NCBI RefSeq assembly: GCF_000187245.1
Contig: NC_027861.1
Location: 1,364,001-1,428,000, forward strand
Source: Ogataea parapolymorpha DL-1
Lineage: Eukaryota; Ascomycota; Pichiomycetes; Pichiales; Pichiaceae
Reading direction: 5' to 3'
DNA length: 64,000 bases
This document shows, in pieces, positions 1 to 64,000 of the stretch; position 1 is the stretch's first letter, and each line of letters starts with the position of its first letter. The notes under the pieces are model-generated. The model saw nothing but the letters and a program-made list of their open reading frames with translations, was not told the DNA's origin and did no database searches. A program made the position numbers and the translations under genes.

Positions 1-177
1 AAAAGACAAGATCTGCTCGAAATCCGCAGGAAACAAGAAGTCCACGTTTACGAGACCGGCTGGAGTGTTCCAGATTTGCGCGACCCCAAGACGGTGAAGC
101 TTCTGAGAAATTGGAATGGGGATAGAGGCAGTTTGACCGCGTTGACGTTCAATGTGGTGAAGAAATCTGATATGTAG
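1..177 (+). CDS. C-terminal end of an unidentified protein (5' part outside window)
   Basis: An open frame enters at base 1 and stops at TAG 175-177, giving 58 residues. The piece is rich in charged residues and contains ETGWSVPDL and LLRNWNGD, then ends VVKKSDM. It looks like the conserved tail of a real protein rather than chance, because the frame is open from the edge and the composition is protein-like. I do not recognise the family. The next gene is convergent and ends 26 bp downstream. Confidence 0.5.
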   Translation, partial: KRQDLLEIRRKQEVHVYETGWSVPDLRDPKTVKLLRNWNGDRGSLTALTFNVVKKSDM

Positions 178-203
178 ATCGATATAAACAGGCATTGGGT
201 ATA

Positions 204-1445
204 TCATGTAATTGTTATGTCTTTGTTTCTTCTGGCATCCTTGTAGTCTGCGAGCTGTGTAATCTCGTCGGGATCCACGAAATAGCTCAGGCCAAGGATA
301 ACGAGAAAGCCTAAACCAACGACCGCCAGACTGTTTCTTGCCCACAGATAGAACTTGGTGGATTTCTTCCTGAAGAATACCAGTTTATCCAGATCTCCAT
401 CGAGGAGATGCCAATTTTGAGCTATCAGCTTATTGATATGTTTGATATACGCTTCGGGTGACCGTAATTGGGCTAATAGCTTCGAAACGTTGCGCTTTTG
501 AGGTTCCACATCGTGAGGATCATACTCTCGCACTTTTTCCGTCTTTCCGTTTTCATGCAATATCATAAACTCATATCCCTTGGGCATCTCTTTTTCTGAC
601 GCGAGGGAAGGGAACAAGTCTATAGTTGAGTTGTTCTGGCCTGCAAAGAGACTGCTAGGAACAAAAGTATTCGGAACAAGCACAGGGGTAAAGAAATTGC
701 CAGCCTCAAAAGAACGTGGGTCCTTAGAAGTTTGCTGCCTAGCCCACTCGTAATTTTGTACGCTTTTAAATAATTGTTCCTGTGTCATGTCATTTTGATG
801 CTTTGCCTCTTGTAAAAACGACTCCAACTCGGCAGGAGCTTTTGAAGGGGCCTGATCTATGCTCATAATGAAAGGGCGATAGGATGGCATTGGGGTGAAG
901 TTTGTCATTCTGGGAAGCTCATGGTGGTGATAGGATTCTTTTTTCTGGATCTTGTTAATAGAACTTAGGAGATCCTTAAACGAGGCATCGTGTTTCTTCT
1001 TCTTTACAGCTGCAGGTCTTTGCTCTGGCTCAGCCTTAGGGATCTCCTTAACTTTTGTTAGAAGAGAGCCAATAGTTTCTGGCTGCCCTGATTCCGCTGG
1101 AGGTGATACAGGATCATCTGATGTTTTGGATGGATTCAATTGTTCCATCAAGTAGTCGTAAAACTGCTTGTTGCGTTTCAATGTGGTGACAAAAAGTGAG
1201 AGACGTTCTTTATTTGACACATTCTTATTGTATCTGTGCAAGTTCCTGAACAAGTCCAGATTGCCCTTGGAATCAGATGCGCAATACTTCTTGAACAAAT
1301 CAATCTCAGAGCGGAATTTCTTGCAAAAATAGGGATATCCCAAAGGCTCAGTGACAGCTGACGTCTTCGACTGGAATGAGGAAAAACGGTAAAAAGCTTT
1401 CGGGCCCCGCGAGACCCAAAAACTTGACAGCCGAGCACTTGACAT
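204..1445 (-). CDS. Probable mitochondrial single-pass membrane protein of unknown function
   Basis: 413 residues from an ATG at 1445. The N-terminus (MSSARLSSFWVSRG...) is rich in Arg/Ser/Phe and free of acidic residues for about 27 positions, which is typical of a mitochondrial presequence. A lysine-rich low-complexity stretch occupies roughly residues 110-160. Near the C-terminus (about residues 370-392) is one hydrophobic segment, SLAVVGLGFLVILGLSYFV, followed by a short polar tail. The layout (presequence, soluble part, C-terminal membrane anchor) resembles yeast inner-membrane proteins such as GEP7, but I cannot claim orthology. Convergent with the partial gene at the window edge. Confidence 0.75.
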   Translation of the reverse strand: MSSARLSSFWVSRGPKAFYRFSSFQSKTSAVTEPLGYPYFCKKFRSEIDLFKKYCASDSKGNLDLFRNLHRYNKNVSNKERLSLFVTTLKRNKQFYDYLMEQLNPSKTSDDPVSPPAESGQPETIGSLLTKVKEIPKAEPEQRPAAVKKKKHDASFKDLLSSINKIQKKESYHHHELPRMTNFTPMPSYRPFIMSIDQAPSKAPAELESFLQEAKHQNDMTQEQLFKSVQNYEWARQQTSKDPRSFEAGNFFTPVLVPNTFVPSSLFAGQNNSTIDLFPSLASEKEMPKGYEFMILHENGKTEKVREYDPHDVEPQKRNVSKLLAQLRSPEAYIKHINKLIAQNWHLLDGDLDKLVFFRKKSTKFYLWARNSLAVVGLGFLVILGLSYFVDPDEITQLADYKDARRNKDITIT

Positions 1446-1541
1446 GAAGCTTATTCAACTTCTCCAAATCTATAAGTTTCAATTAAATTACGAGATGCAC
1501 TGCCAAGTATAAATAATAAAACCTAAGAATTACATAATGTA

Positions 1542-4085
1542 TCACTTCTTCCTGCCGAAGAAACCCCTCTTCTTCTTCTTTTTCTCGGTAACTTTTGTTT
1601 CGGACGTAGCCGGAGGAATATATGCTGGTGTGTTTGGAGCAGGTGTCGCTTCTGGGACCGGACGCAGGTTGTTTGCCTGAGATGAAGCAGGCAAACTGGA
1701 TTCGGAGCCGGAACCAGAAACAGAGCCAGAACCAGAGCCAGGCCCGCGCTGCGCGGTAGACTCCGTAGTAATGGCAGCAGGAGGGTATGCAGCAGGTGCT
1801 TGTGCAAACTCCGGGGGAGCAAAAGGCTGAGGTTGTTTTTGAGGTGGAGCGGTCTGTTGCTGCTGCGGTTTTGGCTGCTTGTATGGCCCGTTGATGCCTA
1901 GTCCGTTAGATGTCTGACTTCTCCTCGTCAATTGGTTCAAAGTGCCCGAGGAACTTTGTCTCATAGGGTATGGTTGCTGCATATTGTTCATGCCAGAGCT
2001 TTGAGAGGGTCCAAGCATCATGGACTGTCTTGATGGCATACCTCTAGTGTCGTTTCCGAGTGCAACACCATTTAGTAAGTTTGTGGACTTGCGGTTCTTT
2101 CTGGATGTAGGTTTGAATTGTCTGCTATGCTGCCTGGCCATTTGCCCGTAGTAATCCTGTCCCTCGTACGTAGATTGGTGGCCATTCATTCCAGATATCA
2201 TCGATAAATTGTCCTGTGTGTAAGACATTGGAACAGGTTGCCTTCTGCCAGGTGCAGAAGGTGCCTTTTGCCCTATAATTTGCTGCTGGCCAGGCAATCC
2301 TTGAGAAGGGAGCCCATGAGGTAGCCCCTGCTGGGGAAGGTAAGATGGAGAAGACGACCCATTGTAGTACTCTGTGCCTGGCGGTGGAGCGGGATATTGC
2401 TGTTGCGCTTGAGGTGCGGGAGCAGGTTGAACAGATTGGGCTGGATTCTGCTGCGGTGGATACTGCTGTGGGTGGTACTGTTGATACTGCTGCTGGGGAG
2501 GGAAATACTGTTGGTACTGTTGCGCAGGTTGAGCCTGTGGCTGGGATTGCGGCTGGACTTGCTGAGCTTCCCGCTGTTGGGCAAAAATGTTTGGAATAGG
2601 TTTTGGTTGGTAGCCGCCTGTTGGTCCTTGAGGGTTTTGCGTCTGGTCGGAAATCACATACGCACGGGCCATTTCGGAAAGCTCTTCAAGATCAGTTTCC
2701 ATGTTCTGGTCCGGAACAACAACTTCATTTACATATTGGCCGTTGGTTGCCACAGCAGGTTGTGGATTCGTAGGGTATGATCTTTGGTTATTAGGCTGGT
2801 TGTACTCCTTATTTTCAAAGTTGAATGCATTATTGTCTGACTGAGAGGCTGGAGGAGATGGATGAACCGTGGAAGGATGGATTGCAGGCTGGGCCAGCCT
2901 ACTTTCCGATTCCGCAATCTCTTTCTCCTTCAAGGCGTTTTTCACTGAAAGTTCGTCCTGCTGCAGTTTCAGATGTCTGATATTTTCAGCGTTTTTGCGC
3001 AGCCAGAATATCGATGTTGGGTTTTCCAGGGTCGAAACATTGCTGGTGCATGCTTGTGTCATCATGGCGTACAAGAATTCCAAGTATGGAGTCTTGATGT
3101 GGAAGTCATCTGCAATGAGAATAGGTTGCAAAACAAGAAGGTCCAAGTAGATCTCATTCTGATTGTAGAAGTCGTAAAACAGTTTTGGGGCTTCTGAATA
3201 ATCGGGGCTGAGGTCAACGACCGGGTATAATTGGCCCAATCGTTGGAGCATGGAGGATTCGCTGTCATAGCTTTTGAAAAGCTTGCATCCCATGGTTTTA
3301 ATGACACTGATGATCTCCTTGATCAGCCCCGAGATCAACGGTTTTGCCAAAATTTGTTCTTGGAGCTGATCCGGAAAAGGTTTTTCAAATAATATGGATA
3401 AGGGCTCAATAGTTATTTTCGGAAGTGCGAATTTCCATTGGTACGACAGGAACTCCACCGGGGTGCTGAGCTTGTAGACGTCAATTCCGGCACTCTCGAA
3501 AAGGTCCGATATCTCGTTGATGAGTTTGATGTCGGTTTTTGTGTATTCATTCTCGGTACCACTACGGCCGACGTATAGCAAGTCACTTTCTTTTTTGCTT
3601 TTGTAGACCTGGTAGTTATTATTTCCCACCAGACGGATATCGTAGTCGGACATTATGGATAGCACTGGGATGTCTGCGTCGAGTTGCATTGACAGCTTGA
3701 CAAATGGCTCCAAGTTGACAAAGTTTGTGGACTCGACAATAATTGTAGGGACCGAGCCGACGGAAAGCTGGGCCACGACCAATTTGGCCAGCTTGCCAAA
3801 CACCAAAGCTAGATCCTGCAATGACGTGGCGGACACGAATATGTAGTCGATTTTGGTTCTAGAGAAGTCTGTGCTGGATAAATACAGATCGAGAGACTCG
3901 TATACCGTTGACAGCGAGTACCTGGAATTGCCAAACTGCAAAGAATTCCATTGGAAGGTGTTATTTGATTTTGCAGAGGGACTGACCACCGTGAGATCAC
4001 ACGTTTTGGAGCTGAACAACCGCCAGTTATAAAAGGCAAGGTTGGGATGAGCCCCTATTGACAGCACGTTGTAACGGGAGGTCAT
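1542..4085 (-). CDS. SVL3: SVL3/PAM1-family cell-cortex protein
   Basis: 847 residues from the first in-frame ATG; the frame is open 7 codons further but only to a TTG. The N-terminal ~330 residues start VLSIGAHPNLAFYNWRL and look like the fungal ketopantoate-reductase-like fold of S. cerevisiae Svl3 and Pam1, which localise to sites of polarised growth and the bud neck. In this family the Rossmann-type part has no proven enzyme activity. The second half is a long Gln/Pro-rich disordered region (about residues 470-800) with several PQQQYQQY-like repeats. The last residues are a polybasic KKKKKRGFFGRKK that could bind acidic membrane lipids. Family assignment rests on recalled similarity and length (S. 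cerevisiae proteins are about 825-830 residues). Confidence 0.75.
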   Translation of the reverse strand: MTSRYNVLSIGAHPNLAFYNWRLFSSKTCDLTVVSPSAKSNNTFQWNSLQFGNSRYSLSTVYESLDLYLSSTDFSRTKIDYIFVSATSLQDLALVFGKLAKLVVAQLSVGSVPTIIVESTNFVNLEPFVKLSMQLDADIPVLSIMSDYDIRLVGNNNYQVYKSKKESDLLYVGRSGTENEYTKTDIKLINEISDLFESAGIDVYKLSTPVEFLSYQWKFALPKITIEPLSILFEKPFPDQLQEQILAKPLISGLIKEIISVIKTMGCKLFKSYDSESSMLQRLGQLYPVVDLSPDYSEAPKLFYDFYNQNEIYLDLLVLQPILIADDFHIKTPYLEFLYAMMTQACTSNVSTLENPTSIFWLRKNAENIRHLKLQQDELSVKNALKEKEIAESESRLAQPAIHPSTVHPSPPASQSDNNAFNFENKEYNQPNNQRSYPTNPQPAVATNGQYVNEVVVPDQNMETDLEELSEMARAYVISDQTQNPQGPTGGYQPKPIPNIFAQQREAQQVQPQSQPQAQPAQQYQQYFPPQQQYQQYHPQQYPPQQNPAQSVQPAPAPQAQQQYPAPPPGTEYYNGSSSPSYLPQQGLPHGLPSQGLPGQQQIIGQKAPSAPGRRQPVPMSYTQDNLSMISGMNGHQSTYEGQDYYGQMARQHSRQFKPTSRKNRKSTNLLNGVALGNDTRGMPSRQSMMLGPSQSSGMNNMQQPYPMRQSSSGTLNQLTRRSQTSNGLGINGPYKQPKPQQQQTAPPQKQPQPFAPPEFAQAPAAYPPAAITTESTAQRGPGSGSGSVSGSGSESSLPASSQANNLRPVPEATPAPNTPAYIPPATSETKVTEKKKKKRGFFGRKK

Positions 4086-4845
4086 AATAAAGACAAGTTT
4101 GTTCAAGGAACGGCCGTTAGCAATGAAGAAGGGTCAGAATTACTTGAGCAGGCCTTTGTTGAAGATCCAGCGAGTGCAAAATTTGGTCAGACGAAACAAT
4201 GTTTGACTTTTAAGAAATTTCGGCGAAGGAGGGATCTAGTTTACAAACAGAATATGTTTGGCAGGGCAGGGGTGTGCACACGGAGCAGGGTGGGACTATC
4301 GACCTTAAAATTTTTTCCTACATCTTCAAATTTCCTCACGTCTACTGTGTATTGGGCAGGACGAAATGGCCTGCGACGATGCATAGTTCTGCCGGAAACC
4401 GGTCTGGACTCCATTGCTGGCTTGCCTCACCCGCTTTCTGGCTTTTGGGGTCAGGAACACGGACCGGCCGAATATAGTGGACGGAGAATAATCGAAAGCG
4501 TATCTCCGGTGGATGACTCCTGATTCCCTCGGTCATTGACTTTTGAACATTACTTCTTGAGCTGTAGTGGCAGACTGGTCATAGGATAAACGTTTCTGCA
4601 TTGTAGCACTAAAGGGTGGCCGATTAGAAGGCGAAGCCTCGATAGATTTGAAGTAGTCAGACTTCCAGTCGCGTCACATTATCAGGTTTCTGTGTTGCCC
4701 TGATGTCTACAAACTACCCCCTAAGCGAGCCAGCCTTATATATCACACGCCTGTCTCCGCTCGTGATATTAGTAATTGAGAGATTATTGCGCAGAAATAT
4801 AAAAGGCCGAAAAATTGCCATATAATTATTTGATTAATTTGCTCA
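4086..4845. other. 760-bp divergent intergenic region (SVL3 / ATX1)
   Basis: This is the promoter region of two divergent genes. Close to ATX1 there are TATA-like stretches at about 4736-4744 and 4798-4804. I saw no tRNA, no clear snoRNA boxes and no credible long gene; the longest open frames are not protein-like. A 27-codon ATG frame at 4123-4206 (+) encodes a very basic peptide and is discussed under findings. Confidence 0.6.
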
Positions 4846-5067
4846 ATGTCTGCCAAACACTACAAGTTCGATGTCACAATGGCCTGCTCTGGCTGCTCTA
4901 ATGCTGTCAATCGTGTGCTCACGCGACTCCCAGGAGTGAAGAATGTCGAGATTTCGCTCGAGAAACAGACGGTCGACGTGATAAGCGACCTAGACTACGA
5001 TACAGTGCTGCAGGCCATCTCGAAGACGGGAAAGAAGGTCAACGGTGGCACAATTGTGAGCGCATAG
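4846..5067 (+). CDS. ATX1: Copper metallochaperone Atx1
   Basis: 73 residues, the full family length. The single heavy-metal-associated domain carries the Cu(I) motif MACSGC (Met12, Cys14, Cys17) after the first beta strand. It also has the C-terminal lysine pattern (TGKKVNGG, Lys65-Lys66) typical of Atx1 loop 5. The protein delivers copper in the cytosol to the Golgi P-type ATPase Ccc2, which loads the multicopper ferroxidase needed for high-affinity iron uptake. Start is unambiguous: the only upstream in-frame region is AT-rich leader. A TTTGCTCA string directly abuts the ATG but is probably fortuitous. Confidence 0.97.
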   Translation: MSAKHYKFDVTMACSGCSNAVNRVLTRLPGVKNVEISLEKQTVDVISDLDYDTVLQAISKTGKKVNGGTIVSA

Positions 5068-5373
5068 GTGGGATGGTCAGATGCCATCCAGTGTCCTTTT
5101 GGACTCCGTCAATGAATCCCGGCGAGTTGTGGCTGTTGCGCTTCTGAGTGGAGTCACCCGACTGCGGTCACATGACACAACAGACTGGCTTTTGCAATGC
5201 CGGTACGAAATGGACCTAATTGATAAGTTTTCGCAATGTTTAGCTCAAATTTATGCTTGAATGTCTTCCACGTAGCACTGGTCATGTAAACAGTAATTGC
5301 CCCGCCTGGCTCGAGGGTGAAATATTTTCCGATACGGTAAAGTCGAATCTGAAAAAATCTTGACAATTCTCAA
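5068..5373. promoter_or_regulatory. 306-bp region between ATX1 and the APS/PAPS carrier gene
   Basis: Contains the ATX1 3' end and the promoter of the downstream carrier. The near-palindrome GTCACATGAC at about 5167-5176 differs by one base per half from the Cbf1/E-box core CACGTG used in yeast sulfur regulation. Because the downstream gene carries sulfate-activation intermediates, this is a plausible but unproven control site. A 70-codon minus-strand frame here is not protein-like. Confidence 0.4.
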
Positions 5374-6282
5374 ATGGAAAACAAACGTTCTGCGTTGTCG
5401 CTGCCGGAACCGGCGCTCTCTCTGGTATCTGGAGGCATAGCAGGAGCATTATCACGGACTGCTGTATCGCCTATGGAGCGTGTCAAGGTTTTACAGCAAG
5501 TCCAAGGATCAACAAATTCGTACCAAGGTGTTTTCGGCTCGGTGCGTCAGATATGGAGAGAGGAAGGGTACAGGGGGCTGTATCGAGGAAACGGCATCAA
5601 CTGCATTCGCGTGATTCCCTACTCTGCTGTCCAGTACGCGTCGTACCAGCGTCTGAAGCGGTTTCTAGCCCGTCCAGACGGCAGTCTCAGCACAGAAAGC
5701 AGACTGGTGGCCGGGACCGTTGCCGGATTTTTGTCGGTTTTGGTGTCGTATCCGATGGATCTGGTGAAAACGAGACTCTCTGTGCAGACGGCACAGCTCA
5801 GAAACCTCAAGAGCCGCGCATCGATCGAGAAACCGCCTGGGATGTGGCAGAGTCTCGTGAATATTTATCGCAACGAGGGAGGTATACCTGCGCTTTATCG
5901 AGGAATTATGCCGACTTCGTGGGGTGTGGCGCCCTACACGGCTCTCAACTTCACGATGTACGAGAGCATGAAGGAGCTGGTGCCCGAGAAACACCGCAAA
6001 AACCCTGCCATCGCGCTCACTCTTGGGGCCATCAGCGGCGGGGTGGGGCAGACTATAATTTATCCGATGGACGTTTTGCGTAGACGGTTCCAAGTGGCGA
6101 CGCTGGGGGGCGGAGAAATGGGATTCCAGTACAAGTCGACGCCGGACGCGCTGGTGCAAATCGTCCGCAAAGAAGGGTACAAGGGACTGTACAAGGGGCT
6201 GCCGGCGAACATCTGGAAGATCTGCCCGTCGATGGCTGTGCAGTGGATGAGTTACGATCTGATAAGAAATTTGCTTCAGTAG
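5374..6282 (+). CDS. Mitochondrial carrier for adenosine phosphosulfate / PAPS (YPR011C type)
   Basis: 302 residues built of three carrier repeats, each with the P-x-[DE]-x-x-[KR] signature: SPMERVKV, YPMDLVKTRL and YPMDVLRRRF. Six transmembrane helices are expected. It follows S. cerevisiae YPR011C closely along its length (GGIAGALSRTAVSPMERVK, RGNGINCIRVIPYSAVQ, IEKPPGMWQ). That protein moves APS and PAPS across the mitochondrial inner membrane and is linked to sulfur metabolism and heat tolerance. Substrate is taken from the orthologue, not visible in the sequence. Confidence 0.9.
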   Translation: MENKRSALSLPEPALSLVSGGIAGALSRTAVSPMERVKVLQQVQGSTNSYQGVFGSVRQIWREEGYRGLYRGNGINCIRVIPYSAVQYASYQRLKRFLARPDGSLSTESRLVAGTVAGFLSVLVSYPMDLVKTRLSVQTAQLRNLKSRASIEKPPGMWQSLVNIYRNEGGIPALYRGIMPTSWGVAPYTALNFTMYESMKELVPEKHRKNPAIALTLGAISGGVGQTIIYPMDVLRRRFQVATLGGGEMGFQYKSTPDALVQIVRKEGYKGLYKGLPANIWKICPSMAVQWMSYDLIRNLLQ

Positions 6283-6838
6283 TTGGGGAAAAAGAAATAT
6301 AGGCCAACGGGCCAGCCAGGAGCGATGTGATAAGTGTGTATTTTTTTTTACCGAGAACAATCACAGGGGTGAGTGCACCGCCCTGCTATATGGCGCTAGA
6401 GAAGCTCTGTACACAATAGGCCGGTAGTAGAACAGCCAGCTTGGCGCACGATAGGCCAATCAGACCATAGGATTTCAAGATTCGTACAATCATAATTTCC
6501 CAATTGCCTTATCTCTTGTTCAGCACAACAATACTCTGAGTGCTGGAATAATTGGCAATCCGCACACTGTGCATATTTCTTTTACCCCGACAATCTAAAC
6601 AGAAAATCTGCAGACAGAAAATCTGCAGCTCCTGTGCAGTCGGTTATGACTATTGCAATGCAACATCCCATGGAGGAGGCTTCTTATAAAAAGCCTCAAA
6701 TCCAAAACTGATAGTGTTTTCAGAATCCTATACGAAAGTTCACGTTCAGGTCACGTATTACTACACACGCCACCCCAAACTACCGGTGGACGAATCCAAG
6801 TTCACATTTTGACCCACTTTCGCAATTTTCGCCCACAG
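6283..6838. promoter_or_regulatory. 556-bp promoter/leader of the GATA factor gene, with GATAAG sites
   Basis: Holds the carrier gene 3' end and the GAT1 upstream region. GATAAG occurs on the plus strand at 6329-6334 and on the minus strand at 6508-6513, the core recognised by AreA/Gat1-type factors, so autoregulation is possible. The open frame continues from the gene back to 6653 but has no ATG before 6839, so that stretch is taken as leader. A 15-bp tandem duplication lies at 6599-6628. Confidence 0.5.
6599..6628. repeat. Perfect 15-bp tandem duplication upstream of GAT1
   Basis: The unit ACAGAAAATCTGCAG occurs twice back to back (6599-6613 and 6614-6628). Each unit holds the short palindrome CTGCAG. 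No known binding site was recognised; it may be a replication-slippage product or a duplicated regulatory site. Confidence 0.85.
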
Positions 6839-8122
6839 CAAATGCAATACGCAAATGTTCCGGCCCAGAAATCAGATTCCCATGTCAAGCTTCTGAAAAA
6901 GGAGATTGAACGGGAGTTCAGTGAGCAATGCAACACGTCGCTGCAGATATGGCGGATGTTCAATAACAAAAATACCCTCTTGCCTAACAACAAGCGCATT
7001 CTGAACCTGTCCTGGAGACTCAACAGTATCGAGAACGTAAAGCGGCGGAGGAATTCCGACTCAACCAGCAAAATCACCAAGACCTCTGTGCCCCGCAACA
7101 CTCACAAATATTCAGACTCGCAATCGAGCAACAATTTATCCCTGACAAAGCCGCATTTGCCTGAATCGTTGCTGAGTGCCGAGACGCCTGAAAACCCGGA
7201 ATTCGACTACATCGAGCACATTCGCAGAATTTCAAAAGAGGAGTACGGAGTCAACCCCGACGTCCGCTCTGCCACCGAGCCGTTCCGTTCATCGATATCC
7301 TCAACGGAGCACGAACCAGCATTCTCCATAACCGACCCAATTACAATAGATTCCAAAGAGCGCATGGACATTAACGACTACTTTTCACCGGAGACTAGCC
7401 ATTCACTGTCTTCTAATACTAATTCAATATTTTCGACCGCTGCAGCTCAGCCGTTCCAGTTCTCGCAGACGCATCACAGTCAGCTCGGCGTGACTCTTCC
7501 GCAGACGTCCTCCCAAGGAAGGCAAAATGACGACTTCAACGTGGACCATTTCCTGAAATTCGACGACAACATGTCAGAGATGATGGAGATGACCAACTTC
7601 GCACAGTCCGACAAGGAAAAGCCTCTGAGTTCAATCAAAGAGGAGAAAGCCTCCTCCGACTACAGCTTGGCCAACTACATCAACACTCTGGAAGTTTCAT
7701 TAGATCGTCGCGATAGACCAGTTTACGACAAATTGTCGCCTACGTTGACAACGGCAAGCACCAGGTCTGTGCCTACGGTGACGCCGGCCTCTGCAAAGGG
7801 CTCTCAGCAACCGATTTGCGAAAACTGTTTCACGTCTACGACTCCTTTGTGGCGCAAAACGTCGGACAACAGGCTTTTGTGTAACGCCTGCGGCCTCTTC
7901 TTCAAGTTGCACGGTGTTATTCGTCCTCTCAACAACACCGCGTCTGGACCGAAAGCCACCGAGCGCAACAAGCGTAAGCGTGCCGCCGTGGAGCTCGGAG
8001 AGCACAACTCGACGGTAAAAGTCGCTCCCCAGCCGATCCGAACAGACAGTTTCAAGTCGGATAATATGCAAATGGGCGAGACATTTGCCGGGGACTGGGA
8101 TTGGCTCAAGTTCAATGTTTAG
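6839..8122 (+). CDS. GAT1: GATA zinc-finger nitrogen regulator (AreA/Gat1 type)
   Basis: 427 residues from the first in-frame ATG. Near the N-terminus SLQIWRMFNNKNTLLPN followed by NLSWRL is the conserved activation-region motif of fungal AreA/Gat1 proteins. One GATA finger has the C-x2-C-x17-C-x2-C spacing (CENC...CNAC) with LWRK and LCNACGLF, then a basic tail. The last residues, DWDWLKFNV, match the conserved C-terminal tail of AreA that contacts NmrA-type co-repressors. Such factors activate genes for poor nitrogen sources. Two purine-permease genes in this window have GATAA motifs in their promoters, so they are candidate targets. Confidence 0.88.
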   Translation, partial: QMQYANVPAQKSDSHVKLLKKEIEREFSEQCNTSLQIWRMFNNKNTLLPNNKRILNLSWRLNSIENVKRRRNSDSTSKITKTSVPRNTHKYSDSQSSNNLSLTKPHLPESLLSAETPENPEFDYIEHIRRISKEEYGVNPDVRSATEPFRSSISSTEHEPAFSITDPITIDSKERMDINDYFSPETSHSLSSNTNSIFSTAAAQPFQFSQTHHSQLGVTLPQTSSQGRQNDDFNVDHFLKFDDNMSEMMEMTNFAQSDKEKPLSSIKEEKASSDYSLANYINTLEVSLDRRDRPVYDKLSPTLTTASTRSVPTVTPASAKGSQQPICENCFTSTTPLWRKTSDNRLLCNACGLFFKLHGVIRPLNNTASGPKATERNKRKRAAVELGEHNSTVKVAPQPIRTDSFKSDNMQMGETFAGDWDWLKFNV

Positions 8123-8517
8123 ATGGAGAGGTTGACGTTGAAGTTGCCGACGCCAGACCGCGACTGTTTGCGCGCGGAACCAACGTTGGGAGACTTCCAA
8201 AAGGAGAAGAGTGAGAGCCACAGAGAGCTCCAGGACCACATGTTACTAATAAGCTCGCCGCTGTTTTCTTCATTGGTGAGTTCCTGGATGACTCTGTTGG
8301 AGAGTCTGTTAGAGAGCTTCATTCGCGAAGTTGGCTTCTTGGTCCATCTGGACTTGCGGATCTTTGTTTTGTGGTTAGGCTTGGTGGTGTTGTGTCGCAG
8401 ATTGAGAAAAGCTGAGGAGTCCGAGACATAGCCTGTGGATAGCAAATTGATGATGGATCGCCAGATTCTTTTTGCAGTTCTATACCTCGAATATCGAGGC
8501 GGGGGCATCGACCGCAT
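8119..8517 (-). CDS. Hypothetical basic protein overlapping the GAT1 stop codon
   Basis: 132 residues from an ATG at 8517. It ends at 8119, overlapping the last 4 bases of GAT1 in convergent orientation. The product is Arg/Lys/Ser-rich (RYSRYRTAKRIWRS..., TKIRKSRWTKKPTSRMKLSNR) with an aromatic hydrophobic patch, MWSWSSLWLSLFSFW, near residues 93-107 that could be a membrane or amphipathic segment. No family recognised. A 102-codon frame on the other strand also spans this gap, so which, if either, is real is unclear. The unusually large 517-bp space between GAT1 and SCJ1 favours some gene here. Confidence 0.35.
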   Translation of the reverse strand: MRSMPPPRYSRYRTAKRIWRSIINLLSTGYVSDSSAFLNLRHNTTKPNHKTKIRKSRWTKKPTSRMKLSNRLSNRVIQELTNEENSGELISNMWSWSSLWLSLFSFWKSPNVGSARKQSRSGVGNFNVNLSI

Positions 8518-8615
8518 CTGACGATAGCTAGATCAAATAGTAAAATCTTGTGCGCTTATTACAGAGCACAGCCCGGAGAAACGAATATCGAGAAAAAAAA
8601 ATATTTATAATGGAT

Positions 8616-8622
8616 TGACGTG
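8616..8622 (+). promoter_or_regulatory. TGACGTG motif next to SCJ1 start (possible UPR element)
   Basis: TGACGTG contains the ACGTG core bound by Hac1/XBP1-type factors. SCJ1 is an ER chaperone gene that is UPR-responsive in yeast. The motif lies only 17 bp before the ATG, probably inside the leader, so this is weak. Confidence 0.2.
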
Positions 8623-8639
8623 TTATAGAAATATAGAAA

Positions 8640-9753
8640 ATGCGCTTATGGGGAATTCTCTCGCTATTTCTTCTCGCCATTGTTGTGGTGGCCAAGAGGG
8701 ACTACTACGAGGTAAGTGTTGAGGCTTAGCACGACTAACGCTCAGGTTCTCGGAGTTTCCAAGGATGCTGGTGACAAGGAAATCAAACAAGCGTATAGAG
8801 AGCTCTCAAAGAAATACCACCCAGATAAAAATCCTGGCGACGACTCGGCGCAAACCAAGTTCATGGAGATTGGCGAAGCATACGAGGTGCTAATGGACAA
8901 GGAAAAGCGTGCCGCGTACGACAATTTTGGCCACGAGGGTCTCCAGGGCGGCGGCCATCAGCAGCAGCATCATGATCCGTTCGACATGTTTGCCAATTTC
9001 TTTGGCGGCCAGCAGCAACGCCGTGGCAGACCGCGAGGCGCAGATACCTCAACAGAGCTGACATTCACACTGAAGGAGTTTTACAACGGGCTCGACACGG
9101 ATTTTTCATTGCAGATGCAAAACATATGCGACAAGTGTTCTGGGTCGGGATCCCAGGACGGAAAGACCCATACCTGTTCGCAATGTAACGGTCGTGGACG
9201 CGTGGTAGTTAAAAGACAGCTCGGACCTGGAATGTTCCAGCGGTTTGAAAGTCCGTGTCCGCAATGCCAGGGGTCCGGAAATCAAATCACCCATCACTGC
9301 AAAAAATGCCATGGCCACGGAGTTGTTCGGGGTGACCGCAAATATAACTTCCATTTGCAGCCGGGAACGCCCCGCAACCATGTTGAGGTGTACCAGGGAG
9401 AGTCCGACAAATCGCCCGAGTGGGATGCGGGCGATCTACGGGTCAAGATTGTGGAAAGCAATACCGGCAATTTGGGCTATCGACGCGTCGGAAATAATCT
9501 ATACAGGACGGAAATTCTGACGTTGAAAGAGGCATTAGGGGGCGGATGGGAGCGCACAATTCCGTTTCTTGATAATTACGATAACACGGTGCTACTCAAG
9601 CGTGCGCCGGGCGAAATGGTGCGGAACGGCGAGGTGGAGAGGATCCGCGGTCGCGGAATGCCCGTGGCTGGCAGTGTGGACGAGTATGGCGACCTGTTCA
9701 TCCAGTACACGGTTCTGTTCCCAGCAAAAGCAAACATAAAGGATGAGTTATAG
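8640..9753 (+). CDS. SCJ1: ER-lumenal DnaJ-type Hsp40 co-chaperone Scj1 (two exons)
   Basis: Exons 8640-8711 and 8746-9753 give 359 residues. Exon 1 supplies the start and signal peptide (MRLWGILSLFLLAIVVVAKRDYYE). Without the 34-nt intron the J domain lacks its first helix and the signal is lost. The J domain has HPD at residues 49-51. Next come a Gly/Gln/His linker, four CxxCxGxG zinc repeats (about 152-212) and the substrate-binding C-terminal domain. The protein ends IKDEL, an ER-retention signal. The role is to stimulate the ATPase of Kar2/BiP in folding and ER-associated degradation of lumenal proteins. S. cerevisiae Scj1 is 377 residues with the same order. Confidence 0.93.
8712..8745 (+). 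other. 34-nt spliceosomal intron in SCJ1
   Basis: Begins GTAAGT (8712-8717), contains branch motif GACTAAC (8733-8739) and ends CTCAG at 8745, so the branch A is 7 nt before the splice site. Its length is not a multiple of three and it contains an in-frame TAG, so splicing is required to join the signal peptide to the J domain (DYYE|VLGV). Confidence 0.9.
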
Positions 9754-9902
9754 AGATAGAAGGTGAAAGATCTTGCCGGAATTAGTATTGCAAGTCGCTG
9801 TGTCGTAAATAAATTTCCGTGCTATCAGCTGAAATAATTTCCGAAAAAAGAATTGCATTTCTCTTATCTTTGGTTCCTGATACGGGTGCAAATTCCGCAC
9901 GT

Positions 9903-9910
9903 CTATAAAA
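9903..9910 (+). promoter_or_regulatory. TATA box of the Rieske oxygenase gene
   Basis: CTATAAAA lies about 30-37 bp before the ATG chosen at 9940. This also argues against the longer open frame that begins upstream of the TATA box at 9853. Confidence 0.6.
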
Positions 9911-9939
9911 CAGCGCGCCCTTGCTCTTTGCTGTTGTCA

Positions 9940-11283
9940 ATGTCTGCCGCAGTTGCCAAACCAGCTCCACCTCCACAAGACACCACTGACGAGAAGCTTC
10001 TCCCAGGAGAGCACACACTGCCTGCCTCCTGGTGGACTTCGCAGAAAGTTTTCGATTACGAAAAAAAAGCTATTTTTGCCAGATCCTGGCTTTTTGTCAC
10101 GCACCAGCAGCGCTTCAAAAAAGCAGGCGACTACTTTTCTTACAGCTTTATGGGCTGGAATTTCTTCTTGATCAAGACCAAAGCCGGCGAGATCAAGGCT
10201 TTCCACAACGTCTGCAGACACAGGGCCTATCCTGTGGTCAGAAAGCAGCAGGGATCGTCAATTGTTCTTGGTTGCAAGTACCACGGTTGGTCCTACAACA
10301 CCGACGGCCTACTGACCAAGGCACCACACTTTAACGAGGTCGAGGGCTTTGACCCCAAGGCTAACTCTTTGTTTGAGATCAGAAGCCACACCACGAAGGA
10401 GGGCCTGGTTTTCATTAATTTCGACAACACCGACCAGTACACTCCATTCGAGGAATTTTTCGCAGGACTCGACCAGGAGATGGCCGAGTACGACTTTGAC
10501 GACTACGAGTACCACATGTCCTATGAGCTGGACGGCGAGTTCAACTGGAAGACCCTGATGGACGGCTACCAGGAGTGCTACCACTGTCCGACCGCTCACC
10601 CCGGCCTCAACTCTGCCTTCAAGATGGAAACCTACAAGGTTGTTCCTAAGGGCAATTACTGCCGCCACTATGCGAAGATCGTTGAGGACGAAATCGAAGA
10701 GGTCGAGGAGGAGGACCCAGACACCGAATCGTCGTGGTTTGGCTTTGGAAAAAAGAAGCAGGAAAAAAAGAAGACTGTCAAGACCAGAGAGAACCCGGGA
10801 GGAACTTTCAACGGTCTGTGGTGCTATCTGTTCCCTACCAACGGCGTGAACTGCTACTCGCCAGCGTTCTACTCCATCAGAGTGCTACCAATTGCTCCAT
10901 CGAGAACTATTTTGCAATACGACATCTACACCAAGAAGGGCCTTGCAGAGGATAAGAAAAAAGAGTTTGTCGACTTCTTGCAACAGGTCGAGATCGAGGA
11001 CTTCAACCTGTGCGTCCAGACCCAGAAAAATTTGAACCAGGGTATTTATTCCACGGGCTACCTCCACCCTCTCAAGGAGCGCGGAGTCTTACATTACCAG
11101 GGCCTGGTGAAAGATATGGTCAAAAGACACTTTGAGCTCGAACAGAAGGAGGGAAGGGAGATCAACCCGGCCAGAATCGGGGGCAAACAGAACTCCAGCG
11201 AGGCTCAGGAGCTGGAGGAGTTGTGCTCCAAAATTGAGTGCCAGGGTTCGAACCCCGAGTCACTCGGCGAGCTCGACTGGTGA
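9940..11283 (+). CDS. Rieske non-heme iron oxygenase, choline-monooxygenase-like
   Basis: 447 residues from the ATG at 9940, just downstream of the TATA box. The Rieske [2Fe-2S] ligands are C92-x-H94 and C112-x2-H115 (CRHRAYP...CKYHGW). The catalytic mononuclear iron motif is EFNWKTLMDGYQECYHCPTAHPG (split: NWKTLMDGY, then QECYHCPTAH), with His215 and His220 as ligands and Glu212 as the likely bridge from the neighbouring Rieske centre. Relatives oxidise choline, carnitine or aromatic compounds; the substrate here is not determinable. Odd point: about residues 245-285 form an acidic then lysine-rich insertion (EDEIEEVEEED ... KKKQEKKKTVK) inside the catalytic domain. No partner reductase gene is adjacent. 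Confidence 0.85.
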   Translation: MSAAVAKPAPPPQDTTDEKLLPGEHTLPASWWTSQKVFDYEKKAIFARSWLFVTHQQRFKKAGDYFSYSFMGWNFFLIKTKAGEIKAFHNVCRHRAYPVVRKQQGSSIVLGCKYHGWSYNTDGLLTKAPHFNEVEGFDPKANSLFEIRSHTTKEGLVFINFDNTDQYTPFEEFFAGLDQEMAEYDFDDYEYHMSYELDGEFNWKTLMDGYQECYHCPTAHPGLNSAFKMETYKVVPKGNYCRHYAKIVEDEIEEVEEEDPDTESSWFGFGKKKQEKKKTVKTRENPGGTFNGLWCYLFPTNGVNCYSPAFYSIRVLPIAPSRTILQYDIYTKKGLAEDKKKEFVDFLQQVEIEDFNLCVQTQKNLNQGIYSTGYLHPLKERGVLHYQGLVKDMVKRHFELEQKEGREINPARIGGKQNSSEAQELEELCSKIECQGSNPESLGELDW

Positions 11284-11299
11284 GCATATATATTTATAT

Positions 11300-13360
11300 T
11301 CAATTATTTCTCATTTCTAGAATTTCGTCAATTACGCTCTGGCGCAGCGAAGAGTCCACGAATAGGCTCTTGACCAGTCCTATCAGCTCGTCTGTGGCCA
11401 GCTCGAAGAATTTCGCGTCGTAGAAACTGTCCAGGATCTCGCGCAGTCCAGAGTCCAGCACCAGCTTTACCTGCTCTAGTTTCTGGTAGCTCTGCAGTTT
11501 CCGAAGCTCTGGCAGTTCAGAAGGCACCAGGAGACGCAAAAAGCCGGCCAGTGTGTCAGAGAGAATTTGGGACTCGTCAGAGTCGATGTTGGAGCGCGAA
11601 ACAAGCATCTGACTCAGATAACCACTGACCTGGGTGACCATCGAGCTGGCCACCTCGTGCACCAGAACGTTGTTCACTCCCGTTCCGTTGACGTATTCTT
11701 TATTGATTTCACCAAAAATCTTGTCCAGCTCACGTAGCAGACTCTTGGAGTGGCGCTCACGCACACTGTTCTCGTAGCTGTTGTCATGGAACAAAACATC
11801 CTCGTGCGGACGGATAGTTTTGAATATCGTCTCCAGGTATTGCTGGACATGTTGTATACGGAACCTCTGTTTTAAGGCGTAGCAGGACTCAAGGTTAACA
11901 GAGTACTTGACAGCCAGATCGTCGATGACTTTGGAGTAATCGGTGTAAAACGAGACCCAACCACTGTACGACTCGCTCACCACCATGAAATAGCACATCA
12001 CAAGCTTTTTGATATTGAGTTTGAACAAATGTTCTGCATTTTCCACAGACTGAGCCTTCGACCTTAGCTGCTCGTAGTTGTTGTAATAATCTGCCACCAA
12101 ATTTTTCATCCAACTGCAAACACTGGAGTATTTCACTGTGGCCGAAACGTTCGACGACTTGCTGTTTGTTGAGATGGACTTGACGCCCAGATCGTTTTTG
12201 TCATCCTTCCAGTCCTCATTCCATGCGTCCCAGCCGTCTTCCTCTGCGACCTTATTTGGGCTTTCTGGTGTTTCTGGATTCTCATCCCAGTCCTTGTCCC
12301 ATTCGTCGTTCCAATCGTCTTCGTCTGCCGGTTCTGCATCTTTCTCACATAGCTCTTCTTTTTCAAGGTTTCCGAGTTCTCCACTGATGGCCATTTCCTT
12401 TATTTCATCAATCTTTTTGTCCACCAGCGTCTCCACCCAGTAGCTGACTAGATCGTCAATCCAGAACTCCAGATCACAGGAACCGTCTCTTGACCACCCA
12501 TCCTGAGTTAAAAGCTCGGATATGACCTGCAACTGGCCAATTGTCTTGCTGTCGCCGGCCCCGTATTTGCTCAAGATTAGCGAATATATGTTCTCAGAGT
12601 CGAACATGCGCTGTTTTAGTGCTGCCATAAGAAGTTTAGACACGTTCAATTTGATTGCTCCAAGATGATTCTTTTCACCGTTTCTATTGTGGTCCATGAA
12701 CAGGTTGAAGAAATTAATAATATTTTCGACGCTCTGAAGAAACCCAGAAAACGTTGTCTGGCTGCCGAATTCAAGAACTATCTGTTCTCCATCATACGAA
12801 AGCTTGTTTGCCCGACCCATGTTCGAAGATAGTATTTTGCCAAAAAGCTTATTGAAGCCAAAATAGTGCATGAACTCGTCCTCGGTTAAGGTGCAAAATT
12901 CGTAGCTCCAACTAAGATAGTCCAGGAAAGTCAGATCATTGTGTTTGTTATTGTACTGCAGGGAGTCATTCCTGAAATTGATATAGTTTGAAAGAAGCGA
13001 GACCATCTCCTGCTTTAATTTCACCCCAAAAGCCTGTGCTTGCTTGTTGATCTCGGTCAATATTATCGCTTCGCCGGCTATCATCTCCTTTAAATCCTTG
13101 ACCTTACTCAGCAATTTCTTATAGTTGCTCACAGCACTGTCAAATACCACCTCATCGCCCAAAGACGCTGAAAGCTCGGTAATCAGCCCCCTAATTACCC
13201 ACAACAGATTGCAACATTCGAGTTGTTGGAGATAGTCTGACGCCTGGAACTGAACCAGCCCTATATCTACGGGACCTTCCGCTCGCTCGAGTTCTCTAGA
13301 AAGCCTATCTTTGTCGTAGCCTCGGATATACGAGTGCAGTGCGGCGCTGATCGACTCCAT
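11300..13360 (-). CDS. DSL1: Dsl1, subunit of the ER tethering complex for COPI vesicles
   Basis: 686 residues; ends 16 bp from the convergent Rieske gene. The body is helical and of the ZW10/Dsl1 type. About residues 343-387 hold an acidic, tryptophan-studded loop with repeats such as DDWNDEWDKDWDE and DGWDAWNEDW, the diagnostic lasso of Dsl1 that binds coatomer subunits through its Trp motifs. With Tip20 and Sec39, Dsl1 captures Golgi-derived COPI vesicles and holds the ER SNAREs Use1 and Sec20. Overall sequence is fast-evolving, so the call rests on the acidic Trp loop, length and fold character. Confidence 0.85.
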   Translation of the reverse strand: MESISAALHSYIRGYDKDRLSRELERAEGPVDIGLVQFQASDYLQQLECCNLLWVIRGLITELSASLGDEVVFDSAVSNYKKLLSKVKDLKEMIAGEAIILTEINKQAQAFGVKLKQEMVSLLSNYINFRNDSLQYNNKHNDLTFLDYLSWSYEFCTLTEDEFMHYFGFNKLFGKILSSNMGRANKLSYDGEQIVLEFGSQTTFSGFLQSVENIINFFNLFMDHNRNGEKNHLGAIKLNVSKLLMAALKQRMFDSENIYSLILSKYGAGDSKTIGQLQVISELLTQDGWSRDGSCDLEFWIDDLVSYWVETLVDKKIDEIKEMAISGELGNLEKEELCEKDAEPADEDDWNDEWDKDWDENPETPESPNKVAEEDGWDAWNEDWKDDKNDLGVKSISTNSKSSNVSATVKYSSVCSWMKNLVADYYNNYEQLRSKAQSVENAEHLFKLNIKKLVMCYFMVVSESYSGWVSFYTDYSKVIDDLAVKYSVNLESCYALKQRFRIQHVQQYLETIFKTIRPHEDVLFHDNSYENSVRERHSKSLLRELDKIFGEINKEYVNGTGVNNVLVHEVASSMVTQVSGYLSQMLVSRSNIDSDESQILSDTLAGFLRLLVPSELPELRKLQSYQKLEQVKLVLDSGLREILDSFYDAKFFELATDELIGLVKSLFVDSSLRQSVIDEILEMRNN

Positions 13361-13396
13361 TAAAGTATTTGGTTAAAAAAATAATAATACAAATTA

Positions 13397-16330
13397 TTAT
13401 ACACACAGATATTTATCCATTAATTCTTCCGCCAGTTTGAAATTTCCATTGTAGCAATAAATCAGGTAGCTATTATAGGCGGCCTCGTATTTCAAATTGT
13501 ACGCGTCATCAGGCTCATCAAGCAAGAGCACCTGTTCGTAGAACTGAAGAGCCAATGTGTTTAGCCCAAGAAGGTTGAAGGTGCGGCCGAGGTTGTAATT
13601 AATCTCCATCTCGTAGCCGCTTCCAGCCCTGCGCAATTGTGCGTACTCCAGCATGAAAGTCAGACCCTGGATTATTTGAAAGTTCTTGTTGATCGTTTGT
13701 CGCTGCATCGAGCGGTGGAGGTTTGCAAGGCCCATCAGAAACACCAGCGACGGATCGTTGTAGTAGTCTCTGTATATTTTCAGGCTATACGTCAATGCAG
13801 CCGTATACGATTTGTTCATATACAGGAACGTGGAGTAGATGTAATTCAGAAGCGGGTGGAATTTCTCCGTGTCCACATTGGTATTGGTGATAGCTGCCAT
13901 TCCTGAAATGTCACGTTTTTCTTTGAGCGAGTCATGAGTCTTGATCTGACGAAGAATATATTTCTGATTTGGAGCATCCACGTATGGATGGTAAAACAAC
14001 TCTGTGGGCTTGCAGGCGGCCAAGAAGGTCTTCAACGCCGGCACAGAAAACTGATAGTCGTTCATAAGCATACGCAAATGGTTCATTATGACGGAGACCT
14101 CGTTGGTGATAAAACCAACAGAAAGACCAAGAAGCGTAATCGTGAGCTCCTTTTTCTTGAAAACGTTGATGTGGCGCGCAATTTCGTGGATTGAAAGCGC
14201 ATCCTCCACATTTCCCTCGTACTCGGAAATCATCAGCGAGTACTTCATAAACAAGTCAAACCACTTTTCAAACGAAATGCCCTTGAATTCATCCTGAGGA
14301 ATAGGAATTCTTCCTGAGTCCATCTCCTTCGAGAGAATCATCTCGTCCTGCAGATACGGAAGTCGCGACAGTTTCTGATCAATGCTCAGTTTTTCGGTTC
14401 GACGACGCAGCCCGGTGTTGAACTTCTTCGCCTTGTCAGAGGAAAAAAAGCAGCGGTATGTAGAGAACACCTCGATAAGCTCAGAGACCAGATCTATCCA
14501 CATCGACGCAATTGCGTGTCTGTCGTGCCCCAGAGACTCGGCGTCGTCCTCCAGTCGTTCGAGCAGCCTGTTCGCGCGCACGTATTGCTCGTTGATACGA
14601 GTTGTCGATTTCAGCTCTTTCTTATGCAGAAGCTCAGGATCCAACGGAAGAACCTTCTTCTTTTTCGATCTCCGTGAGGACGGGTATTCAGCAATTAATG
14701 CAAGCTGCTCAGAATCTCTTGCACTCTGCTCGTCGCTCATCTCTTCGTCCTGTTCTTCCTGTTCGTCCTCAGAATCTTTCAGCAGGTTGTTGCGGGCACT
14801 GGCCCGTTCTTTGCTGCGCTGCTCTCTGGCCTCCTTGTACAACTTGCTCATACTCTGTATGTCGTCAAGATAAAAATAGACCTCTGCCAAGGCCACCTTG
14901 ATTTCGACATTATCTGGATCGTGCTCCAAAAGACGGGTATAAGCTTCCTTTGCGTTCTCGAAATCTTCTGTCTCTCGAAGACATTTGGCAATACTCAGGA
15001 CCAACTCAGCAGGATTATTCTCGTACACCCCCGACACTGGATAGAAATATCGCAATGCTTCGTGATATAAACCAAAAGTCTCCAGCTCTGAGCCAATGCG
15101 CAGGAACAGATCGGCAGTTTCCTGAATATTCTCTCTCAGAACATACTCAAAATGTCTAAGCGCTTCGTCGGTGTTTTTTGAGTTTAATCTGAATAGTCCC
15201 AGCTGAACTCGAATATCAATGGGAAGAGAGTACTCTTTATCTTTTTCTTCTGCTTTTAAAGCCTGGAACTTCTGGTTATCGAATCGGCGATCATCAAATT
15301 CGACATCCACAGATGGCAGGTCGTCCCAGAACGTTTGCGACTCCCGGTGTTGGATCCATCTCGAGGCCTGCTTGAGTGTTTTGATCGCAACGTTCCAGGC
15401 CGCCTTCTTACCGTATAGCTCCAACAGAATGTTCAGCTCCGACCAGTCAAACGCAATTGTCTTCAGTTCGGTCTTTTCTCCGCGGCGGAATTTCACATTC
15501 TCCTCGAAAATCCTGGTGTACATGCTGATTGCATCGTTGACGCGATTTTCCTCAACATATATTTTGGCCAATTCGCGATATATCTTGGGCTCTTGAGGCA
15601 TGATGGCTCGTAGCTTGTGCAGACTATCGCTCGCTCGCTTGAATTGACCACGTTCACGATACAGACAAGCTCTCGCAAAGATCGAGTCATAGTCCTTGCC
15701 ATTGCTGGCAGATATGGCCTTTGAGTAGCAGTAGACGGCCTGTCGCGTATGTTCGAGCTCTGCAGATAATTCTGCCAGGGTGCGCCAAAACTCAAAGTCC
15801 CATGAGTGAAGATGAGCGGCCAAAAGCCAGAAGTTGGAGCATTTGTTGTAATTTCCCTGAAGTCTGTATATCTCTCCCAACGTCTTGTAAGCACTGAAAT
15901 TATTTTTGTCGAGCTTGACCACTTCCAAATACAAATTCTGTGCAGTTTGGAGATCGTTGCGCACAAATGCTTCGTTGGCTTCAGAAAGAAGCTGTTTCAC
16001 CTCTGGTGAAAGCTCCTCTCTGCGCATCCTCCGTCTCATAGCAGCCAACCCGCGAGTCTTCTTGCCCTTTGCCGGCTTGGGCTTAAAGTTTCTGGCTTCT
16101 CGAAGAGCATTGCGAAACTCAAAGTCCTCGTCGATATCTTCCTCGTCTAGGTCCTCGTCGCTGAACCCGAAATTATCTTGCTCTACCTCGAAGTCCTCGT
16201 CATCGGGATCGTCGTCTTCAGGAATGACTTCATCGTCAGAAAACACTATGGCCTCATCTTCTTCGCTCTCGTCATCTATCAAATCGCGCAACGCATCTGT
16301 GTCGTCGAGTAAAAAATCCTCGTCCTCCAT
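13397..16330 (-). CDS. TFC4: RNA polymerase III initiation factor TFIIIC subunit tau131
   Basis: 977 residues. A very acidic N-terminus (about residues 1-75) is followed by a basic patch (RGLAAMRRRMRREE) and then an array of TPR motifs, for example EVKQLLSEANEAFVRNDL and TAQNLYLEVVKLDKNNFSAY starting near residue 110. TPRs continue at the C-terminus (LGRTFNLLGLNTLALQFYEQ). This matches S. cerevisiae Tfc4, the tauA subunit that recruits TFIIIB through Brf1 and Bdp1 at tRNA and 5S genes. A charged linker near residue 490-530 (EDEQEEQDEEMSDEQ) separates the TPR blocks, as in the family. Divergent from UFD1, with 74 bp between the two starts. Confidence 0.93.
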   Translation of the reverse strand: MEDEDFLLDDTDALRDLIDDESEEDEAIVFSDDEVIPEDDDPDDEDFEVEQDNFGFSDEDLDEEDIDEDFEFRNALREARNFKPKPAKGKKTRGLAAMRRRMRREELSPEVKQLLSEANEAFVRNDLQTAQNLYLEVVKLDKNNFSAYKTLGEIYRLQGNYNKCSNFWLLAAHLHSWDFEFWRTLAELSAELEHTRQAVYCYSKAISASNGKDYDSIFARACLYRERGQFKRASDSLHKLRAIMPQEPKIYRELAKIYVEENRVNDAISMYTRIFEENVKFRRGEKTELKTIAFDWSELNILLELYGKKAAWNVAIKTLKQASRWIQHRESQTFWDDLPSVDVEFDDRRFDNQKFQALKAEEKDKEYSLPIDIRVQLGLFRLNSKNTDEALRHFEYVLRENIQETADLFLRIGSELETFGLYHEALRYFYPVSGVYENNPAELVLSIAKCLRETEDFENAKEAYTRLLEHDPDNVEIKVALAEVYFYLDDIQSMSKLYKEAREQRSKERASARNNLLKDSEDEQEEQDEEMSDEQSARDSEQLALIAEYPSSRRSKKKKVLPLDPELLHKKELKSTTRINEQYVRANRLLERLEDDAESLGHDRHAIASMWIDLVSELIEVFSTYRCFFSSDKAKKFNTGLRRRTEKLSIDQKLSRLPYLQDEMILSKEMDSGRIPIPQDEFKGISFEKWFDLFMKYSLMISEYEGNVEDALSIHEIARHINVFKKKELTITLLGLSVGFITNEVSVIMNHLRMLMNDYQFSVPALKTFLAACKPTELFYHPYVDAPNQKYILRQIKTHDSLKEKRDISGMAAITNTNVDTEKFHPLLNYIYSTFLYMNKSYTAALTYSLKIYRDYYNDPSLVFLMGLANLHRSMQRQTINKNFQIIQGLTFMLEYAQLRRAGSGYEMEINYNLGRTFNLLGLNTLALQFYEQVLLLDEPDDAYNLKYEAAYNSYLIYCYNGNFKLAEELMDKYLCV

Positions 16331-16404
16331 TTAGCAGGAATAAATAGAGTAAATAAACACTTAAAAAATATTCGATTTAATAAATATATTTTATCAGTCT
16401 CTCA

Positions 16405-17508
16405 ATGGTAAGTACGTTGAATTCTACTCTAACGCAGTTTTCTGGATTTGGATTTGGCTTTGGCGAGCCAACGCTGCCAATGTTGCAGGGTTTCGATGAC
16501 TACTTTCGCTGCTATCCCATCGCAATGATGCCTGATGTAAGCAGAAAAGACGATGCCAACTACGGGGGCAAAATCTTTCTGCCCCAATCAGCGCTTCACA
16601 AGCTGACAATGCTCCATATTAGATATCCTATGCTCTTCACAATTACTTCAGAAAGCTCCGGGAAATCCACGCACAGTGGAGTGCTGGAATTCACAGCAGA
16701 AGAGGGCCGCTGTTATTTGCCACAATGGATGCTCGACACAATTGCTGCCGAGCCGGGATCACTCGTCAACATCAAAACCGCAGACCTTCCACAAGGAAGC
16801 TTTGTGATGCTTGAGCCCCAAAGCGTCGACTTTCTGGACATCAGTGACCCCAAAGCTGTCCTGGAAAATGCATTAAGGAAATTTACCACATTGACAGTTG
16901 GAGATATAATCGAGCTAGACTACAATGACCAGATATACAAAATCAAAATATTAGAGGTCAAGCCAGAAAGCTCATCGCACGGAATTTGTGTTATTGAAAC
17001 CGATTTGGAGACGGATTTCGCCCCGCCCGTTGGGTACGTGGAGCCCGATTACAAGGCGCTGAAAGAGGAGCAGGAGAAGAAGAATAAAACCAAAGCTTTG
17101 TCGCAGCCATCTCTGAAAGGCACAGGTTCCATGGCACAGCAAATCAATTACGGTGAGATTATTCGAGAAGCTAATAAAAGCACACAGAAGTTCCAAGGCG
17201 ACGGTGTCAAATTGTCTGGTAAGAAAATAGCAAAGGAAGCAGAACCTTCTATAAATACAGCGGATATCGACCTAAATGGTCCTGTCAAACCATTACACTT
17301 GCCAGACGGGTACCTTTTTTTCGGGTTCCCGGTGAAGGTGTATAAGGACGGCTTTGAGGAAAAAGACGAAACACCAAACAAACCTCATTTTGCAGGTCAG
17401 GGACAGTCGTTGCGGAGTGCGAAAAAGCGGAAGGATAAAAATAAGAATTTCCCTGCAGTGAAAGACAAAGCACGGTCTCCGGAAACCATTGTGATAGACA
17501 GCGATTAG
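16405..17508 (+). CDS. UFD1: Ufd1, substrate-recruiting cofactor of Cdc48 (two exons)
   Basis: Exons 16405-16407 (only the ATG) and 16438-17508 give 357 residues starting MFSGFGFGFGEPT, which restores the conserved Ufd1 N-terminus (S. cerevisiae begins MFSGF). Unspliced reading stays open and would insert 10 residues after Met1. The protein has the double-psi barrel UT3 domain (RCYPIAMM, KIFLPQSALHKL, EEGRCYLPQWML, LEPQSVDFLDISDPKAVLE) and a C-terminal tail with Npl4/Cdc48-contacting segments (LFFGFPV). With Npl4 it delivers ubiquitylated proteins to Cdc48 in ER-associated and other degradation. Its stop codon overlaps that of CWC23 by 3 bases on the opposite strand. Confidence 0.95.
   Translation: MVSTLNSTLTQFSGFGFGFGEPTLPMLQGFDDYFRCYPIAMMPDVSRKDDANYGGKIFLPQSALHKLTMLHIRYPMLFTITSESSGKSTHSGVLEFTAEEGRCYLPQWMLDTIAAEPGSLVNIKTADLPQGSFVMLEPQSVDFLDISDPKAVLENALRKFTTLTVGDIIELDYNDQIYKIKILEVKPESSSHGICVIETDLETDFAPPVGYVEPDYKALKEEQEKKNKTKALSQPSLKGTGSMAQQINYGEIIREANKSTQKFQGDGVKLSGKKIAKEAEPSINTADIDLNGPVKPLHLPDGYLFFGFPVKVYKDGFEEKDETPNKPHFAGQGQSLRSAKKRKDKNKNFPAVKDKARSPETIVIDSD
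16408..16437 (+). other. 30-nt intron directly after the UFD1 start codon
   Basis: Begins GTAAGT at 16408, contains CTCTAAC (16427-16433) and ends GCAG at 16437; the branch A is 5 nt before the splice site. It is 10 codons long with no stop, so an unspliced mRNA would still give full-length Ufd1 with an extended N-terminus. The case for splicing is the exact match of all three signals to the other introns here plus recovery of the conserved MFSGF start. Confidence 0.82.
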
Positions 17509-18329
17509 TGAACAAGCTTGCTTAGCTTGTATATGCTAAGGCCTGCATATTCATCAAAGTTCAGTTTTCCGTCTCCGGCCTCATCGAACTCCACCAGTTT
17601 GGCCGAACGCAGCAGGCTTGCCATCCGTTTCAGACCTGACTCGTCCCAGAGGTCAGAAACCTGCGAATAATCGTGCGTAGCAGCCAGCACTGCAGATAGC
17701 CACGTTTTATAGGTGACAATAGCATCCGTGCTTGAATTCATTTGCACAGAGACGACTTCTCCGAAAACCTCCATTAGCTGCTGAACCACCTCGGCGCTCA
17801 CAAGGTCTGTTATTTGAGGTTTACTTTTCCACCGCACACGAACTTTGCACGGGAATCGTGACTTGTCTGTCTCGATACTTGAGGCGGTGCTGGCTGTGTC
17901 TTTCATTTTTGCTCGGCGCAGCTGCTCTGTTTCGCGTCTCAGCTGCTCGATCTTCACCTGTCGATTCTGGGCAGTGGATTGATTTTGCCTGTATCTAGAC
18001 TCTTCATATAATAGCTGCTCTTTTAATGACTTTTGATGTGCCGATTGCTGTGCCCTTGCCTTTTGCCGTTCCAATTCTACTGTCAGGTGCTCATCGTACC
18101 GCTTGCGCCACTCTGGCTCGTCCAGTATTCGGTAACTGACTAAGATCTCTCTAAACTGCTCTTCTGCATCTGAGGACTGATTTTTATCAGGATGCAACAC
18201 TAGCGCCTTTTTTCGATACGCGCGTCGCAGACCCTGTGACTGTACACTGGTATCGACATCTAGAAGCTGATACGCGGATTTGGGTCGGCTCAAGAGCCAG
18301 TTGAAATCCTCCTGCGTAACCTGCGCCAT
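17505..18329 (-). CDS. CWC23: Spliceosome-associated J protein Cwc23 / DNAJC17 type
   Basis: 274 residues. The N-terminal J domain has HPDKN (HPD at 46-48). A long charged helix (about 75-145, rich in Glu, Gln, Arg) leads to an RRM-like domain (about 155-230: KVRVRWKSKP ... VVQQLMEVFGEVVSVQMNSS). This J-helix-RRM order is that of DNAJC17 and of Cwc23 in most fungi. Cwc23 helps Ntr1-Prp43 take apart the intron-lariat spliceosome. The 3' end overlaps UFD1 by 4 bp. It is divergent from the non-coding snoRNA host transcript at 18404. Confidence 0.85.
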   Translation of the reverse strand: MAQVTQEDFNWLLSRPKSAYQLLDVDTSVQSQGLRRAYRKKALVLHPDKNQSSDAEEQFREILVSYRILDEPEWRKRYDEHLTVELERQKARAQQSAHQKSLKEQLLYEESRYRQNQSTAQNRQVKIEQLRRETEQLRRAKMKDTASTASSIETDKSRFPCKVRVRWKSKPQITDLVSAEVVQQLMEVFGEVVSVQMNSSTDAIVTYKTWLSAVLAATHDYSQVSDLWDESGLKRMASLLRSAKLVEFDEAGDGKLNFDEYAGLSIYKLSKLVH

Positions 18330-18403
18330 TACCCGGAGTGAATATTTTTTTTTTACAAGAAAATTAATGCTCGGAAAAAATTGTTAGCACATTTTCTTTT
18401 AAT

Positions 18404-18513
18404 GTAAGTACACCTGTTATGATGATATCTTTTCTCAGCTCACTCTGAAGCGCATGAAGAGACTATCTGTTCCAACATTCATCACTTATCTGAGCAGTGG
18501 TACTAACTATTAG
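18404..18513 (+). other. 110-nt intron of an apparently non-coding transcript, hosting a C/D snoRNA
   Basis: Starts GTAAGT (18404-18409), has the full yeast branch sequence TACTAAC (18501-18507) and ends TATTAG at 18513, 8 nt after the branch A. Neither flank is coding: the 5' exon would lie in the 74-bp gap after the CWC23 start, and the 3' exon runs antisense into the YBP1 3' end. The interior is filled by a box C/D snoRNA. Confidence 0.75.
18414..18498 (+). ncRNA. Intronic box C/D snoRNA, predicted guide for 25S rRNA A2946 (snR71-like)
   Basis: Box C ATGATGA 18419-18425, D' CTGA 18445-18448, C' ATGAAGA 18454-18460 and D CTGA 18490-18493 are in the canonical order and spacing. A short CTG/CAG terminal stem (18414-18416 with 18495-18497) closes it. 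The bases before D' (CTCAGCTCAC, 18434-18443) pair with yeast 25S GTGAGCTGGG (one G-U pair) as I recall it. The base five upstream of D' then sits opposite the A of GUGAGC, the site methylated as Am2946 under snR71 in S. cerevisiae. Bases 18474-18484 also match 25S TGATGAATGTT but are out of register for methylation by box D. Ends are approximate. Confidence 0.72.
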
Positions 18514-18531
18514 TGGCTATAAACAGAATTA

Positions 18532-20415
18532 CTATATTTTATAAAATTCGGCAGCCTTGTCGATGCTGAATTCGACCAAGTAGACGAGCTGTTGGTACGA
18601 CGAGTCCAGCTTTGACAGGCGGCTCTTGATGGTGCTGATACGCTTTTGAACGTCGTCTTTGTTGAACTTTTTGACCGAAAGGATCAGGTTGATGTATGCC
18701 AGTAACGTATCGCATATGACTCGGTCGACGGTTTCTTCAGCAAACGTTTCCTCTATTGCCGTGTCCAGCAGCTGCAGAATCTTGTTCCCGCGCTCCTCCG
18801 TGAATGTGATGTATTTCAACTCGCGAGGTGGCAACGAAGGAGCAGAGAGCTGCAGATTCTCCATTTGCTTTTCCACCGGAGCAGGTTTGGTGCGGAGAAT
18901 CAGGTCTTTGAGAATTCCAATCATGGACGTTCTCACAGACTCCGCAGAGCAGTTCTCCAGTGTGTCGATCACAAACTCGTAAGCGTCTTGCTCTTTCAAG
19001 TTGATCAGCACTTTCATCGTTAGCGAGTAGAACAGTTTGCGGATGTTGAAGTCAGAGAATTCGAGACACAGAGAAGACAGACTTTGAAGATATCCCAGAA
19101 TAAGAGTTTTGTCTTCCTTGGTGTACTCAAACCCTTCTTTCTCAAGTACTGACATGCTTAAGATCACCAGACTAACGATGGCTCCTCCATGCACATTGGT
19201 GGTGCTCATCAGATACGGGATCAGGATGCACAATTGTAGCTTGACCAGTTGCAAAAACGATGGCAACGGAGTTTTGTATTGCGTTCCCTCCACAAACCGA
19301 CTAAACGTGTAGAGCACAATAGAAGCGACGGCAGAAACTGGAATTGTTTCCGGGTCTTTCTGTCTGAACTCAGTAGAGTTGTAGTTCTCAATAACAAGTT
19401 TGAAAATATCCTCGTTCTCGCTAATTGCAGCATTTTCAAACACTTTTTCTGCCTTGTGGATTTCCTCGCCAAACGACTTGTCCAGCTCCACGTCCATAGA
19501 CATTGACAGACTCACAAAGCGTCCCAAAAATTCGAGCGAGAGCACATGGTCGCCATCTTTCATTGGTCTCACATTCGGATACACGGCCGAAAGTAGTTCC
19601 AGAGCCAAGGTAGCAGAGGCAGTTTCGGCCGCAACGGACAGAAGCAGCAGCAGCAGTTTCCGCTGGAGGTAATTTTCCTGATCAACCAGCTTTGTCAGGT
19701 CCTGTATCGAGTCCGTATTCGTGTTTGGGATGTCCGGCGGGACGTAATCTCTAGTGAACGTGTAGACGCGGCGAGCGACGGCGAGATCGGTCATAGGCTG
19801 GTCTGGATTCTTCATAAAATTCACCAAGGCAGAAACAACCATTCCCAGGAACTTCGATGGATATATGGTCTGGTTGCGGCGTAAACTGGTATTCACCAAC
19901 TCCAGCATCAAGTGGAACTTGATCGCACGGATTCCTTCCTGCTGTCTCAGAATGAGAGGCGTATCGGAAGTCTGGCTTTGTTCGGCCTCGACCGCATCGA
20001 GGTCAAGTCTGAGGTCGCGTATGATTTCGCACCCAGCTAATAGCAGCTCTTTCGGATTGCCATAATGTGCCAATGTGTCGAAAATCTTCATAATGTACAC
20101 GAGCGACTTGATTTCGACCAATGGACGCGGCATGTAATCCACGTGGCAGAATTTGAGAAGAAGGGCAGGTAGGTCCCAGCCAATTTCATACAGAATTTCG
20201 TGGTGGCGGGTAAAAATGTCTAGCAGCTTCTCTAGTATCTGCTCGCGTTCCTCTTCGTTGTATAGATTGGGTTCCCCTATGTAAACGTCTAAAATTGTCA
20301 AAAACGAGATGTAATCTTTAGACTGCAGACAGTCCTTGGCCCCTTCTTCTAGCACCAGCAGCGTTTTCGCCAAATCGGCAGGCTCGCGCGGCTCAGCATC
20401 ATTAGTCTCCGACAT
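18532..20415 (-). CDS. YBP1: Yap1-binding protein of the Ybp1/Ybp2 family
   Basis: 627 residues from the first true ATG. The all-helical, glomulin-like protein has the family motif YEIGWDLPALLLKFC near residue 75; S. cerevisiae Ybp1 has GEIGWDLPKGLLKFL at the equivalent place. Ybp1 supports peroxide sensing by bringing Yap1 to Hyr1/Gpx3, while its paralogue Ybp2 acts at kinetochores. With a single gene visible I cannot say which role this one has. The 3' end may be covered by the antisense snoRNA host transcript. Confidence 0.85.
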   Translation of the reverse strand: MSETNDAEPREPADLAKTLLVLEEGAKDCLQSKDYISFLTILDVYIGEPNLYNEEEREQILEKLLDIFTRHHEILYEIGWDLPALLLKFCHVDYMPRPLVEIKSLVYIMKIFDTLAHYGNPKELLLAGCEIIRDLRLDLDAVEAEQSQTSDTPLILRQQEGIRAIKFHLMLELVNTSLRRNQTIYPSKFLGMVVSALVNFMKNPDQPMTDLAVARRVYTFTRDYVPPDIPNTNTDSIQDLTKLVDQENYLQRKLLLLLLSVAAETASATLALELLSAVYPNVRPMKDGDHVLSLEFLGRFVSLSMSMDVELDKSFGEEIHKAEKVFENAAISENEDIFKLVIENYNSTEFRQKDPETIPVSAVASIVLYTFSRFVEGTQYKTPLPSFLQLVKLQLCILIPYLMSTTNVHGGAIVSLVILSMSVLEKEGFEYTKEDKTLILGYLQSLSSLCLEFSDFNIRKLFYSLTMKVLINLKEQDAYEFVIDTLENCSAESVRTSMIGILKDLILRTKPAPVEKQMENLQLSAPSLPPRELKYITFTEERGNKILQLLDTAIEETFAEETVDRVICDTLLAYINLILSVKKFNKDDVQKRISTIKSRLSKLDSSYQQLVYLVEFSIDKAAEFYKI

Positions 20416-20527
20416 TTGACAATCGTAATGCACAACAAGTCAATACTGCCAAAATATAAAGTGCGGAAAACCATCATTTCGCAGTTTACGTAATCCTGTA
20501 AGAATAAGTGGGCCACCCGTGCACCAT

Positions 20528-21760
20528 CTACGAAGCATACTTCTCCCAGCCGTCGGGCTTCTTGAGTCCCATGAGATTGTAGAACTTGGATGTGCAGCTG
20601 TACGGCCTGAATGTAAAGTCGTCATTAGGAGCACACATGCATTTCTTCTCTTTCCGGATCGTCTCATCGATAGGACAATTGTGGAACGGAACGTGGTAGT
20701 AGCCGATATCGTTGAAGAAGTGCACCTGGTCCTTTGGCATAAACAGAGCAACGGCAATCGAGTGCACCGGTGCGTCTCCCCATCTCTCGTAGAAGAATCC
20801 GCCAGCCTTGTCGAGATACTCGAAATATTTGAGGTATGCCTCGCTTCTCCAGAAATCAAGAGCACCGACCTCAAAGTTGGACCAGAAGTGGCAGCCGTTG
20901 TAGCTGCTTCCGCCGTCCTCGGAGATCCATTCCATCAAGTTATCCTCGGCAAGGTACTGTGGGTTCTCCTTGATGAACTCCTTGGTGGTCTTCCACAGCG
21001 TAGGAATGGTCTCCTTGTATTCTGGTAGCGAGATGGTCCAGCCGTATGATTTCTTGTTTTCTCTCATGAACTTGAACACGTCGTAGTCGACGTCGCAGTA
21101 GATCTTGATACCTGGCTCAACTCTCCAGTAGTAGTCGTACTCCTCAAGCAGAGGGTGTCTGAAGAAAAATCCGGACTCGTACCGACACATGTGTCTGTAC
21201 GAGATGGAGTCACCATAGATGATTTTCTTCTCACGCATTTCCTCACGCACTTGGGCGGCCTTGTCGGTGTCGATCCAAGGAGGGAAGCTCCATTGTTCCT
21301 TGGAGATCTGTCCGTACTTGGTCTTTCCGGAGCAGAAGGAGGAGGTGACTTTCTTGAACTCCTCGCTGAACTCGCCGTCATTCAGGAAAACCCAGTCGTA
21401 GTGGAATTTCGAGTTGAATCTGTCTTCAATTTCTCTGATCGAGCCCACCAGCTCCCAGAGATCCTGATTTCTGGCCAGAGAAACAAAAGTTGCTCTTTCT
21501 TTGCCACCAAAAGCAGGAGCAGCAACGTCAGAGGTCTCCTTGGGCTTGGAAACGGCAGCGTCGACAGCCTTTTCGGCCGTTGGCTGGGCCGGCTGGGCCA
21601 CACTCGACAAGGCGTCGTTAGCGGTCGAACCGGTCGCTGGAGCAACGCCGGGAGAAATGGTGTAGGACGAGGATGATCCCTTGGTCAGGATGTATCCGCA
21701 GAACACCAGCACCAAGGCGAAGATCCCAAACCTAATCAGTCTAGCGTTTGCGCGTGCCAT
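20528..21760 (-). CDS. KRE2/KTR-family Golgi alpha-1,2-mannosyltransferase (copy 1 of 3)
   Basis: 410 residues from ATG 21760. Type II membrane protein: short basic cytoplasmic end, one anchor (FGIFALVLVFCGYIL), a Ser/Ala/Thr-rich stem to about residue 90, then the GT15 catalytic domain. Family blocks are ERATFVSLARNQDL, FHYDWVFLND, SYRHMCRYESGFFF, YYWRVEPGIKIYCDVDYD, YNGCHFWSNFEV and GGFFYERWGDAPVHSIAVALF. It transfers mannose from GDP-mannose to O-linked and N-linked glycans in the Golgi. First of three same-strand family members; its compact stem is most like Kre2/Mnt1. Confidence 0.95.
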   Translation of the reverse strand: MARANARLIRFGIFALVLVFCGYILTKGSSSSYTISPGVAPATGSTANDALSSVAQPAQPTAEKAVDAAVSKPKETSDVAAPAFGGKERATFVSLARNQDLWELVGSIREIEDRFNSKFHYDWVFLNDGEFSEEFKKVTSSFCSGKTKYGQISKEQWSFPPWIDTDKAAQVREEMREKKIIYGDSISYRHMCRYESGFFFRHPLLEEYDYYWRVEPGIKIYCDVDYDVFKFMRENKKSYGWTISLPEYKETIPTLWKTTKEFIKENPQYLAEDNLMEWISEDGGSSYNGCHFWSNFEVGALDFWRSEAYLKYFEYLDKAGGFFYERWGDAPVHSIAVALFMPKDQVHFFNDIGYYHVPFHNCPIDETIRKEKKCMCAPNDDFTFRPYSCTSKFYNLMGLKKPDGWEKYAS

Positions 21761-21961
21761 TTTGTTAACAGATTGTAGTTTAAGAGTTTTTTTGACACCT
21801 AAGGAGGGTAAGCGGCCGCTGAAACGCGAAAAAATTATGCAAAAAAGCACGCGACATAAGCCTTGCTCGGCTTTACTGAGGTGCGTCGGGCATCGAATAC
21901 TTCACTCTATTTAGGCAAGCGGGCATGCCAGTATATACAACGTGTCGAGTCAAAGGCCATC

Positions 21962-23668
21962 TTAGCTAGCCGCTGGTGTTTTGGCAGCGCGCAGCCGCTC
22001 CTCCTTCTCCTTCTGCTTGCGCTGTCTTCTCTCCTCAGCCCGCTGGCGTCTCTCCTCAGCCCGCTGCTTGGCTGCCTCTTTTCTGCGCTCCATTTCCTCC
22101 TTCTTGCGCTGCTGCTCCTGCTCTTGTCGCTCAGCCACAAGGTTTTTGTATTTTTCAAAGTCGGCCATGTGTGGCTGGTGCGCAACATCCATATAGTGCA
22201 GGTTGCAGCTCGAACCTGACGTGATCGACCAGTCCAGTCCCGGGTCGCACGTGCACCGCGCCTGGCGTCTGAATGCGTCGTCCAGCGGACACGAGCCCGC
22301 CACCGTGTGTTTGTACGAAATGTCTGTGAACAGATGGATCTCGCTCGCACGCATCATCTTGGCCACCGCTATCGTGTGCACGGGAGCGTCTCCCCACCGC
22401 TCGTAAAAGAAGCCACCCGCACGGTCCAGATGCTGCACATAGCCCTCGTACACGGGGTTGCGGTAGAAGTCAAGGTTGGCGATCTCGAAGTTCGACCAGA
22501 AGTGGCACAGGTTGTATGTGCGGCCGTTGTCTCCAGAGACGAAGGAGAGCAGGTTTTCCTCGTCGGACGGGATTTGCTCCGCCACCTCGGGCCGCAGGAA
22601 GTAGTCCAGACTCGTCTTCCACAGCGTCGGAATCGTCTTGGGAAATTCTGTGAGCGTCAGCGTGAACCCATAGTTGACTTTGTTTTCCACCATGTATTTG
22701 AACGGATCGGTCAGGATATCGCATCCGTACTCGATCGACGGCTCCACTCGCCAATAATACTGGTAATCGTCCATGATCGGGTGTTTGTAGAAGAACAGCG
22801 AGTTGAAACGGCACATGTGGCGGTAGCTCTCGCTTGAACCGTACGCCACGTTCGCATACTGTCTTGACTCTCTGATCTCTTTGGCCTTCTGAACATCAAT
22901 GTGCTCTGGATACGACCAGTGCTCGTACGGAATGATCCCGTACCGCGCAGTCCCCGACACCATTGCCGAGGTCTGCTTGATGAACTCGTCCGTGAACGGC
23001 TTGTCGTTGAGAAAAACCCAGTCGTACTGATAGTTTCTGTTGAACCGGCTCTCCAACTGCTGAATCGACTGCAGCATCTCGTAGAGCTCTTCGTTGCGCA
23101 CGAGCGTCAGCATCGTGGCGTTCTGCTTGGCAGGGTTGCCGAATTTCTCCTTCACCACGCGGATTTGCTCGTACGGCTTGTACTCGCTGGTCATGGATCC
23201 TCGGTATCCGGGCGGAAGCGGTGCCTTGTCGGGGTTGCGTTTCTGGGGGTTGTCGAGCTTGGTGCCTTCCAGGGGGTTTCTTGGGATCTCCTGGACGGGC
23301 TCAGACGCTGGCATCTCACTAGACTCCGTCGATGGATCGCTGTGCTGTTCGCCAGTGACTTCGAGGTTGGTGACCAGCGGGGACTCCTCGTCGGCTTTGT
23401 GGTCCTGCTGCTCCTTGGCAGGCTCCTGGACAGGTTCCTGGACAGGCTCCTTGGGCTCCTTGGTTGTTTCCGGCACCGGCGACGCCCCCGTCTGATCCAG
23501 CGACACAAACGTGCCGTTGTAAGCCTCCATGTGTTTGGTGAGCTCCTGAATGGACGTCTGGAACCGCTGCGTCTGGTCCACTGTGCCGAGCGTGATCAGC
23601 AGGACCGCCAGCACAGAGCCCAGCGTGAGAAACCGTAATCGTGAAGAACGCAGCATTCGAAGTCTCAT
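21962..23668 (-). CDS. KRE2/KTR-family mannosyltransferase with long stem and charged tail (copy 2 of 3)
   Basis: 568 residues, much longer than the family norm of about 400-440. After a membrane anchor (about residues 8-30) comes a long Pro/Glu/Lys stem with EPVQEPVQEPAKE-like repeats (to about 150). The GT15 domain follows, with NYQYDWVFLND, SYRHMCRFNSLFFY, YYWRVEPSIEYGCDI, YNLCHFWSNFEI and GGFFYERWGDAPVHTIAVA. A C-terminal Arg/Glu/Lys helix of about 65 residues with near-identical RAEERRQ units closes the protein; it is not present in copies 1 and 3. Stem and tail have probably expanded by short repeats. Confidence 0.93.
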   Translation of the reverse strand: MRLRMLRSSRLRFLTLGSVLAVLLITLGTVDQTQRFQTSIQELTKHMEAYNGTFVSLDQTGASPVPETTKEPKEPVQEPVQEPAKEQQDHKADEESPLVTNLEVTGEQHSDPSTESSEMPASEPVQEIPRNPLEGTKLDNPQKRNPDKAPLPPGYRGSMTSEYKPYEQIRVVKEKFGNPAKQNATMLTLVRNEELYEMLQSIQQLESRFNRNYQYDWVFLNDKPFTDEFIKQTSAMVSGTARYGIIPYEHWSYPEHIDVQKAKEIRESRQYANVAYGSSESYRHMCRFNSLFFYKHPIMDDYQYYWRVEPSIEYGCDILTDPFKYMVENKVNYGFTLTLTEFPKTIPTLWKTSLDYFLRPEVAEQIPSDEENLLSFVSGDNGRTYNLCHFWSNFEIANLDFYRNPVYEGYVQHLDRAGGFFYERWGDAPVHTIAVAKMMRASEIHLFTDISYKHTVAGSCPLDDAFRRQARCTCDPGLDWSITSGSSCNLHYMDVAHQPHMADFEKYKNLVAERQEQEQQRKKEEMERRKEAAKQRAEERRQRAEERRQRKQKEKEERLRAAKTPAAS

Positions 23669-23815
23669 AAAAACAAGTGCCTGGTGTCTCGAGATATATA
23701 TAAACTAAAGTGGCTTGTGAACGCAGTAAATATCGTGTACGGGCGAAATTTCTTGCCGAAGGAAAACAATCCTGCAAGGCTTGGCCTGGGGCGACAGATC
23801 GCCTTAGACCGGTGA

Positions 23816-23859
23816 GTGCGCCAGGGACGCGGGCTTAGAAGGTTCTGTTCCTGGCGCAC
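23816..23859. repeat. 10-bp perfect inverted repeat in the copy 2 promoter
   Basis: GTGCGCCAGG at 23816-23825 and its exact complement at 23850-23859, with 24 bases between; pairing extends 2 bp further inward with one G-U pair. It lies about 150-190 bp upstream of the copy 2 start and 100 bp past the copy 3 stop. Could be a terminator-type hairpin of copy 3 or a dimeric factor site; no known motif recognised. Confidence 0.8.
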
Positions 23860-23958
23860 GTGCGGCCTGTCGAGGAGTGCAAAAAAAATGGACGTTCTGC
23901 TACGACGGAGAATCAGTGTGCGGCTTTGTGCTCGGTTCTTGGCGATTGCTAAAAAAAA

Positions 23959-25107
23959 CTATAGATCCGCATACTCTTTCCAGTTCGGAGGCAGCGCGCG
24001 ATTGGTGACCTTGTAGTACCGCTGGCCGCACGAATAGCCGCGGAACGTGAAGTCCGAATCCTTGTTGCAGCTGCATCTGTTGTTGATCCAAACGTTGTCG
24101 TCCAGCGGACACATCGAGTACACTCCGTGGTTGTACCCTATGTCGTCGAAGAAGTGGATCTTGTCGCGGTCCAGAAACAGCGACACGGCGATCGAGTGCA
24201 CAGGCGCGTCTCCCCACCGCTCGTAGAAAAAGCCTCCCGAAGCGTCCAGATAGTTGAAAAAATCCTCATACAACTTCGATCGCCAGAAATCCATGTCTGC
24301 GATCTCGAAATTCGACCAGAAGTGACACAAGTTGTACGAGACGCCATTATCGTCCGAGATGAAGTCCACGAGCGAGTTGGAGTGCTGTGCCTCCGGATTT
24401 ATGCTCAGAAAAGCCCTCACCGTGTCCCACAGCGAGGCTATCGTGGCTCCGAACTCGTAGATCGAGATGGTGAAGCCGTATATTTTCTGCTGTTCGCGCA
24501 TCAGCCTGAACGGGTCGTAGTCGATGTCGCAGTAGAAATCCACATCTGGCTCCACACGCCAGTAGTATTTGTACTGCTGCAATAGCGGGTGTTTGTAGAA
24601 AAAGCCCGAGTTGAACCGGCACATATGTCTATAACTCTCGGAATCGGCGTAAATAATTCCCATGCTGGCCAGCCGCTCGCGCTCCTGCTTGGCCTTTTCC
24701 TGATCTATAAACGAAGGGTAGGACCAGTGCTCCTCAGGAATCAGACCAAATTTGGCCTCGCCAGACACCATGCTGGAAACCTTTGTCTTGAATTCCTCCG
24801 AAAAAGGGACATTGTTGAGGAACACCCAGTCATACTTGTGATTGCGGTTGAAACGGTCCTCCAGATTTTGGATCGACGTGATGATCCCGTTCAGATCCTC
24901 GTTCCGGCACAGACTCAGAATCGTGGCGTTTTCGTGTTTTGTGTTTTCTGTGTCGATCGCCTTATGAACTTCTTGTGGTCTGGGACCGGAAGAATTCTTG
25001 ATCCAAAAAACATTCGCCACCCCAACCAAAAGAAGAAGAGTAACAGCCGCCCGTAGAATGTACGTAGAGTTCAGACGCGCCCGCTGGCGGACGGTCGATA
25101 ATAACAT
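23959..25107 (-). CDS. KRE2/KTR-family mannosyltransferase (copy 3 of 3)
   Basis: 382 residues. Membrane anchor at about residues 15-36 (YILRAAVTLLLLVGVANVFWI), very short stem, then a complete GT15 domain: HENATILSLCRNEDL, HKYDWVFLNN, SYRHMCRFNSGFFYKHP, YYWRVEPDVDFYCDIDYDPF, YNLCHFWSNFEI and GGFFYERWGDAPVHSIAVSLF. The cysteine-rich end (CPLDDNVWINNRCSC) is as in the other copies. Tandem arrangement suggests local duplication followed by divergence of stems and tails. Confidence 0.94.
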   Translation of the reverse strand: MLLSTVRQRARLNSTYILRAAVTLLLLVGVANVFWIKNSSGPRPQEVHKAIDTENTKHENATILSLCRNEDLNGIITSIQNLEDRFNRNHKYDWVFLNNVPFSEEFKTKVSSMVSGEAKFGLIPEEHWSYPSFIDQEKAKQERERLASMGIIYADSESYRHMCRFNSGFFYKHPLLQQYKYYWRVEPDVDFYCDIDYDPFRLMREQQKIYGFTISIYEFGATIASLWDTVRAFLSINPEAQHSNSLVDFISDDNGVSYNLCHFWSNFEIADMDFWRSKLYEDFFNYLDASGGFFYERWGDAPVHSIAVSLFLDRDKIHFFDDIGYNHGVYSMCPLDDNVWINNRCSCNKDSDFTFRGYSCGQRYYKVTNRALPPNWKEYADL

Positions 25108-25246
25108 TTGGAGATCAAATACACTGGCAAGCTGGAAAATTTATACAATTTGTTTCGCTTAGGCCCGCCTGGGACAGGTTTTTTTTTTTCTATTACGCGG
25201 ACCTGCGGCTTGAAAGAAAACGTGGACAATCAGCGCAACGACTATT

Positions 25247-26698
25247 TTATGCTTCTTTGGGTTTCGCACTCCCACGTTCCTCGTTAACCAGCCGAATTAG
25301 GCCCAGCAACATTATCGTGGCAAAGGGTCCAAGCAACGGGGTATACACAGCCATCTTGTGCTCCTCAGGGAAATACATCTGCTGTACCATATCTTTTTGG
25401 AAGAATGCCTTGTCCGACAGCACATAAGCCTTGGCTGCCAGAGAGTTGGCAAAGCCCCAATTGCCGTTTTTGGCTGCGGCTGCAGCTTCCATTATTCTCT
25501 CTATGGCCTGTTCCACTTGTTCACGCGTGCTGTCAGGAACACTAATATTAGGTAATTGCTGACACAGCTTGCACAGAGAGATGAGGTTGTCGATCGATTT
25601 GTGCATGTTCTGCAACGACTGGACTCTGGTGAGGATGTCGGTTCTGATTGTTGGCGACTTCGGCTTGGACGGCGCGCCCACCAGCTGGAACAGCTGCGAG
25701 GCAAAGATCTCCATCACCGGCAGCAGGTCGTCGTACTCGAGCACCTGCTTATCGGTGTTGAGTATTGCTGCGCCTCCCCATTGAGGCACGATGAACGAAT
25801 TTGACACCGAGTTTTCAATGAGAATAGGCCGCACGGCCGCCGCAGGAACGTATGCCACAAAATTGATCACCGGCACCGACTGTGTGTTCTGGTCGAGGCC
25901 CCATTCGGAGTAGTCGATAAATGTGGACGTGTCGGCCTCTTTGAGCAGAAACGCCTTCTGGTCGTCGTCGTACCGCAATGCTATGTTGTCAGACAGTTTC
26001 TCGTAATGCTGGACCTGCGAATCAAGCGTGAAGTTCGCGTACGGCGACAGACTCTGCAGATAGTTCTCGAACAGCGGAGCGGCCTGTTCGATGTCCCAGG
26101 CGATGGGATCGTTACCGCCCTGTAACAGCGACAAAGTGACGTGGTATTTGGGCGAGTACGGCATTTTTATTGCCGATGCCGGCTGGTCGTAGCGCGCGAA
26201 CATCTGGATCTCGTCTGCAAACACGTCCTGTACCAAGGTGCGCGCAATTAGGTCTGCAATTTTGTTGTTACTGATCACCGTCGGCGACGTGTACAGCTTG
26301 ATTTTGCGGTCCTCAAACGGGGAAACGTAGACCTTATCCGCCTCCTCATCCATCACAAGCTCCACCTTGTAGTCGCTGGCTCCTCCAGGACCCGGTCTGA
26401 GGACGACGTGCCACGAAATTGGCAGATCGTAGGACTTCAACAAAGCGTCCAAATGCTGCTGTGCTTCGGCAACCACACCAGAGGCTGTTGCGGCAACCTC
26501 CACGTACACGGGGATCTCGTAACTGACGAACGACGACAGCTGCGACGACATGCTGTATATCTGGGCAGTAGGGAGCTCCGCGCGGTGCACGGACGTGGTG
26601 GCATACCACAGAGGCAGCCCGACAAAAGCACAGAGCAGCAGGATCGAATTGAAGATCCGACGTCTAATTGCGACGTTATCTCCAGAAACAAAAGACAT
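25247..26698 (-). CDS. GPI17: GPI transamidase subunit Gpi17 (PIG-S)
   Basis: 483 residues from the second in-frame ATG; a further 24 codons are open upstream (ATG at 26770) but would sit 1 bp from the MRPL1 stop and look like leader. Two membrane helices bracket a large lumenal domain: near residue 17-37 (IFNSILLLCAFVGLPLWYATT) and near the C-terminus (YTPLLGPFATIMLLGLIRLV). The motif GLPLWYATTSVHRAELP is characteristic of PIG-S/Gpi17. The complex (Gpi8, Gaa1, Gpi16, Gpi17, Gab1) attaches GPI anchors to proteins in the ER. Confidence 0.92.
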   Translation of the reverse strand: MSFVSGDNVAIRRRIFNSILLLCAFVGLPLWYATTSVHRAELPTAQIYSMSSQLSSFVSYEIPVYVEVAATASGVVAEAQQHLDALLKSYDLPISWHVVLRPGPGGASDYKVELVMDEEADKVYVSPFEDRKIKLYTSPTVISNNKIADLIARTLVQDVFADEIQMFARYDQPASAIKMPYSPKYHVTLSLLQGGNDPIAWDIEQAAPLFENYLQSLSPYANFTLDSQVQHYEKLSDNIALRYDDDQKAFLLKEADTSTFIDYSEWGLDQNTQSVPVINFVAYVPAAAVRPILIENSVSNSFIVPQWGGAAILNTDKQVLEYDDLLPVMEIFASQLFQLVGAPSKPKSPTIRTDILTRVQSLQNMHKSIDNLISLCKLCQQLPNISVPDSTREQVEQAIERIMEAAAAAKNGNWGFANSLAAKAYVLSDKAFFQKDMVQQMYFPEEHKMAVYTPLLGPFATIMLLGLIRLVNEERGSAKPKEA

Positions 26699-26771
26699 GG
26701 CAAAATAAATATAGACATTTTTTTTTATATTTAGTGCGTCTAGCCGATCGACGCAGTTAGATATATACATG

Positions 26772-27584
26772 CTAGAAGTCTATCACGATGCCTGGACCGT
26801 GGGTGGTGGAGAGCACCGTCTGGCCCAGAATCGTAGGTGACTTGCTCTGCGCTGCCGCAACTGCCGCCTTGACGGCCTCCGACACCGCAATCACGTTTTT
26901 CAGGAGGTCCTCGTCGGAAAAGTCGCATCTGCCAATCGTCAGCGCAATGTGGTCGTTTCTCTGTCTGAACGGTTGCAGAGAGATGTTGTCCTCGATGTAT
27001 TTCGCCACATCGTCCACCACAGTGCCACGCTTGGGCGCCGGCATAAGTCCCTTGGGCCCCAGGTTTCTGGCCACGGGCCGCAGCGCAGAAACCATATCCG
27101 GGGTAGCGACGGCTCTGTCGAAGACGGAGAGGTCGATTTCGCCGGCCGCGATCTTGTCGACAAGCTCTTTGCCGCCGGCCAATCTCGCGCCTGCCGCAAG
27201 AGCAGTCTGCTGCATTGTCTCGTCGGACGCGAAGACAAGGATTTGCGTGTCTGTGAGCGGCCGTGCGAACTTGATGCTGCCTTGCAGGGGCGCCACGCCC
27301 TTTTTGGAGACGACCCGCGCCTGGAGGGTTATCACGGCCTCGTTGGTGGGGCGGCCGACTTCTGCTGCCCGCAGGTACCGCAACGCCGTGGGAACAGGCA
27401 TGTACAGAGGGTTTTCGACGGCGGGCCGTCTGGCGTTTCTGGCCACGGCGGCCTCTCTTTTCTCGGCCCGTTTCTGCAGCGCACGCAGCTGTTCGGGCGT
27501 TCTCTTGACCTTAGGCGCTGCCAAAACACGCGAGGTGGTGAAGAAACGGAACAATCCGCTACCCTGTGCCGTACTTTTCAACAT
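26772..27584 (-). CDS. MRPL1: Mitochondrial large-subunit ribosomal protein uL1m
   Basis: 270 residues with an N-terminal mitochondrial presequence (MLKSTAQGSGLFRFFTTSRVLAA). The L1 domain carries the signature ARNLGPKGLMPAPKRGTVVDDV. It forms the mobile L1 stalk of the mitoribosome that handles exiting tRNA. The stop codon lies 1 bp from an alternative ATG of GPI17. It is divergent from MOD5, with 62 bp between the starts. Confidence 0.95.
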   Translation of the reverse strand: MLKSTAQGSGLFRFFTTSRVLAAPKVKRTPEQLRALQKRAEKREAAVARNARRPAVENPLYMPVPTALRYLRAAEVGRPTNEAVITLQARVVSKKGVAPLQGSIKFARPLTDTQILVFASDETMQQTALAAGARLAGGKELVDKIAAGEIDLSVFDRAVATPDMVSALRPVARNLGPKGLMPAPKRGTVVDDVAKYIEDNISLQPFRQRNDHIALTIGRCDFSDEDLLKNVIAVSEAVKAAVAAAQSKSPTILGQTVLSTTHGPGIVIDF

Positions 27585-27646
27585 GTCGAAATAAAAAAAA
27601 ATTTGTCGTACCGATTACATAAAAAATAAAAAATAAAAAAAAATAT

Positions 27647-28906
27647 ATGCTCCGGATGAGTTGCAAAGTCATATCAGTCATTGGCACCACCGGCGTGGGG
27701 AAGTCGCAGTTTGCCGTTGAACTTGCGCGCGCAGTCGACGGCGAGATTGTGAATGCCGACTCTATGCAAATGTACCGCGGCCTCGACCAGATCACCAACA
27801 AACACCCCATGGCCGAGCGAAAAGGTGTGCCGCACCATGTGATGGACCACACGCCCTGGGATACGGAGTACTACATTCATAGATTTAAACATGAGGCCAT
27901 GGCAGCAATAGCAGATATTCACAGGCGCGGAAAAACCGCCATTTTGGTCGGTGGCACGCACTATTATCTTCAGAGCCTGCTTTTTTTGAACAAGACCTTA
28001 GATACCGCCACGAGCGAGCAGCTGACCGACGCTGAGCGCGCGGTTTTAGACGGCCCGCCTGACGAAGTATTTCGCACACTGCAACAGAAAGACCCTGTCG
28101 TGGCGCAGAAGTTTCATCCGAACGACCATCGCCGCGTGCGTCGCGCGCTCGAAATCTACTTTTCCACCAAGCAGCGCACGTCTGATCTATACAGATCGCA
28201 GCAGCAGCAGGAAACATCGGCGTTGCGCTACCAGATGCTGTTTTTCTGGCTGTACGCGCGGCAGGACGTGTTGGACGAGCGGCTTGATTCTCGCGTGGAC
28301 AAGATGTTGCAACAGGGCGCGCTGGACGAGATCCGCGCGATGCACGCGTTCCGTGCACAGATGGAGCCCAAGATGGACCTTGACCGCGGTGTCTGGCAGG
28401 TCATTGGGTACAAGGAATTCCTGCCGTACCTGGAAGAAGGCCCTGAACGGCTGGCTGGTTGCATAGAGGACATGAAGCGCAACACGCGGCGGTATGCGCG
28501 ACGGCAGGTGAAATGGATCTCCAGGACGTTGACGCGCGAGCTGGCGCGCGAGGGGCAGTTTGGCTGGCCGAACGGCGGCCAGGTGGTGGTGCTGGACGCA
28601 ACAGAATTGGGAAATTGGGAGCAGGACGTGGCACAGCGCGGGGTGGACGTTTGCCGCCGTTTTTTGGCCGGCTCCCCGCCTGTTCGGGCACTGACGGTGC
28701 CAGAGACGCTGGAAGGCGTGCTGGCGATACCTGGGGAGGCCGGGAACGACGAGACAAAGTGGCAGCACCACTACTGCGAGACGTGTGTGGACGAAACGGG
28801 ACGACCGACGCTTTTTGTCGGGGAGCAGTACGCGATTCATCTGAAGAGCAGACGGCACCGGAGCAACGTAAAAAAGAGCCACAGAAGGCTAGTGCATACG
28901 AAGTAA
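27647..28906 (+). CDS. MOD5: tRNA dimethylallyltransferase Mod5
   Basis: 419 residues. P-loop GTTGVGKS near the start, the substrate segment NADSMQMYRGLDQITNKHP, VGGTHYYLQSLLF, and the RRALEIYFST region are all typical of MiaA/Mod5. A C-terminal C2H2 zinc finger (HYCETCVDETGRP ... HLKSRRHRSN) is the eukaryote-specific tRNA-binding extension. The enzyme adds an isopentenyl group from DMAPP to A37 of tRNAs reading UNN codons, in cytosol, nucleus and mitochondria. A second ATG three codons in (27656) could make a form without an extended N-terminus, as dual start sites do in S. cerevisiae. Confidence 0.96.
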   Translation: MLRMSCKVISVIGTTGVGKSQFAVELARAVDGEIVNADSMQMYRGLDQITNKHPMAERKGVPHHVMDHTPWDTEYYIHRFKHEAMAAIADIHRRGKTAILVGGTHYYLQSLLFLNKTLDTATSEQLTDAERAVLDGPPDEVFRTLQQKDPVVAQKFHPNDHRRVRRALEIYFSTKQRTSDLYRSQQQQETSALRYQMLFFWLYARQDVLDERLDSRVDKMLQQGALDEIRAMHAFRAQMEPKMDLDRGVWQVIGYKEFLPYLEEGPERLAGCIEDMKRNTRRYARRQVKWISRTLTRELAREGQFGWPNGGQVVVLDATELGNWEQDVAQRGVDVCRRFLAGSPPVRALTVPETLEGVLAIPGEAGNDETKWQHHYCETCVDETGRPTLFVGEQYAIHLKSRRHRSNVKKSHRRLVHTK

Positions 28907-28920
28907 CGAGAGTATTATAT

Positions 28921-30588
28921 CTATTTAACTGCCTTCTTCTCCTGGGACGAGCCTTCCTCGACACGGCCGTAGTCGTTTTCGATCACGTGCTCCTCGATGA
29001 GCTCGGACGCGGCATCGAGGTTGTCTGGCTCCTGCGGCAAAAAGAGGTTGAGGATGACGCCGATGAAGCCGGTGACGGCGAAACCGGTCTCCATGACGAG
29101 AACAATGGCGTCGAAGAAGCCGGAGAGCGAGGTATTGTCGCCGTCGTACGTGAAGACGTTGTTGAACCAGTCGGCGAGCAGCGTGGCGCCGAAGCCGAAC
29201 ATGAGCGAGCACGTGAGCACAAAGCGGTCTCTTCTGGTGAAGGGCGTGGTGGCGATGATCTTGAGGCCGGAGACGGCCACGGACGTGAACAGGAACGTGG
29301 TCATGCCGCCGAGAACGGCTTTAGGAATGGCGACGAGCGCGGCGGCGAATTTCGAGAAAACGCCCATCACAACGAGGAAAAAGCAGCACCAGTACCCAAC
29401 GGTTCTGGAGGCGCACTTGGTGATGGAGATAACACCGTTGTTCTGCGCAAAGGTCGACATCGGCGTCATGGTCATGAGCGCGGCGATGATGCCGTTGACT
29501 CCGTCGGCCAGCACACCTCCCTGGATGCGTGATTCGTAGTAAGGGCCCTCGATGTCGGTGCGGGACACGTCGCACGTGGCGGTGATGTCGCCGATGGCCT
29601 CCATCATGAGCACGATGTAGCACGCAAGGAAGGGCAGCACGGCAGGGCCGTACACGGACAGTTTAAACGTGTGCACCCACATGAAGGTGACTGCCGGGGC
29701 GGCGTCGATCGAGTCGTGCGAAAAGTAGCCGCAAGCGGCGGCGACTATGCATCCAACCAGCAGACCGACAATCACGGCGCAGGACTTCATGATGGGGGAC
29801 CCCCACTTCTCGCACAGGATGATCGTCAGATACACCAGGAACCCGAGCCCGAGGAACTGCGCAGACCCCCAGTTGTAGCCCTTGGCACAGCTGTTGGTGG
29901 CGTCCATGCAGCCAGAGCCACCCACAAAGTCCTCAAATCCGGACTGGATCAGCGACACACCAATGAGCAGCACCACAGGCCCCGTCACGATGGCGGGGAA
30001 AATGCGCTGCAGCAACGCTGGAGGCAGGAACGAGAGCAGCACTTCAAGCAAACCGCACACGGCCGCCGTGCCGAGAATGGCACCGTATCCGTCAGGACAT
30101 GGCAACTGCGTGCCGTCGCTGTCCACGGGACAAACGCCCGCGCTATACATGATTGGAAAAGCTTTGCTGACAATGCTAATGGTGGCGAACGACGTGCCCA
30201 CAACGGACACCAGCCCGGTGCCAATGTAGTAGGGAGTGTACGGGATCTTGAAACGGGTGATCTGGATCGCAGACAGCAGACCAGAAATGATGAGCGAGCA
30301 CGACACCAGATATTGCTGGTGATCAGCACTCAGGTTGGCGAGAGCGCCAATGATGATTGGCGGTGAGGCGACACCGGCCAGCATCGACAGGGCGTGCTGG
30401 AGGCCGAGCAAAAAGCCCAGCACGACGGGGATCTCGTCGTCAAGACCAAAGAAAGGCTGGACTTTCTCGGAGCCCTTCATAAATGGCAAACGTGGGGTGA
30501 ACAGATAGGCATAATCGTAATCTCCAAGTAGTCCTTCCTTGGTGGAGAACTTGTGCACAATGCGACGGGCAACTCGAGACACAGACAT
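28921..30588 (-). CDS. Uric acid/xanthine permease (nucleobase-ascorbate transporter family)
   Basis: 555 residues from ATG 30588; an ATG at 30630 would add 14 residues. About 14 membrane helices. The NAT signature QNNGVISIT is at about residue 381, and the upstream ALSMLAGVASPPIII and GPVVLLIGVSLIQSGF blocks match fungal UapA/UapC proteins, which import uric acid and xanthine with protons. Two GATAA motifs lie within about 90 bp of the start, consistent with nitrogen catabolite control. Substrate preference between urate and xanthine is not readable. Confidence 0.93.
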   Translation of the reverse strand: MSVSRVARRIVHKFSTKEGLLGDYDYAYLFTPRLPFMKGSEKVQPFFGLDDEIPVVLGFLLGLQHALSMLAGVASPPIIIGALANLSADHQQYLVSCSLIISGLLSAIQITRFKIPYTPYYIGTGLVSVVGTSFATISIVSKAFPIMYSAGVCPVDSDGTQLPCPDGYGAILGTAAVCGLLEVLLSFLPPALLQRIFPAIVTGPVVLLIGVSLIQSGFEDFVGGSGCMDATNSCAKGYNWGSAQFLGLGFLVYLTIILCEKWGSPIMKSCAVIVGLLVGCIVAAACGYFSHDSIDAAPAVTFMWVHTFKLSVYGPAVLPFLACYIVLMMEAIGDITATCDVSRTDIEGPYYESRIQGGVLADGVNGIIAALMTMTPMSTFAQNNGVISITKCASRTVGYWCCFFLVVMGVFSKFAAALVAIPKAVLGGMTTFLFTSVAVSGLKIIATTPFTRRDRFVLTCSLMFGFGATLLADWFNNVFTYDGDNTSLSGFFDAIVLVMETGFAVTGFIGVILNLFLPQEPDNLDAASELIEEHVIENDYGRVEEGSSQEKKAVK

Positions 30589-30957
30589 GCTTGGATCAAA
30601 ACGAGAGCTGATTCTAGTTAATATATACATAGTTCCAAGGGTGCACTCGATGCTGATAACAGCCTGCACGCGTGCGCATTATCGCAAAAGTGGGTGAAAA
30701 AATTGCTAGTAGACAGGATTCGATTTTTTTGAAATGGCCGGGCTTATTGTGCGCGGAGGGCCGTGATTGGCGTGTGCTGCAGCTAATCTATGCTGGCTCT
30801 GCGGCCCGCTATTGTGTTTTTCGTTAACCTGCCTTTTCGGGATTCCCCGAGCAGCCTGTTGCCGTGCGCCGGTGCGAGGCGGAACACTGCTATCTTGTGA
30901 GTGCTTACGTCAGCCTACGGCAGACGCCGCGTGCAGGCGTTTACCGCGCACCGCCAA
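30589..30957. promoter_or_regulatory. 369-bp promoter of the uric acid/xanthine permease gene
   Basis: Between the permease start (minus strand) and the MSK1 stop. GATAAC is on the plus strand at 30655-30660 and TTATC (GATAA on the minus strand) at about 30679-30683. There are TATA-like TATATAC bases near 30620-30628. A CCAAT-type ATTGG lies near 30765. A 183-codon plus-strand frame across this gap and into MSK1 is a shadow. No RNA gene was recognised. Confidence 0.5.
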
Positions 30958-32583
30958 TTACTGCTTCAAGACATCTGGGAGCTTGCCAAAGGGCAGCACC
31001 TGGTCGATACGCTCGCACCCGGTGAAGAACATCACTGCGCGCTCGATCCCCATCCCCCACCCCGTTGTCGGTGGTAGCCCCCACTCCATGGCCTCCACGT
31101 ATGCCGAGTCCGGCAGAATGGCGTCTGTGTCGTTGTGTTGGGTGCGTGCGCTGAGCTGCTGTGCAAACTTGGCCGCCTGTTTGAACGGGTTATTTTCCTC
31201 CTCGTACGCGTTGATGATTTCTGTGCCATCGATGTACAGCTCGAATCTGTTGGAGACACTAAAATTATTTCTGGTTGCAGATTTCGCTAGTGGAGACAGC
31301 ACCTCTGGCAGGTTGTAAAGGAACGTTGGTTCCTTTCTGCACAGCGGCTCTAAATACACCGAGATGAGTTCGTCCAGCAGTTTCTGGGGCGACCTCACCT
31401 TTGGCAATGGCACCCCCAGCTCCTGGAAATACTGCACCAACGCCTCGCTGGTGAAGTCTGGTAACGGTCTGCCGGTTTCGAGAGGCAGCTGCTGCAGGCA
31501 ATCAATTTTTTTAAACTCGCCGCCGTTACGTGACAGGCTCTGCTGCAGCCAGCTGCACCGTTCTCGGCAAATTGCGAGCGTGCTCAGCTCGGCTATCAGT
31601 CTCTGGAACAGCTTTTCGGTAAACTCCATTGTTTGTGCCAGACTCGTGAACGTTGCGTAAAACTCGCACGAGGTGAACTCTGGGTTATGTGTCGCGTCGA
31701 CGCCCTCATTACGAAACACCGGGCCGATCTCGTATACTTTGTCGAAGCCAGAAATGACCAGTTTTTTCAGCCAGAGCTCGGGAGCCACCCGCATGCTGAG
31801 CTGCACCGGCTCGTCTCTATTGTTTTTGACGTGGACGCTAGTCGTGGTGAACGGCGTGGCGTTGGCGCCGGAGTTGCCCGAGCCCAGGATCGGCGTCGCA
31901 AACTCCATGAACCCGTGGTCTTCCAAAAATCGCCGCAGCGTCGATACCAGCCGTGCGCGCGCCACCATCACCTCGCGCGACCGCCCGTTCGCGAGGTAGT
32001 CGATCACGCGGTTGCTATACACCTTGCCCGGGTCCCTGAAAGCGGGCGGGACCGGATGCAGCGCCGGCGCCGCGAGCCGCAGCCGCTCGCTCGCTTTCAG
32101 CGACAGCTCGCCCGTGTTGGTGGTTCCTGGATGGCCCGTGCACGAGACGTAGTCGCCTGGCTTGAACTGGCCGTGCCAGTCGGCAAACTCGCCGTTGGTG
32201 AGCCCCATCATCTTGTGGTTCGCCACCACCTGCACTTTCTGGCCGTCCTGGACCAGATCGAGAAACATGCTGCCCTTTCCAGCGCGGCGAATGCTGGCGA
32301 TCTTGCCGTTCAAAATGAACTTGGCGTCGTCAATGACACGCAGCTCCGGCCGGGCGTCGAACACGGGGCGGAACCGGCTCACGAAGCTGGCCACACGTTC
32401 CACGGCCCCGTCACCAGCAACCAGGTCCCCGTAGACGGGGTAGAACCGAGCGTCCTGCTCGGCAGTGGGGAGACCTGCGATGTGCGACTTGCGAAATGCA
32501 AAGTCGGACTCGGCGGTGATCTCCGGCTTGGTTGCAAGTCCGCGCGCCAGCATCCGTGCGACTCTCGTGTAGCGCACTAGCAT
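30958..32583 (-). CDS. MSK1: Mitochondrial lysyl-tRNA synthetase
   Basis: 541 residues from ATG 32583. An Arg-rich presequence (MLVRYTRVARMLARGLATKPE) is followed by an OB-fold anticodon-binding domain (about 85-185: NGKIASIRRAGKGSMFLDLVQDGQKVQV) and a class II catalytic domain. That domain has motif 2 KVYEIGPVFRNEGVDATHNPEFTSCE (split: KVYEIGPVFRNEG, then HNPEFTSCE) and motif 3 GWGMGIERAVMFF. It charges mitochondrial tRNA-Lys. Head-to-head with MRP4, sharing a 66-bp gap. Confidence 0.95.
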   Translation of the reverse strand: MLVRYTRVARMLARGLATKPEITAESDFAFRKSHIAGLPTAEQDARFYPVYGDLVAGDGAVERVASFVSRFRPVFDARPELRVIDDAKFILNGKIASIRRAGKGSMFLDLVQDGQKVQVVANHKMMGLTNGEFADWHGQFKPGDYVSCTGHPGTTNTGELSLKASERLRLAAPALHPVPPAFRDPGKVYSNRVIDYLANGRSREVMVARARLVSTLRRFLEDHGFMEFATPILGSGNSGANATPFTTTSVHVKNNRDEPVQLSMRVAPELWLKKLVISGFDKVYEIGPVFRNEGVDATHNPEFTSCEFYATFTSLAQTMEFTEKLFQRLIAELSTLAICRERCSWLQQSLSRNGGEFKKIDCLQQLPLETGRPLPDFTSEALVQYFQELGVPLPKVRSPQKLLDELISVYLEPLCRKEPTFLYNLPEVLSPLAKSATRNNFSVSNRFELYIDGTEIINAYEEENNPFKQAAKFAQQLSARTQHNDTDAILPDSAYVEAMEWGLPPTTGWGMGIERAVMFFTGCERIDQVLPFGKLPDVLKQ

Positions 32584-32649
32584 CTTAGCCAATTTTCAAT
32601 ATTTATTTTTTCCGTGTATGGATGCTTTTTCTTCAAAATTTTCACCAAC
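32584..32649. promoter_or_regulatory. 66-bp shared bidirectional promoter of MSK1 and MRP4
   Basis: Only 66 bp separate the two ATGs of genes that both serve mitochondrial translation. The interval is AT-rich (TTTTCAATATTTATTTTTTC) with no separate room for two promoters, so coordinated expression is likely. Confidence 0.55.
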
Positions 32650-33798
32650 ATGAGTGTGCACTTCCGGCGTCTTCTGACCACCACAGTGGCAAGACGCAAC
32701 ACGGCCGTCAAGAGCGCGGTCGCCGTTGAAGCTGGCGAGAACGCCGCCGACCAGCTTGGCCCGAATGTCATCAAGGACCTCAAGCACATGTCTAGAGCAG
32801 AGTTCGAAGAGCTGCTCAACTCGACGCCGTTGCCGACGCTCAACAGAGACGAGCTGGCAGTGCGCAAGTTCAGAGAGCTGTTCAAGGCGTTTCTGGGGCG
32901 CACACAGCATGACGAGTTTGCGTCGTCGCGGTCAATGATCGCCGAGTATCCGAACCTCGTGCCCACACCGCAGCGCGACCCGTACTCGGAGCCAGAGCTC
33001 GTGGTGCGCAAGAAGTACCACGACAAGGTGCTGGGGGAGCTGGGCGCAGAAATTAAGGGCGTCTACCGGCCGCACGAGCTGATCACCAACCCGCCGTCGG
33101 CCAACCAGGTCACCGTCCAGAAACTGCTGGCCGCGGGCGCCCACTTGGGCCATTTCACGAAACTCTGGAAGCACTCGACACAGCCATACATCTATGGGGT
33201 CTACAACGACCTGCACATCATCGATCTGGAGCAGACGGTGACCCATCTGAGACGGGCGGCCAAGGTGGTGGAAGGTGTGGTTGAAAACGGAGGCACGGTG
33301 CTATTTCTCGGGCTGAGAGAGGGCCAGCTGCGGTCTGTGCGGGCGGCGGCGCAGCGGTGCAACGGGGTGTACGTTGCCAGCAAATGGGTGCCGGGCACGA
33401 TCACCAACAGTCTGCAGAACGCTAAACCGCGCGTGGAGGTGGACATGGCGGACCTTCGGTCGGGCAGAGGCCTGACGGACTTCGAGTCGCGCTGCGTGCT
33501 GAAGCCGGACCTGGTGGTGACGCTGAGCGCGCGGGACAGCCGGACGGCGCTGGGCGAGGCCGCGCAGTCGCGGATTCCAAGCGTCGGCATCGTGGACACC
33601 GACTGCGACCCGGCGCTGGTCACATACGCAATTCCGGCCAACGACGACTCTATTAGGGCTACAAACTTGATATGTGGGGTGTTGGCAAAGGCTGCGGAGC
33701 GCGGCTACCGCACGAGACTCGACCGCGTGCGCAGGTACAAGGAAAAGCACGGTGCCAGCGCTGCGCAGCCCATGTCGCAGATTAGCTTTGAGGCCTGA
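32650..33798 (+). CDS. MRP4: Mitochondrial small-subunit ribosomal protein uS2m
   Basis: 382 residues from ATG 32650; twelve more upstream codons are open but lie in the AT-rich shared promoter. The N-terminus FRRLLTTTVARRNTAVK is a presequence. The S2 domain begins near residue 150 with QKLLAAGAHLGHFTKLWKHS and includes YIYGVYNDLHIIDLEQT, KWVPGTITN and PDLVVTL. It is part of the small mitoribosomal subunit. Codon use is GC-richer than average for the window, as in the neighbouring MSK1. Confidence 0.95.
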   Translation: MSVHFRRLLTTTVARRNTAVKSAVAVEAGENAADQLGPNVIKDLKHMSRAEFEELLNSTPLPTLNRDELAVRKFRELFKAFLGRTQHDEFASSRSMIAEYPNLVPTPQRDPYSEPELVVRKKYHDKVLGELGAEIKGVYRPHELITNPPSANQVTVQKLLAAGAHLGHFTKLWKHSTQPYIYGVYNDLHIIDLEQTVTHLRRAAKVVEGVVENGGTVLFLGLREGQLRSVRAAAQRCNGVYVASKWVPGTITNSLQNAKPRVEVDMADLRSGRGLTDFESRCVLKPDLVVTLSARDSRTALGEAAQSRIPSVGIVDTDCDPALVTYAIPANDDSIRATNLICGVLAKAAERGYRTRLDRVRRYKEKHGASAAQPMSQISFEA

Positions 33799-33838
33799 GT
33801 GCCATGTATATAGGAAGGCCTTTGTGAATATGATGTAG

Positions 33839-35035
33839 CTAGTTGTCCTTCTTGTCGTCGGACTCGGACTCGGACTCGGACCGCTCGTCCTCTGCTACGT
33901 TCAGAAACACGTACCGGTACATGATTCTCAGGATGAGAATCAGCCAGTACAGATTGACGAGCTGCAGCGCAAAGATCAGCACAAACACGATCGGCTGCGA
34001 GATCCAGCACTTGTACTGCTGCGTGGCGAAGTTGAGAGTGAACGGCCCGACGGTGCGGAATTCGGTGAGCACCGACCACAGAATCCGAAAGTTGAGCCAG
34101 TGTCTAAGGTAGACCCAGACGCCCACAAACAGGAAGAAAAACGGGCCCACGAGCACTGAGTCCAGGTAGTTGAGTGTCTTGGACGTGGCCAGGAAGAAGT
34201 CGGAAATGTCCATCGTGATGTACACGGCAATTCCCATCCAGGTGAAGTTGAACCTGTACGACAGGCCAATTAGTAGCATCGTGACGACATGGTGGAACAC
34301 CAGCTCCTTGAAGTCCTTGCGGGGCTTTTCGAGCTGCAAAATGAGAACCACGCTCTGTTGTGCCCAAAATGCCGCCTGTGCCAGATAGTAGAACTTGAAC
34401 AGATAAAAATTGGCCAGATGCGGGTAGTTCTCGTAGAACGCCCGGGTGTTGAAGTACCACATCGGCGTCTGTTTCATCACGTACAGCCCCAGCGGGCCGC
34501 TCACGCCGTAGTAGCACATCGAGTACGTCTGCTCCGTAAACCGTCTGATCTTGGACTCCCTACGGATGCCAAAATGCAGCGCAAGCGGCCGCAGTACGAT
34601 CTGCATGAGAAACTCTCTGTAGAACGTGAAAAAGACCATCATGTACCCGACAAACGCAAAGTCTTTCCACCCCTTCTCATACAGCGGCGGGTTTGTGCCC
34701 GGAACCCCGTAGGACATGGTCATAAACATGTGCAGAGGGTTTGACGGAGTGTAGTTGTTGGAAAACCAGTAGGCCAGCTGCGTGGCGACCAAAAACACCA
34801 GCGGCGGCAGCCACGGGTGTCTGTAGCTCAGGATCTTGACAGAGACCCAGATTTTGTCTAGAACGGCAAGATCGTCGCTGGAGTCTGTGGCTTTGTTCAG
34901 CTGTTGTTTATGCAGCTGGGCCGTCGTCTTGACGTCCTTGTCAGAGTGCATGGTGCGCAGGGACGGCACCGAGTTGTCTCCGAGATTGATCTTGCCCACA
35001 GAAGAATGCCGACGTCTACGTGTAGGGACTTCCAT
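33839..35035 (-). CDS. LAG1: Ceramide synthase catalytic subunit (Lag1/Lac1)
   Basis: 398 residues from ATG 35035. A TLC domain with about 8 helices contains the Lag1 motif: FKELVFHHVVTMLLIGLSYRF followed by MDISDFFLATSKTLNY (the paired histidines and Asp residues needed for activity). The tail ends in an acidic Ser/Glu/Asp run then KKDN, an ER-retrieval-like ending. The enzyme condenses sphingoid bases with acyl-CoA in the ER. Which of the Lag1/Lac1 subtypes (chain-length class) it is cannot be told. Confidence 0.93.
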   Translation of the reverse strand: MEVPTRRRRHSSVGKINLGDNSVPSLRTMHSDKDVKTTAQLHKQQLNKATDSSDDLAVLDKIWVSVKILSYRHPWLPPLVFLVATQLAYWFSNNYTPSNPLHMFMTMSYGVPGTNPPLYEKGWKDFAFVGYMMVFFTFYREFLMQIVLRPLALHFGIRRESKIRRFTEQTYSMCYYGVSGPLGLYVMKQTPMWYFNTRAFYENYPHLANFYLFKFYYLAQAAFWAQQSVVLILQLEKPRKDFKELVFHHVVTMLLIGLSYRFNFTWMGIAVYITMDISDFFLATSKTLNYLDSVLVGPFFFLFVGVWVYLRHWLNFRILWSVLTEFRTVGPFTLNFATQQYKCWISQPIVFVLIFALQLVNLYWLILILRIMYRYVFLNVAEDERSESESESDDKKDN

Positions 35036-35145
35036 AAGCAAAGAATAAGGGAAATCTCAAATATCGCGAACGTATTTTCCGCGGCAAGGCGGGTGCACGG
35101 GTGCGGAAACAAAGTTGACAAATTCGGAAGAATAAAGAACTGATT

Positions 35146-37071
35146 ATGGGGTCCTTTGTTCGGCGTCTGCGACGGCGCGGGTTTTTCAGGGCGGTGGCGG
35201 CTATGGTTCTGACGTTGGTTGCCTGGTCGTTGCTGCCCCGCCGGAGTCGCCGAGGACTCAGTTATTACGAGCAACAGCTCCAGTCTTCCAGCTTGAGCCG
35301 GCCTTTTTCCGGGCTGCGGGCCGGCGAGGCGGGTCTGGACGGACTTTTGGAGTACGAACAGAGCCTGAGTGAGCTGCGCAACTCTCAAGGGCCGCAACCG
35401 GTGCGCTACGTGGGGGTCGCCAAAACAGACACAGAAATCCTGCGCAACACGCAGTTCCAGAAACATTTCAAGGACATCTGGGCCACAATTCTCGCCAACA
35501 AGCCCAGGGCCGGGTTCGAGCTCGCACCGGGCATGGCTGCCGGCTCGGGCATGCCGCTTGACGTGCTGGTAAAACGCGAATACGGCGCGTACAAGGCGGT
35601 CAATGTCGCCATGCACGACACCGTGGGCGTCCCGCTGCTCAGCGAGGAGTACCTGCTGAACTGTCTCAAGGTGCCGCCCGAAATGGTGGCTGATTTGGCC
35701 GCATCACACAAGAATGTGGTCAGAGACCTGCCCGCGTCATATCCGGACGGCCTCTACGAGGGCAGAGGCATTGTATTTATTGGCGGCGGAAAATTCTCGT
35801 GGCTGTCGCTGCTCGGGATTGAGAACTTGCGCGCCACGGGCTCGAAGTTGCCCGTCGAACTAATCTTCCCCACGGAAGCCGAGTACGAAGAAATGCTCTG
35901 CGAAAAAGTGCTGCCCGACCTCAACGCCAAGTGCGTGCTGCTCACAGAGCGCGTGCCCGAGTTTCGCAAACACAAATACACAATCAGAGGCTACCAGTAC
36001 AAAAGCCTGGCGCTGCTGGTGTCCTCTTTTGAACAGGTGCTGTTTTTGGACTCAGATAACGTGCCGGTAGCCAACCCGGACGCGATTTTCGTGTCCGAGC
36101 CGTTTACGTCGCACGGGATGGTCACGTGGCCCGACTTCTGGCGCCGCGTCACACATCCAACCTACTACAAACTCGTCGACCGCGAGCTCGGCAACGAACA
36201 GGTGCGCAACAACATCGACGATGTGACGCCAAACAGATACTATGCACGTGACCCTGGTCACGCGTTCTCGAGCGTGCCGTTGCACGACCGCGCTGGGGCA
36301 CTCCCTGACCCCTCGAGCGAGTCGGGCCAGATCGCCGTGGACAAGCGCACGCACCTCCGCGCGCTGCTGTTGGCGCTATATTACAACTACTACGGACCAC
36401 AGCAGTACTATCCGTTGTTCTCGCAGGGCGGGGCTGGCGAGGGCGACAAGGAGACCTTTGTGGCCGCAGCGCAGCATTTTGGACTGCCCTTCTACCATGT
36501 GCGCAAGGCTGTTGATGTGATTGGCTACTGGCAACTCCAGCCCGAGGAGCACTACACGGGAGTCGGCATGATTCAGTACGATCCGGTGGTGGACTACAAA
36601 TTGGTAGCAGCGTACAAAGACTGGTTTTCAGCTCGCGAAAAGGAGCACGAGCGACGTCAAGCGTCGTTTGTCGGTCGCTTGCGCGACTGGTGGGCCGGAG
36701 AAGTGGTGTACGACCCTGCCCGAACGTTCACTGGCTGGTTCAACAAGACGAACAGCCGGCCGATGTTTGTGCACTCGAACTTCCCGAAACTGGACCCGGT
36801 GAGTCTGCGCAAGGACGACTTCCTGTTTGTGACGAACGGTGGCGCGCGCAAACGGGTTCGCATGTACAGCGACCAGTCTGGGCTGGACTTTGACTATGAG
36901 TTGCGCCAATGGCAGTTCATCAAGAAACACTTCTGCGACAAGGCCATCGATCTCAACTATCTGCGTGTTGCCGGCGTGACGTCGCTGGACTACTGCGACT
37001 TCATTGAGCAAGAACTGGAGTTTCTTGAAAATTCCCAGCACCTGATTAATATCCGCAACGCTACCACTTAG
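35146..37071 (+). CDS. MNN2/MNN5-family Golgi alpha-1,2-mannosyltransferase
   Basis: 641 residues. Very basic N-terminus, then one anchor (AVAAMVLTLVAWSLL), then a stem and a lumenal GT71 domain. Motifs: GRGIVFIGGGKFSWLSLLGI, KYTIRGYQYKSLALLVSSFE, the metal-binding VLFLDSDNVPV (DxD at about residue 302), GMVTWPDFWRRVTHPTYY and ETFVAAAQHFGLPFYHV. Family members add alpha-1,2-linked branches to the N-glycan outer chain. Ends 56 bp before TOK1 in the same direction. Confidence 0.93.
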   Translation: MGSFVRRLRRRGFFRAVAAMVLTLVAWSLLPRRSRRGLSYYEQQLQSSSLSRPFSGLRAGEAGLDGLLEYEQSLSELRNSQGPQPVRYVGVAKTDTEILRNTQFQKHFKDIWATILANKPRAGFELAPGMAAGSGMPLDVLVKREYGAYKAVNVAMHDTVGVPLLSEEYLLNCLKVPPEMVADLAASHKNVVRDLPASYPDGLYEGRGIVFIGGGKFSWLSLLGIENLRATGSKLPVELIFPTEAEYEEMLCEKVLPDLNAKCVLLTERVPEFRKHKYTIRGYQYKSLALLVSSFEQVLFLDSDNVPVANPDAIFVSEPFTSHGMVTWPDFWRRVTHPTYYKLVDRELGNEQVRNNIDDVTPNRYYARDPGHAFSSVPLHDRAGALPDPSSESGQIAVDKRTHLRALLLALYYNYYGPQQYYPLFSQGGAGEGDKETFVAAAQHFGLPFYHVRKAVDVIGYWQLQPEEHYTGVGMIQYDPVVDYKLVAAYKDWFSAREKEHERRQASFVGRLRDWWAGEVVYDPARTFTGWFNKTNSRPMFVHSNFPKLDPVSLRKDDFLFVTNGGARKRVRMYSDQSGLDFDYELRQWQFIKKHFCDKAIDLNYLRVAGVTSLDYCDFIEQELEFLENSQHLINIRNATT

Positions 37072-37127
37072 CGAAAAATAATTATTTAATTTTTTTAAAA
37101 CATGCTAATTTATAGTATCCCGGACGA

Positions 37128-39035
37128 ATGAGCGGAGACCAGGGTACACAGGAATCGCTCCAGGAGGACGGGTTTGTCGACTCGGTTTTCCGCTCGCTGA
37201 CGGAACGCACCATGGAGGAGCCCGCTCCTATCGAGCGCATGACTTCCCGGATACAACAGTACTACGACAGCCTGCTTAACAACGCCGACTGGAACGTGGC
37301 AAACCTGGAAGTGCGGCCTGGACACCCGACGTTTGTGGTCTGGTTCGTGCTTTCGTCGTATTTCCCGCTGATTTGCGGCTGTCTCGGCCCGCTATCGAAC
37401 CTGCTTTCTGTGGCAGCCGTGATTTGCAATTGGAAGGAGGACAAGGCCACGGGCAAGCCCGCAGGTGCAGACGAAAGCTGGTGCTACACGGTGAACACGA
37501 TCTCCATGGTGTGCGGGGTGGCGGCGAATATTTGCCTGCTGCTGAACTACCGCAGAAAAATGAACTACCACTATGCCCAAATAGTATCCATCGCAGGCTG
37601 GTTTGTGGCCAGCATCATGCTCATGCTCCTGGTAGCCATCTACCATGTGGAATTTCTTCGCCACGAGCATTATGTGAGGTATTCCTATTCTTACGGGTTC
37701 TGGTTTGCGGTGTTCACGGTGCTGCTACATTTTGCCAACTTTGTGCTGCTCAGTCTCAACATACTCGGCGTGCTGCTGAAAAAGTACCCGCCGGTGTTCA
37801 ACATTGACGGCGTGCAGAATACGCTCATCTTGCAGAGCATGTTCTTTGTGACCTGGGTGATGTGGGGGGCCGGCATGTTCACGGCGCTGCTGCACGTGTC
37901 GTACGGCGAGGCCCTGTACTTTTCGATAACCACAATTCTCACCATCGGTCTCGGTGACTTTGTTCCGCAAACCAGCGGTGCACAGACACTCACTCTGCTT
38001 TGGTGTATTGTCGGGCTGGTCGCGTTCGGGCTCATTATCTCGACCATCAGGGAACTGGTCATGTTCTCGTCTGCCTCCACGTTCTACTGGCACCATCTAC
38101 AGATGTTCCGCAGCCTCGAGCTGAAAAATGCGCCGCCAAACCTCTCGAAGCAGGAGAGTTTCAACCGCATGAAAAATGCCAGTAGAAAAGCAATGCGATA
38201 TGAACGCGTCTTGAGCACGATAGCAATCCTCACCACTTGGACGGCGTTCTGGCTCCTGGGCTCTTTGCTGTTCACCGTGTACGAAGGCTGGGCGTACCAT
38301 CTCAGCTGCTACTTTGCATTCCTGTGCTTTGTCACGATCGGATACGGCGTTCCAGCCCCGACCACGAGCGGCGGCCGGTCATTTTTCTGTGTGTGGGCAA
38401 TTGCAGCAATCCCAGTTATGACCATCCTAGTTATGAACATTGGAGATTTCATTTTCAGCTCGCTCGAGACAATACAGAACCTTAGTATGCTGCGCAAAAC
38501 AAACGTGTCGCACTTGGACGACTCAGACCCCCACGAGGCGATCCTCCACCACCTGCTGGACCTGAAAAAAGCTTCCAACATCGACATTTTCACCACAAAA
38601 GAGTACCTTTCTGCCTCCTCATTCGCTACCGAGCTGGCAAGTTATAATGACCCCAGTTATCATCATCCCGAGCACAGCGAACTAGCTGCTCTGCGCAAAC
38701 ATGCAAACATCGCCACGCATGAATCACTAAAGCCTCGTTTCCGCAAGCAAAACGATCCGCTGCTCTCCAAAATGAGCCAGCTACAGCAAATAATCATCGA
38801 ATTGCGCAAATCCACCCTTTTGTCCAACATAAAGCCCGACTTCAAGTACTCATTCCAGGACTGGAGCCAGTTCCTCTCTCTGACCGACCTGGACACGGGC
38901 TCCGAGTTCTGGCTGAGCGAAAAGTCGCCGTTTGGGTTCCCCAATGACGAACCTCTCTACTTCACGTACCATTTTCTCCATGCCCTGGACCGCAAATTGC
39001 ACGAGCTGGCGTTGCAATATGACCAAATGAACTAA
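37128..39035 (+). CDS. TOK1: Outward-rectifying two-pore potassium channel Tok1
   Basis: 635 residues with the fungal Tok architecture of eight membrane segments and two pore loops. The first pore is ITTILTIGLGDFVP (about residue 270), the second CFVTIGYGVPAP (about residue 402). The selectivity filters are TIGLGD and TIGYGV. The cytoplasmic C-terminal region after about residue 450 is long and mainly helical, as in Tok1. The channel releases K+ at the plasma membrane on depolarisation and is the receptor-like target of some killer systems in S. cerevisiae. Confidence 0.96.
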   Translation: MSGDQGTQESLQEDGFVDSVFRSLTERTMEEPAPIERMTSRIQQYYDSLLNNADWNVANLEVRPGHPTFVVWFVLSSYFPLICGCLGPLSNLLSVAAVICNWKEDKATGKPAGADESWCYTVNTISMVCGVAANICLLLNYRRKMNYHYAQIVSIAGWFVASIMLMLLVAIYHVEFLRHEHYVRYSYSYGFWFAVFTVLLHFANFVLLSLNILGVLLKKYPPVFNIDGVQNTLILQSMFFVTWVMWGAGMFTALLHVSYGEALYFSITTILTIGLGDFVPQTSGAQTLTLLWCIVGLVAFGLIISTIRELVMFSSASTFYWHHLQMFRSLELKNAPPNLSKQESFNRMKNASRKAMRYERVLSTIAILTTWTAFWLLGSLLFTVYEGWAYHLSCYFAFLCFVTIGYGVPAPTTSGGRSFFCVWAIAAIPVMTILVMNIGDFIFSSLETIQNLSMLRKTNVSHLDDSDPHEAILHHLLDLKKASNIDIFTTKEYLSASSFATELASYNDPSYHHPEHSELAALRKHANIATHESLKPRFRKQNDPLLSKMSQLQQIIIELRKSTLLSNIKPDFKYSFQDWSQFLSLTDLDTGSEFWLSEKSPFGFPNDEPLYFTYHFLHALDRKLHELALQYDQMN

Positions 39036-39469
39036 TACTTTGCTTCGGCTAAAATGTATACTCACCAAATACTGAGATTAATAGAATGATTAAATGATAG
39101 TACTGGTTTAATAATGGTAAGGAGCTAGTTGTTAGTGAAGTTGAAATCAATACATGTACCTAGGGATGAATGGCGATGTTATCAATACAATGGGCTTGAT
39201 AGAAAACTACCATGTGAGAATCAAGGGAGAATCAAAGGATAAACCAATGGAACAAGGCGTTCTGCGAGTTAGTAGAGGCATGTCCTGCGTATGCTAAAGT
39301 ATTAGATTATAAAGTATATGTTGCCCGCATGAAATTAATGCGATCGCGCGTTCTAGCAAAGATGACGTGAAGCAGACGGTCGGGGTCTGCAATGACGAAT
39401 TGAAACAGCAATGGGGTTGGATATGCAAAGATGCGGGTGCGACGGCGAACAGGAATATGCAAAGGTCAA
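39036..39469. other. 434-bp convergent intergenic region after TOK1
   Basis: The 3' flanks of two convergent genes. AT-rich to about 39340. A hairpin with arms GCAGAC (39372-39377) and GTCTGC (39385-39390) and a 7-base loop is present. I searched for C/D boxes, Sm sites and tRNA arms and found no convincing RNA gene; the length is nevertheless more than terminators need. Confidence 0.4.
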
Positions 39470-40354
39470 TTATCTCTTGCGGCGGGTCTTGCTCGTGCTG
39501 CGTTTTCTCGAGTCGCCGTTCTTGTTCTGGTGCATTCTGCCAACATGGATCTTCATGTGGTCGGACCTGGTGAACTTGCGGTGGCAGAACTCACAAACGT
39601 ACCGCTCGAGATGAAGATGGACACAGTTGATGTGACGTGACAAAAGAGCACGGTTTTTGAACTGCTTGCCGCAGTTCTCCACCTCGCATACAAGCTTGCC
39701 GCCCGGCTGGGTGAGCGGACGATGAGGCAGCTTGACAGGGATCTTGAGCGTGATTCTGGACTTGGAGTGGAGTGCCGACACCGAGTCGTCGTCACTGGCG
39801 TCCAGATACTCTGTTTTGGCCTCCACCGGCGAAGTGTCCATGGCAGGCGAGCCATTGAGCGAGATAGGTGAGCCGCGGTAGGAGATGGGTGTCTCCGGTG
39901 TGGACTCTGTAAGGAAGTCGTCCGGGAAAGCAGAGTAAGACGTGTCGAATCGGCCAAGACCAACTGGTGAAGAAGGCAATAGGTTGGGATAGACAGGCTG
40001 ATAGATGGACGCTAGCGAGAAGTTGTTTGTGTGGCTGGAGCCACTGAGATCGACTTTTGACGGGTCGATGGTGAGCTCCGGCATGTCCTCGTCGTCCGGA
40101 GCAGATCTCTGCTGCGATGTTTCAGGTGTGTTTGACAACCTTGAACACTCGAAATCAATATCGACGTCGTATTCGACGTCGGAGTAGTTGAGGTCGTCGT
40201 ACTGGATCTCGTGCAAGAAGTCGCCCGCGTTGAAATCGATCTCCTTCAGATCCGACACGAGCGATTCTTTTCTTTGTTCAACGATTTCTAGGTCTGAGTA
40301 TCCGAAAGCGGATACTAGCTCCATCAAAGGAGTGGGAGTGTCTCTGGAATCCAT
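39470..40354 (-). CDS. C2H2 zinc-finger transcription factor, family not identified
   Basis: 294 residues. The first ~200 residues are acidic and Ser/Pro-rich (activation-domain-like; several SP sites such as PSSPVGLG, RGSPISLNGSPAMDTSP). The C-terminus has two C2H2 fingers: C-x4-C-x12-H-x4-H (CEVENCGKQFKNRALLSRHINCVH), then C-x2-C-x12-H-x4-H (CEFCHRKFTRSDHMKIHVGRMH). A basic KRSTSKTRRKR tail follows. The fingers' FKNRALLSRH and FTRSDHMKIH helices suggest specific DNA binding. I cannot match it to a named yeast factor. Confidence 0.85.
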   Translation of the reverse strand: MDSRDTPTPLMELVSAFGYSDLEIVEQRKESLVSDLKEIDFNAGDFLHEIQYDDLNYSDVEYDVDIDFECSRLSNTPETSQQRSAPDDEDMPELTIDPSKVDLSGSSHTNNFSLASIYQPVYPNLLPSSPVGLGRFDTSYSAFPDDFLTESTPETPISYRGSPISLNGSPAMDTSPVEAKTEYLDASDDDSVSALHSKSRITLKIPVKLPHRPLTQPGGKLVCEVENCGKQFKNRALLSRHINCVHLHLERYVCEFCHRKFTRSDHMKIHVGRMHQNKNGDSRKRSTSKTRRKR

Positions 40355-40903
40355 GCCCTATGCTCTTCTTACCGCGTGGAATGCCTGAGTTTCCAGTCAG
40401 GTGTGTCCATGAAAACAACAAGAAGCTATGTTTTGTGACCGGATCGGGCATTTGCCATGCTTTATATAATTTTCTTATCAGATTTGTCAGGCTACACGCA
40501 TCGACATAAGTGCTTGCGGCGTGGTGGCGCAGTAAGTGACACATTATCACTCTGCGTGGCCCGTTACCCGGCCATAGCGCCTGTGTGCACTTTGTTTGAC
40601 CTTCCCGAAACATGCAGTCCACTTTTCCTAAAGGGGCAACTACAGCGGCGACTACGCCACAGGCCCAGTGCAGCCCCAGTGCAGGCCTCCATCCACACAA
40701 CATCATCACCCATGGTCCACAAGCAGTACCTGCCCGCCCCAGCAGCACACTAACGTACCCATCTCTTGCCCGTACACCCGCTCTTGTACTATCTCGCTCT
40801 TCCTGCCCGGCTCCGCTTCCCTACTAGCCTCAGTCTGCACCGCCACAGCCCCTCTAAAAGAGCAACCACGCAAATTTCATCTCTCCCCGATAACCTTTGT
40901 TCA
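40355..40903. promoter_or_regulatory. 549-bp divergent promoter region (C2H2 factor / EIS1)
   Basis: Contains a TATA-like TTATATAA at 40462-40469 (suited to the C2H2 gene), two TTATC motifs nearby, an AGGGG stress-element core at 40632-40636 and a direct repeat of CCCAGTGCAG (40664-40673 and 40675-40684). The EIS1 frame is open back to 40766 but that part is CT-rich and unlike Eis1, so it is read as leader. Confidence 0.45.
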
Positions 40904-43435
40904 ATGCTGTCGTATCAGGACAGTGCCCCCTCCATCACGAGTAAATCCACTCGCCAGAGCGTCTACCAGACCAACGGACAGCCGCTCAGCGAGGAGGCTA
41001 TCTACAGAGCCAAATTGAAGTACGGAATCTACAACAACCCGGCCAAGGTCAATCTTGGTGTTGACCCTTCAGCTTCAGACACCGCCGCGCTGCTGGCCTC
41101 CTCTTCTGATCTGTCTGTCCACCCTTACAAGAGAGAATTGTCCGCAGAGGCTGCCACTGCCGCCCTAATTGCAAAGACAGACTCTGCGCCAAGGGCATGG
41201 AAGCGCAACAACTTTGCACCGGAAGCGGAATACGCCGCCATCAGTGCCAAGTCCCAGAAGTACCCGTTCTACGAAGAGGACGTGGACGGCGGCGACGCCG
41301 AGCTGTCGCAGGACGCGGCGTCGTCTGTGCTGCGCAAGCCTGCGTCCGCCACCGCCAAATCGGCCCTTCAGGACGTGTACGACTTTGACGACGTGCGCTC
41401 CGGCCGCACCACCATGAGCAACCTGCACGCCTCCTCAACCCCGGGTACCACCGTGCGCGGCGCTTATGAGGCCGGCAAGGTGATTGACATCGGCCGCATC
41501 CTCAATAAGGCCACCGACTCGGCCACCAAGACCATGAACTCCAGAGTCAACCCAGACCAGGACTTCCGCTCCGGTCTCACTACGGCCAAGGCGTACACCA
41601 GCGCAAACGGCGCGGTCGACATTTCCAAGATCACGTACTCGGCTAAGGAGAGCGCGCTCAAGAGCATGTCGTCCAGACTCAACCCGAGCAGGGACGGACT
41701 GTACGGCATTCCAACGGCGAGCGACAATTTAAACAACGAGAAGTTTGCGTCGGTTGGTGCTCTGGCGTCGCTCAATTTCGACCCGAGACAGGACTACGCG
41801 GCGGCCGAACGGGCGACGCTGGCGCGCAACTCGCTCATTGACAACCGTGTGCTCATCAAGGCCATCAGCAACGCCAATGCCACGCTCGACAAAATCGACA
41901 ACAAGGCTGTGCAGGACAATATGTTCGGCAACCGGGAGTGGAACCTCAAGGCCCTGCAAGTTGCGCAGGCGAACTTTGAGAAGCGCAAGAGCGACACGGG
42001 CGGCAAAATCGATGTTGGCGGTGGACTTTTGCTGAGCGTTGACGAGATCAACCGCATGGCGTCGTCGGTGGTGAGTCCGATCCTGTCTGATTTGGACGAC
42101 AAGGTGGAGCAGCAGCGTCTGGCGAACTTGGCAGCGCAGCAGCGCAAAGCAGAGCTGAAACGGGCGCAGGCAGAGTTCTTTGCTGCTCAGAAACAGGCCA
42201 AGCTCGATGCCAAGCAGAAACGCGAGGCTGAAAAAACCTCGCGTCGTCAGAAGCTCCAGGAAGAAAAGGACAAGCTGAAAGAGCAGCAGGCACAGATGAA
42301 GGCCGAGCAGCAGGCCGCTCTGGACGCCAAGGAGCAGCAGTTCCGCGAGCAGATCGAGCAGGAGGAGAAGAGCAAGCAGGAGGTGGACGCCGAGCGGAAC
42401 GAGAAGCTGGCGGAGCTCCAGAAGGTGAAGGATGCCAAAGACGCCGAGAGACAGGCCGAGCTGGATGCAATCCAGGCCGAGAAAGACCAAGAGGTGGCTC
42501 CGCTTGTGGAGGAGAGCGAGAAGGAGACTGCTGTGTGGAACGAGCTCAAGGCGAAGCGCGAGGAGGCCGACGCGTTTTTGGCAGAGCACAAGGGCCGCTA
42601 CGAGACTGCTAGTGCGAAGTTGGAGTCGACTTTGAAGAAACTGGAGAAGATCACCGCCAAGATCGCCGAGGCTGAGGCTGCGCTTGCGGCCGCGTCGAGC
42701 GAGTCTGAGAAAGTGACCTCTGAGAGCGACCAGGTGCACGAGCAGGCCGAGAAGGAATACGAGCAGAAAAAACGAGAGTACGACGAGTTTTTGGAAACAA
42801 GATCGAAACTCACAGGCCAGAAAGACGAACTTGAGGCCCAGAGAAAGGGTCTTGTTGCTGAGTTGAAGGATCTCAAAACGTCTCAGAAGGAGCAGGAGAA
42901 GAATATCAACTCGAGTCTGCCGGAGCATCTGCAAAGGGAAATCAGCAGCGACGTTTCCGACGAGGAGACGATCGACCACTCCAAATTCGAGCTCGACGAC
43001 GCGTCGATACCTGAGCCACCGGCAGTGGAGGTGGAGGAGCCAAAGAAGGAAGCAGTCGACTACGGGTTCACTGAGGATGATGAGCCGAAGCTGGTGAAGC
43101 CTACGGAGGAGCAGCCAGAGAAGCCAGAGGAGCCAGAGGAGCCAGAGGAGCCGGAGAAGCCGTTGGCGGATGTGGCTGCCAGCCAGCCAGCTACAGTCGA
43201 AAAATCTGCTGCTGTGGATGAAAAACCATCTAAGAAGGGCAAGGAGGGTCTGGGAAAACGGTTCCTCAAGTTTATGACCCAAGAACCACCAAAGCCGAAG
43301 AAGAAGGTGAAGGCCTCTCCTAAGGCAGTTTCTAAGACCGCTCCGAAGGCGAAGGAGACCAAGAAAGAGACCACGGAGGAGGCGGGAGATGCATTCTCAA
43401 ACTTCTCTCAGGGCTCAGAGGTTGCCGAGAGATAG
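40904..43435 (+). CDS. EIS1: Eisosome protein Eis1
   Basis: 843 residues from ATG 40904. The N-terminal block VYQTNGQPLSEEAIYRAKLKYGIYNNPAK matches Eis1 (in pieces: YQTNGQPLSEEA, YRAKLKYGIY), and the mid region NKINMGG-like GGKIDVGGGLLLSVDEINRMAS is also family-specific. Residues ~440-720 form a long charged coiled coil. A Glu/Pro repeat tract (PEEPEEPEEPEKP) follows, and the end AFSNFSQGSEVAER matches the conserved FS.FSQGS tail. Eis1 is a core organiser of eisosomes, the plasma-membrane furrows that regulate sphingolipid/TORC2 signalling. Confidence 0.92.
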   Translation: MLSYQDSAPSITSKSTRQSVYQTNGQPLSEEAIYRAKLKYGIYNNPAKVNLGVDPSASDTAALLASSSDLSVHPYKRELSAEAATAALIAKTDSAPRAWKRNNFAPEAEYAAISAKSQKYPFYEEDVDGGDAELSQDAASSVLRKPASATAKSALQDVYDFDDVRSGRTTMSNLHASSTPGTTVRGAYEAGKVIDIGRILNKATDSATKTMNSRVNPDQDFRSGLTTAKAYTSANGAVDISKITYSAKESALKSMSSRLNPSRDGLYGIPTASDNLNNEKFASVGALASLNFDPRQDYAAAERATLARNSLIDNRVLIKAISNANATLDKIDNKAVQDNMFGNREWNLKALQVAQANFEKRKSDTGGKIDVGGGLLLSVDEINRMASSVVSPILSDLDDKVEQQRLANLAAQQRKAELKRAQAEFFAAQKQAKLDAKQKREAEKTSRRQKLQEEKDKLKEQQAQMKAEQQAALDAKEQQFREQIEQEEKSKQEVDAERNEKLAELQKVKDAKDAERQAELDAIQAEKDQEVAPLVEESEKETAVWNELKAKREEADAFLAEHKGRYETASAKLESTLKKLEKITAKIAEAEAALAAASSESEKVTSESDQVHEQAEKEYEQKKREYDEFLETRSKLTGQKDELEAQRKGLVAELKDLKTSQKEQEKNINSSLPEHLQREISSDVSDEETIDHSKFELDDASIPEPPAVEVEEPKKEAVDYGFTEDDEPKLVKPTEEQPEKPEEPEEPEEPEKPLADVAASQPATVEKSAAVDEKPSKKGKEGLGKRFLKFMTQEPPKPKKKVKASPKAVSKTAPKAKETKKETTEEAGDAFSNFSQGSEVAER

Positions 43436-43594
43436 GACTGTTCATTTCCTGTGCATTTGTATTATGTAGCTGAAAACACATTTAAGGATTTTATTAATTT
43501 TTTCAAATATTTTTTTGAGACCAGCCACTGCACTTAATTATTTCCAAAGGGGTAATCAAAAAATTGTCCTGATAAAGTTTAGGGCATTGTTTCA

Positions 43595-44098
43595 ATGGCC
43601 AGGTTAAATAAGCACAAGCCGGTGTCGACAACGCCAAAGACGCCCAAGATGGGCTCCAGCACAAGCTTTAAGAATTCGCCAGCCAGTATCAAGAAAACAC
43701 CGTCAAAAAGCTCTGACACGCCAAAGGTAAAGGCGGGCTCGACGTTGAGCTCTGGGCTCGCGAGAAACCAGCCAGGCGACCCGACAGAAATCAAAACGCA
43801 GAAAAAAAGATTCAAGCCCGGAACTGTGGCCTTGCGCGAGATCAGAAGGTTCCAGAAGTCCACAGAGCTGCTTATCAGGAAACTCCCCTTTGCCAGACTC
43901 GTCAGAGAAATCGTCCAGGACGAGTTCGGAACAAGCACCTACAGATGGCAGTCGGTCGCAGTGCTGGCGTTGCAGGAAGCCGTCGAGGCGTATCTTGTGC
44001 ATCTTTTTGAGGATACCAACCTGTGCGCGCTCCACGCGAAGCGAGTCACCATCATGCAGAAAGACATCCATCTTGCCAGGAGATTGCGGGGGGATTGA
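43595..44098 (+). CDS. CSE4: Centromeric histone H3 variant Cse4 (CENP-A)
   Basis: 167 residues. A Lys/Ser/Thr/Pro-rich tail unlike canonical H3 runs to about residue 72. The histone fold begins at [26 protein letters not shown] and continues FARLVREIV and [36 protein letters not shown] (split: [16 protein letters not shown], then [10 protein letters not shown]). The CATD-type loop is longer than in H3 ([12 protein letters not shown]). It ends RRLRGD in place of RRIRGERA. It replaces H3 in centromeric nucleosomes and is loaded by Scm3. The neighbouring gene on the other strand ends 20 bp away. Confidence 0.96.
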
Positions 44099-44118
44099 GT
44101 CCTATTAGTGTATGTATA

Positions 44119-45465
44119 CTACAACCTGTTGTGCCAAATACCAATCGGGCCCTTTTCCATGTAGTCCTCGCGCAGGAAGGAGCCCCCGACAGCGTGCGAG
44201 TTGAACACCTGTTTTGCGAGTATCTGTGCGCCCAGAAACGAGCAGTCCTCGAATCCGGTCTTTTTCCACTCAGAAAAGTAGTCCGGACGACTCAGTAGCT
44301 TGACGTGTTTTGGCACCTGGATTAGGTTCAGGTCCTGAATCATGTTATTTGTGTCGCGGAACGCTCCGCCTTGGGCAGACGTAGCACCCTGTCCGACCAC
44401 AAAATTGCGGTACAGATGCACCACTAGCGCCTCCTTGAATCCGATGATTTTGCTTGTCTGGCCTACTAGGATCAAATTGTCGTAGCATTCCTGTGCCCTT
44501 TTGAGATCTGTGATTTTCGACAGTGTGCGATGGATGGCCGCTCCAATACTCTCAATCAGGTCAGTGCAGCCTTGGAACCGCTCCTTGCCCACGCTCACAA
44601 CATTACCCTCGCCATCCACAAACGTGTTAGTCTCAAGCTCGCTGTTAGGCTTCGACTCTGCCGCCGCCTTGCCGCTCTTGCGCTTCTCCTTCTCCTTCTC
44701 GGCCAGGATTTCCCTGGTCGGCTTGTCGCTCGTCACAATTGCCGCGACGTCCAGTACGCCGTCGTCCTCCTCTTTTTTCTCCACCAGCTGCTCGGCGCCG
44801 AAGAACGAGTTCTTGGCGTCCTCCTCACTCAAAACTTCAAAAATCGCTGACCGCTTCAGCATTTCCACCTGATCGCTCGTCAGGTCTGGCAGAATTTTGC
44901 CCAATCTATCGTTTATACTGTTTCCGCCCTTGTCGATGATTTTTATTCCCGGAATGTACACCTGGTAGTCCAGGATCGGCGTGATCTCTGTCTTCTCGTA
45001 GCCAATGTCAACAACACAAGCATTGGCCAGAGACCCGTACGAGAACATTGAGCACAGCGAGGCAGGCACTATGGAAAAGGCCCCAAATTGCAGAGTTTCA
45101 AAAACGTACTTAGTGATCATCTCGATCGTCTCGTTCGACCATCTGTTGGAGGTCTGCACCAGCGTGAAGGCGATGCTGTTGAGGAGCAAAACCGGGTGGT
45201 CTTTGAGAATTGAGCGAGCAATACATTTGAACAGGAAATTTAGCCCGTGAACATCGACAATCTCGCCTTTCACAATGGGATACACAGCGAGCGACTCGTC
45301 CTGAGGCTTGATGGTGTAGTACGCTGTGTCCTGTGCATTTTTGTATACTTTCGTGGGAATACTGTACGCAGGCGGACTAAGTACATCCTCAATCCCAAAT
45401 CGCACGAGCGTATTCTGCGAGCCCGGCTGGACTATCAGGAAATTGTCCTCTCTAAACGAAGGCAT
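44119..45465 (-). CDS. ARP9: Actin-related protein 9, chromatin-remodeller subunit
   Basis: 448 residues. Starts PFREDNFLIVQPGSQNTLVRFG, as S. cerevisiae Arp9 ([22 protein letters not shown]). Also shared are YVFETLQF, SINDRLGKILP, IFEVLSEEDAK, the charged insertion EILAEKEKEKRK, RFQGCTDLIESI, and the end PDYFSEWKKTGFEDCSFLGAQI with KGPIGIW. It pairs with Arp7 in the SWI/SNF and RSC remodellers and lacks actin-type nucleotide hydrolysis. The promoter (118 bp) is shared with the divergent U1 snRNA gene. Confidence 0.95.
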   Translation of the reverse strand: MPSFREDNFLIVQPGSQNTLVRFGIEDVLSPPAYSIPTKVYKNAQDTAYYTIKPQDESLAVYPIVKGEIVDVHGLNFLFKCIARSILKDHPVLLLNSIAFTLVQTSNRWSNETIEMITKYVFETLQFGAFSIVPASLCSMFSYGSLANACVVDIGYEKTEITPILDYQVYIPGIKIIDKGGNSINDRLGKILPDLTSDQVEMLKRSAIFEVLSEEDAKNSFFGAEQLVEKKEEDDGVLDVAAIVTSDKPTREILAEKEKEKRKSGKAAAESKPNSELETNTFVDGEGNVVSVGKERFQGCTDLIESIGAAIHRTLSKITDLKRAQECYDNLILVGQTSKIIGFKEALVVHLYRNFVVGQGATSAQGGAFRDTNNMIQDLNLIQVPKHVKLLSRPDYFSEWKKTGFEDCSFLGAQILAKQVFNSHAVGGSFLREDYMEKGPIGIWHNRL

Positions 45466-45547
45466 AAGACTATATTTATTTTATTTTCATTTTTGGAAAA
45501 TGCGTATTCGATTTTTCCTCCCCAAAGATTACCCGGCGACACAGCAC

Positions 45548-45555
45548 TATATAAA
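45548..45555 (+). promoter_or_regulatory. TATA box of the U1 snRNA gene
   Basis: TATATAAA, 29-36 bp upstream of the predicted U1 5' end at 45584, the expected distance for a Pol II start. Confidence 0.7.
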
Positions 45556-45583
45556 CCGCCCCGTCGCCGAAAAATATTTTTTC

Positions 45584-45756
45584 ATACTTACCTTGGGAGA
45601 TCACAGGAGATCATGAAGTCCTTGTGATCGGGCCTGTCCAGTTTGCTTTGCACATACCTGCTGCTGGCAGGCTCGCCAGCTCTTCCCTTCGGAGGAGTGT
45701 GGGTCTCATAATTTTTGATATACACTTACAAAGTTTCAGCTTGCTGAATTTTGTAT
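45584..45756 (+). ncRNA. SNR19: U1 spliceosomal snRNA (compact, about 173 nt)
   Basis: Begins ATACTTACCT, the invariant U1 5' end that pairs with 5' splice sites. Stem-loop 1 follows (arms GATCAC 45598-45603 and GTGATC 45624-45629) with the U1-70K loop GAGATCATGAAGTCC, nearly identical to S. cerevisiae U1. TTTGCAC at about 45646-45652 resembles the U1A-binding loop. Two further stems are GCTGGC/GCCAGC (45663-45680) and CTCTTCC/GGAGGAG (45680-45697). The Sm site is AATTTTTG (45710-45717), then a final hairpin (45727-45755). The 3' end abuts the convergent SEC23-family stop codon. Length is near the metazoan 164 nt and far below the ~570 nt of S. cerevisiae. The exact 3' end is inferred. Confidence 0.95.
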
Positions 45757-48027
45757 CTAGGTCGGCTTCACCACCGCGTTATTGACGTGTTCCATGAACG
45801 TTTGTAAACTCACGTCGTCGGTGAGGATCACGGCGCCGCTGTCCGTCTGGCCGTTTGCCAGAATGTGCAAGTCGTCGCCGTTTTTGTACGACGTTGTTGG
45901 GTTCAGCTTCGACATCAAAAACCTCGCCTGCGACCCGCCTTCCTCGGTGTCGATAAATCGCGGCAGTGGGAACCGGTCAACAAGGATGTCTGCAGCTTCC
46001 ACCCGAGGCTGATTCAGGAACTCCTTGAAGTACTCGTAGTCCGGCAGGTCTTGGTACCCCTGTCTTCTCCACTCTGCTATTTGGGAGCCATGGAATATTA
46101 ATAGATGGAAAAACGTGTCCAGGAGCAGGATCCTGTCTGGTCTGATCGACAGCGAATCCAACAACACTGGCTCTGGCTCTTTCTCGATCTCAAACGATGT
46201 CAACGTCGGCTGAATCATGATGAGCGAGTTCATGCACTCCTCCGTCAGGAAACAGTGTCTGTAGAACGCCGTTTCGTCCGGCGACGAGTTGAAGATTTGG
46301 ATGAAATTGGACCGTCTCAGATGGTACATGAACTGCGGAAAGAGGTTCAAATTCTGAGACAGCACCAACGACCGCGGATCGCCCACTTTGTAGGTTCCAA
46401 ACTTGGAACACAGGTCCACCAAAATCTTGTCGCACCACCGAATGGCGTCCGTGGAGTTGTCTCTCAGCACCTTATACAGTGCTTCACGAGCAACCAGCAC
46501 AGCGGCAGCCTCCTGGTCGAAAAAGTCAATCAAATTCTGTCCCGGTTGCAGACTTGGCTGGTGACTGGTGGTCACATGCAGTCTACGCGTGCCGTCCGAA
46601 TGCTGGTAGCTGGTGATAAATTGTATGATCCCGAACGGTTGGCTAACCTCAATGACAGGCTCGAAATACACACCGTAGGTCGAATGCACAGAGACTCCGC
46701 CTAGCTTCCACGTGTCCGTCCCGCCCACGCCAATCTCCTTGTCCGCCACAAACGGCGTCTTGTGCTTGAGCGCGGTCACGTGACCGACAATACCACTGAG
46801 CTTGAGGTTATTTGTGGTTTTGATCTCGAGCGTGGCGTTGAGGCCGAACTCGAGCGTGCCTGCGGGTGTGCGGTTGAAGAATCTTTGCAGAGACTGTTTA
46901 AAAATGGCCGTCGAGAACCCGTCGCTCTGGATCGCCGTGCCTCCCGATCTGTGCATGAGACACTCCATTTCGGCAAGGCCGACCTGGTCGTAGGAGCCGA
47001 CAAATATGTCCACTGTGTGGCCTGCTTTGGACGCGATGGCTGCCAGCTCTTCGTAGAATTTTGCCGATTTTTTGTATTGCTTGAGCATGGCCGGGTCTTT
47101 TTGCAGATCGCTGTGCGATCTGATTGGATTTTTCAAAGCGGTGTCCACGATTTTGCCCGGGCCGTATGTGCAGGGGCCTCCCGTAAACAGCATCAAACGG
47201 GCACCAGACTTGGCGAACGTGGACGAGAGCAGGTTGATGGCCACGTTCAACGCAGCTCCCGTGGCACGCTGGTTCCTATGGTATTTCTCGACAGGGAACG
47301 AGTCTGGGGTAAGCGACTCAATTAAAGTGGTGAGTTGAAACTCGCACATGGCCAGCTGCTGGATGAACCTGCTGGCAGGGTTTAGCGGCATTTCAGGCTG
47401 ATTCTGGACGGGTCTCCTGTGCGCTTTGAGGTCTCCAGAAAGCACGCCCAGAGTTTTCTCTATTTGGTCTGCATTATAGCTTTTCTGCCCATTAAAACAG
47501 TAGCTCGAGCTCGAGTCCTGATGGCCGATCTCGTGGACGTTGACATTTTTTCCAAACGTGATAAAGCCAACCAGGGCATCTGGAGGAATCAAGTTCATTG
47601 CCACCAGCAGGCTTTCCTTCAGGGCAGCGAGGTTTTCTGGTTCCAGGCACAGATCCACGACAAAAAGGAACACATAGGGCTGCTGGGTGGCCAGCGGCGG
47701 CAATATGTACTCGTAATTGACGGCTTCGGGACGAGCTTCGAATGGCAGGTCGGCGAGCTCATGAGCAAACTGGTTGCGCAGCCGACATAGCGAGCATGTC
47801 CACGTTCTGCTCTGCAGGTCAGGCTGACAGTACGGGTTCAGCAGCGCCCGGCACCCACGACAGGAGATGGGAGGTCCATTTAACAAGAGTGGACTCTCCA
47901 TAGGTCTGAGCGGCTGGTACAGACAAGAGAACGGCACGACGTAGTTTTTGGCGTCGTTCTTAGACTGCGGCAGCGCGTTCCACGCAAACCGCAGCCCCGT
48001 CAAGTCTTCGTACGCTTCAAAAGACAT
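45757..48027 (-). CDS. SEC23: COPII coat GTPase-activating subunit Sec23 (or its paralogue Nel1)
   Basis: 756 residues from ATG 48027. N-terminus FEAYEDLTGLRFAWNALPQSK, zinc finger CRGCRALLNPYC...CSLCRLRN, trunk domain (FLFVVDLCLEPENLAALKESL, RATGAALNVAINLL), beta-barrel, helical domain and gelsolin domain (QARFLMSKLNPT). FDQEAAAVLVAREALYKV, LRRSNFIQIFNSSPDETAFYRH and NSLIMIQPTLTSFE are strongly conserved. Sec23 with Sec24 forms the inner COPII coat and stimulates Sar1 GTP hydrolysis at ER exit sites. Divergence in the trunk leaves open the non-coat paralogue Nel1; S. cerevisiae Sec23 is 768 residues. Confidence 0.88.
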   Translation of the reverse strand: MSFEAYEDLTGLRFAWNALPQSKNDAKNYVVPFSCLYQPLRPMESPLLLNGPPISCRGCRALLNPYCQPDLQSRTWTCSLCRLRNQFAHELADLPFEARPEAVNYEYILPPLATQQPYVFLFVVDLCLEPENLAALKESLLVAMNLIPPDALVGFITFGKNVNVHEIGHQDSSSSYCFNGQKSYNADQIEKTLGVLSGDLKAHRRPVQNQPEMPLNPASRFIQQLAMCEFQLTTLIESLTPDSFPVEKYHRNQRATGAALNVAINLLSSTFAKSGARLMLFTGGPCTYGPGKIVDTALKNPIRSHSDLQKDPAMLKQYKKSAKFYEELAAIASKAGHTVDIFVGSYDQVGLAEMECLMHRSGGTAIQSDGFSTAIFKQSLQRFFNRTPAGTLEFGLNATLEIKTTNNLKLSGIVGHVTALKHKTPFVADKEIGVGGTDTWKLGGVSVHSTYGVYFEPVIEVSQPFGIIQFITSYQHSDGTRRLHVTTSHQPSLQPGQNLIDFFDQEAAAVLVAREALYKVLRDNSTDAIRWCDKILVDLCSKFGTYKVGDPRSLVLSQNLNLFPQFMYHLRRSNFIQIFNSSPDETAFYRHCFLTEECMNSLIMIQPTLTSFEIEKEPEPVLLDSLSIRPDRILLLDTFFHLLIFHGSQIAEWRRQGYQDLPDYEYFKEFLNQPRVEAADILVDRFPLPRFIDTEEGGSQARFLMSKLNPTTSYKNGDDLHILANGQTDSGAVILTDDVSLQTFMEHVNNAVVKPT

Positions 48028-48132
48028 GCAACTCGGGGACAACAAATGCCAGCTGTATTGGCGTATGTTTTTTGAAAAAAAATAAGATCGGTCTGGGGAG
48101 TAAATAATATTAAAAATAAATCAGCTTTATTT

Positions 48133-48732
48133 ATGATCGAGCAGCTAGAGCACGAGTCGCTGGGAGAGCTGGTGACGGACATTTTGAAACGTGAGTGGCC
48201 GCCAGGGGAGATCTTTGTGGTCGATCTGGCTCCAGATCTTGCCCAGCCAGTCCATCTGCCGCGGCTAAGTGTCGCACAGCTCAAAATATACTCCAGGGTC
48301 AGATACGTGTGTGTGCAGCAGTTCAGAATGCACACACTGGCTGCTATTTTGGCTTCGTTGCAGTTTGAGCCGTGTGCAAGCGTTGTGTTGCACGGACTCT
48401 GGGAACAGCTTTCTGTGGTGTACTCAGAGATCCTCACCACTCCGGAGCCGTCGTACGTCTCCGAATTTAGCGAGTACAAACTGTCGATCGTTGTTCTTGT
48501 GCTATACAAACTGCAGATGTTGAGTGAGAGTAAAAAGGTGGTTCTAAGCGATGGTGCCGCAGTTGTGGAACGGTTGGGCGCCATTTTTGTCTCGAAAAAC
48601 GACACCCTCGACGACGTGAAGAGGTTCAGGGTACAGAATCTCGTGTCGGTTGAGCAATTGGCTAGTCAATATGGAATGAGTTTCTCTAAAAAGGCGGAGA
48701 TTGAATCTGGTACTGGCTCTGCTGGGGATTGA
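48133..48732 (+). CDS. Conserved-looking protein of unknown function
   Basis: 199 residues starting MIEQLEHESLGELVTDIL. The pattern of a hydrophobic strand (GEIFVVDLAP), then helix-strand alternation (VVLHGLWEQLSVVY; LSIVVLVLYKLQML; KKVVLSDGAAVVERLGA) suggests an alpha/beta fold of the size of small RecA-like or Elongator/Shu accessory proteins. There is no Walker A motif and I cannot assign a family. Its start is 105 bp from the divergent SEC23-family start. Its last 47 bp overlap the coding end of HSE1 on the other strand. Confidence 0.7.
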   Translation: MIEQLEHESLGELVTDILKREWPPGEIFVVDLAPDLAQPVHLPRLSVAQLKIYSRVRYVCVQQFRMHTLAAILASLQFEPCASVVLHGLWEQLSVVYSEILTTPEPSYVSEFSEYKLSIVVLVLYKLQMLSESKKVVLSDGAAVVERLGAIFVSKNDTLDDVKRFRVQNLVSVEQLASQYGMSFSKKAEIESGTGSAGD

Positions 48733-49888
48733 ACCCGAACGTGGTCGGATTCGGTGACGGCAGCGGCTGGCTATTTTTCGCCTCCCTCAGCAGCTGGTGG
48801 TACAGCTCGACACTCGCGTCGACGTTTTTCTGCATACTTTGCAGCTCCAACACCTTCAGCTTGTACAAATCCAATATTTGGCGCAGAGTTTCTCTTGTTT
48901 GGCTGAGCTGGTCGAGCTTGCCCGGGATCTGGTCTCTAATCAATATGCTTTCGAACTCCTGGCTGGAGATCGGCTGCGAGGCCACTCGCGTCTTCAGATC
49001 GATCAGTTTTGACAGCAGCACCTCCACGTTGAACGAGTTATCCAGTAGCGTCACCAGCTCAGCTAACTCGCGCTCTGTGGCCTGCGGAACCTTCTCGACG
49101 TAATTCACAGGCACAATGCCCAGGTTTCCGTTCAGACAGCCTCGAATCCAGTCGTCGTTGACCTTCTCAACCACGACGATGATGTCATCTTTCTTGAACG
49201 ATAGCGTGTCGTCGTCGTTCGACTGCAGATCATACAAAGCACGCACCTTTTCTGGGGCCGGAACTGGGGCAGGGGCTGGAGCTTGGGCGTATTCTGGCGC
49301 GGCAGAAGGCACGTTCAACGGCTGCTCAGCCACGGACGTGCTCTGGCGTTCGCTGAACGGCGGGCCCGTCTCCCTCAGCGACATCTCAATCGCCTTGCTA
49401 AGCTCCTCGTCCTCCTCGCCACCAGCAGGCTTCGGAGTGCCATCAACCTCAGAAACAGCCTGCTGGCACAAATACAGATACTTCTTCTGAAGCTCCTTGA
49501 AACTGTCCTCCATCGCACGCAGCGACTCGTCGCCCTTGAAACTCTTGCTTAGCTTGTAGATCTCCTTGATGACAGCGTACTTGATGGAATTGTGCATTTT
49601 CGGGTCGTTCACCAGCTTGACAAGGTAATTGTTGACGAAAGACCGCTTGGCGATCTGGCCGCGCATCATGGCGCCGCAGTTCTCGGCCAAAAAGTCCAAC
49701 AGCGACACACTGCGCAGAATAACGTTGGCGTTGTTGGATTCCAGCTTGGTTTTGATGATGTTGACAGACTCCTCGATGTTGGTGTCGGCGTCGCTCTTGA
49801 CGATGTCGACGACGTCCAGCAATAGCCCGAAATCGTCCTCGGTCAGCTCGGCCGACGTGGCCTTGTCTATGCTCTCTTTCAAGGACAT
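48686..49888 (-). CDS. HSE1: ESCRT-0 subunit Hse1
   Basis: 400 residues from ATG 49888; an ATG at 49921 would add 11 hydrophobic residues and is less likely. VHS domain (about 1-135: SLKESIDKATSAELTEDDFGLLLDVVD, here in part), ubiquitin-interacting motif EEDEELSKAIEMSLRE (about 160-175), Pro/Ala linker, SH3 domain (about 215-270: VRALYDLQSNDDDTLSFKKDD, in part, to GIVPVNYVEKV), and a C-terminal helical GAT-like/coiled-coil part. With Vps27 it binds ubiquitylated cargo on endosomes and starts multivesicular body sorting. Confidence 0.95.
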   Translation of the reverse strand: MSLKESIDKATSAELTEDDFGLLLDVVDIVKSDADTNIEESVNIIKTKLESNNANVILRSVSLLDFLAENCGAMMRGQIAKRSFVNNYLVKLVNDPKMHNSIKYAVIKEIYKLSKSFKGDESLRAMEDSFKELQKKYLYLCQQAVSEVDGTPKPAGGEEDEELSKAIEMSLRETGPPFSERQSTSVAEQPLNVPSAAPEYAQAPAPAPVPAPEKVRALYDLQSNDDDTLSFKKDDIIVVVEKVNDDWIRGCLNGNLGIVPVNYVEKVPQATERELAELVTLLDNSFNVEVLLSKLIDLKTRVASQPISSQEFESILIRDQIPGKLDQLSQTRETLRQILDLYKLKVLELQSMQKNVDASVELYHQLLREAKNSQPLPSPNPTTFGFNPQQSQYQIQSPPF

Positions 49889-50218
49889 GCAAATAAAGTG
49901 AATATAAAACGGTATCCACATCTCTGCACCGTTTTTGCTACCCGCTTGCCGAGGCTCGCATCATTATCCGCACCCGTGCACCAGCACGGGAAGTGCCGTC
50001 CGAGGCGTGCCGCGGACCCTTGTTCTTCGCCGAGTGTGCAGCCTTTTAGATAACGCTGCGGCTGCAGCTTGTTGTTAGGCAGATATCAGATAAAGGAAGG
50101 CCGTATGGCTTTCTGCATTGTTCGGCGCGCAGCCTGCATTGTCTGTTGGCCGCATGTCATCTTGGGAAAAAAATTTTCTATATAAACGAACGTTATCTGC
50201 CCGTTCAATCAGCACAAA
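49889..50218. promoter_or_regulatory. 330-bp divergent promoter (HSE1 / FCY2-type permease) with GATA motifs
   Basis: GATAAC at 50049-50054, GATAAA at 50089-50094 and GATAAC on the minus strand at 50192-50197 point towards the permease gene. A TATATAAA box lies near 50179-50186, about 35 bp before its ATG. The pattern fits nitrogen-regulated control by GATA factors such as the one at 6839-8122. Confidence 0.55.
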
Positions 50219-51760
50219 ATGGCCCCAGACCCTGAGAAGAAGATCGACGAGTCGCTGAGCGACGAGCCTTTCGTCCAAGAGACCTCCGAGGTGGAGAAGA
50301 CCAGACTCTCTGGCTTCTACGCCAACATCATGAGCATGTTCCATGGTGAAACGAGAGGCATTGAAATGATTCCCGTGCAAGAAAAAACCCAAACCTCTCT
50401 TTGGACCTGTGCGTCCATGTGGCTCTCGGCCAACATGGTGATCGCCACTTTCAACATTGGATGTTTGTCCTATGGTGTTTTTGGCCTTGACTTTGGAACC
50501 TCTGTTCTGGCCATTATTTTCTTCAATCTCTTGGGTGCCATTCCAGTGGCCTTCTTCTCTGTCCACGGAGCCAAATTTGGTCTCAGACAGATGGTGCTTT
50601 CGAGGTACCTTGTCGGAGATATTGCCATGCGGATTTTCGCCTTCATCAACGTCGTTGCCTGCGTTGGTTGGGGTGCCGTGAACATTATGGCTTCTGCCCA
50701 GCTGCTCAACATCGTCAACAACCATGCTCTACCAGCGTGGGCCGGGTGTTTGATCATCATCATCCTGACCATTATCGTCACCTTTTTCGGCTACAACGTC
50801 ATCCACGCGTACGAGAAATGGTCCTGGATCCCTAACGTTGTCGCTTTCATCGCCATCATCGCCAGACTGTCCATCGACGATGTCTTCGTGGCGGGCATTC
50901 CTAACGACGACGGAACTTATACTACCTGGGGCTCCGGCGAAACTTTCGCCGGTAGCGTGCTCTCCTTTGGAGGTACCATTTTCGGATTCGCTGCCGGATG
51001 GACCACATACGCCGCCGACTACACTACCTACATGAAGCCAAACTCCAACCCATACAGAATCTTCTTCTCTGTGCTGGGTGGCCTGTGTCTTCCTCTGATT
51101 TTCACCATGATTCTGGGTGCTGCTGCCGTCACCGGTATCAAGACCAACCAGACCTACGCCGATTTGTACAGCGAGTACTCGGTTGGTGGACTGGTGTACG
51201 CCATTCTTGTCGAGCACTCGCTTCACAGGTTTGGAGAATTTTTGTGTGTGCTGCTTGCTCTCTCGACCGTCTGCAACAATCTGCCAAATATGTACTCCAT
51301 CGCTCTAGGAGCCCAGGCTTTCTGGTCGCCTTTGGCCAAAGTGCCAAGAGTCGTTTGGACTGTTGTTGGAAACTGTCTTACCCTTGCCATTTGTATCCCG
51401 GCATACTACCACTTCGAATCTGTTGTTGAGAACTTCATGAACATCATTGGATACTACCTGGCTATCTACGACGCCATCTCCCTTTCTGAGCACTTCTTCT
51501 ACCTGAAGGGCTTCAGCGGCTACAACATGGAGATCTACAACAATAAGAAGCTTCTGAATCCAGGATACGCCGGTGCGTTCGCTTTCTGCTGCGGTGCTGC
51601 AGGTACTGCCATCGGCATGGACCAGACCTGGTACGCCGGTGTCATTGGAAGAAAAATCGGAAAGTTCGGTGCAGAGATCGGTTTCGAGCTTGCCTTCGGT
51701 TTCGCCTTCATTGCCTACAACGTCACCAGACCTTTAGAGAGAAAATACTTCGGTCGCTAG
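50219..51760 (+). CDS. FCY2: Purine-cytosine permease (Fcy2 family, NCS1)
   Basis: 513 residues, about 12 membrane helices. Family blocks: GIEMIPVQEKTQTSLWTCASMWLSANMVIATFNIG (start of helix 1), FGTSVLAIIFFNLLGAIPVAFF, GLRQMVLSRY, GWGAVNIMASAQLL, EKWSWIPNVVAFIAII, GWTTYAADYTTYMKPN. It imports adenine, guanine, hypoxanthine and cytosine with protons at the plasma membrane. Codon use is strongly biased (many AAC, GGT, TCC, GTC codons), indicating high expression. Which of the Fcy2/Fcy21/Fcy22 forms it represents cannot be told. Confidence 0.93.
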   Translation: MAPDPEKKIDESLSDEPFVQETSEVEKTRLSGFYANIMSMFHGETRGIEMIPVQEKTQTSLWTCASMWLSANMVIATFNIGCLSYGVFGLDFGTSVLAIIFFNLLGAIPVAFFSVHGAKFGLRQMVLSRYLVGDIAMRIFAFINVVACVGWGAVNIMASAQLLNIVNNHALPAWAGCLIIIILTIIVTFFGYNVIHAYEKWSWIPNVVAFIAIIARLSIDDVFVAGIPNDDGTYTTWGSGETFAGSVLSFGGTIFGFAAGWTTYAADYTTYMKPNSNPYRIFFSVLGGLCLPLIFTMILGAAAVTGIKTNQTYADLYSEYSVGGLVYAILVEHSLHRFGEFLCVLLALSTVCNNLPNMYSIALGAQAFWSPLAKVPRVVWTVVGNCLTLAICIPAYYHFESVVENFMNIIGYYLAIYDAISLSEHFFYLKGFSGYNMEIYNNKKLLNPGYAGAFAFCCGAAGTAIGMDQTWYAGVIGRKIGKFGAEIGFELAFGFAFIAYNVTRPLERKYFGR

Positions 51761-51816
51761 TTTCGCTCCGAAATAATTTAATTAGCCCGAATATATTTAA
51801 TTTTTTATTTTAAAGT

Positions 51817-52461
51817 ATGCCTCCTGAAGATCTTGCTGCTGACGGCAAATCGGGGCAGCCCCTGTATAACCAGGATATAAATGTCATCAACACAGAGAAT
51901 TATGGAGCCCTGTATCGTCTGGTGGACGATCTGGCGGAAGTGTTGAATGAGAACGCCAAGCTAAAACAGGATATATGGACACAGACAGATCAGATCTCTA
52001 CGTCACTGAATGCTAATTATCAGGGCCTGTTTCCAACAGAGGACGAAAGCAGGTTCAAATACCGCAATTTGAAACCCATTGACGAAACGCAACTGGATTC
52101 TCCTTCGCCGAAAACTAGGCGAATCAAAGAACTCAGGCTGGAGAATCAGCAACTGGCAGAACTTCTGATAAGCAGGAAAAAATACAACCAAGAATTGCGT
52201 GACACTGTTGATGAATCAGAGGAAGATCTCCTAAACATTCTGGAGGTTCTGTCTCAAAAATGTATCGAACTGAACAAGCAACAGCTCGAGGACCAGAAAC
52301 GCTACAGCGAACAAATTCTCATTAAGAAACAGCAGATGCACGCCAAATTCCTCCAGTTGGCAGAGATGGACGAAAAATTCAAACAGCTATACTCTCTTTT
52401 CAACCAACTGCGCACGTATTTGGACGAGAACGTTGACCTACAAATTGCTCACAGACCATAA
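51817..52461 (+). CDS. Coiled-coil protein of unknown function
   Basis: 214 residues, very rich in Leu, Glu, Gln and Lys. Heptad-like repeats run through about residues 25-65 and 95-205 (RRIKELRLENQQLAELLISRKK, in part; QQLEDQKRYSEQILIKKQQMH). No catalytic or zinc motif. Size and coiled-coil layout resemble small kinetochore, spindle-pole or tethering subunits, but I recognise no family. Its stop codon is 1 bp from the stop of RNH201 on the opposite strand. Confidence 0.75.
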   Translation: MPPEDLAADGKSGQPLYNQDINVINTENYGALYRLVDDLAEVLNENAKLKQDIWTQTDQISTSLNANYQGLFPTEDESRFKYRNLKPIDETQLDSPSPKTRRIKELRLENQQLAELLISRKKYNQELRDTVDESEEDLLNILEVLSQKCIELNKQQLEDQKRYSEQILIKKQQMHAKFLQLAEMDEKFKQLYSLFNQLRTYLDENVDLQIAHRP

Positions 52462-52462
52462 T

Positions 52463-53374
52463 TCATTCGCTTATCACATCGCTTACAAAATACGACTTCC
52501 CGGCAGCAGGCTTGCTCATCATACTGGCGACGTTTGCAAAATCGTCGCTTGTCTGCAATTCGTCCTCCCAGACCATCGGAACAGCGCCGCTTTTAACCAA
52601 AGCGTCGCGCGAAGTTTGCCATGAAAAGCGCACCATGGAGTTCCATCCAAACACGGGGTGCACGTTCGAGTTGAGCCACTGCGACGTGCGCGGGTCGGAA
52701 GGGTAGCCAGACCCCCAATCTGCTCCGTCAGCCAGATAGTACAAACTGCAGTCCCTGGTCACCTTAGCCACAATTGACGCTGTCGACACGATAGGGAACA
52801 GACTATCGGCCTTTTTGGTAACTGTCACTTTTATCCCTGGAAATCTACTGCTCAGTTTGCGCTGGTACGAGTCAGGTGGCCCAACAGTGTCAACGTATAC
52901 TTCTTTTAGATTGACCTTTTGGTCCAAAACTCCCTGAATCAGCTTGATCGTCGCGTCATGTGCTTGCTCGTTGAGGTTAATATTTCCAATTAGCCTTGGC
53001 TTGAGCATTTCGCTCGAAATATCTCGCGCGGTCATTGTCGTGGTGGCCCATCCGACGTTCTGACACAAATCTCCGTCTGGCTCGATGATGGATTTCATCA
53101 GCTGGTCTCTTCTTTCCACCGTGAGGGTCTTGGAGTCTGCAAATCCATACACGGACTTGAGATCGCTGGAATAATCTTTCAAACAGTACGCGATTCCATA
53201 AACCATGGGTCCTAAAACAGGGCCTCTTCCGGCCTCGTCGACTCCCAAGATGACCGGCTCATTGGGCGATTCGAGCACTTTCACTGGCACAGGCGACCGA
53301 TATGTGTGGGTTGTGTTGCTTATTGGAAGCGGGACCGACGGAAGTCGCAGATTTTCAAAAAGACTGGTCTCCAT
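52463..53374 (-). CDS. RNH201: Ribonuclease H2 catalytic subunit A
   Basis: 303 residues. The RNase HII motif GVDEAGRGPVLGPMVYG provides Asp46 and Glu47; YVDTVGPP and KADSLFPIVSTASIVAKVTRD (in part) give the remaining acidic and Lys residues; the GSGYPSDPRTSQWL block is the eukaryotic type-2 signature. Removes ribonucleotides and RNA-DNA hybrids in the nucleus as a heterotrimer with Rnh202 and Rnh203. Full length (S. cerevisiae 307). Confidence 0.96.
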   Translation of the reverse strand: METSLFENLRLPSVPLPISNTTHTYRSPVPVKVLESPNEPVILGVDEAGRGPVLGPMVYGIAYCLKDYSSDLKSVYGFADSKTLTVERRDQLMKSIIEPDGDLCQNVGWATTTMTARDISSEMLKPRLIGNINLNEQAHDATIKLIQGVLDQKVNLKEVYVDTVGPPDSYQRKLSSRFPGIKVTVTKKADSLFPIVSTASIVAKVTRDCSLYYLADGADWGSGYPSDPRTSQWLNSNVHPVFGWNSMVRFSWQTSRDALVKSGAVPMVWEDELQTSDDFANVASMMSKPAAGKSYFVSDVISE

Positions 53375-53467
53375 ACGCGTTGGACAAAAAATAAAAAAAA
53401 CCTGCCAAATTATTTAATTAGTACTCCAAGTCGATCCTTCTATTATGCCATCTTCTTACTATACTGT

Positions 53468-54391
53468 TCATGCCGCTATATTGGTCATAGGTTCCTCCTC
53501 GTATTCGATCTCAATCCGAGGCCTCTTTCTCTTTTTCTGAGGCTCATCCTGGTCCTCATCCTCGTCTTCAGAATCGCTCGACGACGCGTCCGAGCCATCT
53601 TGCAACCATTTTTGCAGATCTTCCATGTCGACCATCTCGTCCTCATCGTCCTCTGCCTCGACGTATTCCACCTCTCCAACATCCGATTCATCTTCTTCGT
53701 CGGTCTCTAGCTCGATTTCGTCGTTCGAGTCGAAATCAGACTCTTCCTCCTCGTGCTCCTCGACCTTGCCTAGCACCTTCTTCCATATCTTGGAATCAAC
53801 ATTCAGAGGCTGGTCACCATATGCACCGGACTTTAGACGTTCTAGCAATTCCTTCTCAATTGCCTTCTCGATACGTGCAGCAGCCAAAGCCTTGCGCTCT
53901 CTCGTTTGTTCTCTCCTCTTGACTTTTGGCTTCACTCCAACATAGTGTCTCTCGTCCTCTCGAAGAGCCAATCTTCTTTCTGTGATAGCAACTTGCGTCA
54001 GTCTGGTGAGTCTCTGCTTGCACTTGTGTATAAGGAATTTGTTCCAGTAGAGCAAATGGTCATCCACTTGCTTCAATGCCTTTTTGTAGTCTTTGCTCAG
54101 CTTGATTCTTTCCCATAAATACTTTGGTGTGTGCGCTCTCTCTGCAGTCTTGATGTACAAATACAACTTTCCATCCACGTTCTTCACGGTTGCGTATCGG
54201 GCATTCGCAAGCGGACATGATTGACGGTTGCACAAGCCGCTAACATTATATTCGTTTCTGCAAAAGTTCTGATCTTTGGTCGTTTTGATCTTAAATGCAC
54301 AGAACTGCTGGTTGATGACCTGCCAGATGACCTATCGGGTTAGCTTGAGGGCTTGAACGAGACAACTCGCTATACTTACTTCGTCAGACAT
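53468..54391 (-). CDS. MAK16: Ribosome biogenesis factor Mak16 (two exons)
   Basis: On the minus strand, exon 1 is 54391-54380 (MSDE) and exon 2 is 54331-53468, giving 291 residues. The spliced start [15 protein letters not shown] matches S. cerevisiae [16 protein letters not shown] zinc-binding Cys set ([20 protein letters not shown]) is followed by the conserved [18 protein letters not shown] and [15 protein letters not shown], and an acidic C-terminal third (Glu/Asp runs, then a Lys/Arg patch). Works in early 60S subunit assembly in the nucleolus with Rpf1, Nsa1 and Rrp1. Confidence 0.95.
54332..54379 (-). other. 48-nt intron in MAK16
   Basis: On the minus strand it starts GTAAGT (54379-54374), carries AGCTAAC and ends GATAG at 54332; the branch A is 8 nt from the splice site. 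It is a multiple of three and its only in-frame stop is the TAG of the 3' splice site itself. Removal joins four first codons to the conserved VIWQVINQQ. Confidence 0.92.
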
Positions 54392-54524
54392 ATTTTCCTA
54401 TGAGGTTCTTATCCTAGATAAAAAATTTTATATTTTCCTAAAAATTTTTTTTTTAGCCATCACCCGTGCACCACAAATCAAACAAAAAAAGCCAATAGCA
54501 CCTGCCAAATTTATAACCATCTGA

Positions 54525-55127
54525 TCATTGCAGTTTCTCCCGTAAACTCATGAAAGTGTCGTAATCCAAAGTCTCCTTAATCCCTTGGTACCTAGTAAGC
54601 TCTATGTCGGCCTCTTCCCAGTTGGTTTGATAGTAGCCCGCTTTCTGAACAAGGTGTTGCAACGTCTCCTCTTTTGTCCATCCTTGCTCCGTGGCAACCT
54701 CGGGCAAAAATGTAGCAGACCTTTTACCATTGACCAGAATTCTGATTCCGTGTTTGCCCAATTCCCAGTCAAGAGCATCTTTTCCGGTCTCAAAGTTCTT
54801 GAGCAGTGTCACAGAACACGAGAGCTTTGGTAATTCCCGTAGAGTTATAGGCTCAAATCTTGGATCCTCTAGAGCAGCAATCAGAGCGTATTCACGAACA
54901 CCGGCAGGTAGCGTTAGATCGCTAAAGTTCCCAATACATCCACGCAAAACCTTATCGTTTCCCTGCTTTATGTTCCACGTAACAAATAAAGGGCACTTTT
55001 CGGTCACCACATTCGAGTCGTTTTCCAGAGTAAGCTTCCACTTGGAGAACGGAATTGGGTCCGTTTTGTGCAATTTTGAGTACAGAGTCTCAAATGCGTA
55101 GGCCGTATACGTTTTAACTGAACTCAT
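54525..55127 (-). CDS. AMMECR1-domain protein (YOR289W type)
   Basis: 200 residues from ATG 55127. The AMMECR1 fold is shown by VLRGCIGNF, EYALIAALEDPRFEPIT, SCSVTLLKNFE, HGIRILVNGKRSATFLPEVA (in part) and GWTKEETLQHLVQKAGY. The LRGCIG loop is the invariant surface of the family. The biochemical function is unknown; human AMMECR1 is linked to a developmental syndrome. A 49-bp gap separates it from the divergent MXR1 start, so they share a promoter. Confidence 0.92.
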   Translation of the reverse strand: MSSVKTYTAYAFETLYSKLHKTDPIPFSKWKLTLENDSNVVTEKCPLFVTWNIKQGNDKVLRGCIGNFSDLTLPAGVREYALIAALEDPRFEPITLRELPKLSCSVTLLKNFETGKDALDWELGKHGIRILVNGKRSATFLPEVATEQGWTKEETLQHLVQKAGYYQTNWEEADIELTRYQGIKETLDYDTFMSLREKLQ

Positions 55128-55176
55128 AATAAATATCCGAGCCACAATTAATTTATCATCTATTTTTTTTTCCACG

Positions 55177-55719
55177 ATGTCCGCCATCTCCAAGACTCTG
55201 AAGACCACGCCTTCCAGCCAAGTTCTGAGCGTTGCTGCCGGCTGTTTCTGGGGTGTTGAGTATCTCTACAAGAAGCATTTCAAAGACCAGATCATTGATA
55301 CAAAGGTTGGTTACGCTAACGGAACTGCCTCAAACCCCGACTACAAACTGGTTTGCACTGGATCCACTAATCATGCAGAGACTTTACAAGTTTCCTTCGA
55401 GCCTTCCAAGGTGTCCTACAGAACACTAGTGGATTTCTTCTTTGTGATGCACGACCCAACGACTGTTGACGCCCAGGGCCCAGATATCGGCACCCAGTAT
55501 CGTTCTGCCATCTTCACTCATAGCGAAGAGCAAGAAAAAATAGCCAAGGAAGCTCTGGAGTACGCGCAGAAAAAGTGGTACCCTAACGACAAGATTGTTA
55601 CTAAAATCGAGCCAATCAAAACGTTTTGGGACGCTGAAGAGTACCACCAGCAGTACTTGATCAAAAATCCAGAGCGCCACCTGTGCCCTACACATTTCAT
55701 CAGAACGACTCCAAAATAA
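55177..55719 (+). CDS. MXR1: Peptide methionine sulfoxide reductase A
   Basis: 180 residues. Active-site motif AAGCFWGVEY with nucleophile Cys23, followed by KVGYANGT, YKLVCTGSTNHAETLQV (Glu and His for catalysis), FFFVMHDPTTVDAQGPDIGTQYRSAIF (in part) and EYHQQYL. One C-terminal Cys (HLCPTHF) may serve as the resolving residue. Reduces the S form of methionine sulfoxide using thioredoxin. Confidence 0.96.
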   Translation: MSAISKTLKTTPSSQVLSVAAGCFWGVEYLYKKHFKDQIIDTKVGYANGTASNPDYKLVCTGSTNHAETLQVSFEPSKVSYRTLVDFFFVMHDPTTVDAQGPDIGTQYRSAIFTHSEEQEKIAKEALEYAQKKWYPNDKIVTKIEPIKTFWDAEEYHQQYLIKNPERHLCPTHFIRTTPK

Positions 55720-55824
55720 AGCTAAAATAAATTTAGGAACATCCGTACACCGGATTGTAGCGATACTGTAAAATACGCTTAAAAGCGATAGGAAGTAGTC
55801 AAAATTATTTAAGTGCAATCCGTA

Positions 55825-58323
55825 ATGGTTGCGAAAAATGTGGCAGTGAGCCTCCAGGAGCAGCAGAAAGCGCTCGAGGATGCGACGACAGTGATCCGTC
55901 AGCAGATCTCGCTCATGAAAAAGTGTCTGGCCACGAAGAACAAGTTCATGGACGCCCTCAAGCACGCTTCGACCTTTCTCAACGAATTGCGGACCGGTGT
56001 GCTTTCTCCAAAGCAGTACTACGAATTGTACATTATGGTCTTTGATGGACTGGAAATCTTGGCCGAGCACCTGAAAACTAACCATCCAAATAATCACCTA
56101 GCAGATTTATATGAATTGGTACAATATGCTGGCAATATCATACCCAGATTGTATTTGATGATAACTGTGGGAACAGTGTATATGTCGATTCCGGATGCTC
56201 CGCTCAAGGAGATCATGAAGGACATGATGGAGATGTGTCGTGGTGTGCAGCATCCAATTCGTGGTTTGTTTTTACGGTACTATCTTTCGCAGAGGACTAA
56301 GGATCTACTGCCTACAAAGTTTGTTTCGGACAAGGAGGAGTCCACAGGCGATCTCAATGACTCAATTCAGTTTATTATCACAAATTTTGTGGAAATGAAC
56401 AAGCTTTGGGTCAGACTGCAACATCAAGGACATTCTTCTGAGCGCAATAAGAGAACTATGGAGCGCAAAGAGCTTCAGATTTTGGTGGGCTCAAACCTGG
56501 TGCGTCTGTCTCAATTGGAAAACATTGACAAGACGTACTACAAAGAACACATTTTGCCAGTCTTGCTGGAACAGATCATTCAGTGTCGGGATGTCATTGC
56601 CCAAGAGTATTTATTGGATGTCATTATTCAAGTATTTCCCGATGAATTCCACCTGGCCACTCTGGAGAATTTCTTCAACGCCACACTGAGCTTAAATGAT
56701 CAGGTAAGCTTGAAAACTATTCTCATCACTTTGATTGATAGATTGATAGATTTCAAACAGCGGGAATCCGACGACGACTTCTTTGAGCAGTTCAAAGCTC
56801 TAAATCTCACAGACATTTTTGATAAGTTTATTGATTTTATCAATAAACTGAATGAGCTCAAACCGGACTTGTCGAGTGAGGATTTCTGCCTGATACTAGA
56901 AGGAATATGCCGTCTTTCCATTACATACTATCCTGAAAACTTTGACAACGTCAACTGCGTTTACAAATATGCTGCCGAAAAATTCAGGGAATCGGGAACA
57001 AACGACTCTTCGGCACAAAGCCACTGGAAATCTCTGCTTCTGGTGCCAATGTCCGGATACTCTAGCATCAAGTCTATCCTCAAACTTGATTCCAGCTATC
57101 TGGACTTTTTCGCATTGCAGAAACCAGTGGTGAGAAAATCAGCCAGTCTCGATATTATTGACTGTTTATTGGTTAATGATGTCAAATTGACGACGGAAGA
57201 AGAAGTCAACAAGATTTTAGAAATTCTGAAGAACCTGATCACCGCTGACGATGACCCTACTGCCAAGGATCTGGGTTTGACTCAGAAAACAGCACAGAAC
57301 CAGGCCATCTTTGGTTTGGACTCGTCGCCGGACGAAGAACAAGATTCACTCGAGGTCACTCTCCAGCAAGAGAAGCTGGCCAAATTCTTGCATTTGATCT
57401 ACAACATTGATCCGTTCAAGCATTTTGAGCTGCTGGGAGAATCGAGAAAGTACTTAAGTCTAGGGAAGTCAAAGGTGAAGTACACTTATCCTACACTTGT
57501 ATTCATTGTTCTCAAACTTGTGAGAAAGCTTCACTTGTTGAAGAAAATTGAAACCAGAGAGGACAGAGCTAAAATCTCGCACTTTTTCCAGTTCATCACG
57601 GGAGTTATCAGCGAGATGAATGAGCTAAACATCAATCCGAGCCTGAGATTAAACCTCAATTTGGTGACCGCACAACTAGCGGACGAAGTGTCGCTTGTGG
57701 ATGTATCGTACGACTTCTTCATTGAATCATTTGTGCTTTACGAACAAAGCCTGGTGGATTCCCGTGCGCAATACCAGAGTCTCATCACAATTATCAACAA
57801 ATTGATGGAGTCCACGAAGATGATTGAGCTAAACATGGACAACTTCGACAAACTGATCACCAAGTGCGCTCTTTACGGATCCAAACTATTGAAAAAAACA
57901 GACCAATGCCGGGCCGTGTACCTTGCTTCACATCTTTGGTGGGTTACGCAGGAAGTGGACGAGTCTACAATAACACACATTTCTTTGAAAAAAGACGAAA
58001 AAAGAGTTCTTGAGTGTCTCCAAAAAGCACTTCGGGTGGCGGACAATATTCTGGACGCTAGGGCCTCACTGGAGTTATTCATTGAGATTCTTAACCAATC
58101 ACTATACTACTTTATTCACGGTAACGACATGGTTACCGTGAAGTACCTAAACGGACTGATTGAATTGATTGATAGCAACTTCAAGACCGCAAGCAAAGAG
58201 CCCGCTACTGACAAGTCCAGCCTTGAAGCGACGTACAAGCACTTTGATCGGACATTGAAGTACATGAACGAACAGCGGGCGATCGACGAAAGGTTCAAGG
58301 AGATCCGGCTTTCCTTTGATTGA
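55825..58323 (+). CDS. VPS35: Retromer cargo-recognition subunit Vps35
   Basis: 832 residues from ATG 55825 (four more codons are open but begin with GTG). An all-helical solenoid; the N-terminal PRLYLMITVGTVY motif needed for Vps26 binding is at about residues 110-122, and RGLFLRYYLSQRTKD follows. C-terminal helices match the Vps29-binding half. Retromer recycles receptors such as Vps10 from endosomes to the Golgi. S. cerevisiae Vps35 is 944 residues, so this is a somewhat shorter member lacking part of the variable linker. Confidence 0.95.
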   Translation: MVAKNVAVSLQEQQKALEDATTVIRQQISLMKKCLATKNKFMDALKHASTFLNELRTGVLSPKQYYELYIMVFDGLEILAEHLKTNHPNNHLADLYELVQYAGNIIPRLYLMITVGTVYMSIPDAPLKEIMKDMMEMCRGVQHPIRGLFLRYYLSQRTKDLLPTKFVSDKEESTGDLNDSIQFIITNFVEMNKLWVRLQHQGHSSERNKRTMERKELQILVGSNLVRLSQLENIDKTYYKEHILPVLLEQIIQCRDVIAQEYLLDVIIQVFPDEFHLATLENFFNATLSLNDQVSLKTILITLIDRLIDFKQRESDDDFFEQFKALNLTDIFDKFIDFINKLNELKPDLSSEDFCLILEGICRLSITYYPENFDNVNCVYKYAAEKFRESGTNDSSAQSHWKSLLLVPMSGYSSIKSILKLDSSYLDFFALQKPVVRKSASLDIIDCLLVNDVKLTTEEEVNKILEILKNLITADDDPTAKDLGLTQKTAQNQAIFGLDSSPDEEQDSLEVTLQQEKLAKFLHLIYNIDPFKHFELLGESRKYLSLGKSKVKYTYPTLVFIVLKLVRKLHLLKKIETREDRAKISHFFQFITGVISEMNELNINPSLRLNLNLVTAQLADEVSLVDVSYDFFIESFVLYEQSLVDSRAQYQSLITIINKLMESTKMIELNMDNFDKLITKCALYGSKLLKKTDQCRAVYLASHLWWVTQEVDESTITHISLKKDEKRVLECLQKALRVADNILDARASLELFIEILNQSLYYFIHGNDMVTVKYLNGLIELIDSNFKTASKEPATDKSSLEATYKHFDRTLKYMNEQRAIDERFKEIRLSFD

Positions 58324-58381
58324 CTTACCCGGTGCCGTGCCAGGGCTACATAACGAAGGATCTAGAAAAAAAAAACCTAGC

Positions 58382-58388
58382 TATAAAA
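58382..58388 (+). promoter_or_regulatory. TATA box of the snR190-U14 snoRNA unit
   Basis: TATAAAA about 85 bp upstream of the first snoRNA, in the 145-bp gap after VPS35. No other TATA-like site lies between the two snoRNAs, which supports one shared transcript. Confidence 0.5.
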
Positions 58389-58467
58389 GAAAAAAATTTT
58401 GTGAAATATTTTCCTTGCAAAGTGTTTCTTCAGTAGAAGAGTTGCATGAAATGGTATGAGACTATCA

Positions 58468-58669
58468 TGACTGCTTAGTGATGAAAACCGAGTTCTTCTT
58501 TCCCAATCTTATTGCGACGATGACGACAGGGTTTAGAAACGCTCTAGGGTCTGAATATGGGTCACTTTTGCAAGTGATTCATTTTTCTTTCCCGTTACTC
58601 TTACTCGTTTTTGCGAGTATTTGTGGAGCTTTTTACTTGCCAGTAATTTACATTTCTGACCAGCAGTTT
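58468..58669 (+). ncRNA. SNR190: Box C/D snoRNA snR190
   Basis: Box C GTGATGA (58478-58484) and box D CTGA (58656-58659) are flanked by a terminal stem ACTGCT (58470-58475) with AGCAGT (58662-58667), two bases outside each box. Internal D' CTGA (58551-58554) and C' GTGATTC (58574-58580) are plausible. TCTTCTTTCCC at 58494-58504 is complementary over 11 bases to the 25S rRNA sequence GGGAAAGAAGA around G2395, the interaction described for S. cerevisiae snR190. Length (about 200 nt) and position just upstream of U14 also match. Ends approximate. The 76-codon frame over it is spurious. Confidence 0.88.
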
Positions 58670-58738
58670 ATGATCAAGTCTTATGTACTTGGAAAGTCTG
58701 CCATTTGATGCAACGCACCATTCTATTGCAGGTGTCAT

Positions 58739-58877
58739 TGGGACAAAATGATGAAAAGTTACCATAAACATTCGCAGTTTCCTCGGTAGATGCACACCCA
58801 CAGGAGGGGCGAACCCAAAAATCTCTCCTGGTGCATTCGTGACCGCCCTAACTTCCTTGGATGTCTGATTTGTCCTA
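58739..58877 (+). ncRNA. SNR128: Box C/D snoRNA U14 (snR128)
   Basis: Box C ATGATGA (58748-58754) and box D CTGA (58865-58868) are enclosed by a perfect 7-bp stem GGACAAA (58741-58747) with TTTGTCC (58869-58875). Domain A, CATTCGCAGTTTC (58769-58781), is complementary over 13 bases to 18S GAAACTGCGAATG. Domain B, CTTCCTTGGATGT (58852-58864), next to box D, pairs with 18S ACATCCAAGGAAG and places C414 at the methylation position. Between them an extended hairpin (arms ATGCAC..CAGGAG and CTCCTG..GTGCAT, 58790-58836) corresponds to the yeast Y domain. U14 is essential for 18S rRNA processing. Confidence 0.96.
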
Positions 58878-58902
58878 ATGGCACTTGCAATAGTCTTGGG
58901 GT

Positions 58903-58922
58903 GTTTCTAAGGGTTTAGAAAC
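58903..58922. terminator. 8-bp perfect hairpin between U14 and PEX19
   Basis: GTTTCTAA (58903-58910) and TTAGAAAC (58915-58922) with a GGGT loop, 25 bp after U14 and 10 bp before the convergent PEX19 stop codon, followed by TTTT. Could help define either 3' end; the loop is not the AGNN type cut by Rnt1. The half GGGTTTAGAAAC also occurs inside snR190 at 58530-58541. Confidence 0.35.
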
Positions 58923-58931
58923 TTTTCAAGA

Positions 58932-59804
58932 CTATGTTTGTTTGCATGTGTCTTCCAGTTCTTTGTTGATATCCTCTGGGATATCGTTGTCGTCCAGCTC
59001 CAGTTCGGAGTTTCCTCCGAAATTCAGGAACTTTAGGTCGTCGTTAAGTAATTCCTTCGGAGGCATTCCTAATTCTTGTAACTCCTCCAATTTGGTGTTG
59101 ATGATATCTTTGTTTTTCTTATCCTCGTGGTCGGGGAGGTCGAATGTGCTGATGATTTCTTTGATCACGGCGTATTGTTGCTGATACTTTGAGTAATTCT
59201 CGTCCTGTTGATTTTCAGGGTTTTCGAGCCAGGCCGGGAATTTCTGGTATAAGTCGTTTAATGGCTCGTACAAGACATTTTTGGACGACAATTTCTCCAA
59301 CATCTCGACCAATAAATTGCCAACGTCCTCGACTCCCCCATTTTGCCCGTCTAATCCTTTCAGATCTAAATTAAGATCAAGCGACTTGAGCAAACTTGTA
59401 ATCAGTTCGTCGTTCCCGTCTTCTTCCTTTATGGATTTGTCTACTTGCTCTCCGCTCTCTTTGAGCCGGTTTATCGTTTCCGAAATCACGTCCTGGAAAT
59501 TGTTCTTCGTAGCCGGCTGAGGGGACGACGACCCGCTGTTCTGTTTGCCAATATCGTCCAGAAAACTACCGAGATTCTTCGAGAGATCGGGGTCCTGAGC
59601 ACCTATTTCCTTCAATAGTTTGCCGAACAGCTCTTTATCGTCCAAATTGGGCTCTTCGTCCGGTGCGGTCGTGAGCTCCTGATCTTGCTTCAGCGTTGCT
59701 CCGGGCGGCTTGCTCAGAATTTCGTCGTCGAAGTCATCGAGCAAGTCATCCAGATCGTCGAGATCGTCATCTGAATAATGTGTTTCGGGTTTTTTCTCGC
59801 TCAT
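58932..59804 (-). CDS. PEX19: Peroxisomal membrane-protein import receptor Pex19
   Basis: 290 residues. Acidic disordered N-terminus with the Pex3-binding region (DDLDDLDDLLDDFDDEIL), then a helical cargo-binding C-terminal half (VEMLEKLSSKNVLYEPLNDLYQKFPAWL, in part; LEELQELGMPPKELL). The last four residues, CKQT, form a CaaX farnesylation box. Pex19 binds peroxisomal membrane proteins in the cytosol and docks at Pex3. Divergent from UBC9 across 122 bp. Confidence 0.96.
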   Translation of the reverse strand: MSEKKPETHYSDDDLDDLDDLLDDFDDEILSKPPGATLKQDQELTTAPDEEPNLDDKELFGKLLKEIGAQDPDLSKNLGSFLDDIGKQNSGSSSPQPATKNNFQDVISETINRLKESGEQVDKSIKEEDGNDELITSLLKSLDLNLDLKGLDGQNGGVEDVGNLLVEMLEKLSSKNVLYEPLNDLYQKFPAWLENPENQQDENYSKYQQQYAVIKEIISTFDLPDHEDKKNKDIINTKLEELQELGMPPKELLNDDLKFLNFGGNSELELDDNDIPEDINKELEDTCKQT

Positions 59805-59926
59805 TTATGCTTAATGAGAGCGTTCCAAGGTAGTCTTAATCTTGCCTAAATAGATAGACGAGCAGTGTTTAAAATGACAGAGTATTTCTACACTGCCAAA
59901 TAGAAAATAAATAAAGTAAATTAAGC

Positions 59927-60448
59927 ATGGCTGAAAGAAACCTCCGAACTGAGCGCATACAACAGGAAAGGTAAGTACATTTGTTGCCGGCAGCTAACAA
60001 TAGAAAAAACTGGAGAAAAGACCATCCGTTTGGTTTTTATGCGAAGCCCATGAAGGCTCCTGATGGATCACTAGATCTACTCAATTGGACGGCTGGAATC
60101 CCTGGAAAATCAAATACACTGTGGGACAACGCCACTTACCCGCTTACCATCATATTCCCTGAAGAATACCCTGCCAAGCCTCCAAAAGTCAAGTTTCCAG
60201 CTGGCTTTTACCATCCAAATGTCTATCCATCGGGTACGGTGTGTCTGTCGATATTGAACGAAGAACAAGATTGGCGGCCCGCCATTTCCCTGAAACAAAT
60301 ATTGCTGGGTGTCCAAGAACTACTTAATACACCAAACCCTGATTCTCCTGCGCAGGAACCTGCCTGGAGACTTTACACCAAGGACCGTGTCGCATACGAG
60401 AAAAAGATCAGGGAACAGACCAAACGGTATGCCAATCCAGACAAATAA
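59927..60448 (+). CDS. UBC9: SUMO-conjugating enzyme Ubc9 (two exons)
   Basis: Exons 59927-59970 and 60004-60448 give 162 residues. The junction falls inside an Arg codon and yields [20 protein letters not shown], matching S. cerevisiae [20 protein letters not shown]. The UBC fold includes the HPN motif and catalytic Cys95 in [19 protein letters not shown], then [19 protein letters not shown] and the SUMO-E2 signature [12 protein letters not shown]. Transfers Smt3/SUMO to substrates in the nucleus. Confidence 0.97.
59971..60003 (+). other. 33-nt intron in UBC9
   Basis: Starts GTAAGT at 59971, has AGCTAAC (59992-59998) and ends AATAG at 60003; the branch A is 6 nt before the splice site. Although 33 is a multiple of three, retention gives an immediate in-frame TAA (AGG TAA). 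Splicing restores the conserved first helix of the E2. Confidence 0.94.
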
Positions 60449-60509
60449 TCAAGTCATAATCATCTGAATAGATGGGCCCTAATACAAACAATACGATGTC
60501 ATTAAATGT

Positions 60510-62204
60510 CTATTTAGCTTCGCCCTCTTTGTACTGAATAAATCTTTCCAAATTCTGAAATGCTTCTTCGGATAGGGCCTTTAGTTGAGGTTCGCTGTTT
60601 TTGTCTATAGCCTTGTATATCTTTTTGTAATGAGGCAGATTATCTTTAAAAAGTTGGTGAAGTCCACCTTCGTGGTAAATTGGCTTGTTGTATGGATAGT
60701 CGTCATCGAAGAGATCGAATATGGAATTAATCGAATCCACAAGAACCGTCTCGATCAAATACTGGTGTTTTTTGCGCAGGTCTCCCAATCTGGTCGAGTT
60801 GTAGTATGTTATAGGCTCCACGAAATTCTTGTCCACAATAAATTTAGTGATGCTAGTAGTTAGCTCCAAATCGTCGGAATGCTTGCCAATTTTAGTCAAA
60901 ATATGCAAGAGATGGCCTGTGATCTGGGCCGAAACGGGAGTAATTTCACCCAGTTGCAATGCAAAATTCAACAGCACCTCTGCAAGCGGTCTAAGCTCGT
61001 CTGCAGGCGTGATTTCAGAGGAAACTTCCAAATATCCGAGATACAGATTGATGGTCTCCAGATCTGGCTCCTCGAGCTTCTGTGAAAGCTGCTGCAACAC
61101 GGCTGGTCTCACGAAATTGACCAGCTCAATTACACTCTCCGGTGTCTCATTCCTGTAAAAGCACAAGATATTTGTCAAGCACAGCAGCACTTTGACGCTG
61201 CAGAACTCGAAAACGACTCTTAGGAAGGGAACCACGTGTGACTCGATCATACCCGAAATCTTGGTACTAACAGGCTCTTCCTGGCCCTTAATTTCGGCAA
61301 TGGTGGCAAAAATGTCAAGGACGAGTTCGTAGACCTTGATACTGCTTTCATCCCGGGAGTTCGCCTCTGCCACCTTATTGGCGACGGCAAGCAAACTATC
61401 AGCAATCTGTATGGTCTGGTTGTCGTCAAGCCCATTTGAAAACTCCAGAGTTTGGAAATGCAAGCCAATAAGGTACACCTTGGACAAATCGTTTGACAGA
61501 TTGAGTCCTGAGAGAATCTGTTTGATATTCTCATCCTGAGAAAACGCTTCGATAAATGGGGCAGAGATCGTAGACAGGTCGTACAGGAATTCCAGAGCTG
61601 ACAACGTCAGTTTGGTTGTATAATTGCGCTCAATAAGGACAATAATGAACTTTAGTATGTCGTTGGAGACAAGTTTCGGAAGAACGTCCGAATGAAACAT
61701 CTCTGTGGAGATCTCAAGGCAAAGAGAGCCCAGACAAGCAATTATATTCTCAATGTAGTCGAACAGCAGGCCGCGCTGTTCTGCAGAAACCTTGTCATCC
61801 TTGACATGCTCGATGGAAACGCTTGCTTTTTTGAAAGCGTCCTCGAGAACCGTCCAAATGTCCGATCTCCATAGAAAAACGCTCAAATCATACCCTTCCT
61901 CAATGATCAGGTTACGCAAAAGACCAAACGATTCCACGACCACCTCATCGCTGGAGTCATGCACAAGTTTGGTCAATAGCGTGCGAACAAGGTCGTTTTT
62001 CAAGAACAATTTGCGAATCTCTGGGTCAGTATCGCATAAGGTATTAATAGCCCCGACAGCCATCGAACGGTCGTTCACAGCATCCGATTTCAACTTATCT
62101 AGCAACGGCGCAATTTTCTGAAACTCCTTGTCGTCCTTAGAAGCTCCGGGCTTGCGTTGAGCAGCCAGTTTGGCACTTCTGGATCTCTTCTTGAGCTTAC
62201 CCAT
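60510..62204 (-). CDS. SYO1: Symportin Syo1, co-import chaperone for ribosomal proteins L5/L11
   Basis: 564 residues. Begins MGKLKKRSRSAKLAAQRKPG, the basic N-terminus typical of Syo1 (YDL063C)/HEATR3. ARM repeats follow (about 30-110: LLDKLKSDAVNDRSMAVGAINTL, in part; LVRTLLTKLVHDSSDEVVVESFGLLRNLI, in part) and HEAT-like helices to the end. Syo1 carries Rpl5 and Rpl11 together into the nucleus with Kap104 for 5S RNP assembly. An acidic loop is shorter than in Chaetomium Syo1. Confidence 0.9.
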   Translation of the reverse strand: MGKLKKRSRSAKLAAQRKPGASKDDKEFQKIAPLLDKLKSDAVNDRSMAVGAINTLCDTDPEIRKLFLKNDLVRTLLTKLVHDSSDEVVVESFGLLRNLIIEEGYDLSVFLWRSDIWTVLEDAFKKASVSIEHVKDDKVSAEQRGLLFDYIENIIACLGSLCLEISTEMFHSDVLPKLVSNDILKFIIVLIERNYTTKLTLSALEFLYDLSTISAPFIEAFSQDENIKQILSGLNLSNDLSKVYLIGLHFQTLEFSNGLDDNQTIQIADSLLAVANKVAEANSRDESSIKVYELVLDIFATIAEIKGQEEPVSTKISGMIESHVVPFLRVVFEFCSVKVLLCLTNILCFYRNETPESVIELVNFVRPAVLQQLSQKLEEPDLETINLYLGYLEVSSEITPADELRPLAEVLLNFALQLGEITPVSAQITGHLLHILTKIGKHSDDLELTTSITKFIVDKNFVEPITYYNSTRLGDLRKKHQYLIETVLVDSINSIFDLFDDDYPYNKPIYHEGGLHQLFKDNLPHYKKIYKAIDKNSEPQLKALSEEAFQNLERFIQYKEGEAK

Positions 62205-62294
62205 ATTTTTAAAATTTTTTTGCTTATGTCAGAAGGATGACTGAACTAAAGCACCACCTTCAGCGACTGAACAATGCATGTGTAAAGATGCCAC

Positions 62295-62561
62295 TTAATT
62301 CACCGGCTTGGAAACAGAACTTTCTGCAAGTTGCTCTTCTGCCTGCTTCTCCTTGCGGATCGCTTCCCAGGTCACCTGTTTGCCGCGATCCAGAAGCTTG
62401 TTTCCCTCTTCGTCGTACTGCGGAACCTCTATATCAGTGCGCAGGTTTCCGTCCTTGCGAAGCTGCTCAATGACTATTGGCTCAAAGAACTTCATCCCCA
62501 TGTAAACTCCGGCGGCTGCAAACACAGCCATGGACACGGCCTTATTGACGTTCATCGACAT
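62295..62561 (-). CDS. Small membrane protein, probably mitochondrial
   Basis: 88 residues. One N-terminal hydrophobic segment (AVSMAVFAAAGVYMGMKFF, residues 8-26) is followed by a charged soluble tail (EPIVIEQLRKDGNLRTDIEVPQY, in part; WEAIRKEKQAEEQL). The composition and EPIV.EQL.KDG.LR block look evolutionarily constrained, and the pattern resembles small fungal mitochondrial proteins (Ecm19 was considered but not confirmed). It sits between SYO1 and AFG2 on the same strand, 27 bp after the AFG2 stop. Confidence 0.7.
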   Translation of the reverse strand: MSMNVNKAVSMAVFAAAGVYMGMKFFEPIVIEQLRKDGNLRTDIEVPQYDEEGNKLLDRGKQVTWEAIRKEKQAEEQLAESSVSKPVN

Positions 62562-62588
62562 GCTTTATTAGAGTGCTTATTTTTCTTT

Positions 62589-64000
62589 TTACACAGCCCT
62601 ATATCTTTCTCCAAACTCTGTGTAGTACTCGAGCATCTCTGGAGTGATGTTTTTGCTAATGTCGTTAAGAGCGGTCATGAAATGACGTTCTTCCACCTGC
62701 TGGCAATCGTTATTTTCCATAACGGCAGCTAGACCGGCCTCTTGACATAGCAACACGGTCTCAGACCCAGAGAATCCCTCGGTCAGGTCGCTCAGCTTCT
62801 CGATTAGCAACACGCGATTCGGAAGGTTAAAGTGGACTGTATTTTTCTCCAAAATCTGCTTCCTAGCGTGTCTGTCGGGCGGCGCAACATAGACGTGTCT
62901 GTCGAGTCGTCCAGGACGCAAAAGAGCAGGATCTATTGAGTCTGGCCTGTTGGTAGCACCAATAATTATCACGCCTTTGAGCTCTTCCACACCGTCTATC
63001 TCGTTCAGCATCGAGTTCAGCACCTGTCTAGAAACGTTTCCGGCGTCTTCGCTGTCTCTATTTGTAGCCAGGGCGTCGATCTCATCAATAAAAATAATTG
63101 ATGGAGCAGACGTTCTGGCTTTATGGAAAATCTCTCTAATTTTTCTCTCAGACTCACCAACATACTTGTTGAACACCTCCGGTCCCTTGATGGCCAGAAA
63201 ATTCAGCCCAGATTCTGACGCAAGAGCCTTGGCGGTCAGAGTCTTGGAACATCCAGGCGGGCCATAAAGAAGCAGTCCCTTGGGAGCAGAGATTCCCAGT
63301 CGTCTAAATGTGTTTGCTGCCGTCAACGGAAGCTGGACCATCTCCTTGAGCTTTCGTTTCAGCACCTCCTGACCACCGATATCGTCCCAGCTCACTTTAG
63401 GCATCTCCAAAACAATCTCCCGCATAGCGCTCGGCTGGATCTCGCTCCTTGACTCCTCCACGTCTGCAAACGAAACTTTTTGATTTTCTTGGTGGGTAGT
63501 AAGTCCACGAGAAATGCACTTGAGAATTGACTCTCGACAAAGGGAAACCAGGTCTGCTCCAACGTATCCGTGTGTAGTGTTCGCAATGACTCTTATCTGG
63601 CTGTCCGTGAGTTCATGTTGGCCCTTCATTGCTGCGAATTGTGTCGAAAGAATATCGTATCGACTCTCGGCATCGGGAATAGGAATCTCGATTTCCTGGT
63701 CGAATCGGCCTGGCCGTCTTAGGCTGGCGTCAATGGAGTTGATTCTGTTGGTAGCTCCAATCACAACAACCGCCCCGTCAATGCTGTCCAAAGCCATCAA
63801 AAGAGTGGCAGTCACACGAGTGTCAACCTCAGAAACGTCCTCGTTATTGCGGCTGGGCGTTAGCGAGTCGATCTCGTCGATCAGAATGATGGCCGGTTGG
63901 TACTTCATGGCCTCTTTAAAGTACTCACGCAGCTTTTCCTCTGTTCCACCGAGGTATTTCGACACTATCGACGGGCCGCTGATATTGATCACATGACATC
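62589..64000 (-). CDS. AFG2: AAA ATPase Afg2/Drg1, pre-60S maturation (N-terminal part outside window)
   Basis: At least 470 residues of C-terminal sequence; the frame is open to the window edge and has no start codon, so the 5' third is missing. The end of the first ATPase domain is present (KYLGGTEEKLREYFKEA, Walker B IILIDEIDSL, sensor GATNRINSID). The second is complete: Walker A GPPGCSKT, whose Cys is typical of the Afg2/SPATA5 group, Walker B IIFIDEIDAL, sensor GATNRPDSID, Arg fingers RPGRLDR. It ends EYYTEFGERYRAV. Afg2 strips Rlp24 from cytoplasmic pre-60S particles. Target of diazaborine in S. cerevisiae. Confidence 0.95.
   Translation of the reverse strand, partial: CHVINISGPSIVSKYLGGTEEKLREYFKEAMKYQPAIILIDEIDSLTPSRNNEDVSEVDTRVTATLLMALDSIDGAVVVIGATNRINSIDASLRRPGRFDQEIEIPIPDAESRYDILSTQFAAMKGQHELTDSQIRVIANTTHGYVGADLVSLCRESILKCISRGLTTHQENQKVSFADVEESRSEIQPSAMREIVLEMPKVSWDDIGGQEVLKRKLKEMVQLPLTAANTFRRLGISAPKGLLLYGPPGCSKTLTAKALASESGLNFLAIKGPEVFNKYVGESERKIREIFHKARTSAPSIIFIDEIDALATNRDSEDAGNVSRQVLNSMLNEIDGVEELKGVIIIGATNRPDSIDPALLRPGRLDRHVYVAPPDRHARKQILEKNTVHFNLPNRVLLIEKLSDLTEGFSGSETVLLCQEAGLAAVMENNDCQQVEERHFMTALNDISKNITPEMLEYYTEFGERYRAV

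Follow-up and report, generated by a model that had tools for sequence, protein, structure and literature searches.

Ultrashort putative U2-type introns share a narrow spacing floor in the yeast Ogataea parapolymorpha DL-1

Four genes in a 64,000-nucleotide stretch of the Ogataea parapolymorpha DL-1 genome (contig NC_027861.1, forward-strand positions 1,364,001 to 1,428,000; hereafter the window) carry predicted introns of only 30–48 nt. We propose, at a probability of about 0.8, that these are genuine U2-type introns of a genome-wide ultrashort class that clusters at a real minimum and is spliced by the mechanism set out below. To judge from sequence, they are most likely ordinary U2-type introns with a lineage minimum fixed by spliceosome geometry.

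A scan of the window with the pattern GTAAGT-N(5-34)-CTAAC-N(1-10)-AG returned exactly the introns of SCJ1, UFD1, MAK16 and UBC9 (Table 1), at the positions given for them in an initial annotation of this DNA. That annotation had also assigned all four a GTAAGT start and a CTAAC, and the scan bears this out, each intron running from GTAAGT to AG with CTAAC inside it. Among 100 shuffles of the window, matches averaged 0.26 and never reached four. The branch A was said to lie 5–8 nt before the AG, which is true if the count runs to the intron end (7, 5, 8 and 6 nt in SCJ1, UFD1, MAK16 and UBC9), since these figures include the AG.

Table 1 Introns, exons and the U1 snRNA gene in the window (window positions; counts after the branch A include the AG)
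Feature	Positions	Strand	Description
SCJ1 exon 1	8640..8711	+	24 codons; hydrophobic N-terminus, signal-peptide-like by eye, plus first J-domain residues
SCJ1 intron	8712..8745	+	34 nt; GTAAGT / GACTAAC / CAG; branch A with 26 nt before, 7 after
SCJ1 exon 2	8746..9753	+	KDEL at end
UFD1 exon 1	16405..16407	+	Start codon, nothing else
UFD1 intron	16408..16437	+	30 nt, multiple of three, stop-free; branch A with 24 nt before, 5 after
UFD1 exon 2	16438..17508	+	
U1 snRNA gene	45584..45755	+	172-nt match, ends approximate; RF00003, E 5.2e-14, 58.8 bits, model 1-166/166
MAK16 exon 2	53468..54331	-	
MAK16 intron	54332..54379	-	48 nt; branch A with 39 nt before, 8 after
MAK16 exon 1	54380..54391	-	MSDE
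UBC9 exon 1	59927..59970	+	14 codons plus two bases
UBC9 intron	59971..60003	+	33 nt; in-frame stop if retained; branch A with 26 nt before, 6 after
UBC9 exon 2	60004..60448	+	

Removal of each window intron joins a conserved frame. Left unspliced, the SCJ1, MAK16 and UBC9 frames are each closed by a stop; the UFD1 intron amounts to ten stop-free codons in frame, so splicing is not required there for an open frame and the case for UFD1 is made by homology. The spliced UFD1 product begins MFSGF and aligned from its residue 1 with the solved yeast Ufd1 (8dar), and residue 1 of spliced MAK16 aligned with residue 1 of yeast Mak16 (5z3g). For UBC9, the alignment with the yeast protein (3ong) crosses the junction (query residues 6-158), and spliced SCJ1 has a complete DnaJ domain (residues 21-83) with the junction inside it, after residue 24. 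The conserved N-termini predicted by the initial annotation were thus recovered, from residue 1 in MAK16 and UFD1 and as conservation across the junction in UBC9 and SCJ1.

The class extends across the genome. Over all 8.87 Mb, GTAAGT-N-CTAAC-N(1-10)-AG with perfect motifs gave 275 matches at GTAAGT-to-CTAAC gaps of 5-34 nt, 8 at gaps of 0-13 nt and 32 at gaps of 35-64 nt. Gaps of 14-34 nt hold nearly all matches, with a cliff below 14; the 8 matches at 0-13 nt represent 6 distinct donors, from which a background of 9 to 20 is expected for gaps of 14-34 nt. We estimate that the genome contains about 240-250 such introns of roughly 30 to 50 nt. Length statistics were taken from 95 distinct introns among the first 100 of the 275 matches, to which all counts out of 95 refer. 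Their lengths were 29-51 nt (median 35), and 14-24 free nucleotides separated GTAAGT from CTAAC in 86/95, the fullest gaps being 15-17 nt (43/95). The branch A was preceded by 23-43 nt, most commonly 25-26 nt and in 46/95 by 23-26 nt; none had fewer than 23, where the pattern allowed 14. It was followed by 4-8 nt in 83/95 and by 6-8 nt in 77/95, figures whose concentration is informative but whose outer range is not, because the pattern allowed only 4-13 nt. The initial annotation had put forward a genome-wide motif scan with a length distribution as a check on its reading, and the outcome is a narrow class with a lower edge, found for perfect GTAAGT/CTAAC introns. Its suggestion of a lineage-wide minimum stands inside this genome for perfect motifs; for the wider lineage, the evidence consists of relatives' protein entries rather than DNA.

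Frame tests and decoys agree with this picture. When introns of 20-400 nt were allowed, 264 kb yielded 17 GTAAGT/CTAAC introns that join reading frames, all of 30-57 nt, and six exact decoy motif pairs yielded 10 joined-frame candidates, none shorter than 60 nt. The 200 kb taken from contig C1 was picked after the hit list had been seen, and is thus fair for lengths and unfair for density. With degenerate donors, candidates of at most 60 nt made up 18/43 for GTNNGT/CTAAC against 2/35 for GANNGT/CTAAC, and CTNAY gave 10 for GANNGT against 28 for GTNNGT. Degenerate decoys are less clean, in that some short candidates arise. At distinct loci analysed with their flanks, joining left an open frame of at least 60 codons in 25/29, and a Pfam domain spanned the junction in 4 of the 10 pieces tried (DnaJ, zf-HIT, Urm1 and Ank_2). 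The frame test is blind to weak-motif introns and to those of untranslated regions.

A reversed-pattern control was harsher, giving 113 matches against 275 for the motif at gaps of 5-34 nt, an excess of only 2.4-fold, with 84 against 32 at 35-64 nt and 64 against 8 at 0-13 nt; a GTATGT donor gave 50 against 52 in this control. We set the reversed pattern aside because its words seem commoner in this genome than GTAAGT and CTAAC, and used same-motif matches at shorter and longer gaps as background instead.

Several spliceosome parts were found in the genome. The U1 match scores below the gathering score of RF00003 (69.5 bits); its 5′ end, ATACTTACCT, is complementary to the GTAAGT splice sites of the four window introns at 8/9 or 9/9 positions, TATAAA lies about 30 bases upstream of the gene, and the fold of 45584-45760 has a z-score of -4.16. 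A U2 snRNA match of 202 nt has GTAGTA intact, so the CTAAC present in 4/4 introns is complementary to it, and altered branch recognition by U2 is ruled out. U2AF1 is encoded at C3:596805-597380 (E 1.1e-50, sharing 47% identity with its S. pombe counterpart), in a frame open from its ATG that needs no intron. With U2AF1 present and the branch A near the intron end, these introns have a short 3′ end of the U2AF1 type. Slu7 (a modest 42.7 bits, cut-off 27.9) and Prp18 both score above their cut-offs, which rules out their loss as dispensable at a short branch-to-AG distance. A METTL16-family gene (PF05971) was also found. Secondary structure pulling the intron ends together is unsupported, the four introns having z-scores of -1.47 to 0.54.

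We suggest that the 5′ end of U1 pairs with GTAAGT, as their complementarity implies, that the GTAGTA of U2 pairs with the branch site, and that U2AF1 helps to pick the AG just downstream of the branch site, so that a polypyrimidine tract would not be used. The floor would then be the shortest linker that allows the 5′-splice-site and branch-site complexes to be held together. A compact U1 (a 172-nt match here versus 568 nt in S. cerevisiae) and U2 may let these complexes come closer together than they do in S. cerevisiae. Counting against this explanation, introns of H. polymorpha DL1 have been published as averaging 65 bp, which means that longer ones are either present or annotated.

That the motifs are accidental and translation starts at other codons is extremely improbable: UFD1 alone keeps its frame from an unspliced start, and the shuffles, exact decoys and joined frames, together with the narrow spacing and the domains that span junctions, rule it out. 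Occasional retention is a better-founded idea, although still quite unlikely, and holds that some introns, UFD1 foremost, are kept at times to give a second, N-terminally extended form of the protein. The stop-free, in-frame UFD1 intron would allow this, as would 3/17 candidates in the 264 kb and 5/29 loci, and 94 retained-intron events were reported in the DL1 paper. In O. angusta and O. philodendri, the UFD1 entry is longer by ten residues, which the intron motifs would spell. Between these two entries, however, only the splice-motif residues (initial VS and final TLTQ) are kept, with a different middle, and just 2 of 18 fetched UFD1 entries have the extension; nine others begin MF (three of them MFSGF) and seven begin otherwise.

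Genome compaction is the strongest competitor to a steric limit, and we regard it as unlikely rather than remote. The floor would reflect deletion bias and selection for short genes, with introns piling up near the smallest motif-compatible size. It fits a genome of this small size, published for DL1 as 84.4% coding, and the argument made for mikrocytids that lengths become narrow when deletion bias acts together with a functional threshold; such a threshold is still needed, however, and the motifs alone would fit in under 20 nt, yet gaps of 0-13 nt are nearly empty and the fullest lie just above them. It is very unlikely that factors of the Smu1-RED type, rather than ordinary geometry, let this spliceosome cope with a 5′ splice site and branch that lie so close together. 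They are required in human extracts when this distance is short, but here neither RED_N (a profile silent in every control genome, with no eukaryote control shown) nor the Smu1 profile LisH_TPL (among controls, only a weak match in one archaeon, again with no eukaryote) matched the genome, so neither search had a valid positive control.

Introns of 15-16 nt in Stentor, 16-17 nt in mikrocytids and 18-21 nt in the chlorarachniophyte nucleomorph have been published, and the initial annotation's view that 30-34 nt approaches a spliceosome's physical limit does not hold in general. Those systems likewise show lengths confined genome-wide to a narrow range with a lower edge; their introns are shorter, whereas those described here belong to a free-living, intron-poor yeast with U1, U2, U2AF1, Slu7 and Prp18. 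The statement that budding-yeast introns usually exceed about 50 nt was likewise too strict, as introns from 41 nt have been reported for Yarrowia lipolytica and a 2026 report describes them from 20. As in Yarrowia and other yeasts that keep U2AF1, a gene linked in budding yeasts with a short branch-to-3′-site distance, the introns have CTAAC near the AG (characteristically 1 nt away in Yarrowia), strong motifs and positions by the start codon. Yarrowia differs in its median intron of 196-204 nt, beside which a short class peaks at 41-60, and in its GTGAGT donors, compared with the median of 35 nt and the GTAAGT donors used in our scan. For DL1, 457 intron-bearing genes have been published, and the available portion of the annotation's main text mentions neither a 30-40 nt class nor a length floor. 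As in human Smu1/RED-dependent introns, how far the 5′ splice site lies from the branch appears to set the limit; in humans the least distance is about 50 nt and assembly was abolished at 35 nt, whereas 23-26 nt is common here.

The yeast belongs to the Ogataea polymorpha complex, and the practical consequence is that the complex's representative UFD1 entry, with its intron read through, and its SCJ1 entry look wrong at these introns, the latter making a detour round the intron that loses the signal-peptide-like start and first J-domain residues. These two proteins' entries suggest that gene finders overlook such introns, and other genes among the estimated 240-250 may be misannotated likewise. 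A tractable industrial yeast complex with a common spacing of about half the human value makes it directly testable where the intron minimum lies and which spliceosome part sets it. We advance only tentatively, as possible rather than probable, that the 23-26 nt before the branch A is this spliceosome's norm, given the parts found and no sign of Smu1-RED in weakly controlled searches. If true, the B-complex spacing rule drawn from human structures would not apply to every conventional spliceosome, and the floor would be set by compact U1 and U2 particles or by another order of handover between them.

The short-intron design of the window recurs throughout the genome of Ogataea parapolymorpha DL-1. 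We scanned all seven contigs (8.87 Mb; the consulted text of the H. polymorpha DL1 paper gives 9 Mbp in seven chromosomes (PMC3866509)) for GTAAGT and CTAAC, as the initial annotation had proposed, and obtained 275 matches with 5–34 free nt between the motifs (the gap), against 8 at gaps of 0–13 nt (6 distinct donors; two of these donors have a gap of at least 5 nt and are hence also among the 275) and 32 at 35–64 nt (28 distinct donors). Scaling the 95 distinct donors among the first 100 matches to 275 gives about 261, and 9 to 20 chance donors are expected across the 21 gap values from 14 to 34 if the outer classes are all noise; the genome is thus estimated to hold 240–250 introns with perfect motifs. 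Same-motif matches at outer gaps served as the yardstick in preference to a reversed-pattern control, a less favourable one, which gave 113, 84 and 64 matches at gaps of 5–34, 35–64 and 0–13 nt and did not track spacing; we judge that its words are commoner in the genome. GTATGT donors in the same architecture at gaps of 14–34 nt produced 50 matches versus 52 in the reversed control, so an A at position +4 prevails among perfect-motif matches.

Lengths were measured on the matches listed (the first 100 of 275, all on contigs C1–C4), which yield 95 introns when the nearest AG is assigned to each donor. These span 29–51 nt (median 35), 81 of the 95 falling at 29–40 nt. Among them, 23–43 nt precede the branch A, most commonly 25 (16/95) or 26 (17/95); since the pattern allowed 14–43 nt, the minimum is genuine, whereas the maximum carries no information. 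Gaps of 14–22 nt account for 76 of the 95 introns and gaps of 5–13 nt for none, and the distance after the branch A covers the whole range allowed, 4–13 nt, with 6–8 nt in 77 of these 95. Because the pattern permits at most 57 nt in total, any longer introns would be absent from this set. A frame-based scan of 264 kb permitting up to 400 nt found 17 introns, all of 30–57 nt; the same scan run with six exact decoy pairs of motifs yielded 10 candidates, each at least 60 nt long. Candidates of 60 nt or less made up 2 of 35 for the degenerate decoy GANNGT/CTAAC versus 18 of 43 for GTNNGT/CTAAC. With up to 1000 nt permitted and a broken frame required, which leaves out introns in UTRs, with weak motifs or readable through, GTAAGT/CTAAC gave 14 candidates at 29–60 nt, none at 61–400 nt and three at 401–1000 nt, the last within the exact-decoy range (1–6 with CTAAC).

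In the window itself, which lies at C6:1364001-1428000, the GTAAGT/CTAAC/AG scan returned four matches (shuffle mean 0.26), which bears out the initial proposal of four ultrashort introns with one compact design, in SCJ1, UFD1, MAK16 and UBC9. Three of these genes are unreadable if unspliced; UFD1 is readable because its 30-nt intron amounts to ten sense codons. Intron removal was also said to restore conserved N-termini, and it does: alignment to the yeast homologues begins at residue 1 for spliced MAK16 and at query residue 1 for UFD1, residues 6–158 align for UBC9, and splicing of SCJ1 completes a DnaJ domain (Pfam) that spans the junction. In S. cerevisiae, UBC9 and RPS24 carry introns of about 110 and 470 nt in the same positions as here.

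Most of the loci inspected appear to sit in genes. Of 30 loci inspected with their flanks (29 distinct), 25 of the 29 join to a frame running at least 60 codons past the junction; among the other four, one (L025) encodes a cysteine-rich short protein, one has a frame that stops 19 codons on and is readable through, and the remaining two (L029 and L030) appear to belong to a single gene with two introns, no frame being judgeable in one of them. Genes recognized by eye include gamma-tubulin, 6-phosphogluconate dehydrogenase, dihydrolipoamide dehydrogenase and RPS24, whose 37-nt intron directly follows the start codon and whose piece matches solved structures (30-residue query, three residues assumed). 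A Pfam domain crosses the junction in 4 of 10 N-terminal pieces (HIT zinc finger protein, Urm1, ankyrin protein, SCJ1) and lies only past it in five (a syntaxin one below the cut-off); one has no domain. Two introns, C3:192423-192457 and C3:484920-484953, carry, in addition to the CTAAC near the AG, one that overlaps the donor (GTAAGTACTAAC); as a branch site this extra copy would lie far under the spacing floor.

Coordinates of individual loci and of the U1 snRNA gene
Feature	Position	Strand	Description
L025, cysteine-rich short protein, metallothionein-like	C2:173358-173392		35-nt intron about two codons before the stop
L029 + L030, apparently one two-intron gene	C2:192857-193009		introns of 34 and 43 nt, 76-nt exon between
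U1 snRNA gene	window 45584-45755	+	RF00003-type match, 172 nt

Public protein entries, compared as cluster representatives from which other members may differ, appear to be affected by these introns. Spliced UFD1 shares 99% identity with the representative of a cluster of 14 members named Ogataea angusta and 87% with O. philodendri; both entries (P0108 and P0109, 367 residues) hold ten extra residues, V-S first and T-L-T-Q last, which spell the splice motifs; the middle of the insert differs between the two. Yeast-like UFD1 is also filed under a Haloplasmataceae bacterium (P0132) and an Asgard archaeon MAG (P0160), which suggests that those assemblies are contaminated with yeast. For SCJ1, identity to a representative named O. 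polymorpha (P0228) is 91%; residues 1–61 of this entry align to window 8240–8422 and residues 61–120 from 8731 on, inside the true 34-nt intron. From this split alignment, P0228 seems to bypass that intron by means of a spurious one, roughly 300 nt long, losing the true N-terminus; the O. philodendri entry (P0229) has the expected N-terminus. The DL1 paper reports a mean intron of 65 bp, using Augustus, BLAT-mapped transcripts and TopHat (PMC3866509, consulted text). We suspect that detours such as that of P0228 raise this mean. TopHat's default minimum intron is 70.

The window also encodes a U1 snRNA. The match covers all 166 model positions (58.8 bits, E = 5.2e-14); because its score falls short of the curated 69.5, scanning the window with Rfam at default settings lists nothing. 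Its fold is much more stable than those of shuffled sequences (z = -4.16), and a TATAAA lies some 30 bases upstream of it. When the search was opened to E values up to 1, matches also appeared in three prokaryote controls, none above the cut-off. U1 candidates, all with ACUUACC, are described in 227 of 230 Saccharomycotina genomes (PMC10581693), which makes it unlikely that this one is new. In length the 172-nt match is near human U1 (164 nt) and far from that of S. cerevisiae (568 nt; PMC5648754). The donors of SCJ1 and UBC9 are complementary to the U1 5' end at 9/9 positions, those of UFD1 and MAK16 at 8/9. The genome further holds a 202-nt U2 match including GTAGTA, genes for Slu7 and Prp18, and U2AF1, as predicted from the short branch-to-AG distance (PMC4202332, PMC5499181), a link whose causality is called unproven (PMC4202332). 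A PF05971 (METTL16 family) gene (148 bits; the family also matches 5 of 14 bacterial and archaeal control genomes) fits, with the prevailing +4 A, the reported link between METTL16 and that position (PMC10581693). The RED_N and LisH_TPL profiles gave no match in the genome, in searches that lacked a valid positive control.

In the simplest reading, U1 and U2 would define the intron across a linker no shorter than 14 nt, and the AG would be chosen immediately past the branch. The listings and passages covered by the literature search contained no description of a 30–40 nt class in Ogataea. The initial view that 30–34 nt approaches a physical spliceosome limit does not hold in general, as still shorter introns are described in ciliates and others (PMC9505925, PMC10245619). 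The human minimum from 5' site to branch is put at about 50 nt by assembly tests (PMC6692369) and about 52 nt by B-complex geometry (PMC11291888), whereas the floor before the branch A in DL-1 introns is 23 nt. Introns of unusual lineages had already violated that spacing rule; the DL-1 introns do so in a yeast. Compact U1 and U2 may permit the short spacing. The U1 of S. pombe is also small. Compact U1 is probably ancestral, and would therefore be a permissive condition and no new invention.
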